A DNA stretch of 64,000 nt, taken from contig LR991653.1 of the NCBI GenBank assembly GCA_905171695.1, positions 958,258 through 1,022,257 of the forward strand. Direction: 5' to 3'. The position numbers were made by a program, and so were the translations under genes. Within the stretch, counting starts at the first letter, position 1; the number at the start of each line of letters is the position of its first letter. The DNA is from Candidatus Methanoperedentaceae archaeon GB37 (lineage in GTDB: Archaea; Halobacteriota; Methanosarcinia; Methanosarcinales; EX4572-44). The notes under the pieces were generated by a model. The model saw only the letters and a program-made list of their open reading frames with translations, ran no database searches and was not told where the DNA came from. Below, piece by piece: positions 1 through 64,000 of this stretch.

Positions 1-1452
1 GCAATAGTTCAGATAGGAACGCTAATTGCTTTGATCATATATGTAATAAAAACATGGCAGATTGCTTCTGCCTCAAAGAAATCAACAGAGGTATCGGAAG
101 AGATTCTTAAGGAAATGAAAGAATCTCGAGACCAAGAGATTGCACCATATGTAGTTGCCTACTTTGATATTCCTTATGGCAAGTATTGGATATATCTTGT
201 TATAAAGAATGTAGGCAAAAGTGTTGCAAAGAATGTCAAGTTGGAATTTCAACCTCCACTTAAGAACAGCGAGGGAGAAAAGATAAATGATATACCTCTC
301 ATAAAGGAAGGAATTGGCTCAATACCTCCAGGGTATGAAATACGAACCTTTTTTGATAGCGGAATTTCCTATTTCAACAAAAGTAACTTACCTTTAACTT
401 ACAAGGTGAAAATTTCCTATTCTGGAGGATTACGATCAGATACAAGAAATATAGAACAAATAATGGATTTATCTGCATTCAAAGGTTTATCTTTTCTAGA
501 TGAGAAAGGGATGCATGAACTTGTAAAGGAAGTTGAAAAGTTAGTTAAACACAATGACAATATAAGGCAGAAGTTGGAGAAAGTGGCAAATAACTTAGCT
601 GATGGTGTTTGGCTCAAGAACCCAGACTTTTTGATAACTGGTTTACAGTTAGAACCAGAGTTATGGAACTCAGGCGCATTGACAAAACTAATTGAATTTA
701 AGACACTATGGACGTCGGTTTACGGTGGGGAACACGAAAAACTTGTAGATCCATTTCTTGCAGATTTGAAAAACAAATCTGTCATCATTGGCTCGCAGCT
801 TCTTATTATTGCTTCCAGTGCTTCTTCTAACGTTCCATCTGAACTAGTGGATCGTTTAGTCGAAATCGCAGTTAAATTGTCCGAATTAGGAAGAGCACGT
901 TTTTACATTGATGGAGGAAAATTAGTTAATGATTTTGATAAACTTGGAAATTGCATTATAACTCTTATAGATGAAACCATCGAACAGATCAAAGTACAAA
1001 GCGCGCCACTTCAGCTAACAGCAGATAAAAGGCTTCGCTACGCTTCGCCCAAAATTGCCTTTGGCAACTTCTTTTACCCGCAAAACGTTAAGCTAAATTT
1101 TCTCTTCGAGAAAACTACGCTCGCAGTGGATTTTCGGCGGCTCAAAAACTCTCCGTTCGCTTCGGTGCTATCGCCCTCGGAGAACAAAAGGATACGTGGC
1201 TCGCTCACGTTCGCCCAAATTGCGCTTTACGGCGAAACTTCACATATCCCCAGAACGTTACCTGAACACCCTGAGATTCTCCGTCCACCCCTTACAACTT
1301 GTCCCCTACATCTTTTATATCACTTTCTCAAGCGTCATATCAAACATTTTCTTTGTCTCACGTGCCAAGCCTTCTGGAAGTCCTTTTATGTCGAGGCTGA
1401 GAAATCCTCGTATGATCATGCCGATTGCTTCGTCTTCAGAGAATCCTCTTGA
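1..1452 (+). CDS. Membrane-anchored protein of unknown function, 5' end outside window
   Basis: The frame is open back to base 1, and the first codons encode a hydrophobic run, so the gene starts upstream and has an N-terminal membrane segment truncated by the window edge. A short charged, coiled-coil-like stretch follows, then a beta-rich region with NVGKSVAKNVKL, the look of a CARDB/Ig-like fold, then a helical C-terminal half. I do not recognise the family. From about base 1012 the frame runs through two dyad-rich repeat sites (1013-1094 and 1179-1263), and its last 138 bases lie antisense over the end of sufB. The final 145 or so residues are therefore probably not original protein: the native stop has likely been lost. 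Codon use is more AT-rich than in the genes to the right, which fits an acquired gene. Confidence 0.5.
   Translation, partial: AIVQIGTLIALIIYVIKTWQIASASKKSTEVSEEILKEMKESRDQEIAPYVVAYFDIPYGKYWIYLVIKNVGKSVAKNVKLEFQPPLKNSEGEKINDIPLIKEGIGSIPPGYEIRTFFDSGISYFNKSNLPLTYKVKISYSGGLRSDTRNIEQIMDLSAFKGLSFLDEKGMHELVKEVEKLVKHNDNIRQKLEKVANNLADGVWLKNPDFLITGLQLEPELWNSGALTKLIEFKTLWTSVYGGEHEKLVDPFLADLKNKSVIIGSQLLIIASSASSNVPSELVDRLVEIAVKLSELGRARFYIDGGKLVNDFDKLGNCIITLIDETIEQIKVQSAPLQLTADKRLRYASPKIAFGNFFYPQNVKLNFLFEKTTLAVDFRRLKNSPFASVLSPSENKRIRGSLTFAQIALYGETSHIPRTLPEHPEILRPPLTTCPLHLLYHFLKRHIKHFLCLTCQAFWKSFYVEAEKSSYDHADCFVFRESS
1013..1094 (+). repeat. attC-like imperfect dyad, site 1
   Basis: An 82-base element with nested inverted repeats. 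Outer arms are AGCTAAC (1013-1019) and GTTAAGCT (1087-1094), complementary except for one extra T. The inner arms GCAGATAAAAG (1021-1031) and CTTTTACCCGC (1071-1081) pair over 11 positions, two of them G-T. A small TTGCC-TTT-GGCAA hairpin lies in the centre. The right arm matches the integron R' core GTTRRRY, and the size and arm order match an attC site placed after a plus-strand cassette gene. The left arm is one base short of the R'' consensus. Assignment as attC is inference. Confidence 0.4.
1179..1263 (+). repeat. attC-like imperfect dyad, site 2
   Basis: A second element of about 85 bases with the same plan. GGATACGTG (1190-1198) pairs with CACATATCC (1241-1249) at 8 of 9 positions. Weaker outer arms are GGAGAAC (1179-1185) and GTTACCT (1257-1263). 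An inner TTCGCC / GGCGAA pair lies between the arms. The R' core is a poorer match than at site 1. The stretch between the two sites also holds TTTTCTC-TTC-GAGAAAA and CTCCG/CGGAG dyads. Confidence 0.3.
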
Positions 1453-2481
1453 CATGATGTATCGTATCTCTTCCTCTGCAATCTTTCCGACTGCTGCTTC
1501 GTGCGAGAGGTCAAGATTCTTCCTTTGCGCCTTCAGTTCGGGTACTGATTCGATCATCGAGGTATCTGATAGCATAAGCCCTCTGCACTCCAGGTGTCCT
1601 CGTATCTCCTCTGCTTCACCCGTGAGATTTCCTCTCGCCATGATTTGCGCATCGTCTGCTGCGATTGCTCGTGATATGATCTCTCCTCTGCTACCCTTTC
1701 CCTTGAAGACTATGCGTGAGCCAACGTCGATCTTCGAGTTTTTTGGTGCGTATATCATCGACTGGAATGTTGCTCGTGAGTTCTCACCCACGCAGTATGC
1801 GGTCGGATACATCTGGAGGGATCTTACAGGTGTCATCATGATATAATTACTGATGAATACTCCGTCATCTTCTATCCGTGCGGCACTTCGTGGTCTTGCC
1901 TCGACCTTGCCTGCCCAGTTGTGAACCATTGTGAAGGTGATCTTTGCGCCTCTCTTTACGTAGAACTCTGATACTCCAAGGTGCAGGGCTGAGCTTATCC
2001 TGTGTGAGACCGTGCACCCTGTTATTATGTGAATCTCTGAGTTCTCTTCTGCGATTATGATGTTGTGTACATTCTGTCTGATCCTCTCTTTTGATATGAA
2101 GAGGCATGACTGGAGTGGCAGCGTGATCTTCGCGCCCTTCTTTGCATAGAGGAAGTACCCTTGTGTTGGTCTTTCTGCAACCTCTCTTGTGTAGATGTCC
2201 ATATCTTGCGAGACGAGATTCCAGTGGTACTCATCAAGCCAGGGATACTTCTTCAGGGCTTCATCTATCGCCATTATCTCAAGCCCTGGAATGAGCGATT
2301 TTGCAAATACGACTGAGTGATCCTGTTGCAGAAACGATCCTGATCGATCAGTCTCTTTTGGGTCAATCCCTGCTGCAAGAAGCTCTTTTTCATACTCAGA
2401 GATCTCCTCAAGTGATGTTATCTCCTCATGTTCTCCGCCTTCAAGCCTGTAAGATTCGATCTTGACCTCTTCAGAACTCAT
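1315..2481 (-). CDS. sufB: SufB/SufD-family Fe-S cluster assembly scaffold
   Basis: A 388-aa member of the SufBD family, the scaffold protein that works with the SufC ATPase to build Fe-S clusters in the cytoplasm. It has the N-terminal helical region with the IPGLEIMAIDEALKKYPWL type motif, a long right-handed beta-helix core, and the C-terminal LSHEAAVGKI...IMSRGFSEDEAIGMIIRGFL signature typical of SufB/SufD. The start at 2481 lies 6 bases after the sufC stop, in the order nfu-sufC-sufB. Archaea often carry this single shorter SufB paralogue rather than separate bacterial-size SufB and SufD. The 3' end is overlapped antisense by the tail of the plus-strand ORF ending at 1452, which I regard as a decayed extension. 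Confidence 0.93.
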   Translation of the reverse strand: MSSEEVKIESYRLEGGEHEEITSLEEISEYEKELLAAGIDPKETDRSGSFLQQDHSVVFAKSLIPGLEIMAIDEALKKYPWLDEYHWNLVSQDMDIYTREVAERPTQGYFLYAKKGAKITLPLQSCLFISKERIRQNVHNIIIAEENSEIHIITGCTVSHRISSALHLGVSEFYVKRGAKITFTMVHNWAGKVEARPRSAARIEDDGVFISNYIMMTPVRSLQMYPTAYCVGENSRATFQSMIYAPKNSKIDVGSRIVFKGKGSRGEIISRAIAADDAQIMARGNLTGEAEEIRGHLECRGLMLSDTSMIESVPELKAQRKNLDLSHEAAVGKIAEEEIRYIMSRGFSEDEAIGMIIRGFLSLDIKGLPEGLARETKKMFDMTLEKVI

Positions 2482-2487
2482 GCTGCA

Positions 2488-3228
2488 TCACGTTCCACCG
2501 CATCTTGCAACACAACCCTCAAATCCCTCAGTGAGGATCTGGTTGTATATCTCTTCTGTCATGCCTGAACATGCAATCCTGCCACCGAGCATCACGTGTG
2601 CTCGATCAGCCTTTATGTAGTTCAGGATATAGCCGATGTGTGATATGATGAGTCCGGACTTCTTCCGCTCGCTGGGGCGCTTGTCCCGTTCAAGCATCTC
2701 GTTTGTGATCTTTCCAATAAGCTCCACGTTCTCAACATCCACACCTGAGTCAGGCTCATCGAACATGAAAAAGTCAGGGTTCTGTGCAAGAAGCTGGAGT
2801 ATCTCAGAACGCTTCACCTCACCACCGGAAAAGCCGAGATTCAGATCCCGAGAGAGAAACTCTTCTGAGAGTTTCAACCGCTCAGCAAGCGCTTTTGCAT
2901 CGCCTTCTCCCCGTCTCTCAAGAAGCCGTCCCACAAGATCGCCGAGTTTCACACCCCTGATCTCTGGTGGATGCTGGAAGGATACGCCCATCCCGAGCTT
3001 CACCCGTTCTGCAGTATCCATCTCGGTTATATCAACGCCCTTGAAGTAGATCTTTCCCTCAACAACATCATAACTCGGGAATCCAAGGATTGTTAAGAAG
3101 AGTGTGGTCTTACCAGACCCATTTGCACCAAAGAGGACATGTACCTCGCCATCCCCAATACGAAGGTTAAGGTTATGGAGTATCCGCTTTCCAGAGACTT
3201 CAACTGTTAAATTTTGAATCTCTAACAT
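2488..3228 (-). CDS. sufC: SufC, ABC-type ATPase of Fe-S assembly
   Basis: A 246-aa soluble ABC ATPase that drives the SufB scaffold. Walker A GANGSGKTT sits at residues 34-42, followed by the Q-loop region (SFQHPPEIRGV), the family signature LGFSGGE, Walker B FFMFDEPDSGVDV and a switch histidine in ISHIGY. The SGVDVENV stretch after Walker B is characteristic of SufC rather than of transport ATPases, and no membrane partner is nearby. The start codon overlaps the nfu stop in a TAATG arrangement, which implies coupled translation. Confidence 0.95.
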   Translation of the reverse strand: MLEIQNLTVEVSGKRILHNLNLRIGDGEVHVLFGANGSGKTTLFLTILGFPSYDVVEGKIYFKGVDITEMDTAERVKLGMGVSFQHPPEIRGVKLGDLVGRLLERRGEGDAKALAERLKLSEEFLSRDLNLGFSGGEVKRSEILQLLAQNPDFFMFDEPDSGVDVENVELIGKITNEMLERDKRPSERKKSGLIISHIGYILNYIKADRAHVMLGGRIACSGMTEEIYNQILTEGFEGCVARCGGT

Positions 3229-3467
3229 TAAATAGACTCCACACGCTCAATTTCAGGAACCACTGCCTTTATCCTCTGCTCGATCACATTTGCAAGTGTC
3301 AGTTGAGAGAATGCACAACCTGCGCATGCGCCCTGAAGTCTCACCTTCACAACACCATCCTCATCGACGCTGATAAGCTCGACATCGCCACCGTCTGCCT
3401 GCAAGAACGGTTTTATCTCTCTTATAACCGATTCAACTCTCTCTTTCGTCTCTTCGCTCTCAGTCAT
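3228..3467 (-). CDS. NifU C-terminal-like (Nfu) Fe-S carrier
   Basis: A 79-aa stand-alone Nfu domain with the cluster-binding CxxC in GACAGCAFSQLTL and the usual LQADGGDVELI motif before it. Such proteins carry or deliver Fe-S clusters. It is the first gene of the minus-strand nfu-sufC-sufB operon and overlaps sufC by one base. The 157-base gap to the divergent gene on the right should hold both promoters. Confidence 0.92.
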   Translation of the reverse strand: MTESEETKERVESVIREIKPFLQADGGDVELISVDEDGVVKVRLQGACAGCAFSQLTLANVIEQRIKAVVPEIERVESI

Positions 3468-3627
3468 ATTAACCCAACTATCAAATTAATCTCAGTATAC
3501 GCTGTGACGCAGTATTTGCGTATGGTTGGATTTATAGATAACGCTCTTAACACCTCAGTTTCGAAAGGTATTTAATGTATTGCCCAGCATACCCTATCTT
3601 GTCTCTCTGCGGCGTTGAGGTGTTGTG

Positions 3628-6429
3628 ATGCTGGGTGAGTATAAGAGTGAGTTGATAAAGATCTTTGGTGAGCGGGTGGCTTTTCACGATGCTGAAAGGT
3701 TACTCTATTCGAGGGATATGGTCTCTCTTCCCGCTTTTGTCCGTGACAAGATCAATACTATACCTGATTGTGTGGTTCAGCCTGTGAGTGTTGACGAGCT
3801 TTCAGAACTCGTCAGGCTTGCTTCGAAGCATCTCTTTGCACTGGTTCCACGCGGTGCTGGAACAGCGGGCTATGGTGGGGCTGTTCCGACATGTGGTGGG
3901 GTTGTTGTGGACTTTTCTCGCATGAATTGCATAATTGACGTGGATGTTGACGGTCGGACCGTTGTGGTCGAACCTGGTGTGGTCTGGGAGGATCTCGAGG
4001 ATGAGCTGGGGAAGAACGGTCTCTCTCTGATGCTCTATCCGAGCAGTGCCATATCGTCCATGGTCGGCGGGTGGATTGCGAACGGCGGTGGTGTCGGGAT
4101 TGGAAGTTTCGGGTGCGGGACCCTGCGGGAGCGGCTCGTTGAGGTTGAGATTCTGACAGCCTCAGGTGATCTTAGAACGCTCAGTGGTGACGATCTTGAC
4201 CTTGTCTTTGGCATGAATGGTACAACAGGCTTTATCACGAAGATACGGCTTGAGGTTACGGATTCAAGGGAGATCGTCCCTGTTGCAGCAGCTTATGAGA
4301 GTTTGGAAGATCTCACAGCGTCTATTGAGAGGATTAGAGAGCAGGATATTGATCTGTGGCATATCTCGTTCAAGGATTCACAGCATATCAAGTGGGGTGT
4401 GGCTGCAGAGGAGTTGCAGAGAGAGAGAATGCCCCTGCACCATGAGGAAGAAGATGGCTTGAAGGCTCCAGAGGGCGTCCAGATTGCCATGTATGTCTAT
4501 CGAGCCGATCGAAGAGACGAGATTGAGCCAGAGCTTCTGGATGTGATAGAGTCCTGCAACGGCAGGCTTCTTGACGAGACCTTTGCAGCGCAGGAGTGGG
4601 ACGACCGATTCAACCATCTCAGATTGAAAGCACTTGGACCATCACTCGTCTCATCAGAGATCGTGCTCCAGGTTGAGAAGATTCCAGAGTTCAGAAGCGA
4701 GGTGCTTCACAGAATCGGGTGTGAGGCAGCCTTTGAAGGCGTGATCTTTGATGGTGGCAGGTGGGCAACGGTTCTCATTCACACGCTTGAGGATGAAAGG
4801 CGGCGCGGTTCCATGCTCTCATTTGCAAAGAGCCTCACACCACTCCAGATCGGGGAGGATATGGGTGGACACCCGTATACTGCTGGCATGCTTCTTAACA
4901 TGGACGCAGACCTCTCAATCGGGAAAGAGAAGCTTGAGAGGGCATACGCTTTTAAGACGAGTGTTGATCCTCGTGGTATAATGAATCCTGGCAAGGTATT
5001 CCCTGAAAGACTTGATCCTGACTCACCAACCAAGAGTCTCAGCACGTACATCAAACTTGCGCGTAAGGCAACAGGGCTAATGAAAGCGCTTGATGAGACC
5101 TATGGTGGAAGAGCGCCAGGAAGAGAGTTCAAGCCACACGGCATTATCGGAAGAGAGACCTTTGGAAGAGAGATGGTCTATGACGCGTACGCGTGCATCT
5201 CATGCGGATACTGTCGAAGCAGGTGTACAGAGTTCAAGACGATCGGATGGGAGAGCGCATCACCCCGTGGCAAGTTCAACTTCATAAGAGAATACATAAA
5301 TAATCGGGCAGTGCTCGATGAACGCATCGGTGACATCTTCTTTACCTGCACCACCTGTGAGAACTGTAACCTCGTCTGCCAGGCAAAGATACCGATAGAG
5401 CAGTGGTGGGACCTCGCGATGCGACCGGTCTTGAAGGACGAAGGATCTTATGACTTCTCAGCACTCTTCAAACCATCATACGATAACCTGCTCGAACACC
5501 ATAACGCTGCAGGAAACCCGCACGAATTACGCACGGCATGGGTGCCAGACGATGCAAGATTCTCTCATGAGGGTGAGGTGGCATACTTTGCAGGGTGCAT
5601 AGCATCCTACACAGTGCAGAACCTTGCAGAGAACGCGGTTCGCCTGCTCAACCACGCTGGGATCGAACCCGTCTATCTTGGAGAGGATGAGTGGTGCTGC
5701 GGCGCTCCAATGGGGCTTGTCGGCAGATTTGAGGATATCTCAGAGGTTATCAGACACAATATAGAAGAATTTAACAAGCGGGGTGTGAAGACGCTCATAA
5801 CATCATGTCCTGGCTGCTGGGTGACACTTGCACACTATTATCCACTCCTCGCAGAGATGCTGGAGATCCCCTTCGATATCAAGGTCGAGCACATCACACA
5901 GGTACTCGCAAGACTAATAAGAGAAGGCAGGATAACGCCTGAAAAGGAGGTCAAGAAGAGGATCACATACCACGATCCATGCCACATCGCGCGAGCTGGA
6001 GGGATATACGATGAGCCAAGAGAGGTGCTCGAGTCAATCCCAGGAATCGAGCTTGTCGAGATGCCAGCAAACCGCGAGCACGCTAACTGCGATGGCAGAC
6101 ACACAATCAGGTTCCCAGAGATAGGAAAGAAGATCGCGATCGATCGCGTGAGAGAGGCCGAAGGTACAGGCGCTGATCTCCTCGTCAGCACATGCTCGAG
6201 CTGTGAGACAAACCTTCGAATCGCCATCCGTGAGATAGCTTCAAAGTTGAAGGTGGTTGACGTATCAGATCTTCTCGCTGAGAGCATCGGGCTTCCAGTG
6301 AGAGACTCAAAGGAGATCGAAAGACTGGTATACAATGCATACGACAGCAAACAGAAGCCAAAGCTTGAAGAAGAAGCGTACAGGGCAGAGAACATGATGG
6401 CACCACACCAAAAGTCATATTTCAAATAA
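3628..6429 (+). CDS. FAD-linked oxidase fused to HdrD/GlpC-like iron-sulfur subunit
   Basis: About 933 aa. Residues 45-220 are a FAD_binding_4 domain (PRGAGTAGYGGAVPT, GGWIANGGGVGIGSFG), followed by a FAD-oxidase C-terminal domain as in GlcD/D-lactate dehydrogenase. Then come two 4Fe-4S motifs: CISCGYCRSRC near residue 524, and CTTCENCNLVC near 575. Two CCG-type domains follow. The first has an intact CCG pair at about 691-692, with CPGC later. The second has CDG (C near 822) where CC-G is expected, with CSSC after it. The family oxidises 2-hydroxy acids or similar substrates and passes electrons through clusters, in some archaea to membrane carriers; the substrate here is unknown. The start is ATG 3628, with GAGGTG five bases upstream; a GTG at 3625 is the alternative. 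The CMD-like gene follows 54 bases later. Confidence 0.88.
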   Translation: MLGEYKSELIKIFGERVAFHDAERLLYSRDMVSLPAFVRDKINTIPDCVVQPVSVDELSELVRLASKHLFALVPRGAGTAGYGGAVPTCGGVVVDFSRMNCIIDVDVDGRTVVVEPGVVWEDLEDELGKNGLSLMLYPSSAISSMVGGWIANGGGVGIGSFGCGTLRERLVEVEILTASGDLRTLSGDDLDLVFGMNGTTGFITKIRLEVTDSREIVPVAAAYESLEDLTASIERIREQDIDLWHISFKDSQHIKWGVAAEELQRERMPLHHEEEDGLKAPEGVQIAMYVYRADRRDEIEPELLDVIESCNGRLLDETFAAQEWDDRFNHLRLKALGPSLVSSEIVLQVEKIPEFRSEVLHRIGCEAAFEGVIFDGGRWATVLIHTLEDERRRGSMLSFAKSLTPLQIGEDMGGHPYTAGMLLNMDADLSIGKEKLERAYAFKTSVDPRGIMNPGKVFPERLDPDSPTKSLSTYIKLARKATGLMKALDETYGGRAPGREFKPHGIIGRETFGREMVYDAYACISCGYCRSRCTEFKTIGWESASPRGKFNFIREYINNRAVLDERIGDIFFTCTTCENCNLVCQAKIPIEQWWDLAMRPVLKDEGSYDFSALFKPSYDNLLEHHNAAGNPHELRTAWVPDDARFSHEGEVAYFAGCIASYTVQNLAENAVRLLNHAGIEPVYLGEDEWCCGAPMGLVGRFEDISEVIRHNIEEFNKRGVKTLITSCPGCWVTLAHYYPLLAEMLEIPFDIKVEHITQVLARLIREGRITPEKEVKKRITYHDPCHIARAGGIYDEPREVLESIPGIELVEMPANREHANCDGRHTIRFPEIGKKIAIDRVREAEGTGADLLVSTCSSCETNLRIAIREIASKLKVVDVSDLLAESIGLPVRDSKEIERLVYNAYDSKQKPKLEEEAYRAENMMAPHQKSYFK

Positions 6430-6483
6430 AGTATAATGTTCATCAAGTATGATGAAGAATAAATCAAGAATGGGTGATGAATA

Positions 6484-6822
6484 ATGGTGGATATGTCGGA
6501 ACGGTTGAAAGAGACGAACGAACTTGTGAAACAGCTTCACAAAGAATACCCCGAGCTCACAGGAGCTCTGACAGAACTATACAAAAAAACAGGCGCAGAG
6601 GGGGTGCTCCCAAGGAAGACAAAACTGATAACCTTAGTAGCCCTTGCAGTCGCCTCAAAATGTGAATGGTGCATAGCATACCACGTGAAGCGCGCACTCG
6701 ACGCAGGCATCACGAAAGACGAGATAATAGAAGCCTGCTACCTATCAACCCTCATCTTCGGAACATCCGCATGGATGGAGATCCACGCAGTGCTGAAAGC
6801 AATAGAATCATACGAAGAATAA
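6484..6822 (+). CDS. Carboxymuconolactone decarboxylase / AhpD-like protein
   Basis: A 112-aa all-helical protein with the AhpD-type motif CEWCIAYHVKRAL, holding the redox-active CxxC and the histidine three residues on, plus GITKDEIIEACYL after it. Members are peroxidase-like or decarboxylase-like enzymes, and many are unassigned. The start is ATG 6484, with a GGTGAT ribosome site just upstream. It lies 54 bases after the FAD/Fe-S dehydrogenase on the same strand, so co-transcription and a redox-protective role are plausible but not shown. Confidence 0.85.
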   Translation: MVDMSERLKETNELVKQLHKEYPELTGALTELYKKTGAEGVLPRKTKLITLVALAVASKCEWCIAYHVKRALDAGITKDEIIEACYLSTLIFGTSAWMEIHAVLKAIESYEE

Positions 6823-6893
6823 GAGAGAGTGAGAAGCACCAGCCCTTTCAGGGCACGATCAGTCTACTTTATATTTTTGACTCTCTCACTCAT

Positions 6894-7597
6894 GGACCCG
6901 TCCACATAAAATTATAAATACAAGGGACTATTTTTTATTTATGCTGAAGGTAAGGGAAATTGTCGAAGAGTTAAGGGTGTTTGAAAGGAATAAGGTGCCT
7001 TTTGAGGTTAAGGTTCTGGGTATTGCAACCTGTATTTCAGACGTTTTCTGTGAGGAGTACTGCCAGCTTTCTCTCTCTGAGCTTCATCCAGTCTCTAAAA
7101 CCCTCTGTTTGGAACAGGGAAGTTTGAAGAGAAATTGCCTCTTTGCATCAGAGAAGAAGAGAAGATACTCGATAGCATTGCATTAGACGAAACAGTTGTT
7201 AAAGCAAGATAAAAAGGCGTACTATGTCTATTCTGCTGTAGATGTTGAGAAAAACGAGTTAATTCTGATGAGAGTTTATACAAACAGGAATTATCTTGTT
7301 ACAATGTCCTTCAGAGAAGTGCTAAGAGTTCTGTGAGAACAAGCTAGGATTCCTCGTTGATAAAGCTCCCTGGCTTATAGATGCACTGGAGATCTTGGAT
7401 CTGGAATTTGAGCGATCAGTCCTTTCGGAGCATGAAATCCACCCAAAAGATTTCACGCAAGACTAAAGCAGAGAATAAAGATATTCTTTTGCTCAATTAG
7501 CTCTTTTAATCCTGTTAAAAACTGGAATTTGTTCTGTAAGCTGTTTATGCTTTATTATAATCGGTTGAGGCGGTGTTTATGTTAAGTGGACACCTCC
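6894..7597 (+). mobile_element. Decayed IS6/IS240-type insertion sequence
   Basis: Imperfect terminal inverted repeats of pattern GGANNNGTCCACNTAA lie at 6894-6909 and, inverted, at 7582-7597. The 704-base interval is close to the usual size for IS6-family elements and contains one broken transposase. I see no matching target duplication next to the ends. Confidence 0.65.
6941..7568 (+). pseudogene. IS6/IS240-family transposase, frameshifted
   Basis: Reading across frames gives a DDE transposase. The start MLKVREIVEELRVF lies just inside the left terminal repeat, then PVSKT, then LDSIALDETVVKA with the first catalytic Asp. YYVYSAVDVEKNELI with the second follows, then VDKAPWLIDALEILDLEF, and the C-terminal tail ends at 7568. 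At least three frameshifts or stops interrupt it, for example at about 7125, 7210 and 7320. It is therefore not functional. Confidence 0.8.
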
Positions 7598-7624
7598 AAT
7601 TCTAGTGGGGAAAACTATAAATAT

Positions 7625-7646
7625 TGTCAACATCTATATGTTGACA
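7625..7646. promoter_or_regulatory. Perfect 9-bp inverted repeat at start of HTH gene (candidate operator)
   Basis: TGTCAACAT and ATGTTGACA are separated by CTAT, and the right arm runs into the ATG at 7646. Its place at the start codon of a predicted DNA-binding protein suggests autoregulation; this is inference. Confidence 0.45.
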
Positions 7647-8110
7647 TGATGTTCCTACCTTCTAGCAAGCAGTTTGAATTCTGGGCTCTTCGCAGAAAAG
7701 GTTTTGCAAATATAGATATTGCCAAAATTAATAGCATCTCTCGACAGGCAGTTTCAAGAGCTCTTTTAAGAATGGATGAGAAGGTAGCAAAAACACTGCT
7801 GGAGATGGCTAAAGCCAGTCAGATAGAAGTGGAAAGTTTAAACTCCAGGTACGGCATCCTGTTCGGATATTCTATTCCCCTGAAGGTCAATGCCATAATC
7901 TTTGTTTCCGAAAAGCGTGGGATACAGGTGTGGTATGAGCATGGAGGGGATTGCAATTCCTGTGAAAGATACAGACAGTGTATTGAGCTTTTGTGGGATT
8001 TTGCGGATGAGATGAACATAAAGTTAGAAAAGGTTGCAAATCCCACCAAACTTGCAGACGAGCTTTTTGAGGAGTTGAGGAGGTTGTGTCATGCTGGTGG
8101 AGAGAATTAG
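7646..8110 (+). CDS. HTH transcriptional regulator with Cys-rich C-terminal region
   Basis: About 154 aa from ATG 7646 (or 7649). The frame opens earlier, at 7586, but that lies inside the terminal repeat of the upstream IS, so I chose the later start. Residues 5-55 form a helix-turn-helix of the Tfx or sigma-70 region 4 type, with NIDIAKINSISRQAVSRALLRM as the recognition region. A beta-rich middle part follows, then GDCNSCERYRQC (C-x2-C-x5-C), which could bind metal, and a helical end. The last 20 bases overlap the start of the next membrane-protein gene, with GAGGAGG placed to start it, so the two are probably translated together. The exact family is unknown to me. Confidence 0.65.
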   Translation: MMFLPSSKQFEFWALRRKGFANIDIAKINSISRQAVSRALLRMDEKVAKTLLEMAKASQIEVESLNSRYGILFGYSIPLKVNAIIFVSEKRGIQVWYEHGGDCNSCERYRQCIELLWDFADEMNIKLEKVANPTKLADELFEELRRLCHAGGEN

Positions 8111-9269
8111 AAAGCTTATGGGGTGGTGCCCGATGGCAGTAGAAGAGGAGAAGAGAGAATTTGCTTCAAATTCCAGTTTTGGCTATGAGTTTAAGCATCG
8201 AGGACTCAGAACTCTATTTGCATCAGTTCATCTTGTTATCGGTATTGGTCTTTTAGTAAACGTTTTCTTTGTAATTAGAAATATGCCATGGTTTCCTGGC
8301 TGGATATTGGAGATAGATATTACTGCTTCTATGTTGCTTTCGGTTATAGCCCTATTCTCAATTTTTATTGCTTTTGACATAATTAAATCAGATGAGGCAA
8401 AGAAGGTGCTATCGCTGACTTCACTGATTATAATCTTACTACTTTTTGTGTACCTTGCTGGCTGGACCGCAAGCAGTACTTCATTTTCCCTTTCTTCCCT
8501 TCTTCAGAGTTTGCAGTTCAACTACACGTTCACCATGCAAACCCTTATTCTGTTCACACTCATAATTGCTGTTCCGAATCTTCTCAACCTTCTGAGAAAA
8601 GGTAGTTATCGAGTTGAAAGGAGAACAGGCATAGTTCTTATTCTGATATTGATCTTAGTACCTGCTGTATTTGCCTCGCTTAACTATCACATCAACATGC
8701 AGAAATCAAAGTTGCTAATCGAGAAGGGTGAAGAGTATGGAATCTATCACCCTGCTCATTACTGGTGGTATCAGCCAGCCGTGGTTTTTGTGGACTCAGA
8801 TAAGTGGAGTACAGGCACAGCAGTATCTCAGGAAGAATATGATGCCCTGAAATTCTTAAAAGGACTTGAAGACGGGAAGGTAATGGCATGGTGGGATTTC
8901 GGGCTTCGCATTAAGGCTTTAGCTAAGAAAGAAGCTGTGATATATTACGGTTCGGAAGAAATTAAGCGAACAATTGCAAGACCTGGAAATAAGAATTACG
9001 AGCCGGCAGAGAAGGTGAGGGATGTTGCAGCATTTTTCACAACAGGCAATGAGGATGAAGCAAAGGCAATCATGGAGAAGTATGAAGCTGTTTATGTCTA
9101 TCTCCCGAAGAATATGTATCTCTTCAATGCCATGAAACTTGCCTCAGGTTTGGATACTGAATATGAGAACTCAATGTACTATAGATTTGAGAATAATGCA
9201 GATATAAAACATTTCGAGAAGTTGTATGAGAACGAGTATGGAGTGATTTACAAATTAAGAGAACTTTGA
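8091..9269 (+). CDS. Membrane protein with STT3/AglB-like C-terminal domain (WWDFG)
   Basis: 392 aa. The N-terminus (IRKLMGWCP) resembles DUF1673-type proteins of Methanosarcina. About five membrane helices follow up to residue 205. The outer C-terminal part contains WWDFG at residues 267-271, close to the WWDYG signature of archaeal and eukaryotic oligosaccharyltransferases. It continues in the same order as an STT3 soluble domain: VAAFFTTGNEDEAKAIMEKYEAVYVYL, then a final region ending in YENEYGVIYKL. A complete AglB has 11-13 helices and the DxD-like catalytic loops, which are missing here, so a full transferase is unlikely. It may be a regulator, a sensor or an accessory factor of N-glycosylation. 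It is coupled to the HTH gene by a 20-base overlap. Confidence 0.6.
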   Translation: MLVERIRKLMGWCPMAVEEEKREFASNSSFGYEFKHRGLRTLFASVHLVIGIGLLVNVFFVIRNMPWFPGWILEIDITASMLLSVIALFSIFIAFDIIKSDEAKKVLSLTSLIIILLLFVYLAGWTASSTSFSLSSLLQSLQFNYTFTMQTLILFTLIIAVPNLLNLLRKGSYRVERRTGIVLILILILVPAVFASLNYHINMQKSKLLIEKGEEYGIYHPAHYWWYQPAVVFVDSDKWSTGTAVSQEEYDALKFLKGLEDGKVMAWWDFGLRIKALAKKEAVIYYGSEEIKRTIARPGNKNYEPAEKVRDVAAFFTTGNEDEAKAIMEKYEAVYVYLPKNMYLFNAMKLASGLDTEYENSMYYRFENNADIKHFEKLYENEYGVIYKLREL

Positions 9270-9370
9270 AAAACCCACCCACCTCCAAAATCTCATCAAA
9301 TTAACAAAGAAATCAAAAATCTTCCTGACCAAAACAGAAACCTTTATTAACTCATTTTCAACATAAAAGA

Positions 9371-9499
9371 GGTATAAAATATCTAATCGACTATTCCTTT
9401 AAAGAAGAATATGAAAAAGTTAAAAAACCTGGTGACAGACTTGCAGAACTTGCAGAGGTAGATTCACTGATTGACCTGATGGGCCGGGAGGCGACTTAG
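9371..9499 (+). pseudogene. IS5-family transposase N-terminal scrap
   Basis: One short open stretch reads KYLIDYSFKEEYEKVKK and then GDRLAELAEVDSLIDL before a stop at 9497-9499. This is the typical N-terminus of an IS5-group transposase, and the rest of the gene is missing. In the remaining gap, 9270-9672, I see no other gene or clear signal. Confidence 0.5.
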
Positions 9500-9672
9500 C
9501 GTAAGCCATCGTCAAATTACTCGTCAAATATACGGATCAGAAAGAGAAAAGCAGGGGGTGATGGACGGGGATTGAGGAGGGAATCCGGTCTCAGTGGCAC
9601 TTATTATTCACGCAGGGGGTTTGGTTTAAGTTTTGACCGCTGTGTGGGGTAAACCAAGACGCTCATTAGTTG

Positions 9673-11568
<1,896 letters not shown>

Positions 11569-11735
11569 TCATCTCCAAATTAGTTCTACAACACGATCAG
11601 ATCTGTGAAATCTCTCTTTACCCGGGGCAGATCAAAACAATAGACGAAGGTGGAGAGAATTGATATCCTCTCATACGACAGGATCGGTTAAAAAGGTTAC
11701 TCAATAACAAAATTGGAGAGACCTCGTTTCGATAG

Positions 11736-11744
11736 AGATATAAC
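11736..11744 (+). promoter_or_regulatory. Possible box A of flavoprotein gene
   Basis: AGATATAAC lies about 45 bases upstream of the ATG at 11788, with a purine-rich ribosome site (GGTGGAAGAAG) directly before the ATG. Spacing fits a short leader. Confidence 0.35.
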
Positions 11745-11787
11745 CGATGCGGTAAAAGTTGATTGAGTACGTTACTGGTGGAAGAAG

Positions 11788-12906
11788 ATGAGACTTGTTG
11801 TTATTGGCTGCGGGTTTGCCGGTGTTGAGGTGGTTGGTGCAGTCAGAGGTTTGCTTCCAGTCGATAGTCTTGAGATAGTGATGATCGATCCCCGTTCAAG
11901 AATGGAGTTTCAAGCGGCTCATCCAGAGATTTTGAGTGGAAAGGTGTTGCCGGAGGATATTTCTGGAGATATAAGGGTGTTTTCAGAAAAAAACGATGCA
12001 AGGTTTGTTAATAAGGCGGTTGAGACTGTTGATTTTGATGAGAACGTGGTTAAAGCTGGTGACGAGGCCATCCCTTATGACTTTCTTGTGATTGCGAGTG
12101 GTGGGGTCCCTACCTTCTTCGGCGTGCCTGGTGCAGAGACGTCCTACACTGTCAATACTCTCTCAGAGGCGGTGCGGGCAAAAAATGCGCTTGACAGGCT
12201 GGATGTGAATAAAAATGTTAAAATTGCAGTTATTGGAGCAGGTTTGACAGGCGTTGAGGTTGTTGGAGAACTTAACGATTATTTCAATGAGAGAAAAGCC
12301 AAAAACGCAAAGATATACCTCATAGAAGCAATGGATAAGGTTCTGCCCACATTCAACGACAACGTATCGAATTATGTTAGGAAGTTATTCGAGGGGGAGG
12401 GTGTTGAGATTGTGACCTCGAAAGGTGTCGAGAGGATAGATGATGGCCATATCGTGCTCACCGACGGCTCTGAACTCGATACCGATATGGTGATCTGGAC
12501 GTGCGGTATCCAGTGCTCTTCTCTATCAAAGACCCTTGGGCTTGAAAACGTTCGCGGGTGGATCGTCGTCGATGAGAACCTGCGGGCAAAAGGAAGGAAT
12601 AATGTCTTCGTGATCGGCGATGCAGCACATGTTGAGATCGACGGTATTCTCAGTGGGAAGAACGTTGAAGAGGCAGAGCATCAGGGGCGGACAGCCGCCC
12701 AGAACATTGTTAATCTCATCAGGAAGAAGCCGTTGAAGAGGTACAGACCCGTGAACACGACCTCAGATCCACGAGCCATCATAACACTCGGCGGGAAGAG
12801 AGCGGTGATCGTATTCAAAGGGATGATGATCAGATTCATGGCATACAGACTCAAAAAATTTATAGAGCATCGCTATCTGAAACGATTCAGGTCTCGCAAA
12901 GCTTAA
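11788..12906 (+). CDS. NDH-2-like FAD/NAD(P) oxidoreductase
   Basis: 372 aa, pyridine nucleotide-disulfide oxidoreductase fold. The N-terminal FAD site is VVIGCGFAGVE, the second dinucleotide site is IAVIGAGLTGVEVVGEL near residue 150, and the FAD-ribityl motif is NVFVIGDAAH. The layout matches type II NADH dehydrogenases and the related sulfide:quinone reductases. I do not see the conserved cysteine pair of SQR in the usual places; a single cysteine region is CGIQCSS. The C-terminus ends in a basic amphipathic stretch that could sit on the membrane. Its donor and acceptor are unknown. It is followed by lysA, 55 bases away on the same strand. Confidence 0.8.
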   Translation: MRLVVIGCGFAGVEVVGAVRGLLPVDSLEIVMIDPRSRMEFQAAHPEILSGKVLPEDISGDIRVFSEKNDARFVNKAVETVDFDENVVKAGDEAIPYDFLVIASGGVPTFFGVPGAETSYTVNTLSEAVRAKNALDRLDVNKNVKIAVIGAGLTGVEVVGELNDYFNERKAKNAKIYLIEAMDKVLPTFNDNVSNYVRKLFEGEGVEIVTSKGVERIDDGHIVLTDGSELDTDMVIWTCGIQCSSLSKTLGLENVRGWIVVDENLRAKGRNNVFVIGDAAHVEIDGILSGKNVEEAEHQGRTAAQNIVNLIRKKPLKRYRPVNTTSDPRAIITLGGKRAVIVFKGMMIRFMAYRLKKFIEHRYLKRFRSRKA

Positions 12907-12961
12907 AGTAATAACACTCCTGATTGATGCGATCTAATCAGGTCTTTCTGGTGATGTCATT

Positions 12962-14242
12962 ATGTTTGAGATCGAGGGACACCTGGAGGTCAGAGATCAT
13001 CGCCTCTTCATTGGAGGGGTGGATGCAGTCGATCTGGTCGGTGAGCATGGTTCACCGATCTTTGTGACGAATGAAGAGCGAATCCGTGAGAATTACAGGC
13101 GTTATCAGCGCGCATTCCCGGATGCAGATGTGTATTATGCGGTAAAGGCGAACGGAAATCTCACAATACTTCGAATACTTGCAAAAGAGGGTGCAGGCGC
13201 TGATGTCTTCAGCGGTGGCGAGCTATACATGGCGCTCCTTGCCGGCATACCACGTGATCGAATACTCTTCAATGGCAACTCTAAAACCGAGAGAGAACTG
13301 AGATACGCACTGCAAACAGGTGTGCGTCTATCTGTAGACTCTCTTGATGAGTTGAAGACGCTTGCATCCCTTGCTCGAGAGAGTGGCAAGGTTGCTGAGA
13401 TCGCTATTCGCGTGAACCCGGCAATATCGCCAGAGACACATCCGAAGATTGCAACAGGTCTTTCAACCAGCAAATTCGGCATACCCTACACCCAGGTGAT
13501 AGAGGCGTATGATATGGCAGAACGGCTTGAAGGCGTGAAACCGATCGGGATACACTGTCACATCGGGAGCCAGATAACCGATCTCACGCCCTTCGTTGAG
13601 ACCGTGAAGAGAATGATGGAGATGGTGGAGCAGATCGATCGGCTCGGAGTGAAGCTTGAGTTCCTTGACCTCGGCTCAGGTCTTGGCATACCTTATCGAA
13701 AGGACGAGCCTGTGCCAACGCCAGAAGATCTTGCAGATGCCATACTCCCGGTCTTCAAGGAGTGCTCGGATGCAATTGGTCTTCACCCACGCCTGATACT
13801 CGAACCCGGCCGTTATATCACAGGTGACACAACAGTACTCTTAACAAAGGTCAACCTTGTGAAGGAGGCGAATAAGAGGTTTGTTGGTGTGGATGCAGGA
13901 TTCAACCTGCTTATCAGACCAGCGATGTATGATGCATACCACTACGTCCTCGTTGCCAACAAAGCAGATCTCCCGCCTTCAGGACTCTACACGATCGCAG
14001 GCCCAATATGCGAGAGCGGAGACATCCTCGCACACGACAGAGAACTCCCAGCTGTGGAGAGGGGTGACGTTATCGCCGTCCTCGATGCCGGAGCCTATGG
14101 ATTCAGCATGAGCTCACAGTACAACGGGCGCCCGCGCGCAGCAGAGATCCTCGTATCAAAAGGCAGAGCATACGTTATCAGAGAGCATGAGACCGTAAAC
14201 GACCTCCTTGCAAAACAGAGAGTTCCACCACACCTCCTGTAG
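12962..14242 (+). CDS. lysA: Diaminopimelate decarboxylase
   Basis: 426 aa, fold-type III PLP enzyme that converts meso-diaminopimelate to L-lysine. The PLP lysine is in YAVKAN (K62). HCHIGSQI and EPGRYITGD bind the cofactor phosphate region, and CESGDILA provides the active-site cysteine from the other subunit of the dimer. GAYGFSMSSQYNGRPR near the end is typical of LysA rather than of arginine or ornithine decarboxylases. The lysine route in this organism therefore appears to be the DAP pathway. No other lys or dap genes are next to it. Confidence 0.95.
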   Translation: MFEIEGHLEVRDHRLFIGGVDAVDLVGEHGSPIFVTNEERIRENYRRYQRAFPDADVYYAVKANGNLTILRILAKEGAGADVFSGGELYMALLAGIPRDRILFNGNSKTERELRYALQTGVRLSVDSLDELKTLASLARESGKVAEIAIRVNPAISPETHPKIATGLSTSKFGIPYTQVIEAYDMAERLEGVKPIGIHCHIGSQITDLTPFVETVKRMMEMVEQIDRLGVKLEFLDLGSGLGIPYRKDEPVPTPEDLADAILPVFKECSDAIGLHPRLILEPGRYITGDTTVLLTKVNLVKEANKRFVGVDAGFNLLIRPAMYDAYHYVLVANKADLPPSGLYTIAGPICESGDILAHDRELPAVERGDVIAVLDAGAYGFSMSSQYNGRPRAAEILVSKGRAYVIREHETVNDLLAKQRVPPHLL

Positions 14243-14245
14243 CAC

Positions 14246-15082
14246 TCAGGTTGTCAGGTTGCTTGTCAGTATCTCTGCGGCTATCAAAAGCAGGAATACT
14301 CCGAGCACTTGCTGGAGTGGTCGCGGGTCTATTCTGTGTGCCAGCCTCACACCGAGTTTCGCGGTGATCGTGCTCGTTGTGACGAGCGCCATCATGAGGT
14401 AGAGGTTGACGTAGCCGAGTGAGTAGGGTGGGAGGTTCTCTAGATCCCATCCGTTGAAGATGTAGGCGAGTGCGCCTGAGGTTGCGGTAAATACCATCAT
14501 CGAGGAGGTGATTCCAACCGTTCTGTGTATCGGGCATTTGAGGAAGAGGACGAGTATCGTTGTGGTGAGGATTGCCCCTCCCGTGCCTATGATTGCAGAG
14601 ACAGAGCCAACAATCAAACCGAGACCGACAATGACCGGCTTGCCACTCAACATACCCGATGGATTGCCTCCTCGACTCCGTCCATCCTTCAACGGGCGCA
14701 GCAGGAGGTAAGATATAAAAAGGAGGAGCGTCCCGAAACCGATCTGCAGTATCTCTCCAGATAAGAGGTGTGCTGCATATCCCCCTAACTGGGCGCCTGT
14801 GATACTCCCAAGCGCCAGCATCAGGACGAGTCTCGTTGAGATCTTCACCCGTTTCCTGTGAGCTGTTGAGCTTGAGAGGGCGGTTCCAGTACCGACTGCG
14901 AGACTGGTTCCGAATACCACATGTGTCAGTACTTGATCATCGAGACCGCAGCCTGAGAGGAGCCAGAGGAGAGTTGGGATAATGATCACCCCGCCGCCGA
15001 TTCCAAGGAGCCCAGAGAGGAAGCCGACGACACTGCCGGTTAAGAGCAGGTATAAAACCACCTCAGAGGAGATAAAATCCAT
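14246..15082 (-). CDS. TauE/SafE-family permease
   Basis: 278 aa with about eight hydrophobic helices and the two internal repeats of the family, marked by GFLSGLLGIGGGVIIIPTLL at the start and GSVSAIIGTGGAILTT in the second half. Members export sulfite, sulfonates or other organic anions; the substrate is unknown. It converges on lysA with only 3 bases between the two stops. The glycosyltransferase gene lies behind it in the same direction and ends 22 bases upstream of its start. Confidence 0.88.
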   Translation of the reverse strand: MDFISSEVVLYLLLTGSVVGFLSGLLGIGGGVIIIPTLLWLLSGCGLDDQVLTHVVFGTSLAVGTGTALSSSTAHRKRVKISTRLVLMLALGSITGAQLGGYAAHLLSGEILQIGFGTLLLFISYLLLRPLKDGRSRGGNPSGMLSGKPVIVGLGLIVGSVSAIIGTGGAILTTTILVLFLKCPIHRTVGITSSMMVFTATSGALAYIFNGWDLENLPPYSLGYVNLYLMMALVTTSTITAKLGVRLAHRIDPRPLQQVLGVFLLLIAAEILTSNLTT

Positions 15083-15104
15083 GAAACCACGCGTCCATCA
15101 GGTA

Positions 15105-16274
15105 TTACCAGAGGTGAAGAGTATTATAAACGTTACACAGGTTTTTAACAATCTGTTTCCAGTTATAGGTATCTTTAATCCGTTTTTTTCCAGTGATTCC
15201 CATGAGACGGGTCTTTTCGAGATCGCCAAGTGCATAATTGATACACCATGCGAGGGACTCAGAGGTCTTATACGCCAGAATCCCATCCTTGAAATTATCG
15301 ATCAGCCGGACGGCATCAGTTCCGATCACCGGTTTCTCTGCATCCCATGCCTCGAGCACCACTATCCCAAATGGCTCGTTGCGGCTTGGAACCACCACGA
15401 GGTCAGAGGCGTTCAACCAGTTACACAACACATCATCTGGTGCGTATCCAAGAAAGTGGCATGCATGGCTCACGCCATCCTTCTCTGCAATCCACTGACA
15501 GTGAGCACGCATCTCGCCCTCACCGATGAAGATGAAATGGACATCAGGGTACTGAGCAAGTACCATTGGGACGGCCCCAACGAGGAGGTCAACACCCTTC
15601 TGATAACTCATCCTACCTGTGAAGAGGAGAACAGGTGAGGTTGGAGGGATTCCTAGAGTACCCTTCACCGCCACAGGGTCAACATCCTTCTTCACCTTAT
15701 CTGGAAATATCCCATTCGGGATGATCGTGATCTTCGATTCTGGAATCTGATATATACACTGAATCTCGTCTTTCAGATGCTGTGAGGTTGCGATCACTCT
15801 TCTTGACTCGTAACCACCCGACCACTCCCAGTGCGCAATCTCACGTGCCTCGGGCCAATCTCCCCATCTGTTACCATTTCGACCAAACTCAGTGCTGTGG
15901 TAGGTGAGGACGTACTCCCGAGAGTTAAAGATCTTGAGACGATTCAACGCCCTCACAGGATGCCAGTCATGACCATGAAGTACATCAAACCTGCCAAAGA
16001 GTGCCTCCACAGCAAAGAAACGATCATACATAGCATTGCACATATGCTCCATCTGATTGGTGATCATACCTCCCTCGTCATGGCTGACCCGCTGATAGTG
16101 CACACCGTTTATCTCATCGTACGACGAACACCCACCAATTCTGGTGAAGACATGAACCTCATGCCCTGCCTTTGCAAGTGACTCTGATAACTCAGAGACA
16201 TGAGGCGCAACACCCCCAACTCTGATGGAGTGCAGGCTCTCCCATGCAAACATTCCGATCCTCAACGACTCCAT
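15105..16274 (-). CDS. GT4-type glycosyltransferase (glycogen-synthase-like)
   Basis: About 389 aa from ATG 16274; the frame extends to 16319, but the GGGTAAT site and the usual N-terminus (MESLRIGMFAWE) favour the inner start. It has a GT-B fold with GGVAPHVSELSESLAKAGHEV and VLHGHDWHP in the acceptor domain. Its donor domain has FTGRMSYQKGVDLLV and the retaining-enzyme motif RNEPFGIVVLEAWD. Close relatives use UDP- or ADP-glucose for glycogen-like glucans or other glycans. The start lies 73 bases downstream of a tRNA-Glu gene on the same strand. Confidence 0.85.
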   Translation of the reverse strand: MESLRIGMFAWESLHSIRVGGVAPHVSELSESLAKAGHEVHVFTRIGGCSSYDEINGVHYQRVSHDEGGMITNQMEHMCNAMYDRFFAVEALFGRFDVLHGHDWHPVRALNRLKIFNSREYVLTYHSTEFGRNGNRWGDWPEAREIAHWEWSGGYESRRVIATSQHLKDEIQCIYQIPESKITIIPNGIFPDKVKKDVDPVAVKGTLGIPPTSPVLLFTGRMSYQKGVDLLVGAVPMVLAQYPDVHFIFIGEGEMRAHCQWIAEKDGVSHACHFLGYAPDDVLCNWLNASDLVVVPSRNEPFGIVVLEAWDAEKPVIGTDAVRLIDNFKDGILAYKTSESLAWCINYALGDLEKTRLMGITGKKRIKDTYNWKQIVKNLCNVYNTLHLW

Positions 16275-16346
16275 ATTACCCTGTACGAATTGATAAAATA
16301 TAAAGATCTGCGAAACCACAAAATCTCCAGATAAAAAAATTTACAA

Positions 16347-16421
16347 TGCTCCGATGGGGATTTGAACCCCAGTCGCAGGATTGAGAGCCCTGCATGATTG
16401 GCCGAGCTACACTATCGGAGC
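16347..16421 (-). tRNA. tRNA-Glu (anticodon CTC)
   Basis: A 75-base cloverleaf: acceptor GCTCCGA with TCGGAGC, D arm with GTGTAGCTCGGCCAATCAT as in archaeal tRNA-Glu, anticodon stem CAGGG/TCCTG with loop CTCTCAA, and T arm CTGGG-GTTCAAAT-CCCCA. The anticodon is read at 16483-16385 minus 100, i.e. plus-strand 16383-16385 (GAG). CCA is not encoded. Confidence 0.93.
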
Positions 16422-16455
16422 AGAGACGCAAACATCCCTCTAACCTCTTTTGATG

Positions 16456-16470
16456 CTTATTAAAGTTTCG
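16456..16470 (-). promoter_or_regulatory. BRE/box A promoter of tRNA-Glu, fused to the repeat array
   Basis: On the minus strand CGAAACTTTAATAAG reads as a good BRE plus TATA element, centred about 39 bases before the mature tRNA 5' end. The CGAAACTTT part is the last unit of the 16-bp tandem array, and the array ends exactly where the TATA continues. Confidence 0.55.
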
Positions 16471-17005
16471 TTACTGTAAAGTTTCGTTACTGTAAAGTTT
16501 CGTTACTGTAAAGTTTCGTTACTGTAAAGTTTCGTTACTGTAAAGTTTCGTTACTGTAAAGTTTCGTTACTGTAAAGTTTCGTTACTGTAAAGTTTCGTT
16601 ACTGTAAAGTTTCGTTACTGTAAAGTTTCGTTACTGTAAAGTTTCGTTACTGTAAAGTTTCGTTACTGTAAAGTTTCGTTACTGTAAAGTTTCGTTACTG
16701 TAAAGTTTCGTTACTGTAAAGTTTCGTTACTGTAAAGTTTCGTTACTGTAAAGTTTCGTTACTGTAAAGTTTCGTTACTGTAAAGTTTCGTTACTGTAAA
16801 GTTTCGTTACTGTAAAGTTTCGTTACTGTAAAGTTTCGTTACTGTAAAGTTTCGTTACTGTAAAGTTTCGTTACTGTAAAGTTTCGTTACTGTAAAGTTT
16901 CGTTACTGTAAAGTTTCGTTACTGTAAAGTTTCGTTACTGTAAAGTTTCGTTACTGTAAAGTTTCGTTACTGTAAAGTTTCGTTACTGTAAAGTTTCGTT
17001 ACTGC
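16462..17005. repeat. 34-copy 16-bp perfect tandem repeat
   Basis: The unit AAAGTTTCGTTACTGT is repeated head-to-tail 34 times (544 bases) with no spacer. All copies look identical except the last base of the final unit. Stop codons occur in every frame on both strands. One end supplies the last codons of the five-heme cytochrome gene, and the other supplies the BRE half of the tRNA-Glu promoter. Confidence 0.97.
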
Positions 17006-17525
17006 CGAGTATCAGGTCTTGATGCAGGCTCTGTATGTCTTCTACGTGGCAGAGGTCACAGGTGTATCCTCTGTAGATATGGATCTCGATTATTCCTCCA
17101 TAGCTTGGTTTGAGTGGGTCTTTCGGGTCGTGGCAGGCGTCGCATACCGTTTCATCTCCTGGTAGACGCTTCGGGATGTACGTTGTTGGGTTGTGGCAGT
17201 ACCTGCATGAGAGATTCACGGTCTTATCACTCGTATGCAGGCCATGAACGTCTGAACCGTGACATGCTGCGCAGTAGGCTCCTCCGTTCATGTGCTCTGG
17301 GATCTTCTCTGGTTTCAGGTGGCAGACCTTGCAGTCGATGCTCTGCCCAGGGATCTCTTTAAACTCTGGTATCATCACTCTGCCCCCTTCTTCTTCTATT
17401 CTGTCCTCCGGGGTGGGTGTGAGTGTGCCGGTTGTGAGTGCTATGTATACAATGCTTCCTGCAAGCACGATTCCTGTTATCAGCATCGCTATAAGGTATG
17501 CTGTGTCTCGATCCTTCATTGCCAC
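16983..17525 (-). CDS. Membrane-anchored five-heme c-type cytochrome
   Basis: 180 aa. A hydrophobic helix at about residues 9-31 has no clear cleavage site, so it is probably a membrane anchor with the rest outside. Five heme motifs follow: CKVCH, CAACH, CRYCH, CDACH and CDLCH, with several extra histidines (HGLHTS, EIHIYRG) that may be distal ligands. The pattern recalls small c7-type or NapC-adjacent electron carriers. The last seven residues, GSNETLQ, and the stop come from the 16-bp tandem array, so the original C-terminus has been altered. The start overlaps the lipoprotein gene by 10 bases. It is last in the minus-strand cytochrome operon. Confidence 0.87.
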   Translation of the reverse strand: MAMKDRDTAYLIAMLITGIVLAGSIVYIALTTGTLTPTPEDRIEEEGGRVMIPEFKEIPGQSIDCKVCHLKPEKIPEHMNGGAYCAACHGSDVHGLHTSDKTVNLSCRYCHNPTTYIPKRLPGDETVCDACHDPKDPLKPSYGGIIEIHIYRGYTCDLCHVEDIQSLHQDLILGSNETLQ

Positions 17526-17932
17526 GTCAGGGTGATCGTTTTGGTATCGAGTGTGTCCCCGTTTTCGTCCACCACTTTCATGATCACGTTGACATTGTCG
17601 CCCGGTTCTGGCATCGTCATGAGCTCTGATCTCAGTTCGTACTCTCCTGGTCCGGTATACTTGGTAGAGCGCCAGTAACCGAGCTTCTGCATGCTATCCT
17701 TCTCTATTATAATGAGTGTTACTCCGGGGGTGTGTGCTGGATTGTCTCGGTACTCTTCAAGGGCGCTCACACTCTGCTCTTCTGCCACGAGTTCTGTTAT
17801 CTGTGGAGTGCCATTCGTCTCTCTGATCGTTGCTCTGGCTGTGACGACGGTCTTCTCTTCACCGATGCAGCCTGATAGGACTACCATGAGTGATAGTGCT
17901 ATCAGCACTCCTGTTATGATCTTGACCTTCAT
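17516..17932 (-). CDS. Lipoprotein of cytochrome cluster, unknown function
   Basis: 138 aa with a signal sequence ending in the lipobox LSGC (Cys about residue 22), so probably lipid-anchored on the outer face. The rest is beta-rich, with MKVVDENGDTLDTKTITLTW at the end, like a small Ig-like or FxLYD-type domain. No heme motif is present. It sits between two small cytochrome genes, 37 bases after one and overlapping the other by 10 bases, so it may be a structural or docking part of the same complex. The family is not recognised. Confidence 0.8.
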   Translation of the reverse strand: MKVKIITGVLIALSLMVVLSGCIGEEKTVVTARATIRETNGTPQITELVAEEQSVSALEEYRDNPAHTPGVTLIIIEKDSMQKLGYWRSTKYTGPGEYELRSELMTMPEPGDNVNVIMKVVDENGDTLDTKTITLTWQ

Positions 17933-17968
17933 ACTTTCACCTTCTTATAAAATATATTTTCATTTGAT

Positions 17969-18778
17969 CTATATGTACTTTCGTCTCTCTGATGATTTAC
18001 CTGCATGGGTGTTGTGCGTCTCTCTGATGCTGGCATTGATCGTTATCTCACCGTGACATGCTCCGCATGAGAGGTATCCTTTCGAGAGTCGATCGCCGAT
18101 TGCATTGCCGGGTGTGCTGTTGAACGGTCTTCCTGCCGGGTAGGAGCTTGACTGGTTTACTAACTGGTGATAGAGTGGCGAGTGGACGTTCCCCTGGCTC
18201 AAGAGTGAGCCTGCCTCTGTTACCCGCATGGTTGCCGCTTCAAAGAGGCTCTGATCGTTGTAGGCATGGTTGCTGTTTCCATGGCAGCGGTCATCGTCAC
18301 AGGTGCGAACGATAGCGGTGTGTGCCCCGGAAAATCCGAATATGGTGGAGTTGTGGCAGAGGTGGCATACCTCATACCCGTTTATCCCACAACTACCGTC
18401 TCTATCGAGCGAGACGAGTGCGATTCTCCCATCACTCGTGCGCTGCCATGCATCTACCGTGGAGTTCCAGACCCATGTATCGTTTGTACCATCACCATCG
18501 CCATCATAGTTGGTGAGTATGTGCGTCTCGTTCTGCGAGATCCCTGCAATCGAGAGGTACGTCGTGTAGTTCGTGTTGTTCGCCGCGCGAAGGTGCGCTT
18601 CACGCACGTAAGACTGGCTTGCCATGAACTCAGAGTACTCGCCAGCGTGGCACTTTGTGCAGTTCATCTTGGAATAGAAGGTATGCATCCCGACAAACAT
18701 GCTCTCTGTATCTGGCATGATGAAGACTATGAGGGCAATGATTCCAACGAGGAGTATTGCTAACTGGTATCGCTTCAC
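17969..18778 (-). CDS. Four-heme membrane-anchored cytochrome
   Basis: 269 aa from a GTG start that overlaps the stop of giant cytochrome 1 (GTGA), so translation is coupled. An N-terminal hydrophobic helix (residues 5-22) is followed by CTKCH, CHLCH, CGACH and a wider CDDDRCH (CX4CH), giving three canonical and one unusual heme site. A DGDGDGTND stretch near residue 95 looks like a calcium-binding loop. It probably sits on the outer face of the membrane and could pass electrons between the cell and the secreted giant protein; this role is inferred from position. Confidence 0.85.
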   Translation of the reverse strand: MKRYQLAILLVGIIALIVFIMPDTESMFVGMHTFYSKMNCTKCHAGEYSEFMASQSYVREAHLRAANNTNYTTYLSIAGISQNETHILTNYDGDGDGTNDTWVWNSTVDAWQRTSDGRIALVSLDRDGSCGINGYEVCHLCHNSTIFGFSGAHTAIVRTCDDDRCHGNSNHAYNDQSLFEAATMRVTEAGSLLSQGNVHSPLYHQLVNQSSSYPAGRPFNSTPGNAIGDRLSKGYLSCGACHGEITINASIRETHNTHAGKSSERRKYI

Positions 18779-21700
18779 ACAGACACCTCTCTTGGAAAGA
18801 TCTTATCAGGCAGGATGTGGCACCACCTGCACTCGTGCTCTGCAGACGAATTGTAATACCTCGTTGCATTATAGTACCCGGTCTCATCGTGACATGCTGT
18901 GCAGTTCGTGCTCGAAAGGATCGACTCTCCTGGTGTGTCTGTCACGTTGTGCCGATCGGTCTCATTTAAAAAGTCGCTCTGGTACGAGTGGCAGCACTCA
19001 CACCACTTCCAGCCATACTCCTCTGATGGATGGTCATTTGAGTGTTCTGAGTAGCCTGTGCTTGTGTGACAGTCCGTGCAGTTCACCGAGTGGTGGACGC
19101 TCTCGTTAAAGAGGGTTGCATTCACGTAATAGACCTCTACGATCGTGCTCTCCAAGCTGCCGTGGCATCCGAGACAGTCAGTGCCGCCACCTCGTTTGAG
19201 CGCTGCATCGTGTATCTTTCCTGCGCCGTGGCACCTGCTGCAGTTGGATCCGTGCGTGATCTTCTGGCAGGATGGATCGATGAATGGGTTGAAGATGACT
19301 GATGAGTTGTTGTGGCAGTACTGGCAGTATCTGGTGCTGTTTGTTAGGTTTCGCAGAGTGGAAAGCTCGGTGTAGTTTCTGGCATAGTGTGATACGTACG
19401 ATACTCTACTCCCATATGGGTCATCCTCTATGAAGCTCACCTTCATCTCGCTCATGTTATGGCATCCAAGGCACGACCACGTGTTATTATCCTCGTTCTG
19501 GAGCGCATCGATCTCGCCACCTGATCTGAAGTGCTCATGTACTGCTGTGGCGTTGCTCAGATTGATGTGTGGAGCGGTTCCGTTGTGGCAGTCCCAGCAC
19601 TGATAGGGTGTGCGTACGATGTCGCCCATGTCAGATGTTGGCTCTCTGCCATCTGACTGGTGGCAGCCCCAGCACTTCTTGTTGGAGGCGGGTATGTGTG
19701 TGGAGTTGGTGGTGTTGTTGTTGACGTTCGCATGCACACCGCTGGCGACGGCGGTTACATTGATCCTGTGCTCGGCAGAAGAGCCAGTATCATGGCACTT
19801 GATGCAGTCACCGCCCCCGCCAGAACTCATGCTCTCCGCGTGGAAAGTCACGGGCATCAGCCCTGTGGTATCGTGGCACTCATAGCAATTTGAGTTGTTA
19901 TAATTCTGTTCATGTGTTACGATCTTCGCACCCCCCCATGTTATATTTTCAGGCGTGTTGTTGTGGCAGTAGAGGCAGTCGGTCGTGTTGTTCAGATGGG
20001 TCATCAGCATCCCGTGCGTACTGTTCAGGCCGTAGTGAGAGGCGATCGCTTTGAGGGTGTTTCCGATGATGCTCTCATCGGTGTCGTTGTGATATGGGTC
20101 GATCGAGTTGTTGTGGCAGTACTCGCAGGTTCCGTTCGGAGCTCCTGATATGTTCGTCCTGATATTCTCGGCGTAAGGTGGTGGTATATGATCGTAGACT
20201 CGTGGCGGGCTTCCAAAGAGTGATGCATAGGTGTATCCTGAGGAGGTTGCATGGCAGTACCCGCAGTATAATGGGTCTCTCACATTCTCAGGGTGGCCCA
20301 CAGGCTCGGTGCCGTCGCCGTGGCATACCCAGCACGAGACGCTCTCCTGATACTCGCTTGCCCCAGGGTCGTTCAGATCTCCATGCATCCCATTCCTTAT
20401 CGAGGTCGCATTGATGTTGGTCGCGTCCATGCCGGTGTCGTGGCATGCGATGCAGTCCGGGCCTCCGCCAACGAAGAGGGTTTCGCTGTGGAAGTATGGT
20501 TTTTCAGGTGCTTCCTTCGTTGTTACATGGCAGTCGTAGCACCTCGAGTTGTTTGTGTAGATGTCAGAGCCGAGATCGGTGGTGTGCACAAAGTTTGTTC
20601 CGAGCGTGATGTTCGTTGCATTGCCCCACTTTAATGCGGTTTCATTCTCGGTGTAATGGCAGTAGAGGCAGTCGGTCGTGTTGATCAGCATTCCGAAGCT
20701 CCTGTTGAGCGCATAGTGAGAGGCGATCGCTTTGAGGGTGTTTCCGATGACTGCCTCCCTTGTGTCGTTGTGATGCGGGTCTATCGAGTTGTTGTGGCAG
20801 TCTGCGCACGTCCCGTTTCCGTTCACATTGGTCTGGACATTAGGAGCGCTTGGCTGGTGCTCAACCACGAGCGGTGGTGATGTGGAGTCGTTCCATGTAT
20901 TCCATCGTGTTTCATACTCTATGTGGCAGTCAGAGCAGTTCCATGGGTGATTGTATCGATCGCCCATCGCGCCCACGTACTCTCCATCGGTGTCATGGCA
21001 TGCCCAGCAGATCTTGTTACGCGAGTCGAATGGATAGTACTGATGGTACGAGGTTGTGTATGTGATCGCGATATCGTCGAGTCTTGGTGTCTCGTTCCCA
21101 TCGCTCGTGTTCAGGTATACTCTGTACTGTATCCACTGGTCGTTATCATGGATCGGATTGATCTCTTCACCTGATGCAGTGTAGTAATCATCGGTTCCGG
21201 TGGGTCCATACCATGGTGCAGAATAGAGTAGAGACTCGGTGGCGCCAGATCTGAGCCTGAAGCGCATGCCTGTATTCTCTGGGAGACTCCCATCCCATCT
21301 GATGGTGCTGAAGCTATAGTTCTCGCCTGTCGAGTATGCTGCGGATGTGAGGTTCCCCTCACTCTTATAATAGTACCATGTGACCCCCCAGTCGTGGAGG
21401 ACTGGTGTGAAGGATGCATTCAGGGTTTTGAGCGTGGCTCTCAGCCTGATGCTTCTCGCTGTGATCGATGAGAGGAGACTTCCGTTCGAGACTGTTGCAA
21501 GCGTGCAGTTTGACGCGTTGAGAATCTCGTAGACGATCTCGTCTCCACGCTCCTCTGCGCCGATGCTTGCAGTTGGCTCTCTCTCACTATACCTGCGGAC
21601 CCTGAGATCATCGATATGGATATGGAATGTATCATTGCCTCTTCCTGAGAAGGACAGATTGGTGTACTCGAGCGTCGAGTCGTTTGCCTGGATCTGTCCA

Positions 21701-24700
21701 ATGGTTGCATCGGAGAGCATGGCTCGGGCCGTGAGTTCGTTCGTGCTTGCAGTCTTCCTGACCGCTGTTATGAATGTGTAATTTATTCCTGCCGAGATAT
21801 TCGTGTCCAGGCTCTCTGTGGCGAGATTGCTCCATTTGCCAGAGTCCACTCTCTTTATGCTGAGATCGGTCTCGTTTAACGAGGAAACGTACCTCTCATC
21901 CTCGTCATGGTATCGTGGACTCAGGTATATCGAGCCATTGGTGCTATCGATCCATCTCACAATGGCTTCAACGATGTAGTCATCAGGAAACTGGGTTGAG
22001 TTGATCTCAGCGATGACCTCTTCACCACTCGAGCCGTTGATGTGGTAGACTCCGTTCTCGACATACTGCTGGCTTGGATACGTGGTTTTGTTGATCGAAG
22101 CGTTTGTCAGGGATGCATTCTCGAAGTCATCCCCAAAGAGGAATGTATCATGGATGCTGCTCTCTGAAGTAGCAGATGGATTGCCATAGTGCATGTAGAT
22201 CGTCTTCTGGGATGGTATCTCAGGGATTTTCACCCAGAGAACCGCTGATGTTGCTTCTGTGTACTCTTCGATCCAGTAGGGCAATATGCTCCCATCAGAG
22301 TCTGTGAACCTGAGATCAGAGAAGTCGCTCTTCATATCGGAATCATAGGTCACGTTGATTCTGACCTGATAGTCGGTTAGCGGCCCCCCTGTGTTCTCGA
22401 TTGTGACCGCTCGCCTGTACTTCCAGTTCAGTGTATCGTTCGCGTGGAACGTGCCCCAGCCTCCGAGTCTCTGGGGTGCAATCAGGGTTGAGGTCAGGTT
22501 TCCAGTGGTGCTTCCAGTGCTGAGAGAGACGTCTCCGCCTGATATCGTCACATTACTCGATGATGCGATCTCTGATGTATCGGTGAATGTATCGTTCTCC
22601 TCAGAGGAGATGGTCTCAAGTCTCACAACGCTTGTTGCACTGATGTTAAGCGATCCATTGTACTGAGTTGACGTACTCTCTCCGATACCACCGCTCCAGT
22701 CTTCTTGCGTCCACGTGTTTCCTGGATCGGTCGCATTCTGGTTGATCCTTCTATGTACAGAGGTTGATGCAACGCTTGATACGTTGACGCCTGAATCAAC
22801 ACCGAAGCCAGCATTGAAGCCTGAATCCGTTGAGGTGTCGTGGCACATCGTGCAGTTCGGACCTCCCCCCCAGTTGAGTGGTGACTCGTGGAAATCATCT
22901 GGCATTGCCACTCCATAATCGATGTGGCATGCATAGCACTCGCTATTCTCAGTTGCATTGTACATATCCATCGTGCCACTCGCGTATATCTGAGTTGCAC
23001 CACCCCATCTCGTGCCATTGGTACTGCTGTTGTGGCAGTAGAGGCAGTTGAGCGTCTCAAGACTCACCCATCTTCCGTAGTGTGATACGTTTGCATCGAG
23101 CGTGTTTCCAAGCAATCGCTCATCTGTATCGTTGTGATATGGATCGATCGAGTTGTTGTGGCAGTCAGCACAGGTCCCGTTCCCGACTACGTTCGTTGTG
23201 ACGTCGGTTGAGTTCGGGGAGTGCTCGACGATGCCTCTTGGAGGGAGGGGGCTTCCATCTGCCGACCATGTGTAGCCATTCATCGTGGCTGCGTTCCACT
23301 CTGCACTCGGGGTGTGGCAGTCCTCGCATCTCCATGGATCATCGTATCGATCGCCCATGCCCTCTGGCTGGAATCCATCTGACTGGTGGCACCCCCAGCA
23401 CGGCTTTGAACTATCGTTCACATCGATCTGCTCATAAGCGTTCTCTGTCACGTTCTGGTGAATCCCATTGTTCACTGATGTTGCGTTCGTCTCTGTGAAC
23501 CCGTAGGGATTTCCCTTGTCATGGCAGACGATGCAGTCAGGTCCACCTCCTGAGTAGAGTGTCTCGTTGTGGAAGTTACCTGGGATCGTGAGATCCTCCA
23601 CAGGGTCATCAGGATGGTTTCCGATCACATGGCAGCCATAGCACTCCTGGTTCGTCGAGACCCCTCCTGAGTGCGTCTCCATATCAACAATCGTCGCGTT
23701 GCCCCAGACAGCAGAGTTCGTCTCGTTGCAGTGGCAGTAGATGCAGGATGTGGAGTTTGTCGTCTCGTTCATCAGCATCCCGCCTGTGCTGTTCAAGCCG
23801 TAGTGGGATGTGTTTCCGAGGATGGTTGTCTCATTATAACTCTTCCAGTGCCATACCCCGTCGTCGGTGCAGTACCTCGTCTTCAGTTCACCGATATCGG
23901 TGATCCTGCTTGGATAGTGGCAGTCCTCGCATGAGCCTCCCTTCGCAGGATCGGTCTGGATCCTGATCGATCCCGCGCCCTTGGTGGTGGGACCATGGTT
24001 CTTGATTATGGTGGCACTGTGGGTGACGTCAGGATTGCTCGCATTGACATGGGGAGGCTGGTACTCTCCATGGCACTTCGCGCACTTGTATGGATTCAGG
24101 GTTCTATCCGGATGGTAATTCGGATATGGGGGCGTGCCGTTCGTTGCATGGCATCCCCAGCAGATCTTATTATCCTCTGATACACTGGATGCATCAAAAC
24201 CCCTTCTCTCTGCCCAGTATGTGATGTTGCAGTCGGAGTTTACGCCTGCATGCATACCGAGTTTCATCGCTGTCACGTTCACCATCGGGCGGATGGCGTC
24301 AGGATTGCTATTGTCATGGCATTCGGTGCAGTCTGGACCCCCTGTTGGGGTGATCGAAAGCATATCCCGACCATAAGAACCCCACTCACTCGTATTATAG
24401 GGTTCAGAACCAGCACTGTGGCATTCCATCTGGCAATAACCCTCTGGGTCGCTCGTGATTGCGCCGCCTCTATTCAGGCTCTCGTTATACCAGTCATCAG
24501 GTATATCATATCCGTTTGCCTCGTTCAGGAGGTATGCTGGATAGGTGGAGTTGTTGATGAATCCAAAGAACCCGCCTGTCGCGCTCGAGCCTGGCTTTAC
24601 TGACTGGTTGCGATTCATCCTCGGGATATCAGAGCCATGTGGGTTATGGCAGTTCCTGCACCCTGGTGAGAGCATGCCGTCCCAGTACGAGATGTGTCCC

Positions 24701-27700
24701 TGGTGATAGTTCGGCTGCATAGTGCCGGTTCCGTTCTCCCAGAAGTTCGTCTTCTGAGTAGTTGTATTCAGGATATTCTCTTCGAGGTGGCATGTGTAGC
24801 AGAGATCGAACGCCTCTGAAAAATAACCATCAAATGCGTTTGAAAGCGTATCGGTTCCGGTATAATAGTACTTCACAAGATCGTACTTCCATTCCTTTGT
24901 GTGACCATTGATCGTCACGTTCTCTGGCACATCCCCATGGTTGTCGTGGCACGTCTTGCACGAGATATTCCCGTCGTTCACGGGGTGCGCTGTTATGCTC
25001 TGAAACTCGGTATACTGATCTCCATACGGACTTCCGATCCCATGGCAGCTGCTACCGCTTGCGTTGTCACTCCCGTTGTAGCAGAGCCATGGACTCTGCA
25101 CCGCGAGGAGGTTGGGTCCTGATGACCTTCCGTGTGGGATTGCCTCGGTATCGGTCTCGTTGTGGCAGTACGTGCAGTTTCTTGCATCCGATCCTATGGT
25201 ATCGTTCGCGTGCTGTGTCAGTTCGAACTTCTTCTTATCCTCGTGGCAGTAGTAGCACCGGGTGTTAACGATCCAGCCTGTTGTGACGATCAGGGTCGCT
25301 CCCTTTCCTTTCACCTGGTAGTCGGTATCGTTGTATCCTGTCTGGTTGGTGAGGGTCGTGGCATTGGCATACACTCCGTGATCGACTCGCTCGGTAGGGC
25401 TTGCTGTAAACTGGGTCACATTGGGGAGCGTATCATAGTATGAACTCAGACGCCCATCCGTTCCTGTGATGCCGGTGAAGATCGTTGCGTTCCCTCCTGT
25501 TTCATTGTACCTGAATGTGACACTGCTTCCTGCCATGTTCTTGATGTAGAGGGAGTCTGTGACCCATACGTCGAGATACCATCTGACGGTCAGAGTTGCG
25601 CTATCGGTCAACCCGTATCTGCTCTCATTGAATGCTGTGTCGAGTATACAGGCTTCTGTGCTGCCATCGAGGTAGAAGTCGTAGTTGTTGAGTTGCGCCT
25701 TTGTCTGGGTGATCGTGTTGTTATCCGATGATTCGATGTAGACATCGTAGACGCCGCTTCCTTCGATCGTGTTTGCGATCAGTTCATTGAATCTGGACGA
25801 GGATATGAAATGAACACCATTGTCACTGTTATTCAGGATACTATTCCATGTGACGTTGTTATTGCTGGATTGGACGAATGCTATGCCTGTGTCTGTGTTG
25901 TTCAGGATCGTGTTCCTCTCAATCTCATTGTAATCAGAGTGAGAGAGGTGCAGCCCATTCCCGCCGTTGTATGAGATGTTGTTCTCTGTTATGTTGTTGT
26001 GATCAGATTCGAGCATGATCCCGCGACCACCATTGGAGCATATACTGGTGTTGATGATGGTGATGTGTTCGCTCGATGCATCGATCCGAAGTCCATGATC
26101 GGCGTTCTTCGAGAGATTGCCATCCGTGAAGTTGATGTGATCTGACGAATGGAGATAGACGCCGTAATAGGTGGTGCTGGAGCAGGCGGTATTGTTCACA
26201 AGGGTGTTATAGTCAGATCCATCGAGATAGAATCCAAAATAAGTGTTTGAGGAGGCGGTATTGTTCATGAGACTGTTATTCTCTGATGCACCGAGATATA
26301 TGCCCCTATCATTCCTGTTTGTGATGCAGTCTGAGATGGTGTTGTTGCTGGAGGATAGGAGGTAGATTCCGTAGGAATCGCAGTTTGAGGCAACGATCTC
26401 CTCTATGGTGTTATTCCTTGAAGAGGTTATATGCACCCCATCGTCTCCGCTCTTCGATACATTGTTTCTCTCCAGGTCGTTGTTGTGGGATGATGCAACG
26501 TATATGCCGCTTCTACCACTGCCTGATGCATCGTTATCATCGATCACGTTGTGACTCGATGAGGAGAGGTGGATCCCATCGTTCCCGCAGCTAGGTAGAT
26601 GATTCCCGCTGATATTGTTGTTTGAGGATGAGATCAGATATAACCCGTTCTCTCTGATCTCTGTCAGATTGTTCTCGATTATAGTAATATTATCTGATGA
26701 TTTGAGATAGATGCCATGGTATCTGTTTTTTATGGTGTTGTTTTCGATCACAAAGTCTGCACAGTCGATCAGCGAGATCCTGCCGAGATTGGAGACATTG
26801 TATGCAGCCAGATCATTGTTTTTGATCTCTACTGATGTATAATTATAATAGTAGTATACAGGCTCGCCATCCACGGTATTGCTGTACGGATCGATCGCGT
26901 TATCATAATCATTTACAATATAGAGTGCTGTGTGGGTGCTACCGGTTATATTATTATCTGTTAAGTTGTTATTGCTGGATGATTCTATATAATATCCATG
27001 CACGGTATCGAGGACGGTGCTGTTTCTTATGTCGTTATTCTCGGATGAATCGAGGTAAATGCCATCTGAACTCGATGAAACGGTGTTATTCGAGAGAAGA
27101 TTGTAAGAGGATGATGAGAGCCTGAACCCGGAGTCTGGGTTCCAGCTCACTCTATTGTTGGTCAGGTTGTTGTGATGAGAAGAGGCGAGGTAGATGCCGT
27201 CGTGATCATTGCTGGTTACGGTGTTGTTGACAATCTCGTTCTGACTGGAGGACGTCATATAGATTCCATAATTGTTATTCGATGCATTGTTATCGGTCAG
27301 ATTGTTAGAGTCGGATGAAGATAGTTCAATGCCATAGTAGTTGTTCAGCAGTGTATTGTTGATGATCGTGATGTTGGATGAAGTGACCAGTCGAATGCCA
27401 TCTCCATCATCGATCGTGCTATCCCTTATCACAAAGTTGGAACAACTGGCAAGCGTCACATGCCCGACATCGTTCTGATCTATCCTGAGAGAGCTATCGT
27501 TGTTGTAGTAATAGTAGACCTTCTTCCCGTTCACAAGATTGCTCTGATCAATATCGTTCTCGTAACCGGAGGTGACATACAGCCCATAGCGTGTGTTATC
27601 TGTCATGTTATTACCCTCTAGGGTACACTCCTCTGATGAGTCCAGATATACGCCGTACCTGCTATTCGATACTGTGTTATTGATCAGGTCGATGGCATTC

Positions 27701-28737
27701 GATGATGAGAGGTGTATGCCGTGATTGGTATTCCCGTCTGCTCTGCTCTCTCTCACACTGATGTTGCTCGACCCCTCGATGTATATGCCGTAACTGTTAC
27801 TGCCAGCGGTATTGTTGGAGAGTGTGTTGTTCTCTCCAGAGACGTATATGCCATAGTTGTTGTTCGAGTTTGCGGTGTTGTCTGTAAGCGTGTTGTTGCT
27901 CGAATCGAAGAGGTGGATTCCGCTTCCATACGAAGAGTCTCCATTCGAGTCTGTTCTACTCCCTCTAATGTTATTGCTGTTTGAAGAGTATAGGTAGATG
28001 CCGTACCTCCTGTTCTGATCTGCTCTGTTATCGGTTAATGTATTGCTAGGGGACGCTTTCATGTAGATCCCGTATCTCGTGTTTCCATCCGCGGTGTTCT
28101 TCGTCAGGTTGTTGCCATGGGAATTAGATAGGTAGATCCCGTAATAGCTATCCGATACAGTGGTGTTGGATATCACCGTATTATTGGATGAATTCAGAAA
28201 GATACCATAATAATTATACTCTATCGTGCAGTTCTCGATGAGGATCCCATCTGCTCTGATATTCAATCCGTAACTGCCACCATCGTAACCGCAGTACTCG
28301 ATGGTACTCCCCTTAAGACTTCCACTGCTACCCTTTCTATACCACCAGTTGTACCTGTACTTCGTGTTGTTTACGCTCACAAGCGAGTTGTTTGTGAGAT
28401 TCAGAACCCCTCCCTCCCTGACATCGATCTTGTACTCTCCATCTCCGGTGCAGTTCAATCGTATGGTGGCATTGCTCAGTTCAAGTGCTCCGCTCGTGAC
28501 GATGATGTCGCCTGTGACGATGCTTGCGTTGTTGCTCAGGAGTGTGCTCCATGTCTCGTCGTTTGCAGTGGTGACGTTGATCTCTCCGTATTCTGCTGCT
28601 CGCACCATGTTGCAGAGAATGAGAGTGTAGAGATTGAGGATGAGAACCAGTGTGAGAAGACGTGTCGTGGAGACCCTCCGAGGACTCTCTGAATAACCGA
28701 TCTCATATCTGACTATGGTAAGATGGGATGCAAACAT
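18775..28737 (-). CDS. Giant multiheme cytochrome 1 (beta-helix + about 40 hemes)
   Basis: 3320 aa. A leader with a hydrophobic core (residues about 25-45) ends in AAEYGEINVTTAN. Residues 60-1020 are NosD/PbH1-type beta-helix repeats (SSSNNTL..N patterns), rich in N-glycosylation sequons. The first heme motif is at residue 1161. By hand I count 40 CX2CH motifs plus CQMECH (CX3CH) and one CX11CH. A six-heme module repeats four times: CWxCH, CxxCH, CADCHNNSIDP-like, CLYCH, CYxCH, CxxCHD. Residues about 1966-2576 carry no heme and include a DUF2341-like lectin or jelly-roll region, which splits the heme array. No membrane segment or S-layer domain is visible at the C-terminus, so it is probably secreted. 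Expected role: long-range extracellular electron transfer. Confidence 0.9.
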   Translation of the reverse strand: MFASHLTIVRYEIGYSESPRRVSTTRLLTLVLILNLYTLILCNMVRAAEYGEINVTTANDETWSTLLSNNASIVTGDIIVTSGALELSNATIRLNCTGDGEYKIDVREGGVLNLTNNSLVSVNNTKYRYNWWYRKGSSGSLKGSTIEYCGYDGGSYGLNIRADGILIENCTIEYNYYGIFLNSSNNTVISNTTVSDSYYGIYLSNSHGNNLTKNTADGNTRYGIYMKASPSNTLTDNRADQNRRYGIYLYSSNSNNIRGSRTDSNGDSSYGSGIHLFDSSNNTLTDNTANSNNNYGIYVSGENNTLSNNTAGSNSYGIYIEGSSNISVRESRADGNTNHGIHLSSSNAIDLINNTVSNSRYGVYLDSSEECTLEGNNMTDNTRYGLYVTSGYENDIDQSNLVNGKKVYYYYNNDSSLRIDQNDVGHVTLASCSNFVIRDSTIDDGDGIRLVTSSNITIINNTLLNNYYGIELSSSDSNNLTDNNASNNNYGIYMTSSSQNEIVNNTVTSNDHDGIYLASSHHNNLTNNRVSWNPDSGFRLSSSSYNLLSNNTVSSSSDGIYLDSSENNDIRNSTVLDTVHGYYIESSSNNNLTDNNITGSTHTALYIVNDYDNAIDPYSNTVDGEPVYYYYNYTSVEIKNNDLAAYNVSNLGRISLIDCADFVIENNTIKNRYHGIYLKSSDNITIIENNLTEIRENGLYLISSSNNNISGNHLPSCGNDGIHLSSSSHNVIDDNDASGSGRSGIYVASSHNNDLERNNVSKSGDDGVHITSSRNNTIEEIVASNCDSYGIYLLSSSNNTISDCITNRNDRGIYLGASENNSLMNNTASSNTYFGFYLDGSDYNTLVNNTACSSTTYYGVYLHSSDHINFTDGNLSKNADHGLRIDASSEHITIINTSICSNGGRGIMLESDHNNITENNISYNGGNGLHLSHSDYNEIERNTILNNTDTGIAFVQSSNNNVTWNSILNNSDNGVHFISSSRFNELIANTIEGSGVYDVYIESSDNNTITQTKAQLNNYDFYLDGSTEACILDTAFNESRYGLTDSATLTVRWYLDVWVTDSLYIKNMAGSSVTFRYNETGGNATIFTGITGTDGRLSSYYDTLPNVTQFTASPTERVDHGVYANATTLTNQTGYNDTDYQVKGKGATLIVTTGWIVNTRCYYCHEDKKKFELTQHANDTIGSDARNCTYCHNETDTEAIPHGRSSGPNLLAVQSPWLCYNGSDNASGSSCHGIGSPYGDQYTEFQSITAHPVNDGNISCKTCHDNHGDVPENVTINGHTKEWKYDLVKYYYTGTDTLSNAFDGYFSEAFDLCYTCHLEENILNTTTQKTNFWENGTGTMQPNYHQGHISYWDGMLSPGCRNCHNPHGSDIPRMNRNQSVKPGSSATGGFFGFINNSTYPAYLLNEANGYDIPDDWYNESLNRGGAITSDPEGYCQMECHSAGSEPYNTSEWGSYGRDMLSITPTGGPDCTECHDNSNPDAIRPMVNVTAMKLGMHAGVNSDCNITYWAERRGFDASSVSEDNKICWGCHATNGTPPYPNYHPDRTLNPYKCAKCHGEYQPPHVNASNPDVTHSATIIKNHGPTTKGAGSIRIQTDPAKGGSCEDCHYPSRITDIGELKTRYCTDDGVWHWKSYNETTILGNTSHYGLNSTGGMLMNETTNSTSCIYCHCNETNSAVWGNATIVDMETHSGGVSTNQECYGCHVIGNHPDDPVEDLTIPGNFHNETLYSGGGPDCIVCHDKGNPYGFTETNATSVNNGIHQNVTENAYEQIDVNDSSKPCWGCHQSDGFQPEGMGDRYDDPWRCEDCHTPSAEWNAATMNGYTWSADGSPLPPRGIVEHSPNSTDVTTNVVGNGTCADCHNNSIDPYHNDTDERLLGNTLDANVSHYGRWVSLETLNCLYCHNSSTNGTRWGGATQIYASGTMDMYNATENSECYACHIDYGVAMPDDFHESPLNWGGGPNCTMCHDTSTDSGFNAGFGVDSGVNVSSVASTSVHRRINQNATDPGNTWTQEDWSGGIGESTSTQYNGSLNISATSVVRLETISSEENDTFTDTSEIASSSNVTISGGDVSLSTGSTTGNLTSTLIAPQRLGGWGTFHANDTLNWKYRRAVTIENTGGPLTDYQVRINVTYDSDMKSDFSDLRFTDSDGSILPYWIEEYTEATSAVLWVKIPEIPSQKTIYMHYGNPSATSESSIHDTFLFGDDFENASLTNASINKTTYPSQQYVENGVYHINGSSGEEVIAEINSTQFPDDYIVEAIVRWIDSTNGSIYLSPRYHDEDERYVSSLNETDLSIKRVDSGKWSNLATESLDTNISAGINYTFITAVRKTASTNELTARAMLSDATIGQIQANDSTLEYTNLSFSGRGNDTFHIHIDDLRVRRYSEREPTASIGAEERGDEIVYEILNASNCTLATVSNGSLLSSITARSIRLRATLKTLNASFTPVLHDWGVTWYYYKSEGNLTSAAYSTGENYSFSTIRWDGSLPENTGMRFRLRSGATESLLYSAPWYGPTGTDDYYTASGEEINPIHDNDQWIQYRVYLNTSDGNETPRLDDIAITYTTSYHQYYPFDSRNKICWACHDTDGEYVGAMGDRYNHPWNCSDCHIEYETRWNTWNDSTSPPLVVEHQPSAPNVQTNVNGNGTCADCHNNSIDPHHNDTREAVIGNTLKAIASHYALNRSFGMLINTTDCLYCHYTENETALKWGNATNITLGTNFVHTTDLGSDIYTNNSRCYDCHVTTKEAPEKPYFHSETLFVGGGPDCIACHDTGMDATNINATSIRNGMHGDLNDPGASEYQESVSCWVCHGDGTEPVGHPENVRDPLYCGYCHATSSGYTYASLFGSPPRVYDHIPPPYAENIRTNISGAPNGTCEYCHNNSIDPYHNDTDESIIGNTLKAIASHYGLNSTHGMLMTHLNNTTDCLYCHNNTPENITWGGAKIVTHEQNYNNSNCYECHDTTGLMPVTFHAESMSSGGGGDCIKCHDTGSSAEHRINVTAVASGVHANVNNNTTNSTHIPASNKKCWGCHQSDGREPTSDMGDIVRTPYQCWDCHNGTAPHINLSNATAVHEHFRSGGEIDALQNEDNNTWSCLGCHNMSEMKVSFIEDDPYGSRVSYVSHYARNYTELSTLRNLTNSTRYCQYCHNNSSVIFNPFIDPSCQKITHGSNCSRCHGAGKIHDAALKRGGGTDCLGCHGSLESTIVEVYYVNATLFNESVHHSVNCTDCHTSTGYSEHSNDHPSEEYGWKWCECCHSYQSDFLNETDRHNVTDTPGESILSSTNCTACHDETGYYNATRYYNSSAEHECRWCHILPDKIFPREVSV

Positions 28738-29058
28738 TCATACCACTCATATTAGATAACTTTTTCAATAATAATTATCATATAATATACTTTCTCTGTG
28801 TATCGCTTCACACAGACACCCCTTCTGGAAAGATCCTATCAGGCAGTATGTGACACCACCTGCACTCATGCTCTGCAGATGAATTGTAATACCCCGTTGC
28901 ATTATAGTACCCAGTCTCATCGTGGCATACGGTGCAGTTCGTGCTCGAAAGGATCGACTCTCCTGGCGCGTCTCTCACGTTGTGCCGATCGGTCTCATTC
29001 AAAAAGTCACTCTGGTACGAGTGGCAAGCACTCACACCACTTCCAGTAGTATTCTTCG
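28528..29058 (-). repeat. 531-bp direct repeat, copy A
   Basis: Nearly identical to 36534-37063, offset 8006 bases (8005 after the single-base insertion). It covers the N-terminal leader of giant 1, its promoter and the C-terminal tail of giant 2. The promoter part is identical; elsewhere only scattered substitutions are seen. Confidence 0.92.
28775..28790 (-). promoter_or_regulatory. Promoter of giant cytochrome 1
   Basis: The 70-base gap before the ATG at 28737 carries, on the minus strand, an AAAG followed by TATATTATATGATAA-like box A, about 40-50 bases from the start. The whole gap is identical to the one upstream of giant cytochrome 2. Confidence 0.65.
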
Positions 29059-32000
29059 GGCGGATGGTTGCTTGTGGTGTGGCAGTCCCAGCACCAGATG
29101 TTTGTCCGGTTGCCATGCACGCTCGCCTCGTACATCGTGCTGTTCACAAACTTATCGGATTTACCCTTATTTATCAGAAACGTGGCATCGTAGTGGCAGT
29201 TCTCACAGTCACCAGCGGTCAGATTATGCATGAATGGTGTGGCATGTGAAGAGGCATTGACCTTCTTCTCATGGCATTCCCTGCATAATCGGTCGGAATG
29301 GTCATCAGTGAAGATGTGCTCATAGAATCCAAGGGTGGTGTTTGGCGCATGCTCGCCTGTTGTAATCTCGGGAGGTATGGGCACGCCATCGTTGGTGAAC
29401 TTAGTAACCATATCCGTATAATTTTCAGTGCCGCTTTCATAACCCTCATAGTGGCAGCTTGCGCACCATGTGCTGTTTGAGTCTACCGATGAGTTTATAG
29501 TATTATTTCCGTTCCAGTATGAAAGTCTTCCAAGTGCATTTGATGAGTGGTATGTCTTGTTGTGGCAGTATTCGCATGCTGACTGGTCATCAGTCCAGTA
29601 ACTTCCCCAGCGCGCTCCTGCGCTTGCGTTGTCGCTATGGTTTAGCGGTTTTGCTATGGATGGGGCAGAGGATCCGGTGTATGTTGAGACATTGCTGCTC
29701 GAGAGTATCGTAGCCCACATTCCGTCCTGATGGCAGGTTGTGCAGTTTCCTGCATCTGATTTCCCTTGATTGAAACTTCCTGTGCTATTGAAGAACATGA
29801 TCCTGTGTGCGTCCTGACTGTGACATATCGTGCAGTTCACGGTGCCGTTGTGCTCTGTTCTGCCTGGTTTGTGACATGCAACGCAGTGCAGGTCCTCGGT
29901 GTGTGCATTGGTCTCCACTGTCGCATTTGGTTTTGTGATTGTGTGCATCGGGCTATGACACTGGATGCAGAAGACATTATGATCAGGGTCATGCGCCCTC
30001 CCTGGACTTCCTGTTGGCGTCGGGGGCGTGTCTGAATAATTGGTTCTGGCATATCCGTCCGAGTCTGTTACTGACGAGTTCAGGGTGGAGAGCGATGATA
30101 GATTGGTGTTCTTCTTGGGATGGCAGGAGTAGCATGACCGTAGGTCAGGGATGCCGTTTCCGGTTGTGAAATCATTGTTGTGGCAGTCCTGGCATGTCTT
30201 TTTATCGTTGTGATACCCATCAGGGTACTGCAAACCAGTAGCACCTGTGCCGTATGATTGGTGGCAGTAGAGGCAGTTGCTATTGCTCACAACGGATGTG
30301 TGCCTCCGGCTCCGACTTCCTCGTGAGACGATATGCATCTTGTCATACCCCTCCATGTACGGTGAATTTGGCGTCACCAGTCCATAACCAGCCGGATCCC
30401 GGTACCACCTGTGACACCTGCCGCACCCCCACTGGTTGTACTTGAACGATCTCATCACACTGTCATGGGGTGCGGTCACATTGATGATCCATCTCCCCCA
30501 GTTGTCCTGATTGTTCAGATCAAAGCTATACTTTGCCACACCGCTCTCGTCTGTTGTCGTGCTTGTTGAATTTATGACCACGCCGTCAGGGTTTTCGAGT
30601 GTGATATTCACCGTTGCTCCAGCATCTGGCATGCCTGTCGTATTCATCACAAGTACGTATACGCGGATCGTGGTATCTTCTCCATTCCAGTCATCGCTTC
30701 CCCATGATGCAGGGTCATCGAGTATCACATAACGGTTGGTTGTGACCATGAGACCTGGTGGAGTCGTCACAACCGTTGTGGTGCAGTTATCTGAGTCTGT
30801 TTTTGACCCATATCCATGTGAGGTTCCTGTTATCGTTGTAATCGTTGATGCCCCATCCTCTGCGCCTGCTTTTGCTGTGACGGTCATCACCGCTGTATCG
30901 GAAGCTCCTGATGCTAAGGTAAAGCTCGTTTTGGTCAGACTCGTCTCAAAGTCAAAGTTGTTTGTGTTTGATAGCGTGAGGTCTATCGTGTCTGTTTCAT
31001 TGCTGCCTGTGTTTATCACGGTCACGGTGTACTGGACATCAGAGCCCTGTAGCACGCTCTGGGACTTTGGGGTTATGGTGATGTTAACGCCATATCCTGC
31101 AACCGTGAAGTTCAGGGAGTCATACGCTCCCCAGTTCCCGCCGCCCCAGATGCCACTTTCATCCTGCCCTCGCACATGGATCGTGTAGTTTCCATCAGAG
31201 AGATCAAAAGCGGCAAACGATGCTGTCACGTTCTCTCTGAGTTCGTCCCATGCACCATCCACCACTGTCATAGTGATGTTTCCGCTGTTGTACGTGCCAC
31301 CCCAGTATGTCGAGTTCTCGATATAGTATGTTGCATTGATGATGATCGAATTACTATCTGTGATGGTTGCATTGATCGTTCGGTTTCCTGCAACCGGATC
31401 TGAGAGATCTGTGATGGTTGTGACTGGAGGCTCGGTGTCTGATACATTGACCGAGAAATTCACCAGTCCATGCCCGAGGTTGTTAGATACGTCCTCTGCA
31501 TACACCGTGATTGTGTGGTTGCCATTTGGAACGGTGAGGAGAAAACTCCTGTTTCCGCTCTCGGTTGCAGTCTCACCGATCAGGGTTATATTCTCCATAT
31601 TATTCAAATTATAATATTCATTCCATGTTGTCTCGTTTACGGTATAATTCAAATATATGGAATTGCTGGTATACGTTGTATTGGTCGGCGAGGTGATCTT
31701 CACCCCGGGCGGAACCTGATCGTACCGCATCTCGAGTTGATGGAACGAGTAAGGCATCTCGCCGGTTGACATGTGGCAAGAGTAGCAATCGCTGGTGCTG
31801 AGAAGATTGTAATGCGTGCTGCTCGCATTCGATGAGTTGATCGTCGGCGGAGTGCCCCACATCTCGCGAAGCGTTACATTATCGCTCGCCTGCCCGAGAT
31901 CGATGTGGCAGTATGTGCAGTTCGATGAATTGATAGTCGCTGTCATCAGTGTCTCATTCGTTCCGTAATGGCTGATCCTTGACCAGTCCGTCACCTCCGG

Positions 32001-35000
32001 ATCATTGTGATTCTGATTTATGCTGTTGTTGTGGCAGCCATAGCATGTCCCATTCCCGCTCACGTTTGTTTTTATATCGATGGAATATTCGGTGTGCTCT
32101 GTGACGTTCGGATTCGGTACAGGATAATATTTGTTGTAAGCCTCACCCTGTGTGGTGCGATTGATGAGATGGCAGTCCTTGCACTGGTACGAATCCTTTC
32201 CAGGTCGGAGTCCCCTGTGATCGGTCTCGGTTCCATTGGCATGGCATGCCCAGCATGCCTTATCGATCTCATCGGTGAGCGTCTGGGTATATGAGACATT
32301 GCTGTTCAGATCTCTGTGCATGCTCTGTTTCAGTATCGTGTAGTTGACATATCCAGCATTGTTGATCTTCGACGTCCCGCCATGACAGAGAGGATCGACG
32401 CAGTCAGAACCGCCTATCGATCCAACGAGCACCCTGTGCTGGAACTGATCCGACCGTGTCATTGACATCAGCCCGTGGCAGTCCTTGCACTCATCATCAG
32501 AATAATTGACATCGTACTGTTTTGCCGAATGGTTCACATAGGGTTCCTCTTCGAGGGTGATGCTGCCGTTGTCCCAGTAGGTGTTGTTACCTGTGATCTC
32601 TGGAGGAATCTCAAGACCAGAACTGTTGAACGCATCCACCATATCGAGGTAATCAGGATTCTGGATATAATGGCACTTTCCACACCAGAAGCTGTCTGCA
32701 CTGATCAGTCCGTTGTAGATGCTGTCCCCCTTGAACTCCTCGATTCTGCCTGCTGTTTCGATGGTGTGATAACTCTTGCTGTGGCAGAAGATGCACATCT
32801 CCTCCCTGTCATACCAGTAGTCACCCCACAACTGCCCCGCGCTCTCATTGTCGCTGTGTGTGGACGGCGTTGGTATCAGTAGATTGAGTGTTGGTCCTGT
32901 ATAGAGTCCTGCCTTTGGCTGGCTCAGTATCGTATCAAAGTGTTCATCCTCGTGACAGACCGAGCAGTCGCCCGGATCTCCTGAATACGTGCCGTTAAAG
33001 TTGAAATAGGCTTTGATATGCGAATCCTGACTGTGGCAGACCGTGCACCCAACCTCGTTGTCATGCTTCTTCATCGCCTTGTGGCAGACCGTGCAGTGTG
33101 AGTCCTCGGTGTATGATGTTGTCTCCGCGTCCGGATCGGGATTGGTGATGTTGTGCATCGGGCTGTGGCAGATGATGCATGGAACAGCAGGCTCTGAACT
33201 GTAGAAGTAAAGTGAGACATCATCAAAGAAGAAGCGTCTCCCTTCCTCGTACTCATCGTTCCAGTCATTCTGTATCGCGCCGAGTTCGAGATAATACCAG
33301 CCAGCACCCGTGATGTAATCAGTGACATTGTATACAGCCCTCACATAGGCACTGTCCTCCTTCGCATCGCTGTAGAAATCAACATCTGGGTATGAGTCGA
33401 TGGTATCTGCGGTGTCTGTTCCGAGCCAGTGCATTATACTCGAATTTCCAAACCGTGCCTTGATCACGCCCTCTTCCTCGCACCCGTTATCGGATCCTGC
33501 AAGACTGTAGTGAAGATCGGTATCCCATGCCGCATATTTGAATGAGACCTCTGCAATGCCACCGTCTGATAAGATATCATATAATTCCTGGGTGACATTG
33601 ATCTGGATTCCAAAGGCACCGCCTATCGTCACACCCGGACTCCCGTACGTATGACCTCCTGAGTATGTATCGAGTTCGATCATGATTGCGCCATTGCTTG
33701 CGAATGGATTGTCTGCCGCGCTCACCCACTCCTCGTCTTCCCATGAATCGTCTCCAGTCACATATACGCCATCAGCCCAGTCCCAGCCGTCATCGTTGGC
33801 TGTTGAGATGTTTGTATTGTTAAACGTGTTCGCGGTGTAGTTGAGCCCGGAATCGAAGTCTGTCGGAGCAGGGAGATCGGCTGGCATGTCCCAGAGATCG
33901 GCGTATGAATAGAGATAGTGGGAGTGCGCCATCGCTGGATTGATCGGGTCGCCGGAATACTCTGATTTCGTGCCGAACGTGGAGATTTCTGTGAGATTAC
34001 TGTTCTGCTTGATATCGGCATTGGCGTGGCAGGATGAATCATAACATGAGTACATGGTTGGATAGCCGTTGGTGGTGTCGGTATATGGCGTTCCGTGACA
34101 GTCGGTGCATTTGTTGCTATCGGAATGCTTTCCAGATGGGTAATAACTGGCATCGCCGTAGGAGCGGTGGCATCTGCTGCAGTTCGCTTCGGTGCTGTCG
34201 TGATAACTATCGCTATGTACTCTGTCATACCCTGCCAGATAGGGCGACCTTGATGTCACCGTGCCAAGGTATACGGATGGAGAGTACCAGGAGTAGGTGA
34301 CACCATGACAACCCGACCCAGCACATCCCCACCAGTCGTATATGAATATCGTTGTCGCATTCAGAGGATTACCATCTACAGTGGCTGAGGCGTTGAGCGT
34401 CCATTCACCATAATAATTCTGTGCATTCAGATTATAGGAATATCTGGCAGTGCCGTGTGAATCTGTTGCATTTGATGAACTGTCCAATATTGTTCCGTTT
34501 GGATATTTCAGTGTGAAGGTGACCGGAGTCCCGATTGCTGGCATGCCAGTTTCGTTTATCACGAGTGCGTATGCTCTGATCCTCGTGTTTTCACCGTCCC
34601 ACCAGTTTTCGCCAGATGATGCGGGTGGATTTGAATATCCTGCACCTGCGCTGCCGCTATTCGGGTCATCAAGAATGACATACCTGTTCGTGACCACCCT
34701 GATATTGGGATTTATTATGACCTCGAACGTTGTGGAATTGGTCGTTATATTGCCAAGACCATCACTTGTGTTCACAGCAACTGTATATATCCCGAGCGGA
34801 TCAGTCGGAGAGACCGTATATGTGGTATTATAGTTTCCTGATGAATTTGTGGTTTTCTGGGTGAAGCTTGCCAAACTGCCGTCCGGATACGTTATCGAGA
34901 TGTTTACTGCTGCACCGCTCACCGCGGTGTCATCTGAGAGATTGGTCACCGCACCATAGATCAGAACGGTCTCGTTCACGTACAGGTCAGTGGCATTGGT

Positions 35001-36743
35001 GTTGACTCTCAGGTAGTTCCTGTATGCTGAAAATGTGGTTGAGCTTGAGGTCTGACCAGCGGCATCATTGGCATAGATGACAACATTCCACGTTCCCACC
35101 GAGGTGGAATCAACAGGCATGGCAGTATAATTATATTCATATATAGAACCATTGGTTATCGCGGAGATGTTGGTCATAGAAGCGTTATTCACCATAACAG
35201 TTGAATTCGGACTGATTATGGTGATGTTGACCCCAGTGATATCGGATGCTCCATCGACATCGGTTACGTTTGCCCTTATCGTTACGTTTTCACCGATTGC
35301 AAAGATTCTTTTTTCGATTAAGGAGGAGTTGTAGGTTTTTACTATTTCTATCGAAGGTGGTTGATTGTATACGATCTTCAAATGCTCGTAATCAAGGTAC
35401 GTATACCGCCAAGTACTCCCTCCTCCAACACTGACCCATTTGTAACGCAGCTTTACATTGTTCGCCTCGCTTACTGTGTCGATAGAACTGCTCAAGTCAC
35501 AACTGCTAGTCGTTTCGGTTGTGGTTTGATCAGGATCATATACCTGAGTCCATGTGCTACCATCCCACCACTCAATGGTGAGATCTGCACTGCTCGTGGT
35601 GCTTTCCTTGTGTTCAAAGTAATAAGTTACCGATGTAATAGCACTTCCATCCGGTATGCCATTATCATTCCATTCTGATTCTATCCAATCGGTGGAGTCA
35701 CCGCTTCCCCCTCCTCTAACATCGAGTGTCGCATAAACGTCGTCGCTTGTGCTCACTTCGGTTATGACATTCGTAGTATCATCTTCCACAGCGGTATCAG
35801 GCGTCTCATCAAAAGTCGTAGGATCCACCGCCACATACCATCGCCCCGCCTCGACAAACCTCCCACCATCCCATCCGATCTCCATAGCTCCGAGCTCATA
35901 CAACTTCGGGCACACCATCGGCACCGAGTACGAATAATTAACAGACGTCCTGCCGTCCAAGAGATCCTTATGCCACGTCAGGATCGTTGTATCATTCTCC
36001 CGAGTTACGTCCGCATCCGTAGAGACCGTGAAGACCGATGGCACGCGTTCTTTGATCACAACAGTACCAGCATCTGTACGCGTGACGATATCCACCACCA
36101 CATCGAACCAATCCTGCACGGTCGGATCGATCACGCTATCAGCAGTCCGTATGATATCAAAATCATACTCTGAGCACACCAGAAAATACGTATCAAAGAA
36201 ACACTCTCGTCCATCGATCACCGCACTGGCATTCACCCAGTACCTGCCTTCAACACCGGTATGGTCGAACGCTGCCCTATACACACCGCCTCCAATCTCA
36301 ACGATCTCGTCGTGCAGGGAATAAGTAACGGCATCCGGCGCAGTGATTCCGAGGTTGACGTCTGCACCGGTAAGAGGAGTGCCTTTTCGATCAAGAAGAA
36401 CGATATCAAGTCCGACAGTCTCACCGGGTAGATAGATGCTTTTGTTGCTGTTTACCGAGACACCGGTATATGGCATAGGCAACGTGGCAGCGATGAAGAT
36501 ATTCCCGGTGATATCCTCCACTACATTGCTCACGTTGTTGCTGAGGAGTGTGCTCCATCTCTCGTCGTTTGCAGTGGTGACGTTGATCTCTCCGTATTCT
36601 GCTGCTCGCACCATGTTGCAGAGAGTGAGAGTGTAGAGATTGAGGATGAGAATCAGTGTGAGAAGACGTGCCGTGGACATCCTCCGAGGACTCTCTGAAT
36701 AACCGATCTCATATCTGACCATGGTAAGATGGGATGCGAACAT
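28808..36743 (-). CDS. Giant multiheme cytochrome 2 (Ig-like + about 33 hemes), one frameshift
   Basis: Would be about 2645 aa, but one extra A at 29026/29027 shifts the frame: the upstream part ends at 29007, after WKWCEC, and the last 90 or so residues continue in another frame to 28808. The sister genes have CECCHSYQSDF at this place. The leader and AAEYGEINVTTAN match giant 1. Residues 60-800 are Ig-like/MG2-like beta domains rather than a beta-helix. Hemes then run from about residue 810, with a heme-free Ig-like stretch at about 1660-2105 (including a CARDB or NEW3-like domain) between two arrays. I count about 30 CX2CH plus three CX4CH (CAGSGCH, CYDSSCH, CVDPLCH). Two related CIxCHSPMH..CxxCHK..CTxCHSQD blocks suggest internal duplication. 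No membrane anchor is seen at the C-terminus. Confidence 0.85.
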
Positions 36744-37063
36744 TCATACCACTCATATTAGATAACTTTTTCAATAATAATTATCATATAATATACTTTC
36801 TCTGTGTATCGCTTCACACAGACACCCCTTCTGGAAAGATCCTATCAGGCAGTATGTGACACCACCTGCACTCATGCTCTGCAGATGAATTGTAATACCT
36901 CGTTGCATTATAGTACCCGGTCTCATCGTGACATGCTGTGCAGTTCGTGCTCGAAAGGATCGACTCTCCTGGCGCGTCTGTCACGTTGTGCCTGCTGGTC
37001 TCATTTAAAAAGTCGCTCTGGTACGAGTGGCAGCACTCACACCACTTCCAGTAGTACTCTTCG
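36534..37063 (-). repeat. 530-bp direct repeat, copy B
   Basis: Partner of 28528-29058. It covers the leader of giant 2, its promoter and the C-terminal tail of giant 3. A third, C-terminal-only copy lies at about 18765-19010 at the end of giant 1. Confidence 0.92.
36781..36796 (-). promoter_or_regulatory. Promoter of giant cytochrome 2
   Basis: Same box A and 70-base leader region as upstream of giant 1, placed about 40-50 bases before the ATG at 36743. Confidence 0.65.
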
Positions 37064-40000
37064 ATCGGGTGCCACTGGACTGGTTCTCTTCTGTGTATGT
37101 GACAATCAGTGCAGTTCACCGAGTGGTGCACGCTCTCGTTTAACATCGTCTCGTTCACGTAATACTCATTCATCGCAGAATCGTTCAGTCCGAAGTGGCA
37201 TCTCTCGCACTCCTCTCTCCACGTTATCTCCGGGATCTTCAGGTTCTGGTCGTGTATTCTTCCGGAGTTGTGGCACTCTGGGATTATGCAGGCTGCAGTC
37301 TGCGTTGCGTGTGGGATCTTCTCGGTGTAGTTCGGTGAGCCTGATCGCTCAAAGATCTCGATGAACTCGTTGCTCAAGTTCCTGTGACACCACGTGCAAT
37401 CTGATAGGTTGCTCTGAATGGCGATCTCTGGACGACTGCGTGAGTAGTGTGATGCCTGTGACAGGTTCACGCGGTAGGGCGCCGTCTCGCCTGCATCATA
37501 GTCAGGTACTTTCATCGTGGTGAGATTGTGACACCCGTATCCGCAGGACTCTGAGTTCGTTTCGGCAGTGGTGCACGCGCTGATATTAACGCCTGACTTG
37601 AAGTGATTATACACAGGAGTTGCATTGCTGACGTTCTGGTATGCCACTGTGCCGTTGTGACAGTCATAGCATAGGTATGCACCGTTGTTGATCGTGTCCT
37701 GATGCCCGTTCACAGGTTCCACGCCACCGATCACATGACACCCCCAGCACTTGCTGTTGTTGGCGTTGCTTCCCTCTCCACCACCACCCGCAACACTGCT
37801 CATGTTGATGTTCACATCACGGTGCACACCAAGGTTCATCGCTGTGAGATTGATCTTATACGCACTCCTGTTCTGGACATCTGATGGCAGGAGCTCGTGG
37901 CAACTGAGGCATTTTGAACTGGTCTTGGGTCGTGTCAGGGTGTTCTCGTGCAGCCTGCCATCGCCATGACAATTATTTTTATTGCAGCCCCTGCCGCGAT
38001 CATGCACAATATTCTTATCATTCTCGTACTCCATGAAGACCGTGGATGTATTCTTGTGGCAGTAGGAGCAGTAATCGGTTGAGTTTGCAGGATCGTATAA
38101 GTCTACGAGATCGCTTCGATTGTCACCGTAGTGCGACACAATCGAGAAGTTCGTGTAGTAAGGTGTTGTCTCGTTCTCGTCTGGAAGATAATAGTAGAGC
38201 ATCTCTGACTTGCTGTGACAGCCCATGCACGACTCTGAATCCGTGGGCTTGGTCCAGTAAGCTGCCACAACGGTTCCATTCTTGAAGTGGTTGTGCACTT
38301 CGGGTGCATCGCTCACATTACTGAATAGCGTGGTGTTGTCTTTGTTGTGGCAGTCATGGCAGATGTAGGGTCTTTCTCTTCGCGTGCTATGGTTGTCTGC
38401 ACTCGTTCCGTTATCGAAGTGGCATGCCCAGCAGCTTCGGTTTAAGCTGTATTCCATTGTTGAGGCGTTGTTCACCAGGTGATGGATCGATTCGGCGAAG
38501 ATGCTGCCGTTGATGCGCCTCGCATCTGCGAAGCCTGAAGTGTTATGGCATCTGAGGCAGTCAAATCCGCCCTCGCCTGCTGTCAGGCTCTCTGCGTGGA
38601 AGTTTGCTGGTGTCTGATGATCATTCGTGTGGCAGTAGCACCCATCAGGGGCAGAATAGTTATCAAAGTTTCCGTGCGTGTTCTGTGGAGCGCCTCCCCA
38701 CTTCGTGCCGTTGCCCGTGCTGTTGTGGCAGATTGCGCAGTCCTCTGTCGGTGTTATTAGATCTGTTTTTGTGCCGTAGTGTGAGACGTTTGAGAATATC
38801 GTGTTTCCGAGAATCTTTGCCTCGGTGTCGTTACTGTGTGGATCAATCGAGTTTGTGTGGCAGTCGACACAGCGCCCTAGTCCATCCACATTGGTTTTGA
38901 CCGTTGTTGAGTTCGGGTGGTGCGCGTATATTCGTGGGGGGAGTCCGTTTGGCGGATAACTCGATGCTATCCAGCTCTCACCATTGCCGGTGGCAGCAAC
39001 CCACTCGCTCGTTCTCGTGTGGCAGTCCTCGCACGACCACGGTCTCTTATGTGGCAGGTAGACCCAGTTTCGATCACCCATGCCCTCTGGCTCGCTTCCG
39101 TCGCTCGTGTGGCAGCCCCAGCACGGCTTTGATCTCGGGTCAATATCTGGTATGATCTCAATGGTGTTGTTGGTCACGTTTCCGTGAATGCCCTGCGAGA
39201 TAGAGGTTGAATTTACGAGTGACTGAACACCATAGGGGCTGTCCACGTCATGGCATTCCACACAGTCAGGTCCCCCGCCTGAGTATATCGATATGTTGTG
39301 GAAATTAGGGATGGTCTCTTCGGTTATGTTGCCGAGGTAATCGGGTAGCACGTGGCAGTAGGTGTAGCACTCAGATAGGTTTGATGTGTTTGCCCCGTAC
39401 ATATTGTCGGTCACGTTCGGAGCGTTGCCCCAGATAGCGCCCTGTGTCGAGTTTGTGTGACAGTAGAGACAGTTGGACGTGTCCACCAGTGGATTTTCAA
39501 TGCCGAGATTCACTCCCTGCGACCTGTTCAATCCGTAGTGTGAGACGTCTCCATTATGGGTTCTCCCAGTGTAGGCAGTCCAGCCGCCACTGCTGTACTT
39601 CCACACCTGAAGGATGCCTATCATGCTCTCAGGGAGTCTGCTCGGGTAATGGCAGTCCTCACACGAGCCGTTCGTCCCGACATCGGTCTGAATATAGATC
39701 GATCCAGCGCCTTTCGTTGTTGGACCATGGTTATCGATCGCCTTCACCCTCCCCCTCGTGTGCGGGGGTTGTCCTGCTTCTGGCCCGTGGCACTTGGCAC
39801 ATCGATACGGGAGTAGCGCCCGATCAGAGTGAAAAGTCGGATTCGGGGGTGTTCCATTGGTAGAGTGGCATGACCAGCAGAGTGCATTGTCTGTTGAGAT
39901 GTTTGCAATCTCAGTTGCTGTGTAATTGCGGTATTCGAGCCACTCGGTGAAGTTCTTATCGGTTCCAGCGAGATCTGCGCCGTCTTCAGCCCACTGGCTA

Positions 40001-43000
40001 AGGTTCTTATGCATCGCAATCTTCATTGCGGATACGTTCACGATCGGGCGGATCGCATCCGGGCGACCGCTGTCGTGGCACTCAACACAGCCAGCGCCAC
40101 CTGCAGGCTCGTAGTCGATATATTCTCGATAAATAAAGCGACTTGGAAGTCTGGCTCCACTATGACACCCGCCACAGGTTGGACTTGAAAGCCCACCGCC
40201 CTGATTCATCTCTGGATTGCTCCAGTTTGCCTCGTCCAGTACCTCCTGATACTCATAAACGCCACTTGGATACTCGTCACTTGGAGGTGTTAGATTGGTG
40301 ATGTAGGTGTATGCGAGCGAGGGGCGTGTGGTTGCTGGATAGTTGGTTCCGTGTGGATTGTGACACTGGTAACATGTATAGTAGTAGTGTCCCCTGTGTA
40401 CATTGTAGGGATTTGGCGTTCCATCCCCAAAACCTGTCTTCCACCAGTACTCGTCCCTGAAGTTTGTCTGATTCGTGTAATTTTGAAGATGTGAGTTGGT
40501 CTCGCCCGTCATCTTTGCTTTGAGCTTCTCTTCAAGGTGACAGGTAAAACAGAGACTGTAATCGTACGAGTTATACGTTTTTTTGGTAGCATTCGTATAC
40601 GTTCGCAATAGATCATACCTGAGTCCTGTACCGTGGTTGTCATGGCATGATATGCATCCGAGCTGTCCCTCTCCAAGCGGATGATGGGTCGTCTGGTTGA
40701 ACTGTGTCTCCTGCTGCAATCGCGACTGGGTTGCATTTGAGCTGTGGCATGAAAGATTGCTTGTCCCGCTGTAACACAGTCCTGGGCTGTGCTGGTGCAG
40801 CATATCATTTCCACTCGCAGTTCCATGTGGAATGGTTGCAGAGTCGTTCTCATCATGGCAGTCGATGCATCGCCCAGGCGTGTATGGATCTGACATATCG
40901 GTCAGGTTCTCGGTGTACTTTGTCCAGTGTATCATATCGGTGAACGTGAGCTTCTCCTCGTGGCAGTAGTAGCACCTGCCGTTCGGAGTGTAGCCGGCAT
41001 TAACGATGATCGTGACACCTGGCTTGCGAACCCTCACTGTGATATTCCGATACGAGGTGTCTCTCCCCTGAAGTCTATCCCACTGGTTGATAACAGTACA
41101 GTTCATGGGAGCTGATTGATAATCAACTCTGCCAGTCGCATTCTCCTTGTACTCGATTACTGGAAGCCAGTTGTCGGTTGAGGTGGGTGGTCCCCAGTAC
41201 TCGGTTGGATTGTTGCTGAGGCGTCCATTGAGGTTTGAGACTGTCCCGTTCCAGATGAGTATCCCGCCAACATCGCTGTAATCGCCGTATCGTACCGTGA
41301 GATTTCCCCAGATCGGTTCTACGTGCTTGTTGTCCCACGAGAGAACATCAATTCTCCACATCAGAGTAAGGTTCGAGGTGTCTTCGTAGCCCACATCGGT
41401 CTTATTGAATACGGTATCAAGCGTGCACAGTCTTGTGTCGCCTGTCAGGTAAAAGGTGTAGTTTTCTGCCGTGGTCTCGTTTGGTGCGATAATGGTATAA
41501 TTTGAGTCGTTTATGCAGATATCAAACTCTGCACCACTTCCTCTACTGTGAGAGTTGTTGATCAGTGTGTTGTTCAGGGAGTACTCGATGAGGCGGATCG
41601 CTGCAGAGGAGTAGTTCGTGATATTGCTGTTGGATATGTTGTTGTAGAGCGAGGTTGTGAAGTTTATTCCGTCCGGGCTTCCTGTGACGCTGTTGCATGC
41701 AAGGTTGTTATGATCAGAGTCTTTGAGAAGGATTCCGTTGATTATGTTTAATGCAAGGTTGTTATCTGTGATATTGTTATAATCAGAGAGGTTCAGATAA
41801 ACGCCGCTGTTTTCGCTTGTATTTATCTGATTCGTATCATTGATGGTGTTGTTTGAGGAATTGTATAGATAGACTCCAAGATAGTTTCCCTCGATGGTAT
41901 TGTTTGAGATCGTGACATTGCTTGAGTTGTAGAGGAAGATCCCTGAAGAGGAAGCGACGCCGTCGATGTAACTGTTGTTTGTGAGAGTGTTTCCCGTTAT
42001 CTCAAAATCATAGCATTTTATCAGCGTTATCTTGCCCACGTTGCTCACCCTTGCAACGGTCAAAGGCTCGACCGTGACGGTCTCGGATGAGTTGCAGTAG
42101 TAGTAATATATGCTCTCACCGTTCACCGTGTTGTTCTGGTAGATATAATTGTCATACTCTCCAAAATCGATGTAGAATCCATAGCCTGTTCCAGAGTTGA
42201 TGGTTATGCTGTTATTCGAGAACGTGTTATCATCGGTATCTATCCAGATCCCATTGTCGCTGTTGTTAACTATTGTATTATCAGAGATTCGATTTCCCGC
42301 AGAATCTACCCTGATGCCGTTTCGCGAGTTGTATGAGAGGATGTTGCCTACGATGGAGTTGTTGGTCCCTGAGAGGATGGTAACTCCACTTCTCGGTGTG
42401 TATGCTGTGCCGCCATCGTTCGATAACACGGTATTTCCTGTGAGAGTATTATGAGAGCCGCCATCTATCGTGACGCCGCCATACGAGTTATCTGAGAAGT
42501 TGTTATACTGGACTCTATTATAGTTGCTGTTGCTGGTAAGATGCAATCCATCAACATCCTTGTTCTTTGCCGTGTTATTGATAAGATCATTACCTGAAGA
42601 AGCGCTGAGAAGTATTCCATACGTGCCGCCACTGTAAGTTATGATGTTGTCTCTCAGGTTGTTGGAATTGCTTGAACTCAGAAGCTCAATTCCCACGCCA
42701 TCAGTGCCTGTTCCAGTTATGTTGTTCTCTATCAAATTGTTGTTAGTGGAGCCTGAGAGCCTGATCCCTGCAGCATTATCGTCAGATGACCCGCTGCTTG
42801 AAACTGTGTTGTTTGTAATGTTGCTGCTATGCGAACTTGTTAGTGATACTGCGGTTATATCTGTGTTTGTTATGGTGTTATTGGTAATGTTAGCACGGCT
42901 TGAGCTTAATAAGACTCCGTAGTAGTTGTTGCTCTGGAAAGTGTTATTGTTGATGGTGATATTCGCTGTGGATGAAATAATACGTATCCCATCACCGTTC

Positions 43001-44190
43001 ACAACAAACGTGTTATCACTGATAGAGGCGTCAGAACAGTTATAGAGCGTGACGTGCCCGATATCTTTTCCAGTGATCTCGAAACTGCTGTTGTCATGCC
43101 TGTAATACACGATACCGCCGTTCACTCGATTGCTCGTATCAATATCATTCTCATAATTCCCTGTGACATAGAGATTGCGTCCACTGCTGTTCAGATCGGT
43201 ATCACGCAGGGTATTGTTACCAGACGAGGTGATGTACACGCTCCCACTCACAGAGTCCACTATCGTGGAGTTCGTGATGGTGTTCGCATCGGCAGAGGAT
43301 AAGTATATCCCGTAGTTGTTGCTGCTGCCTGCAATACTGAGACCATCGAGACTGTTGCCTGTGGATGATTCAATTCTCACGGCATCGTAACTGGCAGACG
43401 AGTACGTTCCTCGTGTGATGCTCACGTTACTGAACGCGTTGTTGTCCGAGTTATCGATGTAGAGGGCGTGATAATAACATCCTTTCAGAGGGACTGTGAT
43501 ATTCTCAAAGGTGTTGTTATCAGAGTTTGAGAGTCTGATGGCGTAGCTGTACCTGCAGGTGGCACTCGAACTCGTTGATGATGTCTTTATCGTGCAGTCC
43601 CTGAGACTTGCATTCGCAGCCCCGTTCAGGTAGATACCGTGGCAATCGCCACTGGGATGAGTCTCGTCTCCGTGGTCGAGCGTTACATTGGAGAGCGTGA
43701 CCGTTTCATTTGTTTCTATCTTGAAACCTGAGTTGTAGATACAGAAACTGACGGTGGCGTTTGAGAGATTGCCCATGCTACCGCTCTCGTATCGCCAGCC
43801 ATAATACTTTGAGTCAGAATCATACCTTGTGACCGTTGAACCGTTCACATTGAGCGTTCCGTTCTTGCAAACGATGATCGAAGGATACTTCCAGCTACCA
43901 GAGTAGTATCTGTCCATCTGTATCGTCGCATTCTCCACGGCAAGCACAGCACCGTCATTCACAATGATATTCCCAGCAACCTTGCTCACGTTGTTGCTGA
44001 GGAGTGTGCTCCACGTCTCGTCGTTTGCAGTGGTGACGTTGATCTCTCCGTATTCTGCTGCTCTTCCGGGAATGGAGATTATGAGGAGAGAGAGTGTGAA
44101 TATAAGAAATATCTGGGTAGCGCTCGTTATAGATTTCTTCCAAACTTTATCCTTTATCAGATGTCGTCCAGCAGTGAGCCATTGGCACAT
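36814..44190 (-). CDS. Giant multiheme cytochrome 3 (beta-helix + 30-36 hemes)
   Basis: 2458 aa. The N-terminal leader differs from the other two, with a hydrophobic core at about residues 27-43, but it ends in the same AAEYGEINVTTAN motif. Residues 55-930 are NosD/PbH1 beta-helix repeats with many sequons, then a short beta domain, and hemes from residue 1072. I count 30 CX2CH motifs plus irregular ones: CYSGTSNLSCH (CX8CH), CYTYCH and CGYGCH (CX3CH), CNKNNCH and CIIPECH (CX4CH), and CYCH (CX1CH). The six-heme module of giant 1 is present twice. The C-terminal tail is nearly identical to those of the other giants. No anchor is visible, so it is probably secreted. The gene has its own upstream region with a 14-bp palindrome. 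Confidence 0.9.
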   Translation of the reverse strand: MCQWLTAGRHLIKDKVWKKSITSATQIFLIFTLSLLIISIPGRAAEYGEINVTTANDETWSTLLSNNVSKVAGNIIVNDGAVLAVENATIQMDRYYSGSWKYPSIIVCKNGTLNVNGSTVTRYDSDSKYYGWRYESGSMGNLSNATVSFCIYNSGFKIETNETVTLSNVTLDHGDETHPSGDCHGIYLNGAANASLRDCTIKTSSTSSSATCRYSYAIRLSNSDNNTFENITVPLKGCYYHALYIDNSDNNAFSNVSITRGTYSSASYDAVRIESSTGNSLDGLSIAGSSNNYGIYLSSADANTITNSTIVDSVSGSVYITSSGNNTLRDTDLNSSGRNLYVTGNYENDIDTSNRVNGGIVYYRHDNSSFEITGKDIGHVTLYNCSDASISDNTFVVNGDGIRIISSTANITINNNTFQSNNYYGVLLSSSRANITNNTITNTDITAVSLTSSHSSNITNNTVSSSGSSDDNAAGIRLSGSTNNNLIENNITGTGTDGVGIELLSSSNSNNLRDNIITYSGGTYGILLSASSGNDLINNTAKNKDVDGLHLTSNSNYNRVQYNNFSDNSYGGVTIDGGSHNTLTGNTVLSNDGGTAYTPRSGVTILSGTNNSIVGNILSYNSRNGIRVDSAGNRISDNTIVNNSDNGIWIDTDDNTFSNNSITINSGTGYGFYIDFGEYDNYIYQNNTVNGESIYYYYCNSSETVTVEPLTVARVSNVGKITLIKCYDFEITGNTLTNNSYIDGVASSSGIFLYNSSNVTISNNTIEGNYLGVYLYNSSNNTINDTNQINTSENSGVYLNLSDYNNITDNNLALNIINGILLKDSDHNNLACNSVTGSPDGINFTTSLYNNISNSNITNYSSAAIRLIEYSLNNTLINNSHSRGSGAEFDICINDSNYTIIAPNETTAENYTFYLTGDTRLCTLDTVFNKTDVGYEDTSNLTLMWRIDVLSWDNKHVEPIWGNLTVRYGDYSDVGGILIWNGTVSNLNGRLSNNPTEYWGPPTSTDNWLPVIEYKENATGRVDYQSAPMNCTVINQWDRLQGRDTSYRNITVRVRKPGVTIIVNAGYTPNGRCYYCHEEKLTFTDMIHWTKYTENLTDMSDPYTPGRCIDCHDENDSATIPHGTASGNDMLHQHSPGLCYSGTSNLSCHSSNATQSRLQQETQFNQTTHHPLGEGQLGCISCHDNHGTGLRYDLLRTYTNATKKTYNSYDYSLCFTCHLEEKLKAKMTGETNSHLQNYTNQTNFRDEYWWKTGFGDGTPNPYNVHRGHYYYTCYQCHNPHGTNYPATTRPSLAYTYITNLTPPSDEYPSGVYEYQEVLDEANWSNPEMNQGGGLSSPTCGGCHSGARLPSRFIYREYIDYEPAGGAGCVECHDSGRPDAIRPIVNVSAMKIAMHKNLSQWAEDGADLAGTDKNFTEWLEYRNYTATEIANISTDNALCWSCHSTNGTPPNPTFHSDRALLPYRCAKCHGPEAGQPPHTRGRVKAIDNHGPTTKGAGSIYIQTDVGTNGSCEDCHYPSRLPESMIGILQVWKYSSGGWTAYTGRTHNGDVSHYGLNRSQGVNLGIENPLVDTSNCLYCHTNSTQGAIWGNAPNVTDNMYGANTSNLSECYTYCHVLPDYLGNITEETIPNFHNISIYSGGGPDCVECHDVDSPYGVQSLVNSTSISQGIHGNVTNNTIEIIPDIDPRSKPCWGCHTSDGSEPEGMGDRNWVYLPHKRPWSCEDCHTRTSEWVAATGNGESWIASSYPPNGLPPRIYAHHPNSTTVKTNVDGLGRCVDCHTNSIDPHSNDTEAKILGNTIFSNVSHYGTKTDLITPTEDCAICHNSTGNGTKWGGAPQNTHGNFDNYSAPDGCYCHTNDHQTPANFHAESLTAGEGGFDCLRCHNTSGFADARRINGSIFAESIHHLVNNASTMEYSLNRSCWACHFDNGTSADNHSTRRERPYICHDCHNKDNTTLFSNVSDAPEVHNHFKNGTVVAAYWTKPTDSESCMGCHSKSEMLYYYLPDENETTPYYTNFSIVSHYGDNRSDLVDLYDPANSTDYCSYCHKNTSTVFMEYENDKNIVHDRGRGCNKNNCHGDGRLHENTLTRPKTSSKCLSCHELLPSDVQNRSAYKINLTAMNLGVHRDVNINMSSVAGGGGEGSNANNSKCWGCHVIGGVEPVNGHQDTINNGAYLCYDCHNGTVAYQNVSNATPVYNHFKSGVNISACTTAETNSESCGYGCHNLTTMKVPDYDAGETAPYRVNLSQASHYSRSRPEIAIQSNLSDCTWCHRNLSNEFIEIFERSGSPNYTEKIPHATQTAACIIPECHNSGRIHDQNLKIPEITWREECERCHFGLNDSAMNEYYVNETMLNESVHHSVNCTDCHIHRREPVQWHPIEEYYWKWCECCHSYQSDFLNETSRHNVTDAPGESILSSTNCTACHDETGYYNATRYYNSSAEHECRWCHILPDRIFPEGVSV

Positions 44191-44232
44191 CCTATATACA
44201 CATGATGATGATAATACTAATAATTAACGACT

Positions 44233-44246
44233 TGGTCTCGAGACCA
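44233..44246. promoter_or_regulatory. 14-bp perfect palindrome upstream of giant cytochrome 3
   Basis: TGGTCTCGAGACCA lies 43-56 bases before the ATG at 44190. On the minus strand it is followed directly by an AT-rich TTAATTATTAG box A candidate (about 44220-44230). It could be an operator at the BRE position. It is not present before giants 1 or 2. Confidence 0.45.
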
Positions 44247-44287
44247 TCTGTACTCTATAGCTTAGGATGCGCTCTTAAACTCGAGAA

Positions 44288-45601
44288 CTATACTATCTTC
44301 ATCTCTTCGATGCGCAGGGTTGGCGTGATGATGCTACCAAGATTCTTCACATCGCTACCTGCACCGCTGATATTCTGGAGGAGTTCGAAGACGTTACCAG
44401 CTAACATCATCGTCTTTATCGGTTCTCTGATCTCTCCGTCTCGTATAGTGAAACTGTTCCGTGCCTCCACTGAGAAGTCGCCTGTGATCGGGTTTGCTGT
44501 GTGAGCTCCAATAAAACTGTGTATGATCACTCCACTTCTCGTCTCTTCAATAACTCCTGAATCCGGGTACTCTATTATGAAGTTACGAGTAGAGATTACA
44601 GGTGTCTGGTTATACGTGTATCGTATCGCGTTTGCAGTGCTCACCGTCTCGTCCTGATCTGCAGTGTACTTGTCGTAGAGGTATGTCTGGAGCACGCCCT
44701 TCTCAATCACCATCGTTCTCTGCGATGGCGTGCCCTCATCGTCTGTAGCTGCGCTTCTGAGTCCACCTCTCACGAGTCCATCATCTATTATCGTGAGGTC
44801 TTCGCTTGCCACCGTTGTGTGGAGTCTTCCTCTGAGGCTTGAACGGTTCTTCTGCACATTCTCCGCACTGAGAGCAGGCACAAAGGTCTGCTCTAAAAGA
44901 TCTGCTACTGCCATCGGCTGCAGGAGAACCGTAGTTCTCTCTGAAAGGACTTTCGTCGTACCGAGCGATCGTCTCGAAAGCTCTGCTGCACTCTTTCCAA
45001 TCCCGTAAAAGTTTATCCCGTCGATTCTTCTTGAGACCTCGAAGTCGTAAGCCGTTGCCGTCTCTCCATCTCTTCTGCTTATGGTCTCGATATAGGCGTC
45101 TGCAACGGTCGCCTTCTCAAGCGCCTCAACGCCGCTAGTGTTGAGTATCTCATGTTCCGTCGTTGTGCAGGTCACTCTTCCTCTGACAGGACTCGTCTCC
45201 CTCGTTCCTGCCACTCCACGTATCATCTCAAAGGCATGGTCGATACACTCTTCAACACCGATATCTTCGATCTTTCTATCGTAGAGTCCCTTCACAACAG
45301 GGTGTTCCGTCCTCGATGGCAGTCCTCTCCATTTAGGGTTTGACCTTCTGAGTCTTGCCGTCTTGACTGCGAGGGTGGCTGCGTCGCTCAGCCTCTCTTC
45401 CCTGTTGGTGCTTGCAAATCCAACCGCACCATCAACAACCGCGCGGATCCCAACCCCGTGAACGAGGCTCTCCCTCGCAAGCTCTATTGTATCCCGCTTG
45501 ATCTCGATCTCTATGCTGCGGTTCGAGACGGCGTAGACCTCCACCTCGTCTGCACCCGCCCGCTCTCCAAGCCTGAGAGCTTCTTCCAGGTTCAGGTTCA
45601 T
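44288..45601 (-). CDS. tldE: TldE/PmbA-family protein
   Basis: 437 aa, the partner lacking the metal motif in TldD-TldE peptidase heterodimers, which trim peptides and mature some microcins. It shows GVGIRAVVDGAVGFASTN at the N-terminus, QPMAVADLLEQTFVPALSAENV in the centre and IIHSFIGAHTANPITGDFSVEARNSF in two parts near the end, all typical of PmbA/TldE. The start ATG overlaps the tldD stop by 4 bases. It is last in the lonB-tldD-tldE set. Confidence 0.92.
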   Translation of the reverse strand: MNLNLEEALRLGERAGADEVEVYAVSNRSIEIEIKRDTIELARESLVHGVGIRAVVDGAVGFASTNREERLSDAATLAVKTARLRRSNPKWRGLPSRTEHPVVKGLYDRKIEDIGVEECIDHAFEMIRGVAGTRETSPVRGRVTCTTTEHEILNTSGVEALEKATVADAYIETISRRDGETATAYDFEVSRRIDGINFYGIGKSAAELSRRSLGTTKVLSERTTVLLQPMAVADLLEQTFVPALSAENVQKNRSSLRGRLHTTVASEDLTIIDDGLVRGGLRSAATDDEGTPSQRTMVIEKGVLQTYLYDKYTADQDETVSTANAIRYTYNQTPVISTRNFIIEYPDSGVIEETRSGVIIHSFIGAHTANPITGDFSVEARNSFTIRDGEIREPIKTMMLAGNVFELLQNISGAGSDVKNLGSIITPTLRIEEMKIV

Positions 45602-46935
45602 CCGCTGCCTCCAACGATCGCTCTCTTCACAAGCACGTGCGGGGCGCCATCACTCACAGGGACTACCTGACCGGCCTTCCCGCACTGCCCTGAGTGCATC
45701 TTGAGGTCTGACCCGACAGCAACGACCTCGTTTAGCATCTCAAGTATGTCTCCTGAGAGCGAGACGTCCTTCAAGAGTGTCTTGAGTTCATGATCCTCGA
45801 TCAGATATCCACGCTCGGCATTGAACTGGAATATGCCGTCCCCAGGGTCGACCTGCCCACCACGGGATCCTATGAGATAGACCCCACACTCGATCTCTTC
45901 AAGCATCTCCTCAAAGGTGCTCTCCCCCTTATCGATGTAGGTGTTGCTCATCCGTACGATCGGACGGGAAGACCCATCGGCTCTCGCATTGCACGAGACG
46001 CCGCCGAGCCGACCAGCCGTCTCTCTGTTGTGGAGATAGCTCCTGAGAAGACCATTCTCTATCACCACTGTCTTCCTCGGCTCTGCTCCTTCATCATCAA
46101 ATGGATAGTAACCGTATTCGTGGATTGTAGGGTCGTCGCAGACCGTTATAAGTGGTGACCCAACCATGGTGTTCAGCCGTCCCTCAAAGACCGAGTACCC
46201 CTCAAGTACGTGGTCCGCCTCTGCTGCATGCCCCACAGCCTCGTGGATGAATACACCTGCAAGCTCAGGGTCGAGGATGACAGGCATAAGACCGCCTCGC
46301 GCGCTCCTGGCACCAAGAAGGCTCTTCGCAATATCTGCCGTCTCTGATGCGATCACGAGGGGGTCTTCTCTATCGAAGAGTTCAAAGCCTGAGACTGCAA
46401 AACGGCTCTCTCTTGCCGCCTGATAATCCCCGTTCTCGTGCGCCACCGCCGTGATCGAGAAACCGATGCGCGGCAGGGTATAACATCCTCTCACACCGTC
46501 TGAGTTACTGTACTCTACGCTGACCTCTGACTCACTGTATACCGTGCGCACACTTGAAACTCCGGGTTTCTGGGCAGACCCTGATATCTCTCGCACCAGC
46601 TCCATCTTCTCTTCTATATCGACATCTTCCGGGTTCTTTCTGATCGTTGGAAGGTCTCTCACGAGAGGCTTCTTGATCGGCGCAAGCTCGATTCGACCCT
46701 TCTTCTCTCTCTCACCCGCTGCCTTTGCAAGTCTCACAGCCTCCTTTAAGGCTTCTCTTAACCCATCCGGGCTCTCAGTTGTGACAAGCCCCCATGCACC
46801 ACCCACGAGTGCGCGGACGCTTGCACCTCTTATGAAGCTATGGCTTGTCTCTTTGATCTCGTCATTGTCGAGAACTATACTGCTCGCTCGTGTGTCAATG
46901 ATCCTGATATCGTAGAAGTCAGGCTCCACTCTCAC
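45598..46935 (-). CDS. tldD: TldD metallopeptidase
   Basis: 445 aa with the zinc motif HEAVGH at residues 231-236 (HExxxH), followed by AEADHVLEG, and C-terminal SRGGQVDPGDGIFQFNAE. These are the TldD hallmarks. With TldE it forms a protease that takes unfolded peptides through a narrow pore. The start is GTG 46935, overlapping the lonB stop (GTGTGA), so the operon is translationally coupled. Pairing with LonB suggests a protein-degradation role in which Lon products could be trimmed further; this is inference. Confidence 0.94.
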   Translation of the reverse strand: MRVEPDFYDIRIIDTRASSIVLDNDEIKETSHSFIRGASVRALVGGAWGLVTTESPDGLREALKEAVRLAKAAGEREKKGRIELAPIKKPLVRDLPTIRKNPEDVDIEEKMELVREISGSAQKPGVSSVRTVYSESEVSVEYSNSDGVRGCYTLPRIGFSITAVAHENGDYQAARESRFAVSGFELFDREDPLVIASETADIAKSLLGARSARGGLMPVILDPELAGVFIHEAVGHAAEADHVLEGYSVFEGRLNTMVGSPLITVCDDPTIHEYGYYPFDDEGAEPRKTVVIENGLLRSYLHNRETAGRLGGVSCNARADGSSRPIVRMSNTYIDKGESTFEEMLEEIECGVYLIGSRGGQVDPGDGIFQFNAERGYLIEDHELKTLLKDVSLSGDILEMLNEVVAVGSDLKMHSGQCGKAGQVVPVSDGAPHVLVKRAIVGGSG

Positions 46936-48845
46936 ACCTTCTGGGGCGCTGGCACAGGCGTTATATCAACGCTCATCGTCTTTGCAACATCTCTTAAGAG
47001 ATTCACCAGTCTTCGTTTTCTCTCCCCGACAAACGTGTTCTCAAGCACCTCGACAATCGTTGATACCGGGATGATCTTGATCTTATCAATGTACTCCTTC
47101 TCGATGAGCACATCGCCCATATTCATCCGTGGTATTATGACCTTCTTCATTCCAGCCTGGGCTGCAGCCTCGATCTTATACGTAACACCTCCGACCGGAA
47201 GGACGTCACCACGAACCGAGAGCGAGCCTGTCATCGCAACGCTCTGATCAACTGGAATGTTCTCGATCGCCGAGAGAACGGCTGTGGCTATGGATATACT
47301 CGCAGAGTCGCCTTCCACACCTTCATACGTCCCGATGAACTGGATATGAATATCCATATCGGCAATATCCTGACCTGTTACCTTCTTTACGAAGGCTGAG
47401 ACGTTCTGCACAGCCTCGCGCGCAATCGACTTGAGCCTGCCTGTCGCGATCAGATGCCCCTCTGACTTTGAAGTGGTCGGTGTGACCTCTGCCATTATCG
47501 GCAGGACGATGCCAGAGTCCTCGCCCATCACTGCAAGCCCGTTCACCCTCCCGACCGAAGCGCCACTGCTCTTGAAGATCTGATACTCCTTTCTCCGCTC
47601 AAGAGTGTTATTGGCAAGCTGCTGCTCAACCGAGAGTGCAATATGCTTGGCTTTCAACACATGCTCTGCCGTTGTAAGCTCAGAGCCATCGCCGCGAGCA
47701 AGATCACCAGCCACCCGCACAAGCCCGCCAAGATCCCGAAGCTTCAATGTAAGATGCCTCTTTCTCCCTGCTCTCCTTCTTGCCTCACGTATGATCTCTT
47801 CCACGGCATCACGCGTGAAGTGAGGTATCTTACCATCCCGCAACACCTCCTGTGCCACAAAATGCACAAGTTTCTTCCGATTTTCAGGATTGTCAGGCAT
47901 GTCATCGCTCATATACACCTCGTACCCGTATCCCTTGATCCTTGAGCGAAGCGCAGGATGCATACCCCGAAGAGCGTCCAGGTTTCCAGCCGAGATCATG
48001 ATGAAATCACATGGGACAGGATCTGTCTTTACCATGGCACCAGAGCTTCTCTCAGACTGGCCTGTGATCGCAAACTCCTTCTCCTGCAGTGCCGTTAAGA
48101 GATTCTGCTGGGACTCGATCCGAAGCGTGTTGATCTCATCGATGAAGAGAACACCCTTATGTGCCTTGTGAATTGCACCGGCCTCTACACGATCATGGCT
48201 CGGAGTCTCAAGCCCACCTGACTGGAATGGATCGTGACGCACATCACCAAGAAGCGCACCAGCATGCGAGCCTGTAGCATCGATAAAAGGTGCAGTCTCC
48301 CTATCTGCATTGGAGACGAGAAGCTTCGGTATCATAGATTCCTCCTTCGGGATGAACTGGCGCATCATCATGGCTATCAGCACTGCAGCAATTATACCAA
48401 GGAGTATCATACCGGTGAAGAAAGAGTATCCAACGATTCCGAGTATCAAGAGCATAGCGAACATGTTGCGAGCCTGTCCGCGCTTTCGTGCTTCAAGCTT
48501 ATGTGCCTCCACAATCTCCTTTCCCTTCCCAGCAGGAACCACACGAATCTTCGGGTTATTGGGATCCTCACTGTTGGGATAGACGAGCACATCCTGCAAC
48601 TCTTCTTTTGGCAATAACTCTGCCAGTGCCTTTCCAAGCATCGACTTGCCAGTGCCAGGCGTTCCAAGCATCATCATATGGCGGCGCTGGGTTGCTGCCT
48701 TTCTCACAACCTCCACAGCGTGCTCCTGACCGATCACCTGATCTATCAGCCTCTCAGGGACCTCGATCTCCTCAGTCGATTCAAACTCCAGATCGCCAAA
48801 GAGGTCTTCATCCATATCTTCACTCATATTATCGTTGTCATCCAT
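46932..48845 (-). CDS. lonB: LonB membrane-bound ATP-dependent protease
   Basis: 637 aa, archaeal LonB type without the bacterial N-terminal domain. Walker A is GTPGTGKS at residues 61-68. Two membrane helices (about 128-165) are inserted in the AAA+ module between Walker A and Walker B (GVLFIDEIN), as usual for LonB. The catalytic Ser is in EGDSAS (S514) and the Lys in TYKIEAA (K557), 43 residues apart as in other Lon proteases. The start is ATG 48845, though a second Met (residue 7) is possible. The region 48846-49009 upstream is non-coding and AT-rich. Confidence 0.95.
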   Translation of the reverse strand: MDDNDNMSEDMDEDLFGDLEFESTEEIEVPERLIDQVIGQEHAVEVVRKAATQRRHMMMLGTPGTGKSMLGKALAELLPKEELQDVLVYPNSEDPNNPKIRVVPAGKGKEIVEAHKLEARKRGQARNMFAMLLILGIVGYSFFTGMILLGIIAAVLIAMMMRQFIPKEESMIPKLLVSNADRETAPFIDATGSHAGALLGDVRHDPFQSGGLETPSHDRVEAGAIHKAHKGVLFIDEINTLRIESQQNLLTALQEKEFAITGQSERSSGAMVKTDPVPCDFIMISAGNLDALRGMHPALRSRIKGYGYEVYMSDDMPDNPENRKKLVHFVAQEVLRDGKIPHFTRDAVEEIIREARRRAGRKRHLTLKLRDLGGLVRVAGDLARGDGSELTTAEHVLKAKHIALSVEQQLANNTLERRKEYQIFKSSGASVGRVNGLAVMGEDSGIVLPIMAEVTPTTSKSEGHLIATGRLKSIAREAVQNVSAFVKKVTGQDIADMDIHIQFIGTYEGVEGDSASISIATAVLSAIENIPVDQSVAMTGSLSVRGDVLPVGGVTYKIEAAAQAGMKKVIIPRMNMGDVLIEKEYIDKIKIIPVSTIVEVLENTFVGERKRRLVNLLRDVAKTMSVDITPVPAPQKV

Positions 48846-49009
48846 AGATAATCACAGGTAAGTATAAAGATCCATAGTAGTATCCTATAACTCCAATATC
48901 AAATTGTCTAATATCATTGCAGATATGATTTAAAGATATCGTAACTCTCTCACCCTCAGGCTTTAAAACTGAAAAGCCAATCGAGGGATGCAGAGGTGGT
49001 TGAAGCCTC

Positions 49010-49693
49010 TCACTCCATCTGCTGGAGAAGCTCCACGATCTCTTCGTACTCTGCAGCGCCATCGATCTCTATGATCACTTTTTCATCTTCTGTTTCGAGC
49101 ACGAAGTCATCACCAGGGTATATCGCGCTTGCAATGATGGTCGAACCTGAGGCGCTCCACGTGGTGAGCACTCCTTTAACTGGGATGGTGGTCTTCTCAC
49201 TGATGGGTATCTCTCCAGCGTATATCTTTGCTTCTGCGCTCTTCCCATCTCTCACCTCTATCGTTGTCATGTTAACCTGGTGGAAGTCTTTGAGACCCAT
49301 CGCTCCTGCCATCTCTTCTACCTGTGACCCTGCCATTTCCAGTACCAGCTGTGATGGGAGTGGAATACCTGAAGGGAGAACGATCCGCATGGCAAGGATG
49401 TGCGCAGTGAGATTCTGTGGTGGTCTTCTGTACACTCCGATCTGATCCATCAGATATTCCTCCAGTTCTCGGTCTGCATAGGTGATCCTCGCAGTGTTGA
49501 TCTGTATCTCTCGCCCACCGATCTCGAAACTCTTCGAGTCTCTCACAACATCTCCAACCTGCACCCAGCCATTCTCTTCAAGCACTTGAGAATCGATCGC
49601 TGGAGGGGCTGCAACAGGTGTTTCAAGACAACCTGAGAGCACGATAGCGAGCACGAGTAGAGGTATAACGAGAGACTTCTCCAGATTCTTCAT
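49010..49693 (-). CDS. Lipoprotein of unknown function
   Basis: 227 aa. A signal sequence ending in LSGC marks a lipid-anchored outer-face protein. A beta-rich domain follows, with a helical MAGSQVEEMAGAMGLKDF stretch in the middle and an acidic end. The type resembles the DUF6517 lipoproteins of haloarchaea and methanogens, but I am not sure. It is divergent from the HacA-like gene and stands alone on its strand. Confidence 0.75.
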   Translation of the reverse strand: MKNLEKSLVIPLLVLAIVLSGCLETPVAAPPAIDSQVLEENGWVQVGDVVRDSKSFEIGGREIQINTARITYADRELEEYLMDQIGVYRRPPQNLTAHILAMRIVLPSGIPLPSQLVLEMAGSQVEEMAGAMGLKDFHQVNMTTIEVRDGKSAEAKIYAGEIPISEKTTIPVKGVLTTWSASGSTIIASAIYPGDDFVLETEDEKVIIEIDGAAEYEEIVELLQQME

Positions 49694-49806
49694 TGATATG
49701 CACCATTATTCTTTTTATCATACAAAAGTATAGCGTTATTGGTCTTACCCTTACCATCGGTTTTATTAATCACCTCTCCCATCTGGTGGGAGTTGTCTGT
49801 TGATTA

Positions 49807-49814
49807 ACTTATAC
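49807..49814 (+). promoter_or_regulatory. Box A of HacA-like gene, leaderless arrangement
   Basis: ACTTATAC is centred about 26 bases before the ATG at 49836, the normal distance to a transcription start, and no ribosome site is present. The mRNA is therefore probably leaderless. A CTCCCA/TGGGAG inverted repeat lies just upstream (49776-49792). Confidence 0.45.
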
Positions 49815-49835
49815 TGTTTGCTGAGTTGATTCTGG

Positions 49836-51101
49836 ATGGAGACGACGATTTCAGAAAAGATCCTTTCAAAGGCAAGTGGAAGGGACGTTAGAGCTGGCGA
49901 TTTCGTACTTGCAGATATCGATTGTGCCATGATACATGATATCACAGGTCCTCTCGCTGTTGAAGGCTTCTACGAGATCATGCGTGAGAAGGACGACCCA
50001 CGTGTCTGGGATCCTCAGCGAATCGTTATGCTCTTTGATCACCAGGTCCCTGCCGACTCACTCAACGCTGCAGAGAATCATATTCTTCTCAGACGCTTTG
50101 CAGATGAACAGGGCATAATCAATTATGACGTCTTTGCAGGCGTATGCCACCAGGTACTGCCTGAGAAAGGGCACGTTACCCCTGGAAGCCTCATCGTTGG
50201 CTCTGACTCGCATACGTGCACCTACGGCGCACTCGGCGCATTCTCCACAGGCGTTGGAAGCACCGATATGGCAGCAGTCTTTGCCACTGGCAAACTCTGG
50301 TTCAAAGTGCCTGAAACGATGCGATTCGAGATCTCTGGAAGATTCGCCGAGCATGTCTACTCCAAAGACCTTATTCTCCATATCATAGGCGATGTAGGCG
50401 TTGAAGGATGCAGATACATGGCTGTAGAGTACGCCGGCCCAACCATTCGAGGGATGAACATCTCTGAGCGGATGACACTCTCAAACATGGCAATCGAGAT
50501 GGGTGGAAAAACAGGCATCATAGAACCAGATAGAATAACCGAGTCCTACCTCAGAGAGCGAATCCCCAACTTCAAGCTTGACCCCTACTGGAAGAGTGAC
50601 CCAGATGCGAACTCTCAGAGAGTCCACTACGATGTGAGCGATCTTGAGCCGATGGTTGCATGCCCACACAACGTCGACAATGTAAAACCTGTCCGAGAAG
50701 TGGCAGGAACGAGAGTGGATCAGATCTTCCTTGGATCATGCACCAACGGGAGGTTCGAAGACCTCGAAGTCGCAGCCAAAATAATGGGAACCGAACCCGT
50801 TGCAAAAGGCGTGCGCATGATCGTGATACCAGCTTCAAGAACCGAGTACCTGAAAGCTCTCAAGGCAGGATATATTGAACAATTCATTGAAGCAGGTGCA
50901 ATCGTAGAATCAGCATGCTGCGGGCCCTGCATGGGAGGCTCACTCGGACTACTCGGAGACGGTGAAGTCTCACTCTCAACCTCCAATCGCAACTTCAGAG
51001 GACGCCAAGGCAGTGCCAAAGCATCAATATACCTCTCATCACCAGCCACAGCAGCAGCATCAGCCATAACCGGTGAAATCACAGACCCACGAGAGATCTA
51101 A
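49836..51101 (+). CDS. Isopropylmalate / homoaconitate dehydratase large subunit (HacA/LeuC type)
   Basis: 421 aa aconitase-superfamily large subunit. Cluster ligands are C302 (GSCTNGR) and C362/C365 (CCGPC). [28 protein letters not shown] and GVGSTDMAA line the substrate and cluster site. At this length it is of the archaeal two-subunit kind used in leucine synthesis (isopropylmalate) or in 2-oxosuberate synthesis for coenzyme B (homoaconitate). I cannot tell which from sequence alone. The small subunit is not adjacent. The 144 bases after its stop hold no clear feature. Confidence 0.87.
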
Positions 51102-51245
51102 AACCCCACAACCCAAGACATTCAAAAAAGAATGGTATCTGGACGGATTTTACGCTAACGATCCCTCCTAACCATCACTCCGCCAGGTTTACGGGTTTAA
51201 TTCTCCTAATAAACGCCTTCTGGACGGATTAGAAACAAAACCATG

Positions 51246-51416
51246 CTAAATCAATTCCTTGGCCATTTCAATGGATTTTTTTGCCCAGGTAACACCAAGA
51301 GTCTTGGCATCTGTTTCCTTCTCTGACAATCGTTTCTCGAAAGACTTTGGAAAATAAATTTTCTCGAAGTCCCTCATCGAACGAATTACCTGTTTCTTTT
51401 CTTCACTCTTCTTCAT
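51246..51416 (-). CDS. Small 56-aa basic protein, unknown function
   Basis: A short open frame starting at ATG 51416 inside the end of the upstream gene (14-base overlap). It encodes a charged, helical peptide starting MKKSEEKKQVIRSMRDFEK and containing TLGVTWAKKSIEMAKELI. The overlap implies translational coupling to the Ntn-hydrolase-like gene. No known motif is seen. Confidence 0.55.
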   Translation of the reverse strand: MKKSEEKKQVIRSMRDFEKIYFPKSFEKRLSEKETDAKTLGVTWAKKSIEMAKELI

Positions 51417-52719
51417 AGTTCCCTACCTTCTTGTAATAGTTAGCTAAAAATTGGGGATTTAACTCTGGTTTAAAGTAATGTTTTCTTTTGATCCAGATAA
51501 ATCCATCCCCTTTTGATATTACAGCCACGTCAATTGGACCGCCCACTGTTTCAGTTTCAAGTGTGACTTTTCTTTTAAATGAGGTTAGGTTAACAAGTGA
51601 TTCTGCCATTGCTGCAAGTTCATCTTTTGGCAGCATGGAGACAACGGTCATCACTGGAGCAGTATACGTTTCTTTTCTGTGATTTTTCAGCTCTTTTTGA
51701 TAATCTGCAAGAATTTTTCTACTTAATTTTTTTAATTTTGATTTCAGCTTCTGTTTTTCTTCATGACTGTATTTTTTGATGTTTTCAGTGATAAGTTCTG
51801 TATGTTTTTCAAACATCTCAGTGATGTAACTTTCATTAAGGAATCTGTAATGTGGATCAATGCCTTCCATGAATGTGTCCACCATCTCCCTCTGAGCAAA
51901 AGGCATGATCATGGCACTGTTCTCAAAGCTAATTTCAGCTGATGAAATCTCTTTATATATCAACTTGTTATTTACCACTCCTTCAACACCCAGCAATTTA
52001 AGAGAGGGAAATATATCTTTTTCTCCAAAACCGGCAATTACAATCCCAGAAGTGTTAGCTGAAGCTACATCTTCTCGAAATTTACAAAACAGACTTGTAG
52101 CAATCTCTTCTAATCGAGTATAAAGGCGCTTGGAGATGGACAATTCCTCGAACACTTCTTTTTTTAATTCTTCAATATTTTTTCCATATTTTTCTATTAT
52201 GTCTCTGGCATGGCTTTCAGGAATTGAAGGGAGACGGATAGTCTTTTTCCATTTATCATGATCAGCTTTTATCACATCAGAGGTTATTTTTTTTATATCT
52301 TTAGGGGTGATTTCACCTTTTTCACCGATAATTAACTCCACCTCCTCCTCAATCTTTCCTCTAATAAACTGGAAATAACCATACACTGTAAAAAGTAAAT
52401 ATTCTTTCTGCACAGAGTCAGGAAACAATGGACTGCCATTATCTAAAAAATCTGTAAAATCATTGACGTATTCTTTTAAAGTATCAAATTTCTTTTCACC
52501 CAGGTAATTTCTATAGATTTTAATTATTGTCTCCCATGGAACGCCCATAAATTCAGCACTGCCAAAGATCATTATTCCAACAGGATGGTATTTAGACAAA
52601 CTAAAAAGTTTGTTAGCAGATGTGAATATTTTTTGGCCATTTTCCTGTATGCTTGTAACCGCACTATCAGATGCAAGAGCTATTGCCTCTTTGTTCATTA
52701 TCGCAATTTCAGCCGTCAT
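51403..52719 (-). CDS. Proteasome-like Ntn-hydrolase candidate
   Basis: 438 aa. The first 70 residues resemble a proteasome beta or HslV subunit. Thr2 becomes the N-terminal residue if Met is removed. ALASDSAVTS places Asp18 like the proteasome Asp17, ANKLFSL places Lys37 like Lys33, and GIMIFGSAEFMGV resembles the glycine-rich turn after it. The following 360 residues are unlike a proteasome subunit: long charged helices, then AGFGEKDIFPSLK, an extended basic helical part and a C-terminal beta region. I infer an Ntn fold with a large added helical domain, and the substrate is unknown. It is distinct from a core proteasome gene and has its own promoter. Confidence 0.6.
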   Translation of the reverse strand: MTAEIAIMNKEAIALASDSAVTSIQENGQKIFTSANKLFSLSKYHPVGIMIFGSAEFMGVPWETIIKIYRNYLGEKKFDTLKEYVNDFTDFLDNGSPLFPDSVQKEYLLFTVYGYFQFIRGKIEEEVELIIGEKGEITPKDIKKITSDVIKADHDKWKKTIRLPSIPESHARDIIEKYGKNIEELKKEVFEELSISKRLYTRLEEIATSLFCKFREDVASANTSGIVIAGFGEKDIFPSLKLLGVEGVVNNKLIYKEISSAEISFENSAMIMPFAQREMVDTFMEGIDPHYRFLNESYITEMFEKHTELITENIKKYSHEEKQKLKSKLKKLSRKILADYQKELKNHRKETYTAPVMTVVSMLPKDELAAMAESLVNLTSFKRKVTLETETVGGPIDVAVISKGDGFIWIKRKHYFKPELNPQFLANYYKKVGNYEEE

Positions 52720-52766
52720 TTTTCACTTTCCCTGCGTTTGAACACGGTATGTCCCTGTTGATATCA

Positions 52767-52780
52767 CCATATTTATACCA
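52767..52780 (-). promoter_or_regulatory. Promoter of Ntn-hydrolase-like gene
   Basis: On the minus strand TGGTATAAATATGG is a strong box A about 50 bases before the ATG at 52719. The 8-bp palindrome CACGCGTG touches it at 52780-52787. Confidence 0.6.
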
Positions 52781-52890
52781 CGCGTGCATAAATCATTTGT
52801 CCATCCTGCACATTATCCTATCTTACATGAACCGTAACAGTTGTTACTGTAATTGTCACACACATCCTTTACAAACCTTTCGATTTAGCT

Positions 52891-53900
52891 GCTGTGTTGA
52901 ACAATTGGCTGGATGGGGTATATCTTCAGGTAATTGTTTCTCTGAGAATGTAGGCTTAAACACTTATGAGCATGTTGTAGAAGATGAATTTCATCTTTAC
53001 TTCTTGAAATAAAGCTTCTGTAGATCTTGCTCTGCATGTCTCTCCAAATACTCTTTTAACACCAGAGAAGAAACTCTCTGTTGTCCATCTGCAGCCATAC
53101 CTGTATTTATCTTTCCATCTTTCATGACCTAACTCTTTTGGGTTCTCTTACTCTCTTAGCTCTGGATGGAGAGCCTCTTGACTTAGTTGAAGAGTTACTT
53201 CTTATCTTGATCACTGGTTCTACATTATTTTCAGCAAGATAATTGAAATTCTCTCTGCTATCATAACCTCCATCACCATATACCCTACTTATCTCTCCAC
53301 CTCTTCCTTTAATTTGCTTTACCAGAGGTTTTAACATCTTTCCATCACCTGTTCTTTCATCTGTTATCTTTAAGGCTAAGAGTTTCCTTGTTTTAACGTC
53401 TATAGCAATATGAACCTTAATCCAACCCTTTCTCGTCTTTCCATTTATCTCTGATCCACTCTCCTCTATTCGTTATCTTCATACCAGACGAATCTATTGC
53501 AACTACAAGATCTTCTCCAAGATTACTAGAGAGTTCAAAGTCTAGTTTCCTCAACCTCTTACAAACAGTGGAATAATCAGCTACCTTTAACTCAGGTATA
53601 TATTCTGATAATTTCCTCAAAAATCCTTCCATTTGTCTTAATGGAAGGAAAGCTACATGCAAGAAAGCTAGAAAACACATAAAGGTTCGAGGAAACCTGA
53701 AAGGTCTGCCAACCTTCCCCTCATTCATCCTATTTAATTCTTCATCCCAGTTCTCAAGGAAATCCAATGAGATATAGAGTTCTCCCCTCCGCACAAGTTT
53801 TTCATTATATTCCTTCCAATTTCTCTTACTCTGCATCCCAATCATCCCTCCTGTAAATGAGAAATAACAGGAAGGAAACTTAAAAGTTATTCAACACAGC
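52891..53900 (-). mobile_element. IS5-group insertion sequence, inactive
   Basis: Terminal inverted repeats GCTGTGTTGAACAA (52891-52904) and its inverted partner with one mismatch (53887-53900) bound a 1010-base element with one transposase gene on the minus strand. No clear target duplication is seen. Confidence 0.8.
52956..53845 (-). pseudogene. IS5-family transposase, two frameshifts
   Basis: The start MIGMQSKRNWKEYNEKL leads through FPRTFMCFLAFLHVAFLP and VVAIDSSGMKIT (first Asp). The frame breaks near 53420, after DEKGLD. It resumes with HIAIDVKTRKLLALKI and VYGDGGYDSREN (second Asp), breaks again near 53125, and ends with WTTESFFSGVKRVFGE (catalytic Glu region) to about 52956. All parts are present in order, so decay is recent. 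Confidence 0.85.
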
Positions 53901-53996
53901 ACCAACTACAACAGCTTATCCCTAAAATAACTTCACTGTAGGAAACTTATTGTTCTAATCAAAATTATTTTATACTAAAGATAACAGACCAGATAT

Positions 53997-54248
53997 GTGG
54001 GAAGAAAGTGGGTTTACGAGGTCAAGAAACTCGAGAAAGACATAAGAGTCTTTCAAAGACTGTACTTTATAAGACGCCTTTGCAGAGGAATGAGTGTTGA
54101 GGAAGTTGCCGGTTTGGTAGGAGTTACCAAAGCGACCGGCTACGCATGGCTTAAGAGATGGAACTCCAATGGTTACGAAGGTTTAATTCCGGATTTTGGT
54201 GGAGGAAGACCTTCTAAACTTACAGAAGAGCAGAAGGAAGAACTATAA
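53997..54248 (+). pseudogene. IS630 transposase N-terminal fragment (plus copy)
   Basis: 83 codons of the DNA-binding part with an HTH: GMSVEEVAGLVGVTKATGYAW, then WLKRWNSNGYEGLIPDFGG. It lacks the KRIPAEELDKR segment seen in the inverted copy and stops early. NWTTKEVQE follows in another frame. Confidence 0.75.
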
Positions 54249-54270
54249 AGAACTGGACGACGAAGGAAGT

Positions 54271-54588
54271 TCAGGAATCCTTTTTCTTGAGCATTTCCTT
54301 CAGTTTCTCTTTCTGCTCCTCTGTAAGTTTAGAAGGTCTTCCTCCACCAAAATCCGGAATTAAACCTTCGTAACCATTGGAGTTCCATCTCTTAAGCCAT
54401 GCGTAGCCCGTTGCTTTAGTGACCCCAACCAGTTCAGCAGCTTCCTCAACGTTCATCCCTCTGTAGAGATATCTTATAAAGTATAATCTTTTGAGAACAC
54501 TTGTATCCTTTTCGAGCCTCTTGATCCTTTTGTCGAGTTCTTCTGCTGGTATGCGTTTTGCAACTTCGTAGACTCGCTTTCTGCCCAT
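54271..54588 (-). pseudogene. IS630 transposase N-terminal fragment (inverted copy)
   Basis: 105 codons, nearly the same as the plus copy but complete at its N-terminus, in reverse orientation 22 bases away. The two form a large imperfect palindrome (about 53940-54640). It ends after LKEMLKKKDS, with no catalytic domain. Confidence 0.75.
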
Positions 54589-54639
54589 ATATTTTGTTGC
54601 TTTGTTTTAGTATAAATAGCTTTGCTCAAGACCATAATT

Positions 54640-55235
54640 AAGAGTTGCTTACAGGCAAGTAACATACTAAAATCATCTGGAATGAAATACGCCAAGCCCT
54701 ACCTGAGAGACTACAGAAGGCCTGAGAACGCAGAACTTCATCACAGGATTCTTGGACGAAACCTCGCCTCAGCTTGATCGCAAACACTCAAAGGCTCTGG
54801 TCATTCAATAAACCAGTTGTTAAGAAGAACACCACAAAGATGAGGGCAAATACCTTCGGTTTCTAATGCGATAAATGGAAAGAGCGTTGTAGACTTCAAA
54901 GAAGATTCAAAGAAGGAGTCTGTATGTGAGTTTCTGGAGAAATAAGAGAGAAGAATCCGGAGAAGACCATAGTCATCATTCTGGATAACCTCAGATCACA
55001 CCGGGGGCAAGAAAGACAAGAAGAAAAGCGGGAAAGCTGAACACGGTTCTGGTTCATCTACCTCCTTACTCTCCAGATCTGAACCCGATCGAAGAGATCT
55101 GGAGAGCTACAAAGAGAAAACTTTCTCCTCTCCTCATCAAAATCCTTAGATGAACTTAAAAAGGTCATCTCGAGCAGTTTCCATGAGCTAACACAGAGAA
55201 CAAGCTTTGCAGAAAAGTTCTTAAACCATGGTTAA
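54640..55235 (+). pseudogene. IS630 transposase catalytic-domain fragment
   Basis: Reading across frames recovers SSGMKYAKPYLRDYRRPENAE, then LDETSPQLD, KTIVIILDNLRSH (second Asp) and VHLPPYSPDLNPIEEIW-like sequence (Glu), ending near 55235. Many stops and frameshifts are present. It is probably the continuation of the plus-strand fragment at 53997. Confidence 0.75.
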
Positions 55236-55365
55236 GTGGGTTATGTTAGGTACTATAATTATAAGCTTATTCCGATAGAGGGAAGTAGCTTACGATCATG
55301 AGAGTCTAAAAGGAGGAAGTATTATTTCTCACAATTTAAAGCAGGAATACAAACTTTATATCGAA

Positions 55366-56377
55366 TTGTTCTGCGAGAAAATTAAGATGCCATATCTTGT
55401 ATTCGCAGTCATTTTTGCAAATTATGGATGGATTTTGATATTGTTACTCTGTACTTCTGAAAGAGAAACATACATTTTGTGGCTGACAAAAGAGCTTGGC
55501 TTTTTATGGTCTGTAACAGGTTTTTTTATGTTAATCATGATAAGAAGACTGAGAGATATATCTATCGAAAAATTTCTCGATCCTAATATGCCCTATCCTC
55601 ATAGAATAAAAGAAAATATGCAAAAATATCTCTATGCTGTTTTTTCGCCTTACAAACTTAAGAAAGAAGCTCCTCCATGGTTTAAACGGCATTTCAATCA
55701 TTTATATTCTGCTTTACCTATTTTGCTAGTTGGAGGAGCGATAGGATTCATATCAAGTTACCTAGACCATCGTTCTGGGCTTGTAAAGGATATAATAGGC
55801 GGCGGTGGGGGTACTGTAGGAGGATGGCTTTTCTTTGTTATGATGGGATGTATGATGATTGGTATTACTAATATATTAAGAAAATTATCAAAAGAATTCA
55901 AAAACTCAAATGAAGCTCAGAGCTTTGCTTCTGTCGTAAATAATAGAGGAGCTAAAAGTCTTTCCTTTAAACATATTATACTCATATACATCTATAATGA
56001 TTTCCTTTCCAGCGGTCATCAGGTTCCTGATGACTGAACACGGACCTTGGATATATTGTAACATTTTCATATTGATGGCAGAATTGTCAGGTTTTCTTAT
56101 TATCCTCGTTATTCCTAACTATTATGTTCATTTAGTCATAAAAAGCGTAAAAGATGGTTTTAAAGAACAGAGAATTCTTTCAATTAGAAATTTGGAAAAT
56201 AAAATTCGAAATGAATCTGCAAATGAGCTAGATTTGAAAAAGTATGAAGTATTTGTGAATATGATCGAGAGAAGTGAAAGAGTCAAGACATGGCCTTTCG
56301 ATTTTGAAAGTGTTACAAAGATTGTGATAATGGGAATTGCAGGCAGTATTCCTACAATTCTCCAAATAGTTTTATGA
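55366..56377 (+). pseudogene. Integral membrane protein, probably frameshifted
   Basis: Two overlapping frames make one likely gene. The first, 223 codons (TTG 55366 or ATG 55387 to 56037), has four hydrophobic helices, at about 10-30, 43-60, 115-133 and 150-170. The second, 126 codons (55997-56377), continues with two more helices and a charged region, ending in a helix. The join falls near 55990-56030. The base composition is AT-rich, and the region is surrounded by insertion sequences, so it may be acquired cargo. The family is not recognised. Confidence 0.5.
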
Positions 56378-56532
56378 GCGAAGAGTAATGAATGAATAAC
56401 GAACGGCAGATAACAGAGCGTATCTGGCTCCACCTCATGCCGCGCCTAAATCCCCGACCGGACTTCAGACACGCCTGGGACGTTATCGGAAATGTTCGAG
56501 AGGTAAAAATAGATTCCATAATTATAGTTCAT

Positions 56533-56549
56533 CCCAAAATAACTTCACT
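56533..56549 (+). repeat. Left end of second IS630-type element
   Basis: CCCAAAATAACTTCACT matches the left end at 53921 in 16 of 17 positions and lies just before the second IS630 transposase remnant. I could not identify the matching right end. Confidence 0.5.
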
Positions 56550-56569
56550 TCCAGATAGTATTATTCTTC

Positions 56570-57631
56570 ATGCTAAAACACTTTACAAAGGAAGAACTGG
56601 AAGAGAAATACAGAAAAGAAAGAAACCCGAGAATAAAAGAAAAATTGCTTGCAATACTCCTTTTGTATGATGGAAAGAACATATACGAAGTTGGAGAAAT
56701 CATAAGGAGATCTGAAAGAGCGATAAAGGAATGGCTGAAAAGATGGAACAGAGAGAATTATGGAGGAATCATGCCAGAGACGAGTAAAAGAGTCAGAAAA
56801 CCAAGGATCTCCAGTGAAGAATGGTATAAAAAGGATAAAATTCTCATGGAGATAGAAGGTAAGGCAATGACTTTAAAGGAGGTCACAGTTTACGTCAAGA
56901 CTACAAGAGGCGTAGAATATGCATACAAAACAGTCTGGGCAACTTTAAGAAAGAAATTTTAAGAAAGAAAAAGAAAGTAAAATACAGTAAATGCCGCTTA
57001 TTTCATAAGCATCTATTGACTACACAGTAATCAAGATCCTACATCCAGGACGAGAAGAGACCCGATAATGCAGAAGAAACTCTAAAAAAAGAGTAGAAGA
57101 TTGTTTATCCAAGGTTGAAAATTCTATCATAGGATTTCTGGATGAAAGCTCTATTCAGCTAAATCCGAATAAGAGAAGGGTGATAAACACACCAATTGTT
57201 AGATATAGGGAAAGAACGAAGATATCCAGATAGATATTCGGTTTTATAGCTTTGAACTGGAGTGATGCTGCAATGCTCTCAGATTCCTGCAAATCAGATG
57301 ATATGATGAGTTTTCTTGAACTTATCAGGAAAGAGAATCCTGAGAGAACTCTGTGCATATTTTACTGGATAATGCAAGGATCCATCATGCAAAGACTGTT
57401 AAGATAAGAGCAGAAGAACTCGATATCTACTTCATTTACCTTCCACCTTACTCACCTGACCTGAATCCAATTGAATCTGGATGGAAAGACTTGAAAAGAG
57501 AATTAAGCAATATTCTTGACTTCGATGAGATGATCAAGAGTTGTGAAGGAGTAGTATTGGATCTATCTGGTGAGAGAAGGCAGGGCTATTCGAGGTATTG
57601 GGTGAAAGAGTTTATCAGTGCAGAAAATTAG
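56570..57631 (+). pseudogene. IS630-family transposase, frameshifted
   Basis: The N-terminal frame (56570-56962) holds an HTH (NIYEVGEIIRRSERAIKEWL) and LKRWNRENYGGI. Then, across at least two breaks, come IIGFLDESSIQL (first Asp), a middle part with a stop, HILLDNARIHHAKTV (second Asp) and IYLPPYSPDLNPIESGWKD (Glu), ending at 57631. The frame order is intact but it cannot be expressed as one protein. It belongs to a different IS630 subgroup from the element at 54 kb. Confidence 0.82.
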
Positions 57632-57724
57632 AGGGATGGCTATAAAAAGATCGGAATTCCGATGGCAGATGGAGTTGCAAAAGAGTAAAGTAGGTGTAAT
57701 GCTCCTTAGTAGCGATATACCCGA

Positions 57725-57802
57725 GGGGCCGTAGGGTAGCCTGGACCATCCTGCAAGACTGGGGGTCTTGTGACCTGAGTTCGAATCTCGGCGGCCCCAC
57801 CA
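57725..57802 (+). tRNA. tRNA-Pro (anticodon GGG)
   Basis: Acceptor GGGGCCG pairs with CGGCCCC, anticodon stem CAAGA/TCTTG encloses loop CTGGGGG, and T arm CTGAG-TTCGAAT-CTCGG closes with one G-T pair. The CCA end is encoded (57800-57802). The 94 bases between the IS630 remnant and this gene show no clear box A at the normal distance. The 219 bases after it hold no gene. Confidence 0.93.
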
Positions 57803-57985
57803 ATATACTTAATGAAGCCACTGGGGGGTTTATCTTGCTCAGGTGAGCCCTGATTTATAGATGCTTTCTTCCTGGTGTGTCTATTTTTCTGGAGCCGTTT
57901 TTCCATGTGGTGTGAATCTTTTTTGCATGGATCTCTTTGAGAAACCAGTCTCTGGCACAATCCACTGTAAGCCTTGTATGATGGA

Positions 57986-57995
57986 AAATTTAATA
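57986..57995 (+). promoter_or_regulatory. Box A of CorA-like gene
   Basis: AAATTTAATA is centred about 30 bases before the ATG at 58022, with no ribosome site, so the mRNA is probably leaderless or nearly so. Confidence 0.35.
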
Positions 57996-58021
57996 CACCA
58001 TAAACTTTAATTTAGATTGTT

Positions 58022-59125
58022 ATGGGTGCTGCCAAGCTCGATAATGTTTTCAGTTCGATCTCAACGGATCAGCCAGCGCTGTCTAGGAAGAAGGCGTTTT
58101 GTATAGCTCTTACGCCAAGTGGTGGGCAGTTCAAGATCGTTGGAGATTCGCCTGTTGAGTTCATACCGTTTTTGGCTAATACTGATCTGGCGTGGATTGA
58201 TTTTGCGGCTGAGGATCCGAGCGAGGCTGAGAAGGTGGCGGTTTCTGCTGGTTTCATCTCGTCACTTGTTCCAACTTTGCTTGGGGATTATTACTCTGTT
58301 TATGAGGATCTTGACACTGAGCTTGGTATACGGTTGCCTGCTGTTGTTGGTAGAAGGTTTGATGTTAATATCACGCCACTTTTGATTCTTATCAGGAAGA
58401 ATTTGATTCTCACGATTCATGGAATTGGTACGACTCGCCTTACTCGTTTTTCGAGGTATGCTCCAACTTTCCTGAAGAAGGTTGATCCGAAGCTTTCACC
58501 CCCTGACAAGATAACGATTCTGCTCACCAGGTTGATCGATGAGAACAACAATGGGAATTTTGATCATCTTCGCGAGATAGAGCTGCAGGGGGACGAACTC
58601 AGTCAAACGCTTCTTGATGTCAAGGCTTCAAGAGAGTCGCTTGCGCCGGACATATATAATATGAAGCATGCCTTGATAGCGTATCTGGATGCGTTGTGGA
58701 CGACGCTTGATGTGATATCGTCTCTCAGGTATGGTGATGCCAAGCTCATAACGGATGATAAGCACCTGCTTGGCATGTTCACGATCCTTGCAAACGATGT
58801 TAATCGGCAGATTGCACTTGGAGAGCACATGTCAGAGGTCCTGGCGTCTGGGCTTGAGGTTCTACAGAGTATCTATAACAATCAACTCCAGATACTGAAT
58901 AACAAGGTCTCGCTCTTGATGGCGTGGCTTACAGTGATCGGGACTGCAGTGCTCGTACCTAATACTATTGCAACCATCTATGGCACACCATTCTTTACAG
59001 ATAAGGGTCCTGAAGATCTCTGGTGGTATGCACTCCTGCTCTTCTTCTCAACGGTTATTTCAGGCTATGCCACTTTCTGGTGGATGAATCGAAAGGATTT
59101 AATGCCGAAGATGCCAGATTTATAG
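58022..59125 (+). CDS. CorA-like divalent-cation transporter homologue lacking GMN
   Basis: 367 aa. The N-terminal part is an alpha/beta domain (to about residue 150), then a long helical stalk (residues 170-300), then two membrane helices (about 303-325 and 337-357) with a short basic tail. This is the CorA plan. The loop after the first helix should carry GMN, the selectivity signature of Mg channels, but reads IYGTPFF here. Transport of Mg, Co or Ni by this variant is therefore doubtful; a Zn exporter-like or regulatory role is possible. No linked gene points to a substrate. Confidence 0.8.
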   Translation: MGAAKLDNVFSSISTDQPALSRKKAFCIALTPSGGQFKIVGDSPVEFIPFLANTDLAWIDFAAEDPSEAEKVAVSAGFISSLVPTLLGDYYSVYEDLDTELGIRLPAVVGRRFDVNITPLLILIRKNLILTIHGIGTTRLTRFSRYAPTFLKKVDPKLSPPDKITILLTRLIDENNNGNFDHLREIELQGDELSQTLLDVKASRESLAPDIYNMKHALIAYLDALWTTLDVISSLRYGDAKLITDDKHLLGMFTILANDVNRQIALGEHMSEVLASGLEVLQSIYNNQLQILNNKVSLLMAWLTVIGTAVLVPNTIATIYGTPFFTDKGPEDLWWYALLLFFSTVISGYATFWWMNRKDLMPKMPDL

Positions 59126-59137
59126 GAATTATAAAAG

Positions 59138-59320
59138 TTATAAGAGCTGGATGCGTTCTAAAAGCCCGTGTTTGTTGAATAATAGGTAAAAAAGTATGAT
59201 GTATCCCATTACAATCATTATGAGGGAGATGCGAAAGAACCACTTCATAACTATGGCACGTGACTCAGGATCCTCGTAGTGTCGAATCAAGAGATTGAAG
59301 AGACGATCACCTATAGACAT
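59138..59320 (-). CDS. Small single-helix membrane protein
   Basis: 60 aa from the inner ATG 59320 (MSIGDRLFNLLIRHYEDPESRA), followed by one strong hydrophobic helix and a short basic end. An ATG nine codons upstream (59347) is less likely, because a TTTATAAAT box A lies directly before it and a GGAG site precedes the inner ATG. It is convergent with the CorA-like gene. Function is unknown. Confidence 0.5.
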   Translation of the reverse strand: MSIGDRLFNLLIRHYEDPESRAIVMKWFFRISLIMIVMGYIILFYLLFNKHGLLERIQLL

Positions 59321-59484
59321 ACACTCAGGCTCCAAAGATACATTCATATTATTTATAAAATCATCTCGGGTACAATGATAAGCTCATCGCAGCTCAAACG
59401 CATTGTCACACTTCATTATTTATAATGTTTTTATAATGTTTTTAACCAGTTCTTCCTGATGGGTGTGTTTCATCGGTGCACCTC

Positions 59485-59931
59485 CTATCTTTTGCTTATC
59501 AGGCTTTCCATCTTTATCAGTATATTTTCAAGTGGTTTGAATGGTATTTTTACTTGCATGCCACTCTTTTTTGCTGGTAATGCTCCTTTCTTCCTCGATC
59601 TCTTCTCGTTTTTCTCCTTATTTCTCTTTTCTTTTAGGGTGGTGGTGAGGTACCATGATACCAGTTCAGAGTAAGAGATGAGGGTGAGCAGACTTGCCCA
59701 TATAAAGAGGAGTATGTGAACATTATAGATTGGAACTGTATCGTCTATTATGCTGAACCGTTTTGATGATAGGAAGGCTGCCGAAGCTTCGGGAAAGATC
59801 AGGAGAGATGCGGCTGGCAGCGCTATTATGAGAATCGTTGCAAGTATAGCTGAGCGGTACAGGAGCACTGCAAGTACGATGATGACATACCCAATGAAGA
59901 GTACTGGCACGGTGATGTTCTCTCCTATCAT
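59485..59931 (-). CDS. Membrane protein with basic C-terminal tail, unknown function
   Basis: 148 aa with three hydrophobic helices (about 7-25, 28-46, 70-90), then a very basic stretch (LKEKRNKEKNEKRSRKKG) probably on the inner face. No family recognised. Start ATG 59931. It is divergent from rnhB, across an AT-rich 212-base gap that could hold both promoters. Confidence 0.6.
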   Translation of the reverse strand: MIGENITVPVLFIGYVIIVLAVLLYRSAILATILIIALPAASLLIFPEASAAFLSSKRFSIIDDTVPIYNVHILLFIWASLLTLISYSELVSWYLTTTLKEKRNKEKNEKRSRKKGALPAKKSGMQVKIPFKPLENILIKMESLISKR

Positions 59932-59954
59932 TGAGTTATCCCAACCCAGACAAT

Positions 59955-60000
59955 ACCAACAATATAATATATAATGATATAATGACTTGTATTATATATA
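59955..60000. promoter_or_regulatory. AT-rich promoter region with several TATA-like boxes
   Basis: This stretch holds repeated TATAATATATAAT, GATATAATG and TATTATATATAG sequences next to the minus-strand membrane-protein gene. Several could act as box A; I cannot tell which one does. Confidence 0.4.
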
Positions 60001-60087
60001 GTCGACTCTCACCCCTTCTAATCGGTCACCAACTTCGTGGCGATAGGTATCAGTTGGGAGAGAACAGTTGGGAAGGGGAGGTGTGAA

Positions 60088-60100
60088 CATTTTATATACG
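60088..60100 (+). promoter_or_regulatory. Box A of rnhB
   Basis: CATTTTATATACG is a near-consensus archaeal TATA box about 55 bases before the start of rnhB. Confidence 0.55.
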
Positions 60101-60143
60101 TACGAAGAACTCACTGCAAAGATGGATTGATTGTGGAGAATAG

Positions 60144-60812
60144 GTGAAGATGGTGCTGATAGCAGGTGTTGATGAAGCAGGGAAAGGATCTGTCATCGGA
60201 GAGATGTGCGTGAGCGGGGTCATGACATCTGACGAAAAAGTAATAGAAAGGCTCGGTCTTCGAGATTCAAAGAAACTCACGCGAAAACAGCGCCAAAAAC
60301 TCGCTGTCAGAATTGAAAAGGATGCAGATAAAATAATCGTGCTCACCGTAAGCGCAAGCCAGATCGATGAACTCAGGAAAGTTATGACAATGAACAGGAT
60401 AATGGTGCTCTGCACAGCAAAGGTGCTCGAAGAACTGAAGCCAGAGATCGCATACCTCGACTCACCAGACGTCAAACCAGAACGATTCAAAGAGCACGTA
60501 GCCAAGAGTTACAGACACAATACAGAGATAATCTCAGAACACCGGGCAGATGAGAACTACCCGATCGTTGCAGCAGCATCAATAATCGCAAAAGTAGAAC
60601 GAGACAGGCTGATAGAGGACCTAAAAGAAAGAACAGGATACGAAATTGGAAGTGGATACCCATCAGACCCAAAGACGAAAAGATTCATGGAAGAATGGAT
60701 CCAGACACACGAAACATACCCCTCTTTCGTGCGCAAGACATGGAAGACAGCAGAGAGACTGCTGCAGGAGAAGAGAGCAAGCACTAAACTATATGAACAA
60801 TCAAGATGCTAA
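60144..60812 (+). CDS. rnhB: Ribonuclease HII
   Basis: 222 aa enzyme that removes RNA from RNA-DNA hybrids. The catalytic D-E pair is in IAGVDEAGKGSVIGEM, then LRDSKKLT, LDSPDV and ADENYPIVAAASIIAKVERD supply the other acidic residues. GSGYPSDPKT and the final basic helix complete the family pattern. Start GTG 60144 has a GGAG site five bases before it; ATG 60150 is the alternative. The Trm112-like gene follows 10 bases after the stop. Confidence 0.95.
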   Translation: MKMVLIAGVDEAGKGSVIGEMCVSGVMTSDEKVIERLGLRDSKKLTRKQRQKLAVRIEKDADKIIVLTVSASQIDELRKVMTMNRIMVLCTAKVLEELKPEIAYLDSPDVKPERFKEHVAKSYRHNTEIISEHRADENYPIVAAASIIAKVERDRLIEDLKERTGYEIGSGYPSDPKTKRFMEEWIQTHETYPSFVRKTWKTAERLLQEKRASTKLYEQSRC

Positions 60813-60822
60813 TAGGATAAAG

Positions 60823-61005
60823 ATGAAACATGACTTAACAGAGATACTCTGCTGCCCCACGTGCAAAGGCGACCTCGAACTGGAGATAGAGGAAGAAGAC
60901 GAGAGAGAGATCATAAGAGGCACGCTGAAGTGCAGAAAATGTAATGAGATCTATCCGATCGAGGACGGCATACCCAACATGCTACCACCAGAGATCCGCG
61001 AGTAA
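60823..61005 (+). CDS. Trm112-like zinc-binding protein
   Basis: 60 aa from ATG 60823, with an AGGAT site before it; an in-frame ATG at 60793 overlaps rnhB and is less likely. Two cysteine pairs, CCPTCKGDL and CRKCNEIYPIEDGIP, form the zinc site of the Trm112 or YcaR family. In archaea Trm112 activates several RNA and protein methyltransferases. It is likely in one operon with rnhB. Confidence 0.85.
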   Translation: MKHDLTEILCCPTCKGDLELEIEEEDEREIIRGTLKCRKCNEIYPIEDGIPNMLPPEIRE

Positions 61006-61125
61006 CGACCAAAAAGAACCCATGAGAGAACGCACCCAGCAAACCGTCTTCAGCTAACCACAGTCAGCGGTTCGACGCTCGTCCAAGAGACCACTCGAGA
61101 GTCAAGACCGTGACTCGAAAGGAGG

Positions 61126-61150
61126 AAATTTTTTTCCAATTTTTTTTTCT
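61126..61150 (+). terminator. T-rich terminator
   Basis: Two runs of T, at 61129-61135 and 61140-61148, lie about 125 bases after the Trm112-like stop. Archaeal RNA polymerase stops at such T-tracts without a hairpin. I see no gene between 61006 and 61235. Confidence 0.55.
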
Positions 61151-61235
61151 GTTCATTCTTTCAGATGTAGCAGGGAAAGAATTATCATCAATAATAATAT
61201 CTTATCTCTTCAGTTTCACTTTGAAGGATGTGTCA

Positions 61236-62108
61236 ATGGTGGTGAAAGACAGACATGTGATGGAACTGCTTGGAAGAGCGCGAGTAGTGGTTGAAAACGG
61301 GAAGGTGGTCGAGGTAGGGAAGCCAATGACTGAGTACTGCCCAATCTTCGAGAAGATAAGGGGCTACAAGAAGCTCACAGAGAATATTGTCCGTGAAAAT
61401 ACCGAGTTTCGAATCGCAGACTTTGGACTCTTCACAGGAGACCGTGAGATCGAGATGGAGACATTCGTTGGATTCGGGGCGTCCGAGGTCTTCCAGACGG
61501 TGCTCGATCGTGGCTTGCTCGATGCTGCGGTCATTGCAGGCGACGGGATCGGTACCATAATCACTGCCAACCCAACACTCGTCCAAGGCATTGGAGCAAG
61601 GATATCAGGACTCGTCGAGACCACACCAATCCCAAAACTGATTGAGAGAGTCAAAGAAGCAGGAGGGATCGTGCTCGACCCAGAAACCGCAAAGCTCGAC
61701 ATGGCAGCCGGCGTTGAAAAAGCGATCGAACTTGGGCACAAAAAGATCGGCGTAACAGTCGCGTCACTCGATGACGCAAAGAAAATTCGAGACGTCGCAG
61801 CAGAACACCCAGACGTAACAGTAGTAGAGTTTGGCGTGCACACAACCGGCATGCCACCCGAAGAAGCTCGAGAGTTCGTAAACCTCGTTGACCTGACCAC
61901 AGGATGTGCCTCCAAGTGGGTGCGCCACTATGCAGCAGAACGTGGACCACTCGTCCAAGGCGGTACAGCCGTTCCAATCTACGCATTCACACAGATCGGA
62001 AAAGAACTCCTGATCGAACGGGCAAAAGACGTCGAACAACCCCTCCTCCTAAACACCCAAGAACTACCACACCTCCCAGAGAAAAAACAACCAAGACCAC
62101 TGGTATGA
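61236..62108 (+). CDS. Methanogenesis marker protein 8 (DUF2099 type)
   Basis: 290 aa from ATG 61236. The frame extends upstream to 61110, but that part crosses the T-tracts and is AT-rich, while KDRHVMELLGRARVVVENGKV is the normal start of the family. Typical stretches are MTEYCPIFEKIRG, IADFGLFT, AGDGIGTIITANPTLVQGIG, SGLVETTPIPKLIE and TTGCASKWVR. It is found in methanogens and relatives with methyl-coenzyme M or alkyl-coenzyme M chemistry; the biochemical role is not established. This gene is the strongest clue to the lineage. The C-terminal 20 residues are Pro- and Gln-rich. Confidence 0.82.
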   Translation: MVVKDRHVMELLGRARVVVENGKVVEVGKPMTEYCPIFEKIRGYKKLTENIVRENTEFRIADFGLFTGDREIEMETFVGFGASEVFQTVLDRGLLDAAVIAGDGIGTIITANPTLVQGIGARISGLVETTPIPKLIERVKEAGGIVLDPETAKLDMAAGVEKAIELGHKKIGVTVASLDDAKKIRDVAAEHPDVTVVEFGVHTTGMPPEEAREFVNLVDLTTGCASKWVRHYAAERGPLVQGGTAVPIYAFTQIGKELLIERAKDVEQPLLLNTQELPHLPEKKQPRPLV

Positions 62109-62294
62109 AAAACATCCCAGAGACCGACCACCAACCCCAAGAGAAGTGGTAGTCTCCCAATTATAGTATTAGACAAAATTTTATTGTGAGTGTAACGGAG
62201 TGTGCTTATTCTAGATCCGATTAAGGAGTGAAGTGGTGTTAAGGGGGAAGTGGCGCATCATTGATATAATACTTGGTTGGAGGGTGTAACTATT

Positions 62295-63053
62295 ATGGCT
62301 AAGGGTGGGCAACACTTTCTGGTGGATCGGCGAGTACTTGCACGCATCGTTGAAGTGGCAGATTTGAATCTTGGTGACGTGGTACTTGAGATCGGTGCTG
62401 GAACTGGAAACCTTACAGAAGTGCTTTCAGAGTATGCGGGTAGAGTCATTGCTATTGAAAAAGACCTTTCCCTTGTAAGAGAGCTCAACAATACAGTTGT
62501 GAGTGAGAATGTTGATGTCATCCATGCTGATGCGCTCAAGATAGATTTTCCACCGTTCAACAAGGTGGTCTCGAACCTTCCTTATCAGATCTCCTCGCCA
62601 GTGACTTTCAAACTCTTCAATTACGAGTTCGACCTTGCGGTCCTTATGTACCAAGACGAGTTTGCAAGACGCATCGTAGCAGAGAGTGGGAGAAAAGAGT
62701 ACGGTCGTCTCACGGTTATGGCACAGTACTTTGCAGAGACAAAGCTCCTCTTTAAGGTCCCAAGGGGTGCATTTAAACCGCAACCAGCCGTAAGCTCTGC
62801 AGTGGTCAGATTAGAGATGAGAAAGAGACCACGTGGCGCTATCGATGAAGAATTCTTCTCGCGGGTTGTTAGAGCGGCGTTTGCCCATCGCCGAAAGAAA
62901 CTCAAGAATACACTCCTTGCAAACCTGCCCGTGGAGAGAGAGGAGTTAGAGAAGCTCTCACCAGAGCTCTTGGAGGTGCGAGCTGAGAACCTGACTCTTG
63001 CAGAGTTTATCGAACTTGCGAACACTCTCTACTCCAGCCGGTATATTCTCTGA
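62295..63053 (+). CDS. rsmA: 16S rRNA dimethyladenosine transferase
   Basis: 252 aa from ATG 62295, with a GGAGGGTGT site 8 bases before it. The SAM site is VLEIGAGTGNLTEVLS, the acidic loop is IAIEKD, and the catalytic motif IV is NLPYQISSPVTF. The C-terminal helical domain has FKPQPAVSSAVVRL and AFAHRRKKLKNTL. It dimethylates two adenosines at the 3' end of 16S rRNA (KsgA/Dim1). Its last 47 bases overlap the convergent gene on the other strand. Confidence 0.95.
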   Translation: MAKGGQHFLVDRRVLARIVEVADLNLGDVVLEIGAGTGNLTEVLSEYAGRVIAIEKDLSLVRELNNTVVSENVDVIHADALKIDFPPFNKVVSNLPYQISSPVTFKLFNYEFDLAVLMYQDEFARRIVAESGRKEYGRLTVMAQYFAETKLLFKVPRGAFKPQPAVSSAVVRLEMRKRPRGAIDEEFFSRVVRAAFAHRRKKLKNTLLANLPVEREELEKLSPELLEVRAENLTLAEFIELANTLYSSRYIL

Positions 63054-64000
63054 AGAGCAGGTTATTATACTCATAAACGGGTTTGAAGTCCCAGTACTTA
63101 TACATTTCATCCTTTGTTGCATATCTGGTTATTGACTTGCCAGTGCGAGAGATAACACCGCAATCACAGGCAAAAAGAGTATCGTATGCTATGTACTCTA
63201 CCCATGCGTGTCGTTCATTCCTGCACCACCCCATAACCACTTTGGCTGGAATAACCTCTTTCACAAAGCGATTCTCTCGGTCGAGGATGGAGACTTCACC
63301 GCTGAGCAGCATGGAGCATACCGCTGTTGCATAGTCTTCACAATCACCTCTTCTTCCGTTGAAGAGGTAGTAATCTGGATTTGTGTAGTAATCAATTTTA
63401 CCTGGTTGTTGGAGGCTTTTATCTTTGAACTGTACCGAGTCTGAAACGTATTCTCCTTTAAACAGTTTATCGTTCCATGCGAGTACTGTTCCGTCTGTGT
63501 CCACATAGGCGGCAACCTTCTGGTCTTTGTATCTTATCTTTCCATCAGGTGAGACGTATAACTGGTTTGCGTAGTACTTCACCCATTCGTTCTCTGGTAT
63601 GATGTAACTGGTTGGGTCTTTCGGTCTCCAATAATCGGGTTTGGTGTTCATGATGCACTCTCGAAGTGTTGGGGTGTTGTTGGTGTTCTCTGCAACCCTT
63701 TGGGGACTGTTGTTATCGCTCGTTGCATCGAGTTGAGGGGAGTTCATGTAATCCTCGCTCGCTTCGGATCTATAGGTCTTCTCGTTCGTATCTACCGTGC
63801 AGCTTGCAGAGCCGTTCTTGGTGCAGATTCTTGATTTATCTTTACTGCCGCCTCTTTCTTCATGTGACTTGAGGGTGTTCTCTGGTATCTCTGTAGGTTT
63901 GAGGATGTGGAGGATCAGAGTTCTGATATAGTCCCATCTGGTGTGAGAACTGCCTCCATCATGCCACGCGCCGGTCTCGTTGACACGGAGTTTTCCACAG
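63007..64000 (-). CDS. Transglutaminase-like protein, 5' end outside window
   Basis: The frame stays open from 63007 through base 64000, so at least 330 residues lie in the window; a Met at 63747 is only internal. The upstream part reads GKLRVNETGAWHDGG..HTRWDYIRTL, then a Ser/Lys/Cys linker. The C-terminal domain has RRGDCEDYATAVCSML (Cys of the catalytic triad), then NERHAWVEYI (His) and an Asp-containing segment (FACDCG), as in transglutaminase-like cysteine proteases. Asn- and Tyr-rich composition suggests an extracellular protein. It is convergent with rsmA, overlapping by 47 bases. Confidence 0.65.
   Translation of the reverse strand, partial: CGKLRVNETGAWHDGGSSHTRWDYIRTLILHILKPTEIPENTLKSHEERGGSKDKSRICTKNGSASCTVDTNEKTYRSEASEDYMNSPQLDATSDNNSPQRVAENTNNTPTLRECIMNTKPDYWRPKDPTSYIIPENEWVKYYANQLYVSPDGKIRYKDQKVAAYVDTDGTVLAWNDKLFKGEYVSDSVQFKDKSLQQPGKIDYYTNPDYYLFNGRRGDCEDYATAVCSMLLSGEVSILDRENRFVKEVIPAKVVMGWCRNERHAWVEYIAYDTLFACDCGVISRTGKSITRYATKDEMYKYWDFKPVYEYNNLLFREYTGWSRECSQVR

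Follow-up and report, generated by a model that had tools for sequence, protein, structure and literature searches.

A three-gene locus of giant multiheme cytochromes related to ANME MHC type C in a genome assigned to Ca. Ethanoperedens thermophilum

Giant cytochromes and the host genome

In the anaerobic oxidation of methane and alkanes, it is an open question how archaea without an outer membrane export electrons to partner bacteria and how the partner is recognised. The closest described counterpart of the proteins reported here is ANME MHC type C (MHC-C), defined in methane-eating archaea and encoded as one giant with 20–80 hemes and a beta-helix, without S-layer domain or C-terminal anchor; recognition of the partner cell wall was suggested by the authors who defined it (Chadwick et al., 2022, PLoS Biol; PMC9012536). 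ANME MHC type B (MHC-B) with CcmF2 is also a giant multiheme cytochrome, and adjoins MHC-C in GoM-Arc1 relatives and in another family (f2). Furthermore, the family of Methanoperedens BLZ2 (f5) has giants in which heme modules alternate with MG2/Ig-like domains and which have small 2- and 4-heme genes as neighbours (e.g., in G063, 2988 aa with 38+5 hemes).

The window analysed here, 64,000 nt of contig LR991653.1, comes from a genome of 1,922,745 bp on one contig. The single Mcr alpha of this genome is identical in 595/595 aa (100%) to ethyl-CoM reductase of PDB 7b1s; this identifies the host as Ca. Ethanoperedens thermophilum. The clade of this heat-loving ethane oxidiser, GoM-Arc1, was set aside in the work that defined MHC-C. 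The same match rules out ANME-1/Syntrophoarchaeia and Archaeoglobi as hosts. According to Hahn 2020 (PMC7175092), this archaeon oxidises ethane with the sulfate reducer Ca. Desulfofervidus; 11 cytochrome genes were counted, some among the most expressed of the culture, and with cytochromes and pili highly expressed, direct electron transfer to the partner was proposed. Where its main text deals with cytochromes, the present locus is not described.

Genes and domains of the locus

Six minus-strand genes with short gaps or overlaps lie at 16983–44190 of the window, arranged as in an operon (ORF calls). Three giants, here called C, B and A, come first along this strand; then come a 4-heme cytochrome, a small lipoprotein and a 5-heme cytochrome:

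36814–44190, minus strand: giant C, 2458 aa, 30 CxxCH and 4 variant motifs, orthologue of ANME MHC type C
29007–36743, minus strand: giant B, 2578 aa, 27 CxxCH and 3 variant motifs, Ig/MG2-like regions alternating with heme modules
18775–28737, minus strand: giant A, 3320 aa, 40 CxxCH and 1 variant motif, beta-helix at about 45–1100, two heme blocks
17969–18778, minus strand: membrane-anchored 4-heme cytochrome, 269 aa, 3 CxxCH and 1 CxxxxCH, 79% identical to the same-genus orthologue
17516–17932, minus strand: small lipoprotein, 138 aa, lipobox-like LSGC, 73% identical to the same-genus orthologue
16983–17525, minus strand: membrane-anchored 5-heme cytochrome, 180 aa, 75% identical to the same-genus orthologue

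These ORFs agree in position and size with the original prediction of three giant cytochromes of 2458–3320 aa in a 27-kb locus. The small anchored cytochromes of that prediction correspond to the 4- and 5-heme proteins, but the lipoprotein has zero heme motifs. Spacers of 70 nt separate C from B and B from A, while A overlaps the 4-heme gene by 4 nt and the lipoprotein and 5-heme genes overlap by 10 nt.

The final codons of the 5-heme gene fall within a 16-bp tandem repeat: 34 perfect copies of the unit TAAAGTTTCGTTACTG at 16461–17004 begin in its last codons (SNETLQ-stop) and stop near a tRNA at 16347–16421. The unit has no copy elsewhere in the genome and none in 19 related genomes, and the array looks like a slippage expansion of the 3′ end of the gene. 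An Rfam search of the locus returned nothing but a tRNA beside it. Elsewhere in the window, 3625–6429 encodes a 934-aa protein in which a glycolate-oxidase/GlcD-like FAD half is fused to an iron-sulfur half of TfrB/GlpC type.

The giants contain 97 strict CxxCH motifs and 8 CxxxCH/CxxxxCH motifs, so that the predicted “over 100” holds with relaxed motifs (105) and not with strict ones. Each giant, with 34 (C), 30 (B) and 41 (A) relaxed motifs, lies within the 20–80 heme sites of MHC-C. In shuffled sequences of equal composition, CxxCH occurs about 0.1 times per protein on average (max 2), which excludes a chance origin. The median motif spacing is 36–40 residues.

In C, a signal peptide is followed by a beta-helix at about 45–1000 and then by the heme motifs. 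The right-handed beta-helices of A and C, about 1000 residues long with a period of 22–23 residues, match the Pfam models Beta_helix and NosD at E-values between 1e-49 and 1e-110; NCBIfam para_beta_helix agrees, marking 19 stretches of A. AlphaFold2 (two sequences only) likewise models a beta-helix, with pLDDT mostly 70–90 over residues 1–850 of the modelled piece; a Foldseek search with this model returned tailspikes, alginate lyases and epimerases, all at low TM-scores, which supports only the fold class. Modelling of the C-terminal heme module reached pLDDT 26, so that structure prediction succeeded for the beta-helix and not for the heme module. A further contains a non-heme insert of about 570 residues (~1990–2560; 21058–22770, minus strand) with DUF2341. 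B has MG2/Ig-like domains between its heme blocks by Pfam, and no beta-helix match in Pfam or NCBIfam. The expected fusions to beta-helix or Ig-like regions are present in all three giants.

The expected lack of surface anchors was also found. S-layer domain PF07752 has no match in A, B or C at E 0.1 in Pfam, NCBIfam is also negative, and neither database detects sortase-like anchors in them. The S-layer negative is meaningful because the same search finds PF07752 (E 1e-10) in L092, a further giant that this genome encodes. A C-terminal transmembrane helix is absent in all three giants, whose only hydrophobic segment is the N-terminal signal; from this segment, secretion is predicted.

A profile search with C and A retrieved near full-length relatives in their own family, in f2, in f3, which includes ANME-2c (by Mcr), and in one f5 genome. 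Orthologues of C in ANME-2c, Methanoperedens and other families are 55–64% identical with synteny partly conserved; in the heme region, C is 58–64% identical to f3 proteins, and A 38–42% over the same region. The Pfam architecture of orthologues from the ANME-2c family, g2 and f2 matches that of C, without S-layer domain, and about 30–41 heme motifs per protein are kept across families. By architecture and homology, A and C are MHC-C and not a new kind of protein, whereas B is not placed there because of its MG2/Ig-like regions and missing beta-helix match. Thus, the predicted “different architecture” fails for A and C, which match MHC-C as published, orthologues of C having the same domains; the tandem array and the chimeric B have no such earlier description. 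The novelty probably lies in expansion and recombination around MHC-C.

Expansion and recombination of the giants

The only congener available, G013, is 61% complete, but its locus is on one contig: LonB, TldD, PmbA, one giant, then the 4-heme protein, lipoprotein and 5-heme protein. Flanking genes are 79–91% and small genes 73–79% identical to those here. One giant between the same flanks indicates that the three giants at this address arose by expansion from one ancestral giant, apparently seen only here. A is a long branch about equally distant from all orthologues, with no closer orthologue found, and is probably a divergent paralogue of C.

The MHC-C genes of g2 and f2 have small cytochromes and an MHC-B/CcmF cluster as neighbours. 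In the present genome, MHC-B, the S-layer conduit, is L092, about 750 kb from the giant locus, with 2159 aa, 35+2 motifs and a C-terminal hydrophobic helix, beside signal peptidase and CcmF. Other multiheme loci of this genome include a 1777-aa, 17-heme giant with four Golvesin_C-type domains (E 2.6e-127; L093, G000:C1:104001-124000, 9709–15042) and four related anchored cytochromes of 4 hemes each, arrayed in tandem ahead of a 9-heme protein (L095, G000:C1:552000-571000, 5848–11259). In the Methanoperedens family, G073 encodes a 3346-aa, 50+2-heme giant (L103, 4831–14871) with an MHC-C-like beta-helix front and an MHC-B-like C-terminal membrane helix, next to a protein of 651 aa that takes the place of CcmF; this giant is an apparent fusion of MHC-C and MHC-B.

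In the heme-region tree, C groups with G073 (94/94), outside the clade of its own family (G013 and g2, 100/100). The affinity changes along the gene:

43291–44058, minus strand: C residues 45–300, grouping with the own family (same-genus and g2 orthologues), support 100/100
40951–43293, minus strand: C residues 300–1080, grouping with G073, 54–70% identity against 33–61% to the own family
38491–39333, minus strand: C residues 1620–1900 of the heme region, grouping with G073, 69% against 53–54% to the own family
36817–38013, minus strand: C residues 2060–2458, the C-terminal heme module, closest to the own genus (67–69%), 29–34% to G073

The G073 grouping has support of 100/100 at residues 300–840, 100/99 at 840–1080 and 97/96 at 1620–1900. 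AU tests reject an own-family clade there (p 6e-8, 0.003 and 1.9e-6, respectively) and reject a clade of C with G073 at residues 45–300 (p 2.8e-5), these p-values being somewhat optimistic as the regions were picked after a window scan. Residues 2060–2458 are 62–69% identical to the own family, with weak tree placement. C is thus a mosaic with a Methanoperedens-like middle, and transfer may have gone either way. A GC3 scan for recent transfer gave no sharp break.

Hidden paralogy or unequal rates might imitate such a mosaic: transfer in either direction would fit the data, a close copy occurs in just one Methanoperedens-family genome (G073), and the congener genomes are incomplete. However, the signal switches sharply along one gene, in beta-helix and heme regions alike, the AU tests reject grouping with the family in three regions and, at the N-terminus, grouping with G073, and a second giant of this type was not found in G013, G003 or G008. 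We regard this explanation as rather unlikely and prefer exchange between families. As a separate observation, the MHC-C of the f2 genome G010 (L109) falls among f3 sequences in the tree (85–86% identity) though its neighbours are f2-type, a hint of either exchange between families or mis-binning.

B is composed differently. The first ~76 residues agree with those of A at 87%, residues 77–498, the Ig-type region, are 74% identical to a protein of f3, the ANME-2c family, and the heme modules reach 48% identity to those of the Methanoperedens-family giants. Its alternation of MG2 and heme modules is like that of the latter, from which it differs in the A/C-type termini and the f3-like residues 77–498. 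B is therefore a chimera, with ends of A/C type, an Ig-type region resembling that of ANME-2c and heme modules resembling those of Methanoperedens. Two or more of the giants are thus patchworks, with some parts from other archaeal families. The shared ends are visible at the junctions:

36527–37071, minus strand: 545-bp block at the C/B junction, C 3′ end, 70-nt spacer and B 5′ end
28521–29066, minus strand: 545-bp block at the B/A junction, B 3′ end, 70-nt spacer and A 5′ end
28808–29026, minus strand: out-of-frame B tail, ~73 codons, the next frame still reading as the A/C tail

The two blocks are 94.9% identical, each comprising the last ~84 codons of one giant, the spacer and the first ~76 codons of the next. 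Simple tandem duplication was rejected as the origin of B: the fronts of A and B are unrelated and their heme blocks differ while the ends are shared, which plain duplication cannot explain and recombination through the shared ends can.

An extra T at ~29026–29027 shifts the reading frame of B for its final ~73 codons. B might accordingly be a pseudogene in decay, or part of the three-gene array might be an artefact of assembly or sequencing; in G013, too, the giant (L111, 476–500) is broken into two overlapping frames, by base error or real frameshift. Yet the shifted tail is still highly similar to A and C and the 70-nt spacer to A is intact, so that the frameshift is either very recent or a base error; B is otherwise open over 2578 codons, and a single-contig genome with divergent interiors makes assembly triplication unlikely. 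We give little credence to decay or artefact.

Proposed role in electron transfer

We consider it fairly probable that this is the MHC-C locus of Ca. E. thermophilum expanded from one giant to three, with unanchored exported giants relaying electrons to the partner and genes diversifying by recombination. The most likely function of the giants is extracellular electron relay together with contact for direct transfer to the sulfate-reducing partner, the role of MHC-C being putative in ANME too. Electrons from ethane oxidation would pass to membrane cytochromes and to the anchored proteins with 4 and 5 hemes. MHC-B, the giant at the distant locus, would carry them across the S-layer, after which they would travel along C, B and A to Ca. 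Desulfofervidus. Having no C-terminal anchor, the exported giants would act outside the S-layer, where the beta-helix front of A and C, or the Ig-like front of B, may serve as a stiff module at the surface or for contact, while the 30–41-heme tails may relay electrons. In their recombination, starts and ends would be conserved or homogenised and interiors exchanged with other archaeal families.

The giants may instead be mainly adhesins, with hemes for storage or metal reduction. The beta-helix fold is common to phage tailspikes and alginate lyases, and the suggestion of cell-wall recognition for MHC-C (PMC9012536) points the same way. But some 30–41 heme motifs are kept per protein from family to family and anchored cytochromes are co-located, so we judge this unlikely compared with electron relay.

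Polymerisation into nanowires like those of OmcS/OmcE/OmcZ is a still more doubtful alternative. Cytochrome filaments are made by related archaea, and the hemes of the giants are many and closely spaced. The Omc-type proteins are likewise multiheme extracellular electron carriers, but known filament cytochromes are far smaller single modules with 4–8 hemes, and a long beta-helix front is, to our knowledge, not a filament feature. A PDB sequence search with C and B gave no match to solved structures at E 0.01, and no homology of C or B to the Omc type was found; by size, the 8-heme L094 elsewhere in the genome is a likelier candidate. Of the predicted secreted conduits or filaments, electron transfer to the partner therefore remains plausible, while the search with C and B gives filaments no support.

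Under the favoured reading of an expanded MHC-C locus, the family extends to a cultured ethane oxidiser (Ethane50 culture) and differs from its ANME form in having three giants in tandem, a mosaic C and an A with a non-heme insert. The locus shows giant cytochromes multiplying and recombining across families, and pinpoints their variable and conserved parts. More tentatively, MHC-C loci may be cassette systems, in which the conserved first ~76 and last ~84 residues serve as recombination arms while archaeal families exchange the heme blocks and the fronts, whether beta-helix or Ig-like, changing the partner surface recognised, with three variants kept side by side in Ca. E. thermophilum. If this is true, a syntrophic archaeon could in this way redirect its electron wires to other partner surfaces.
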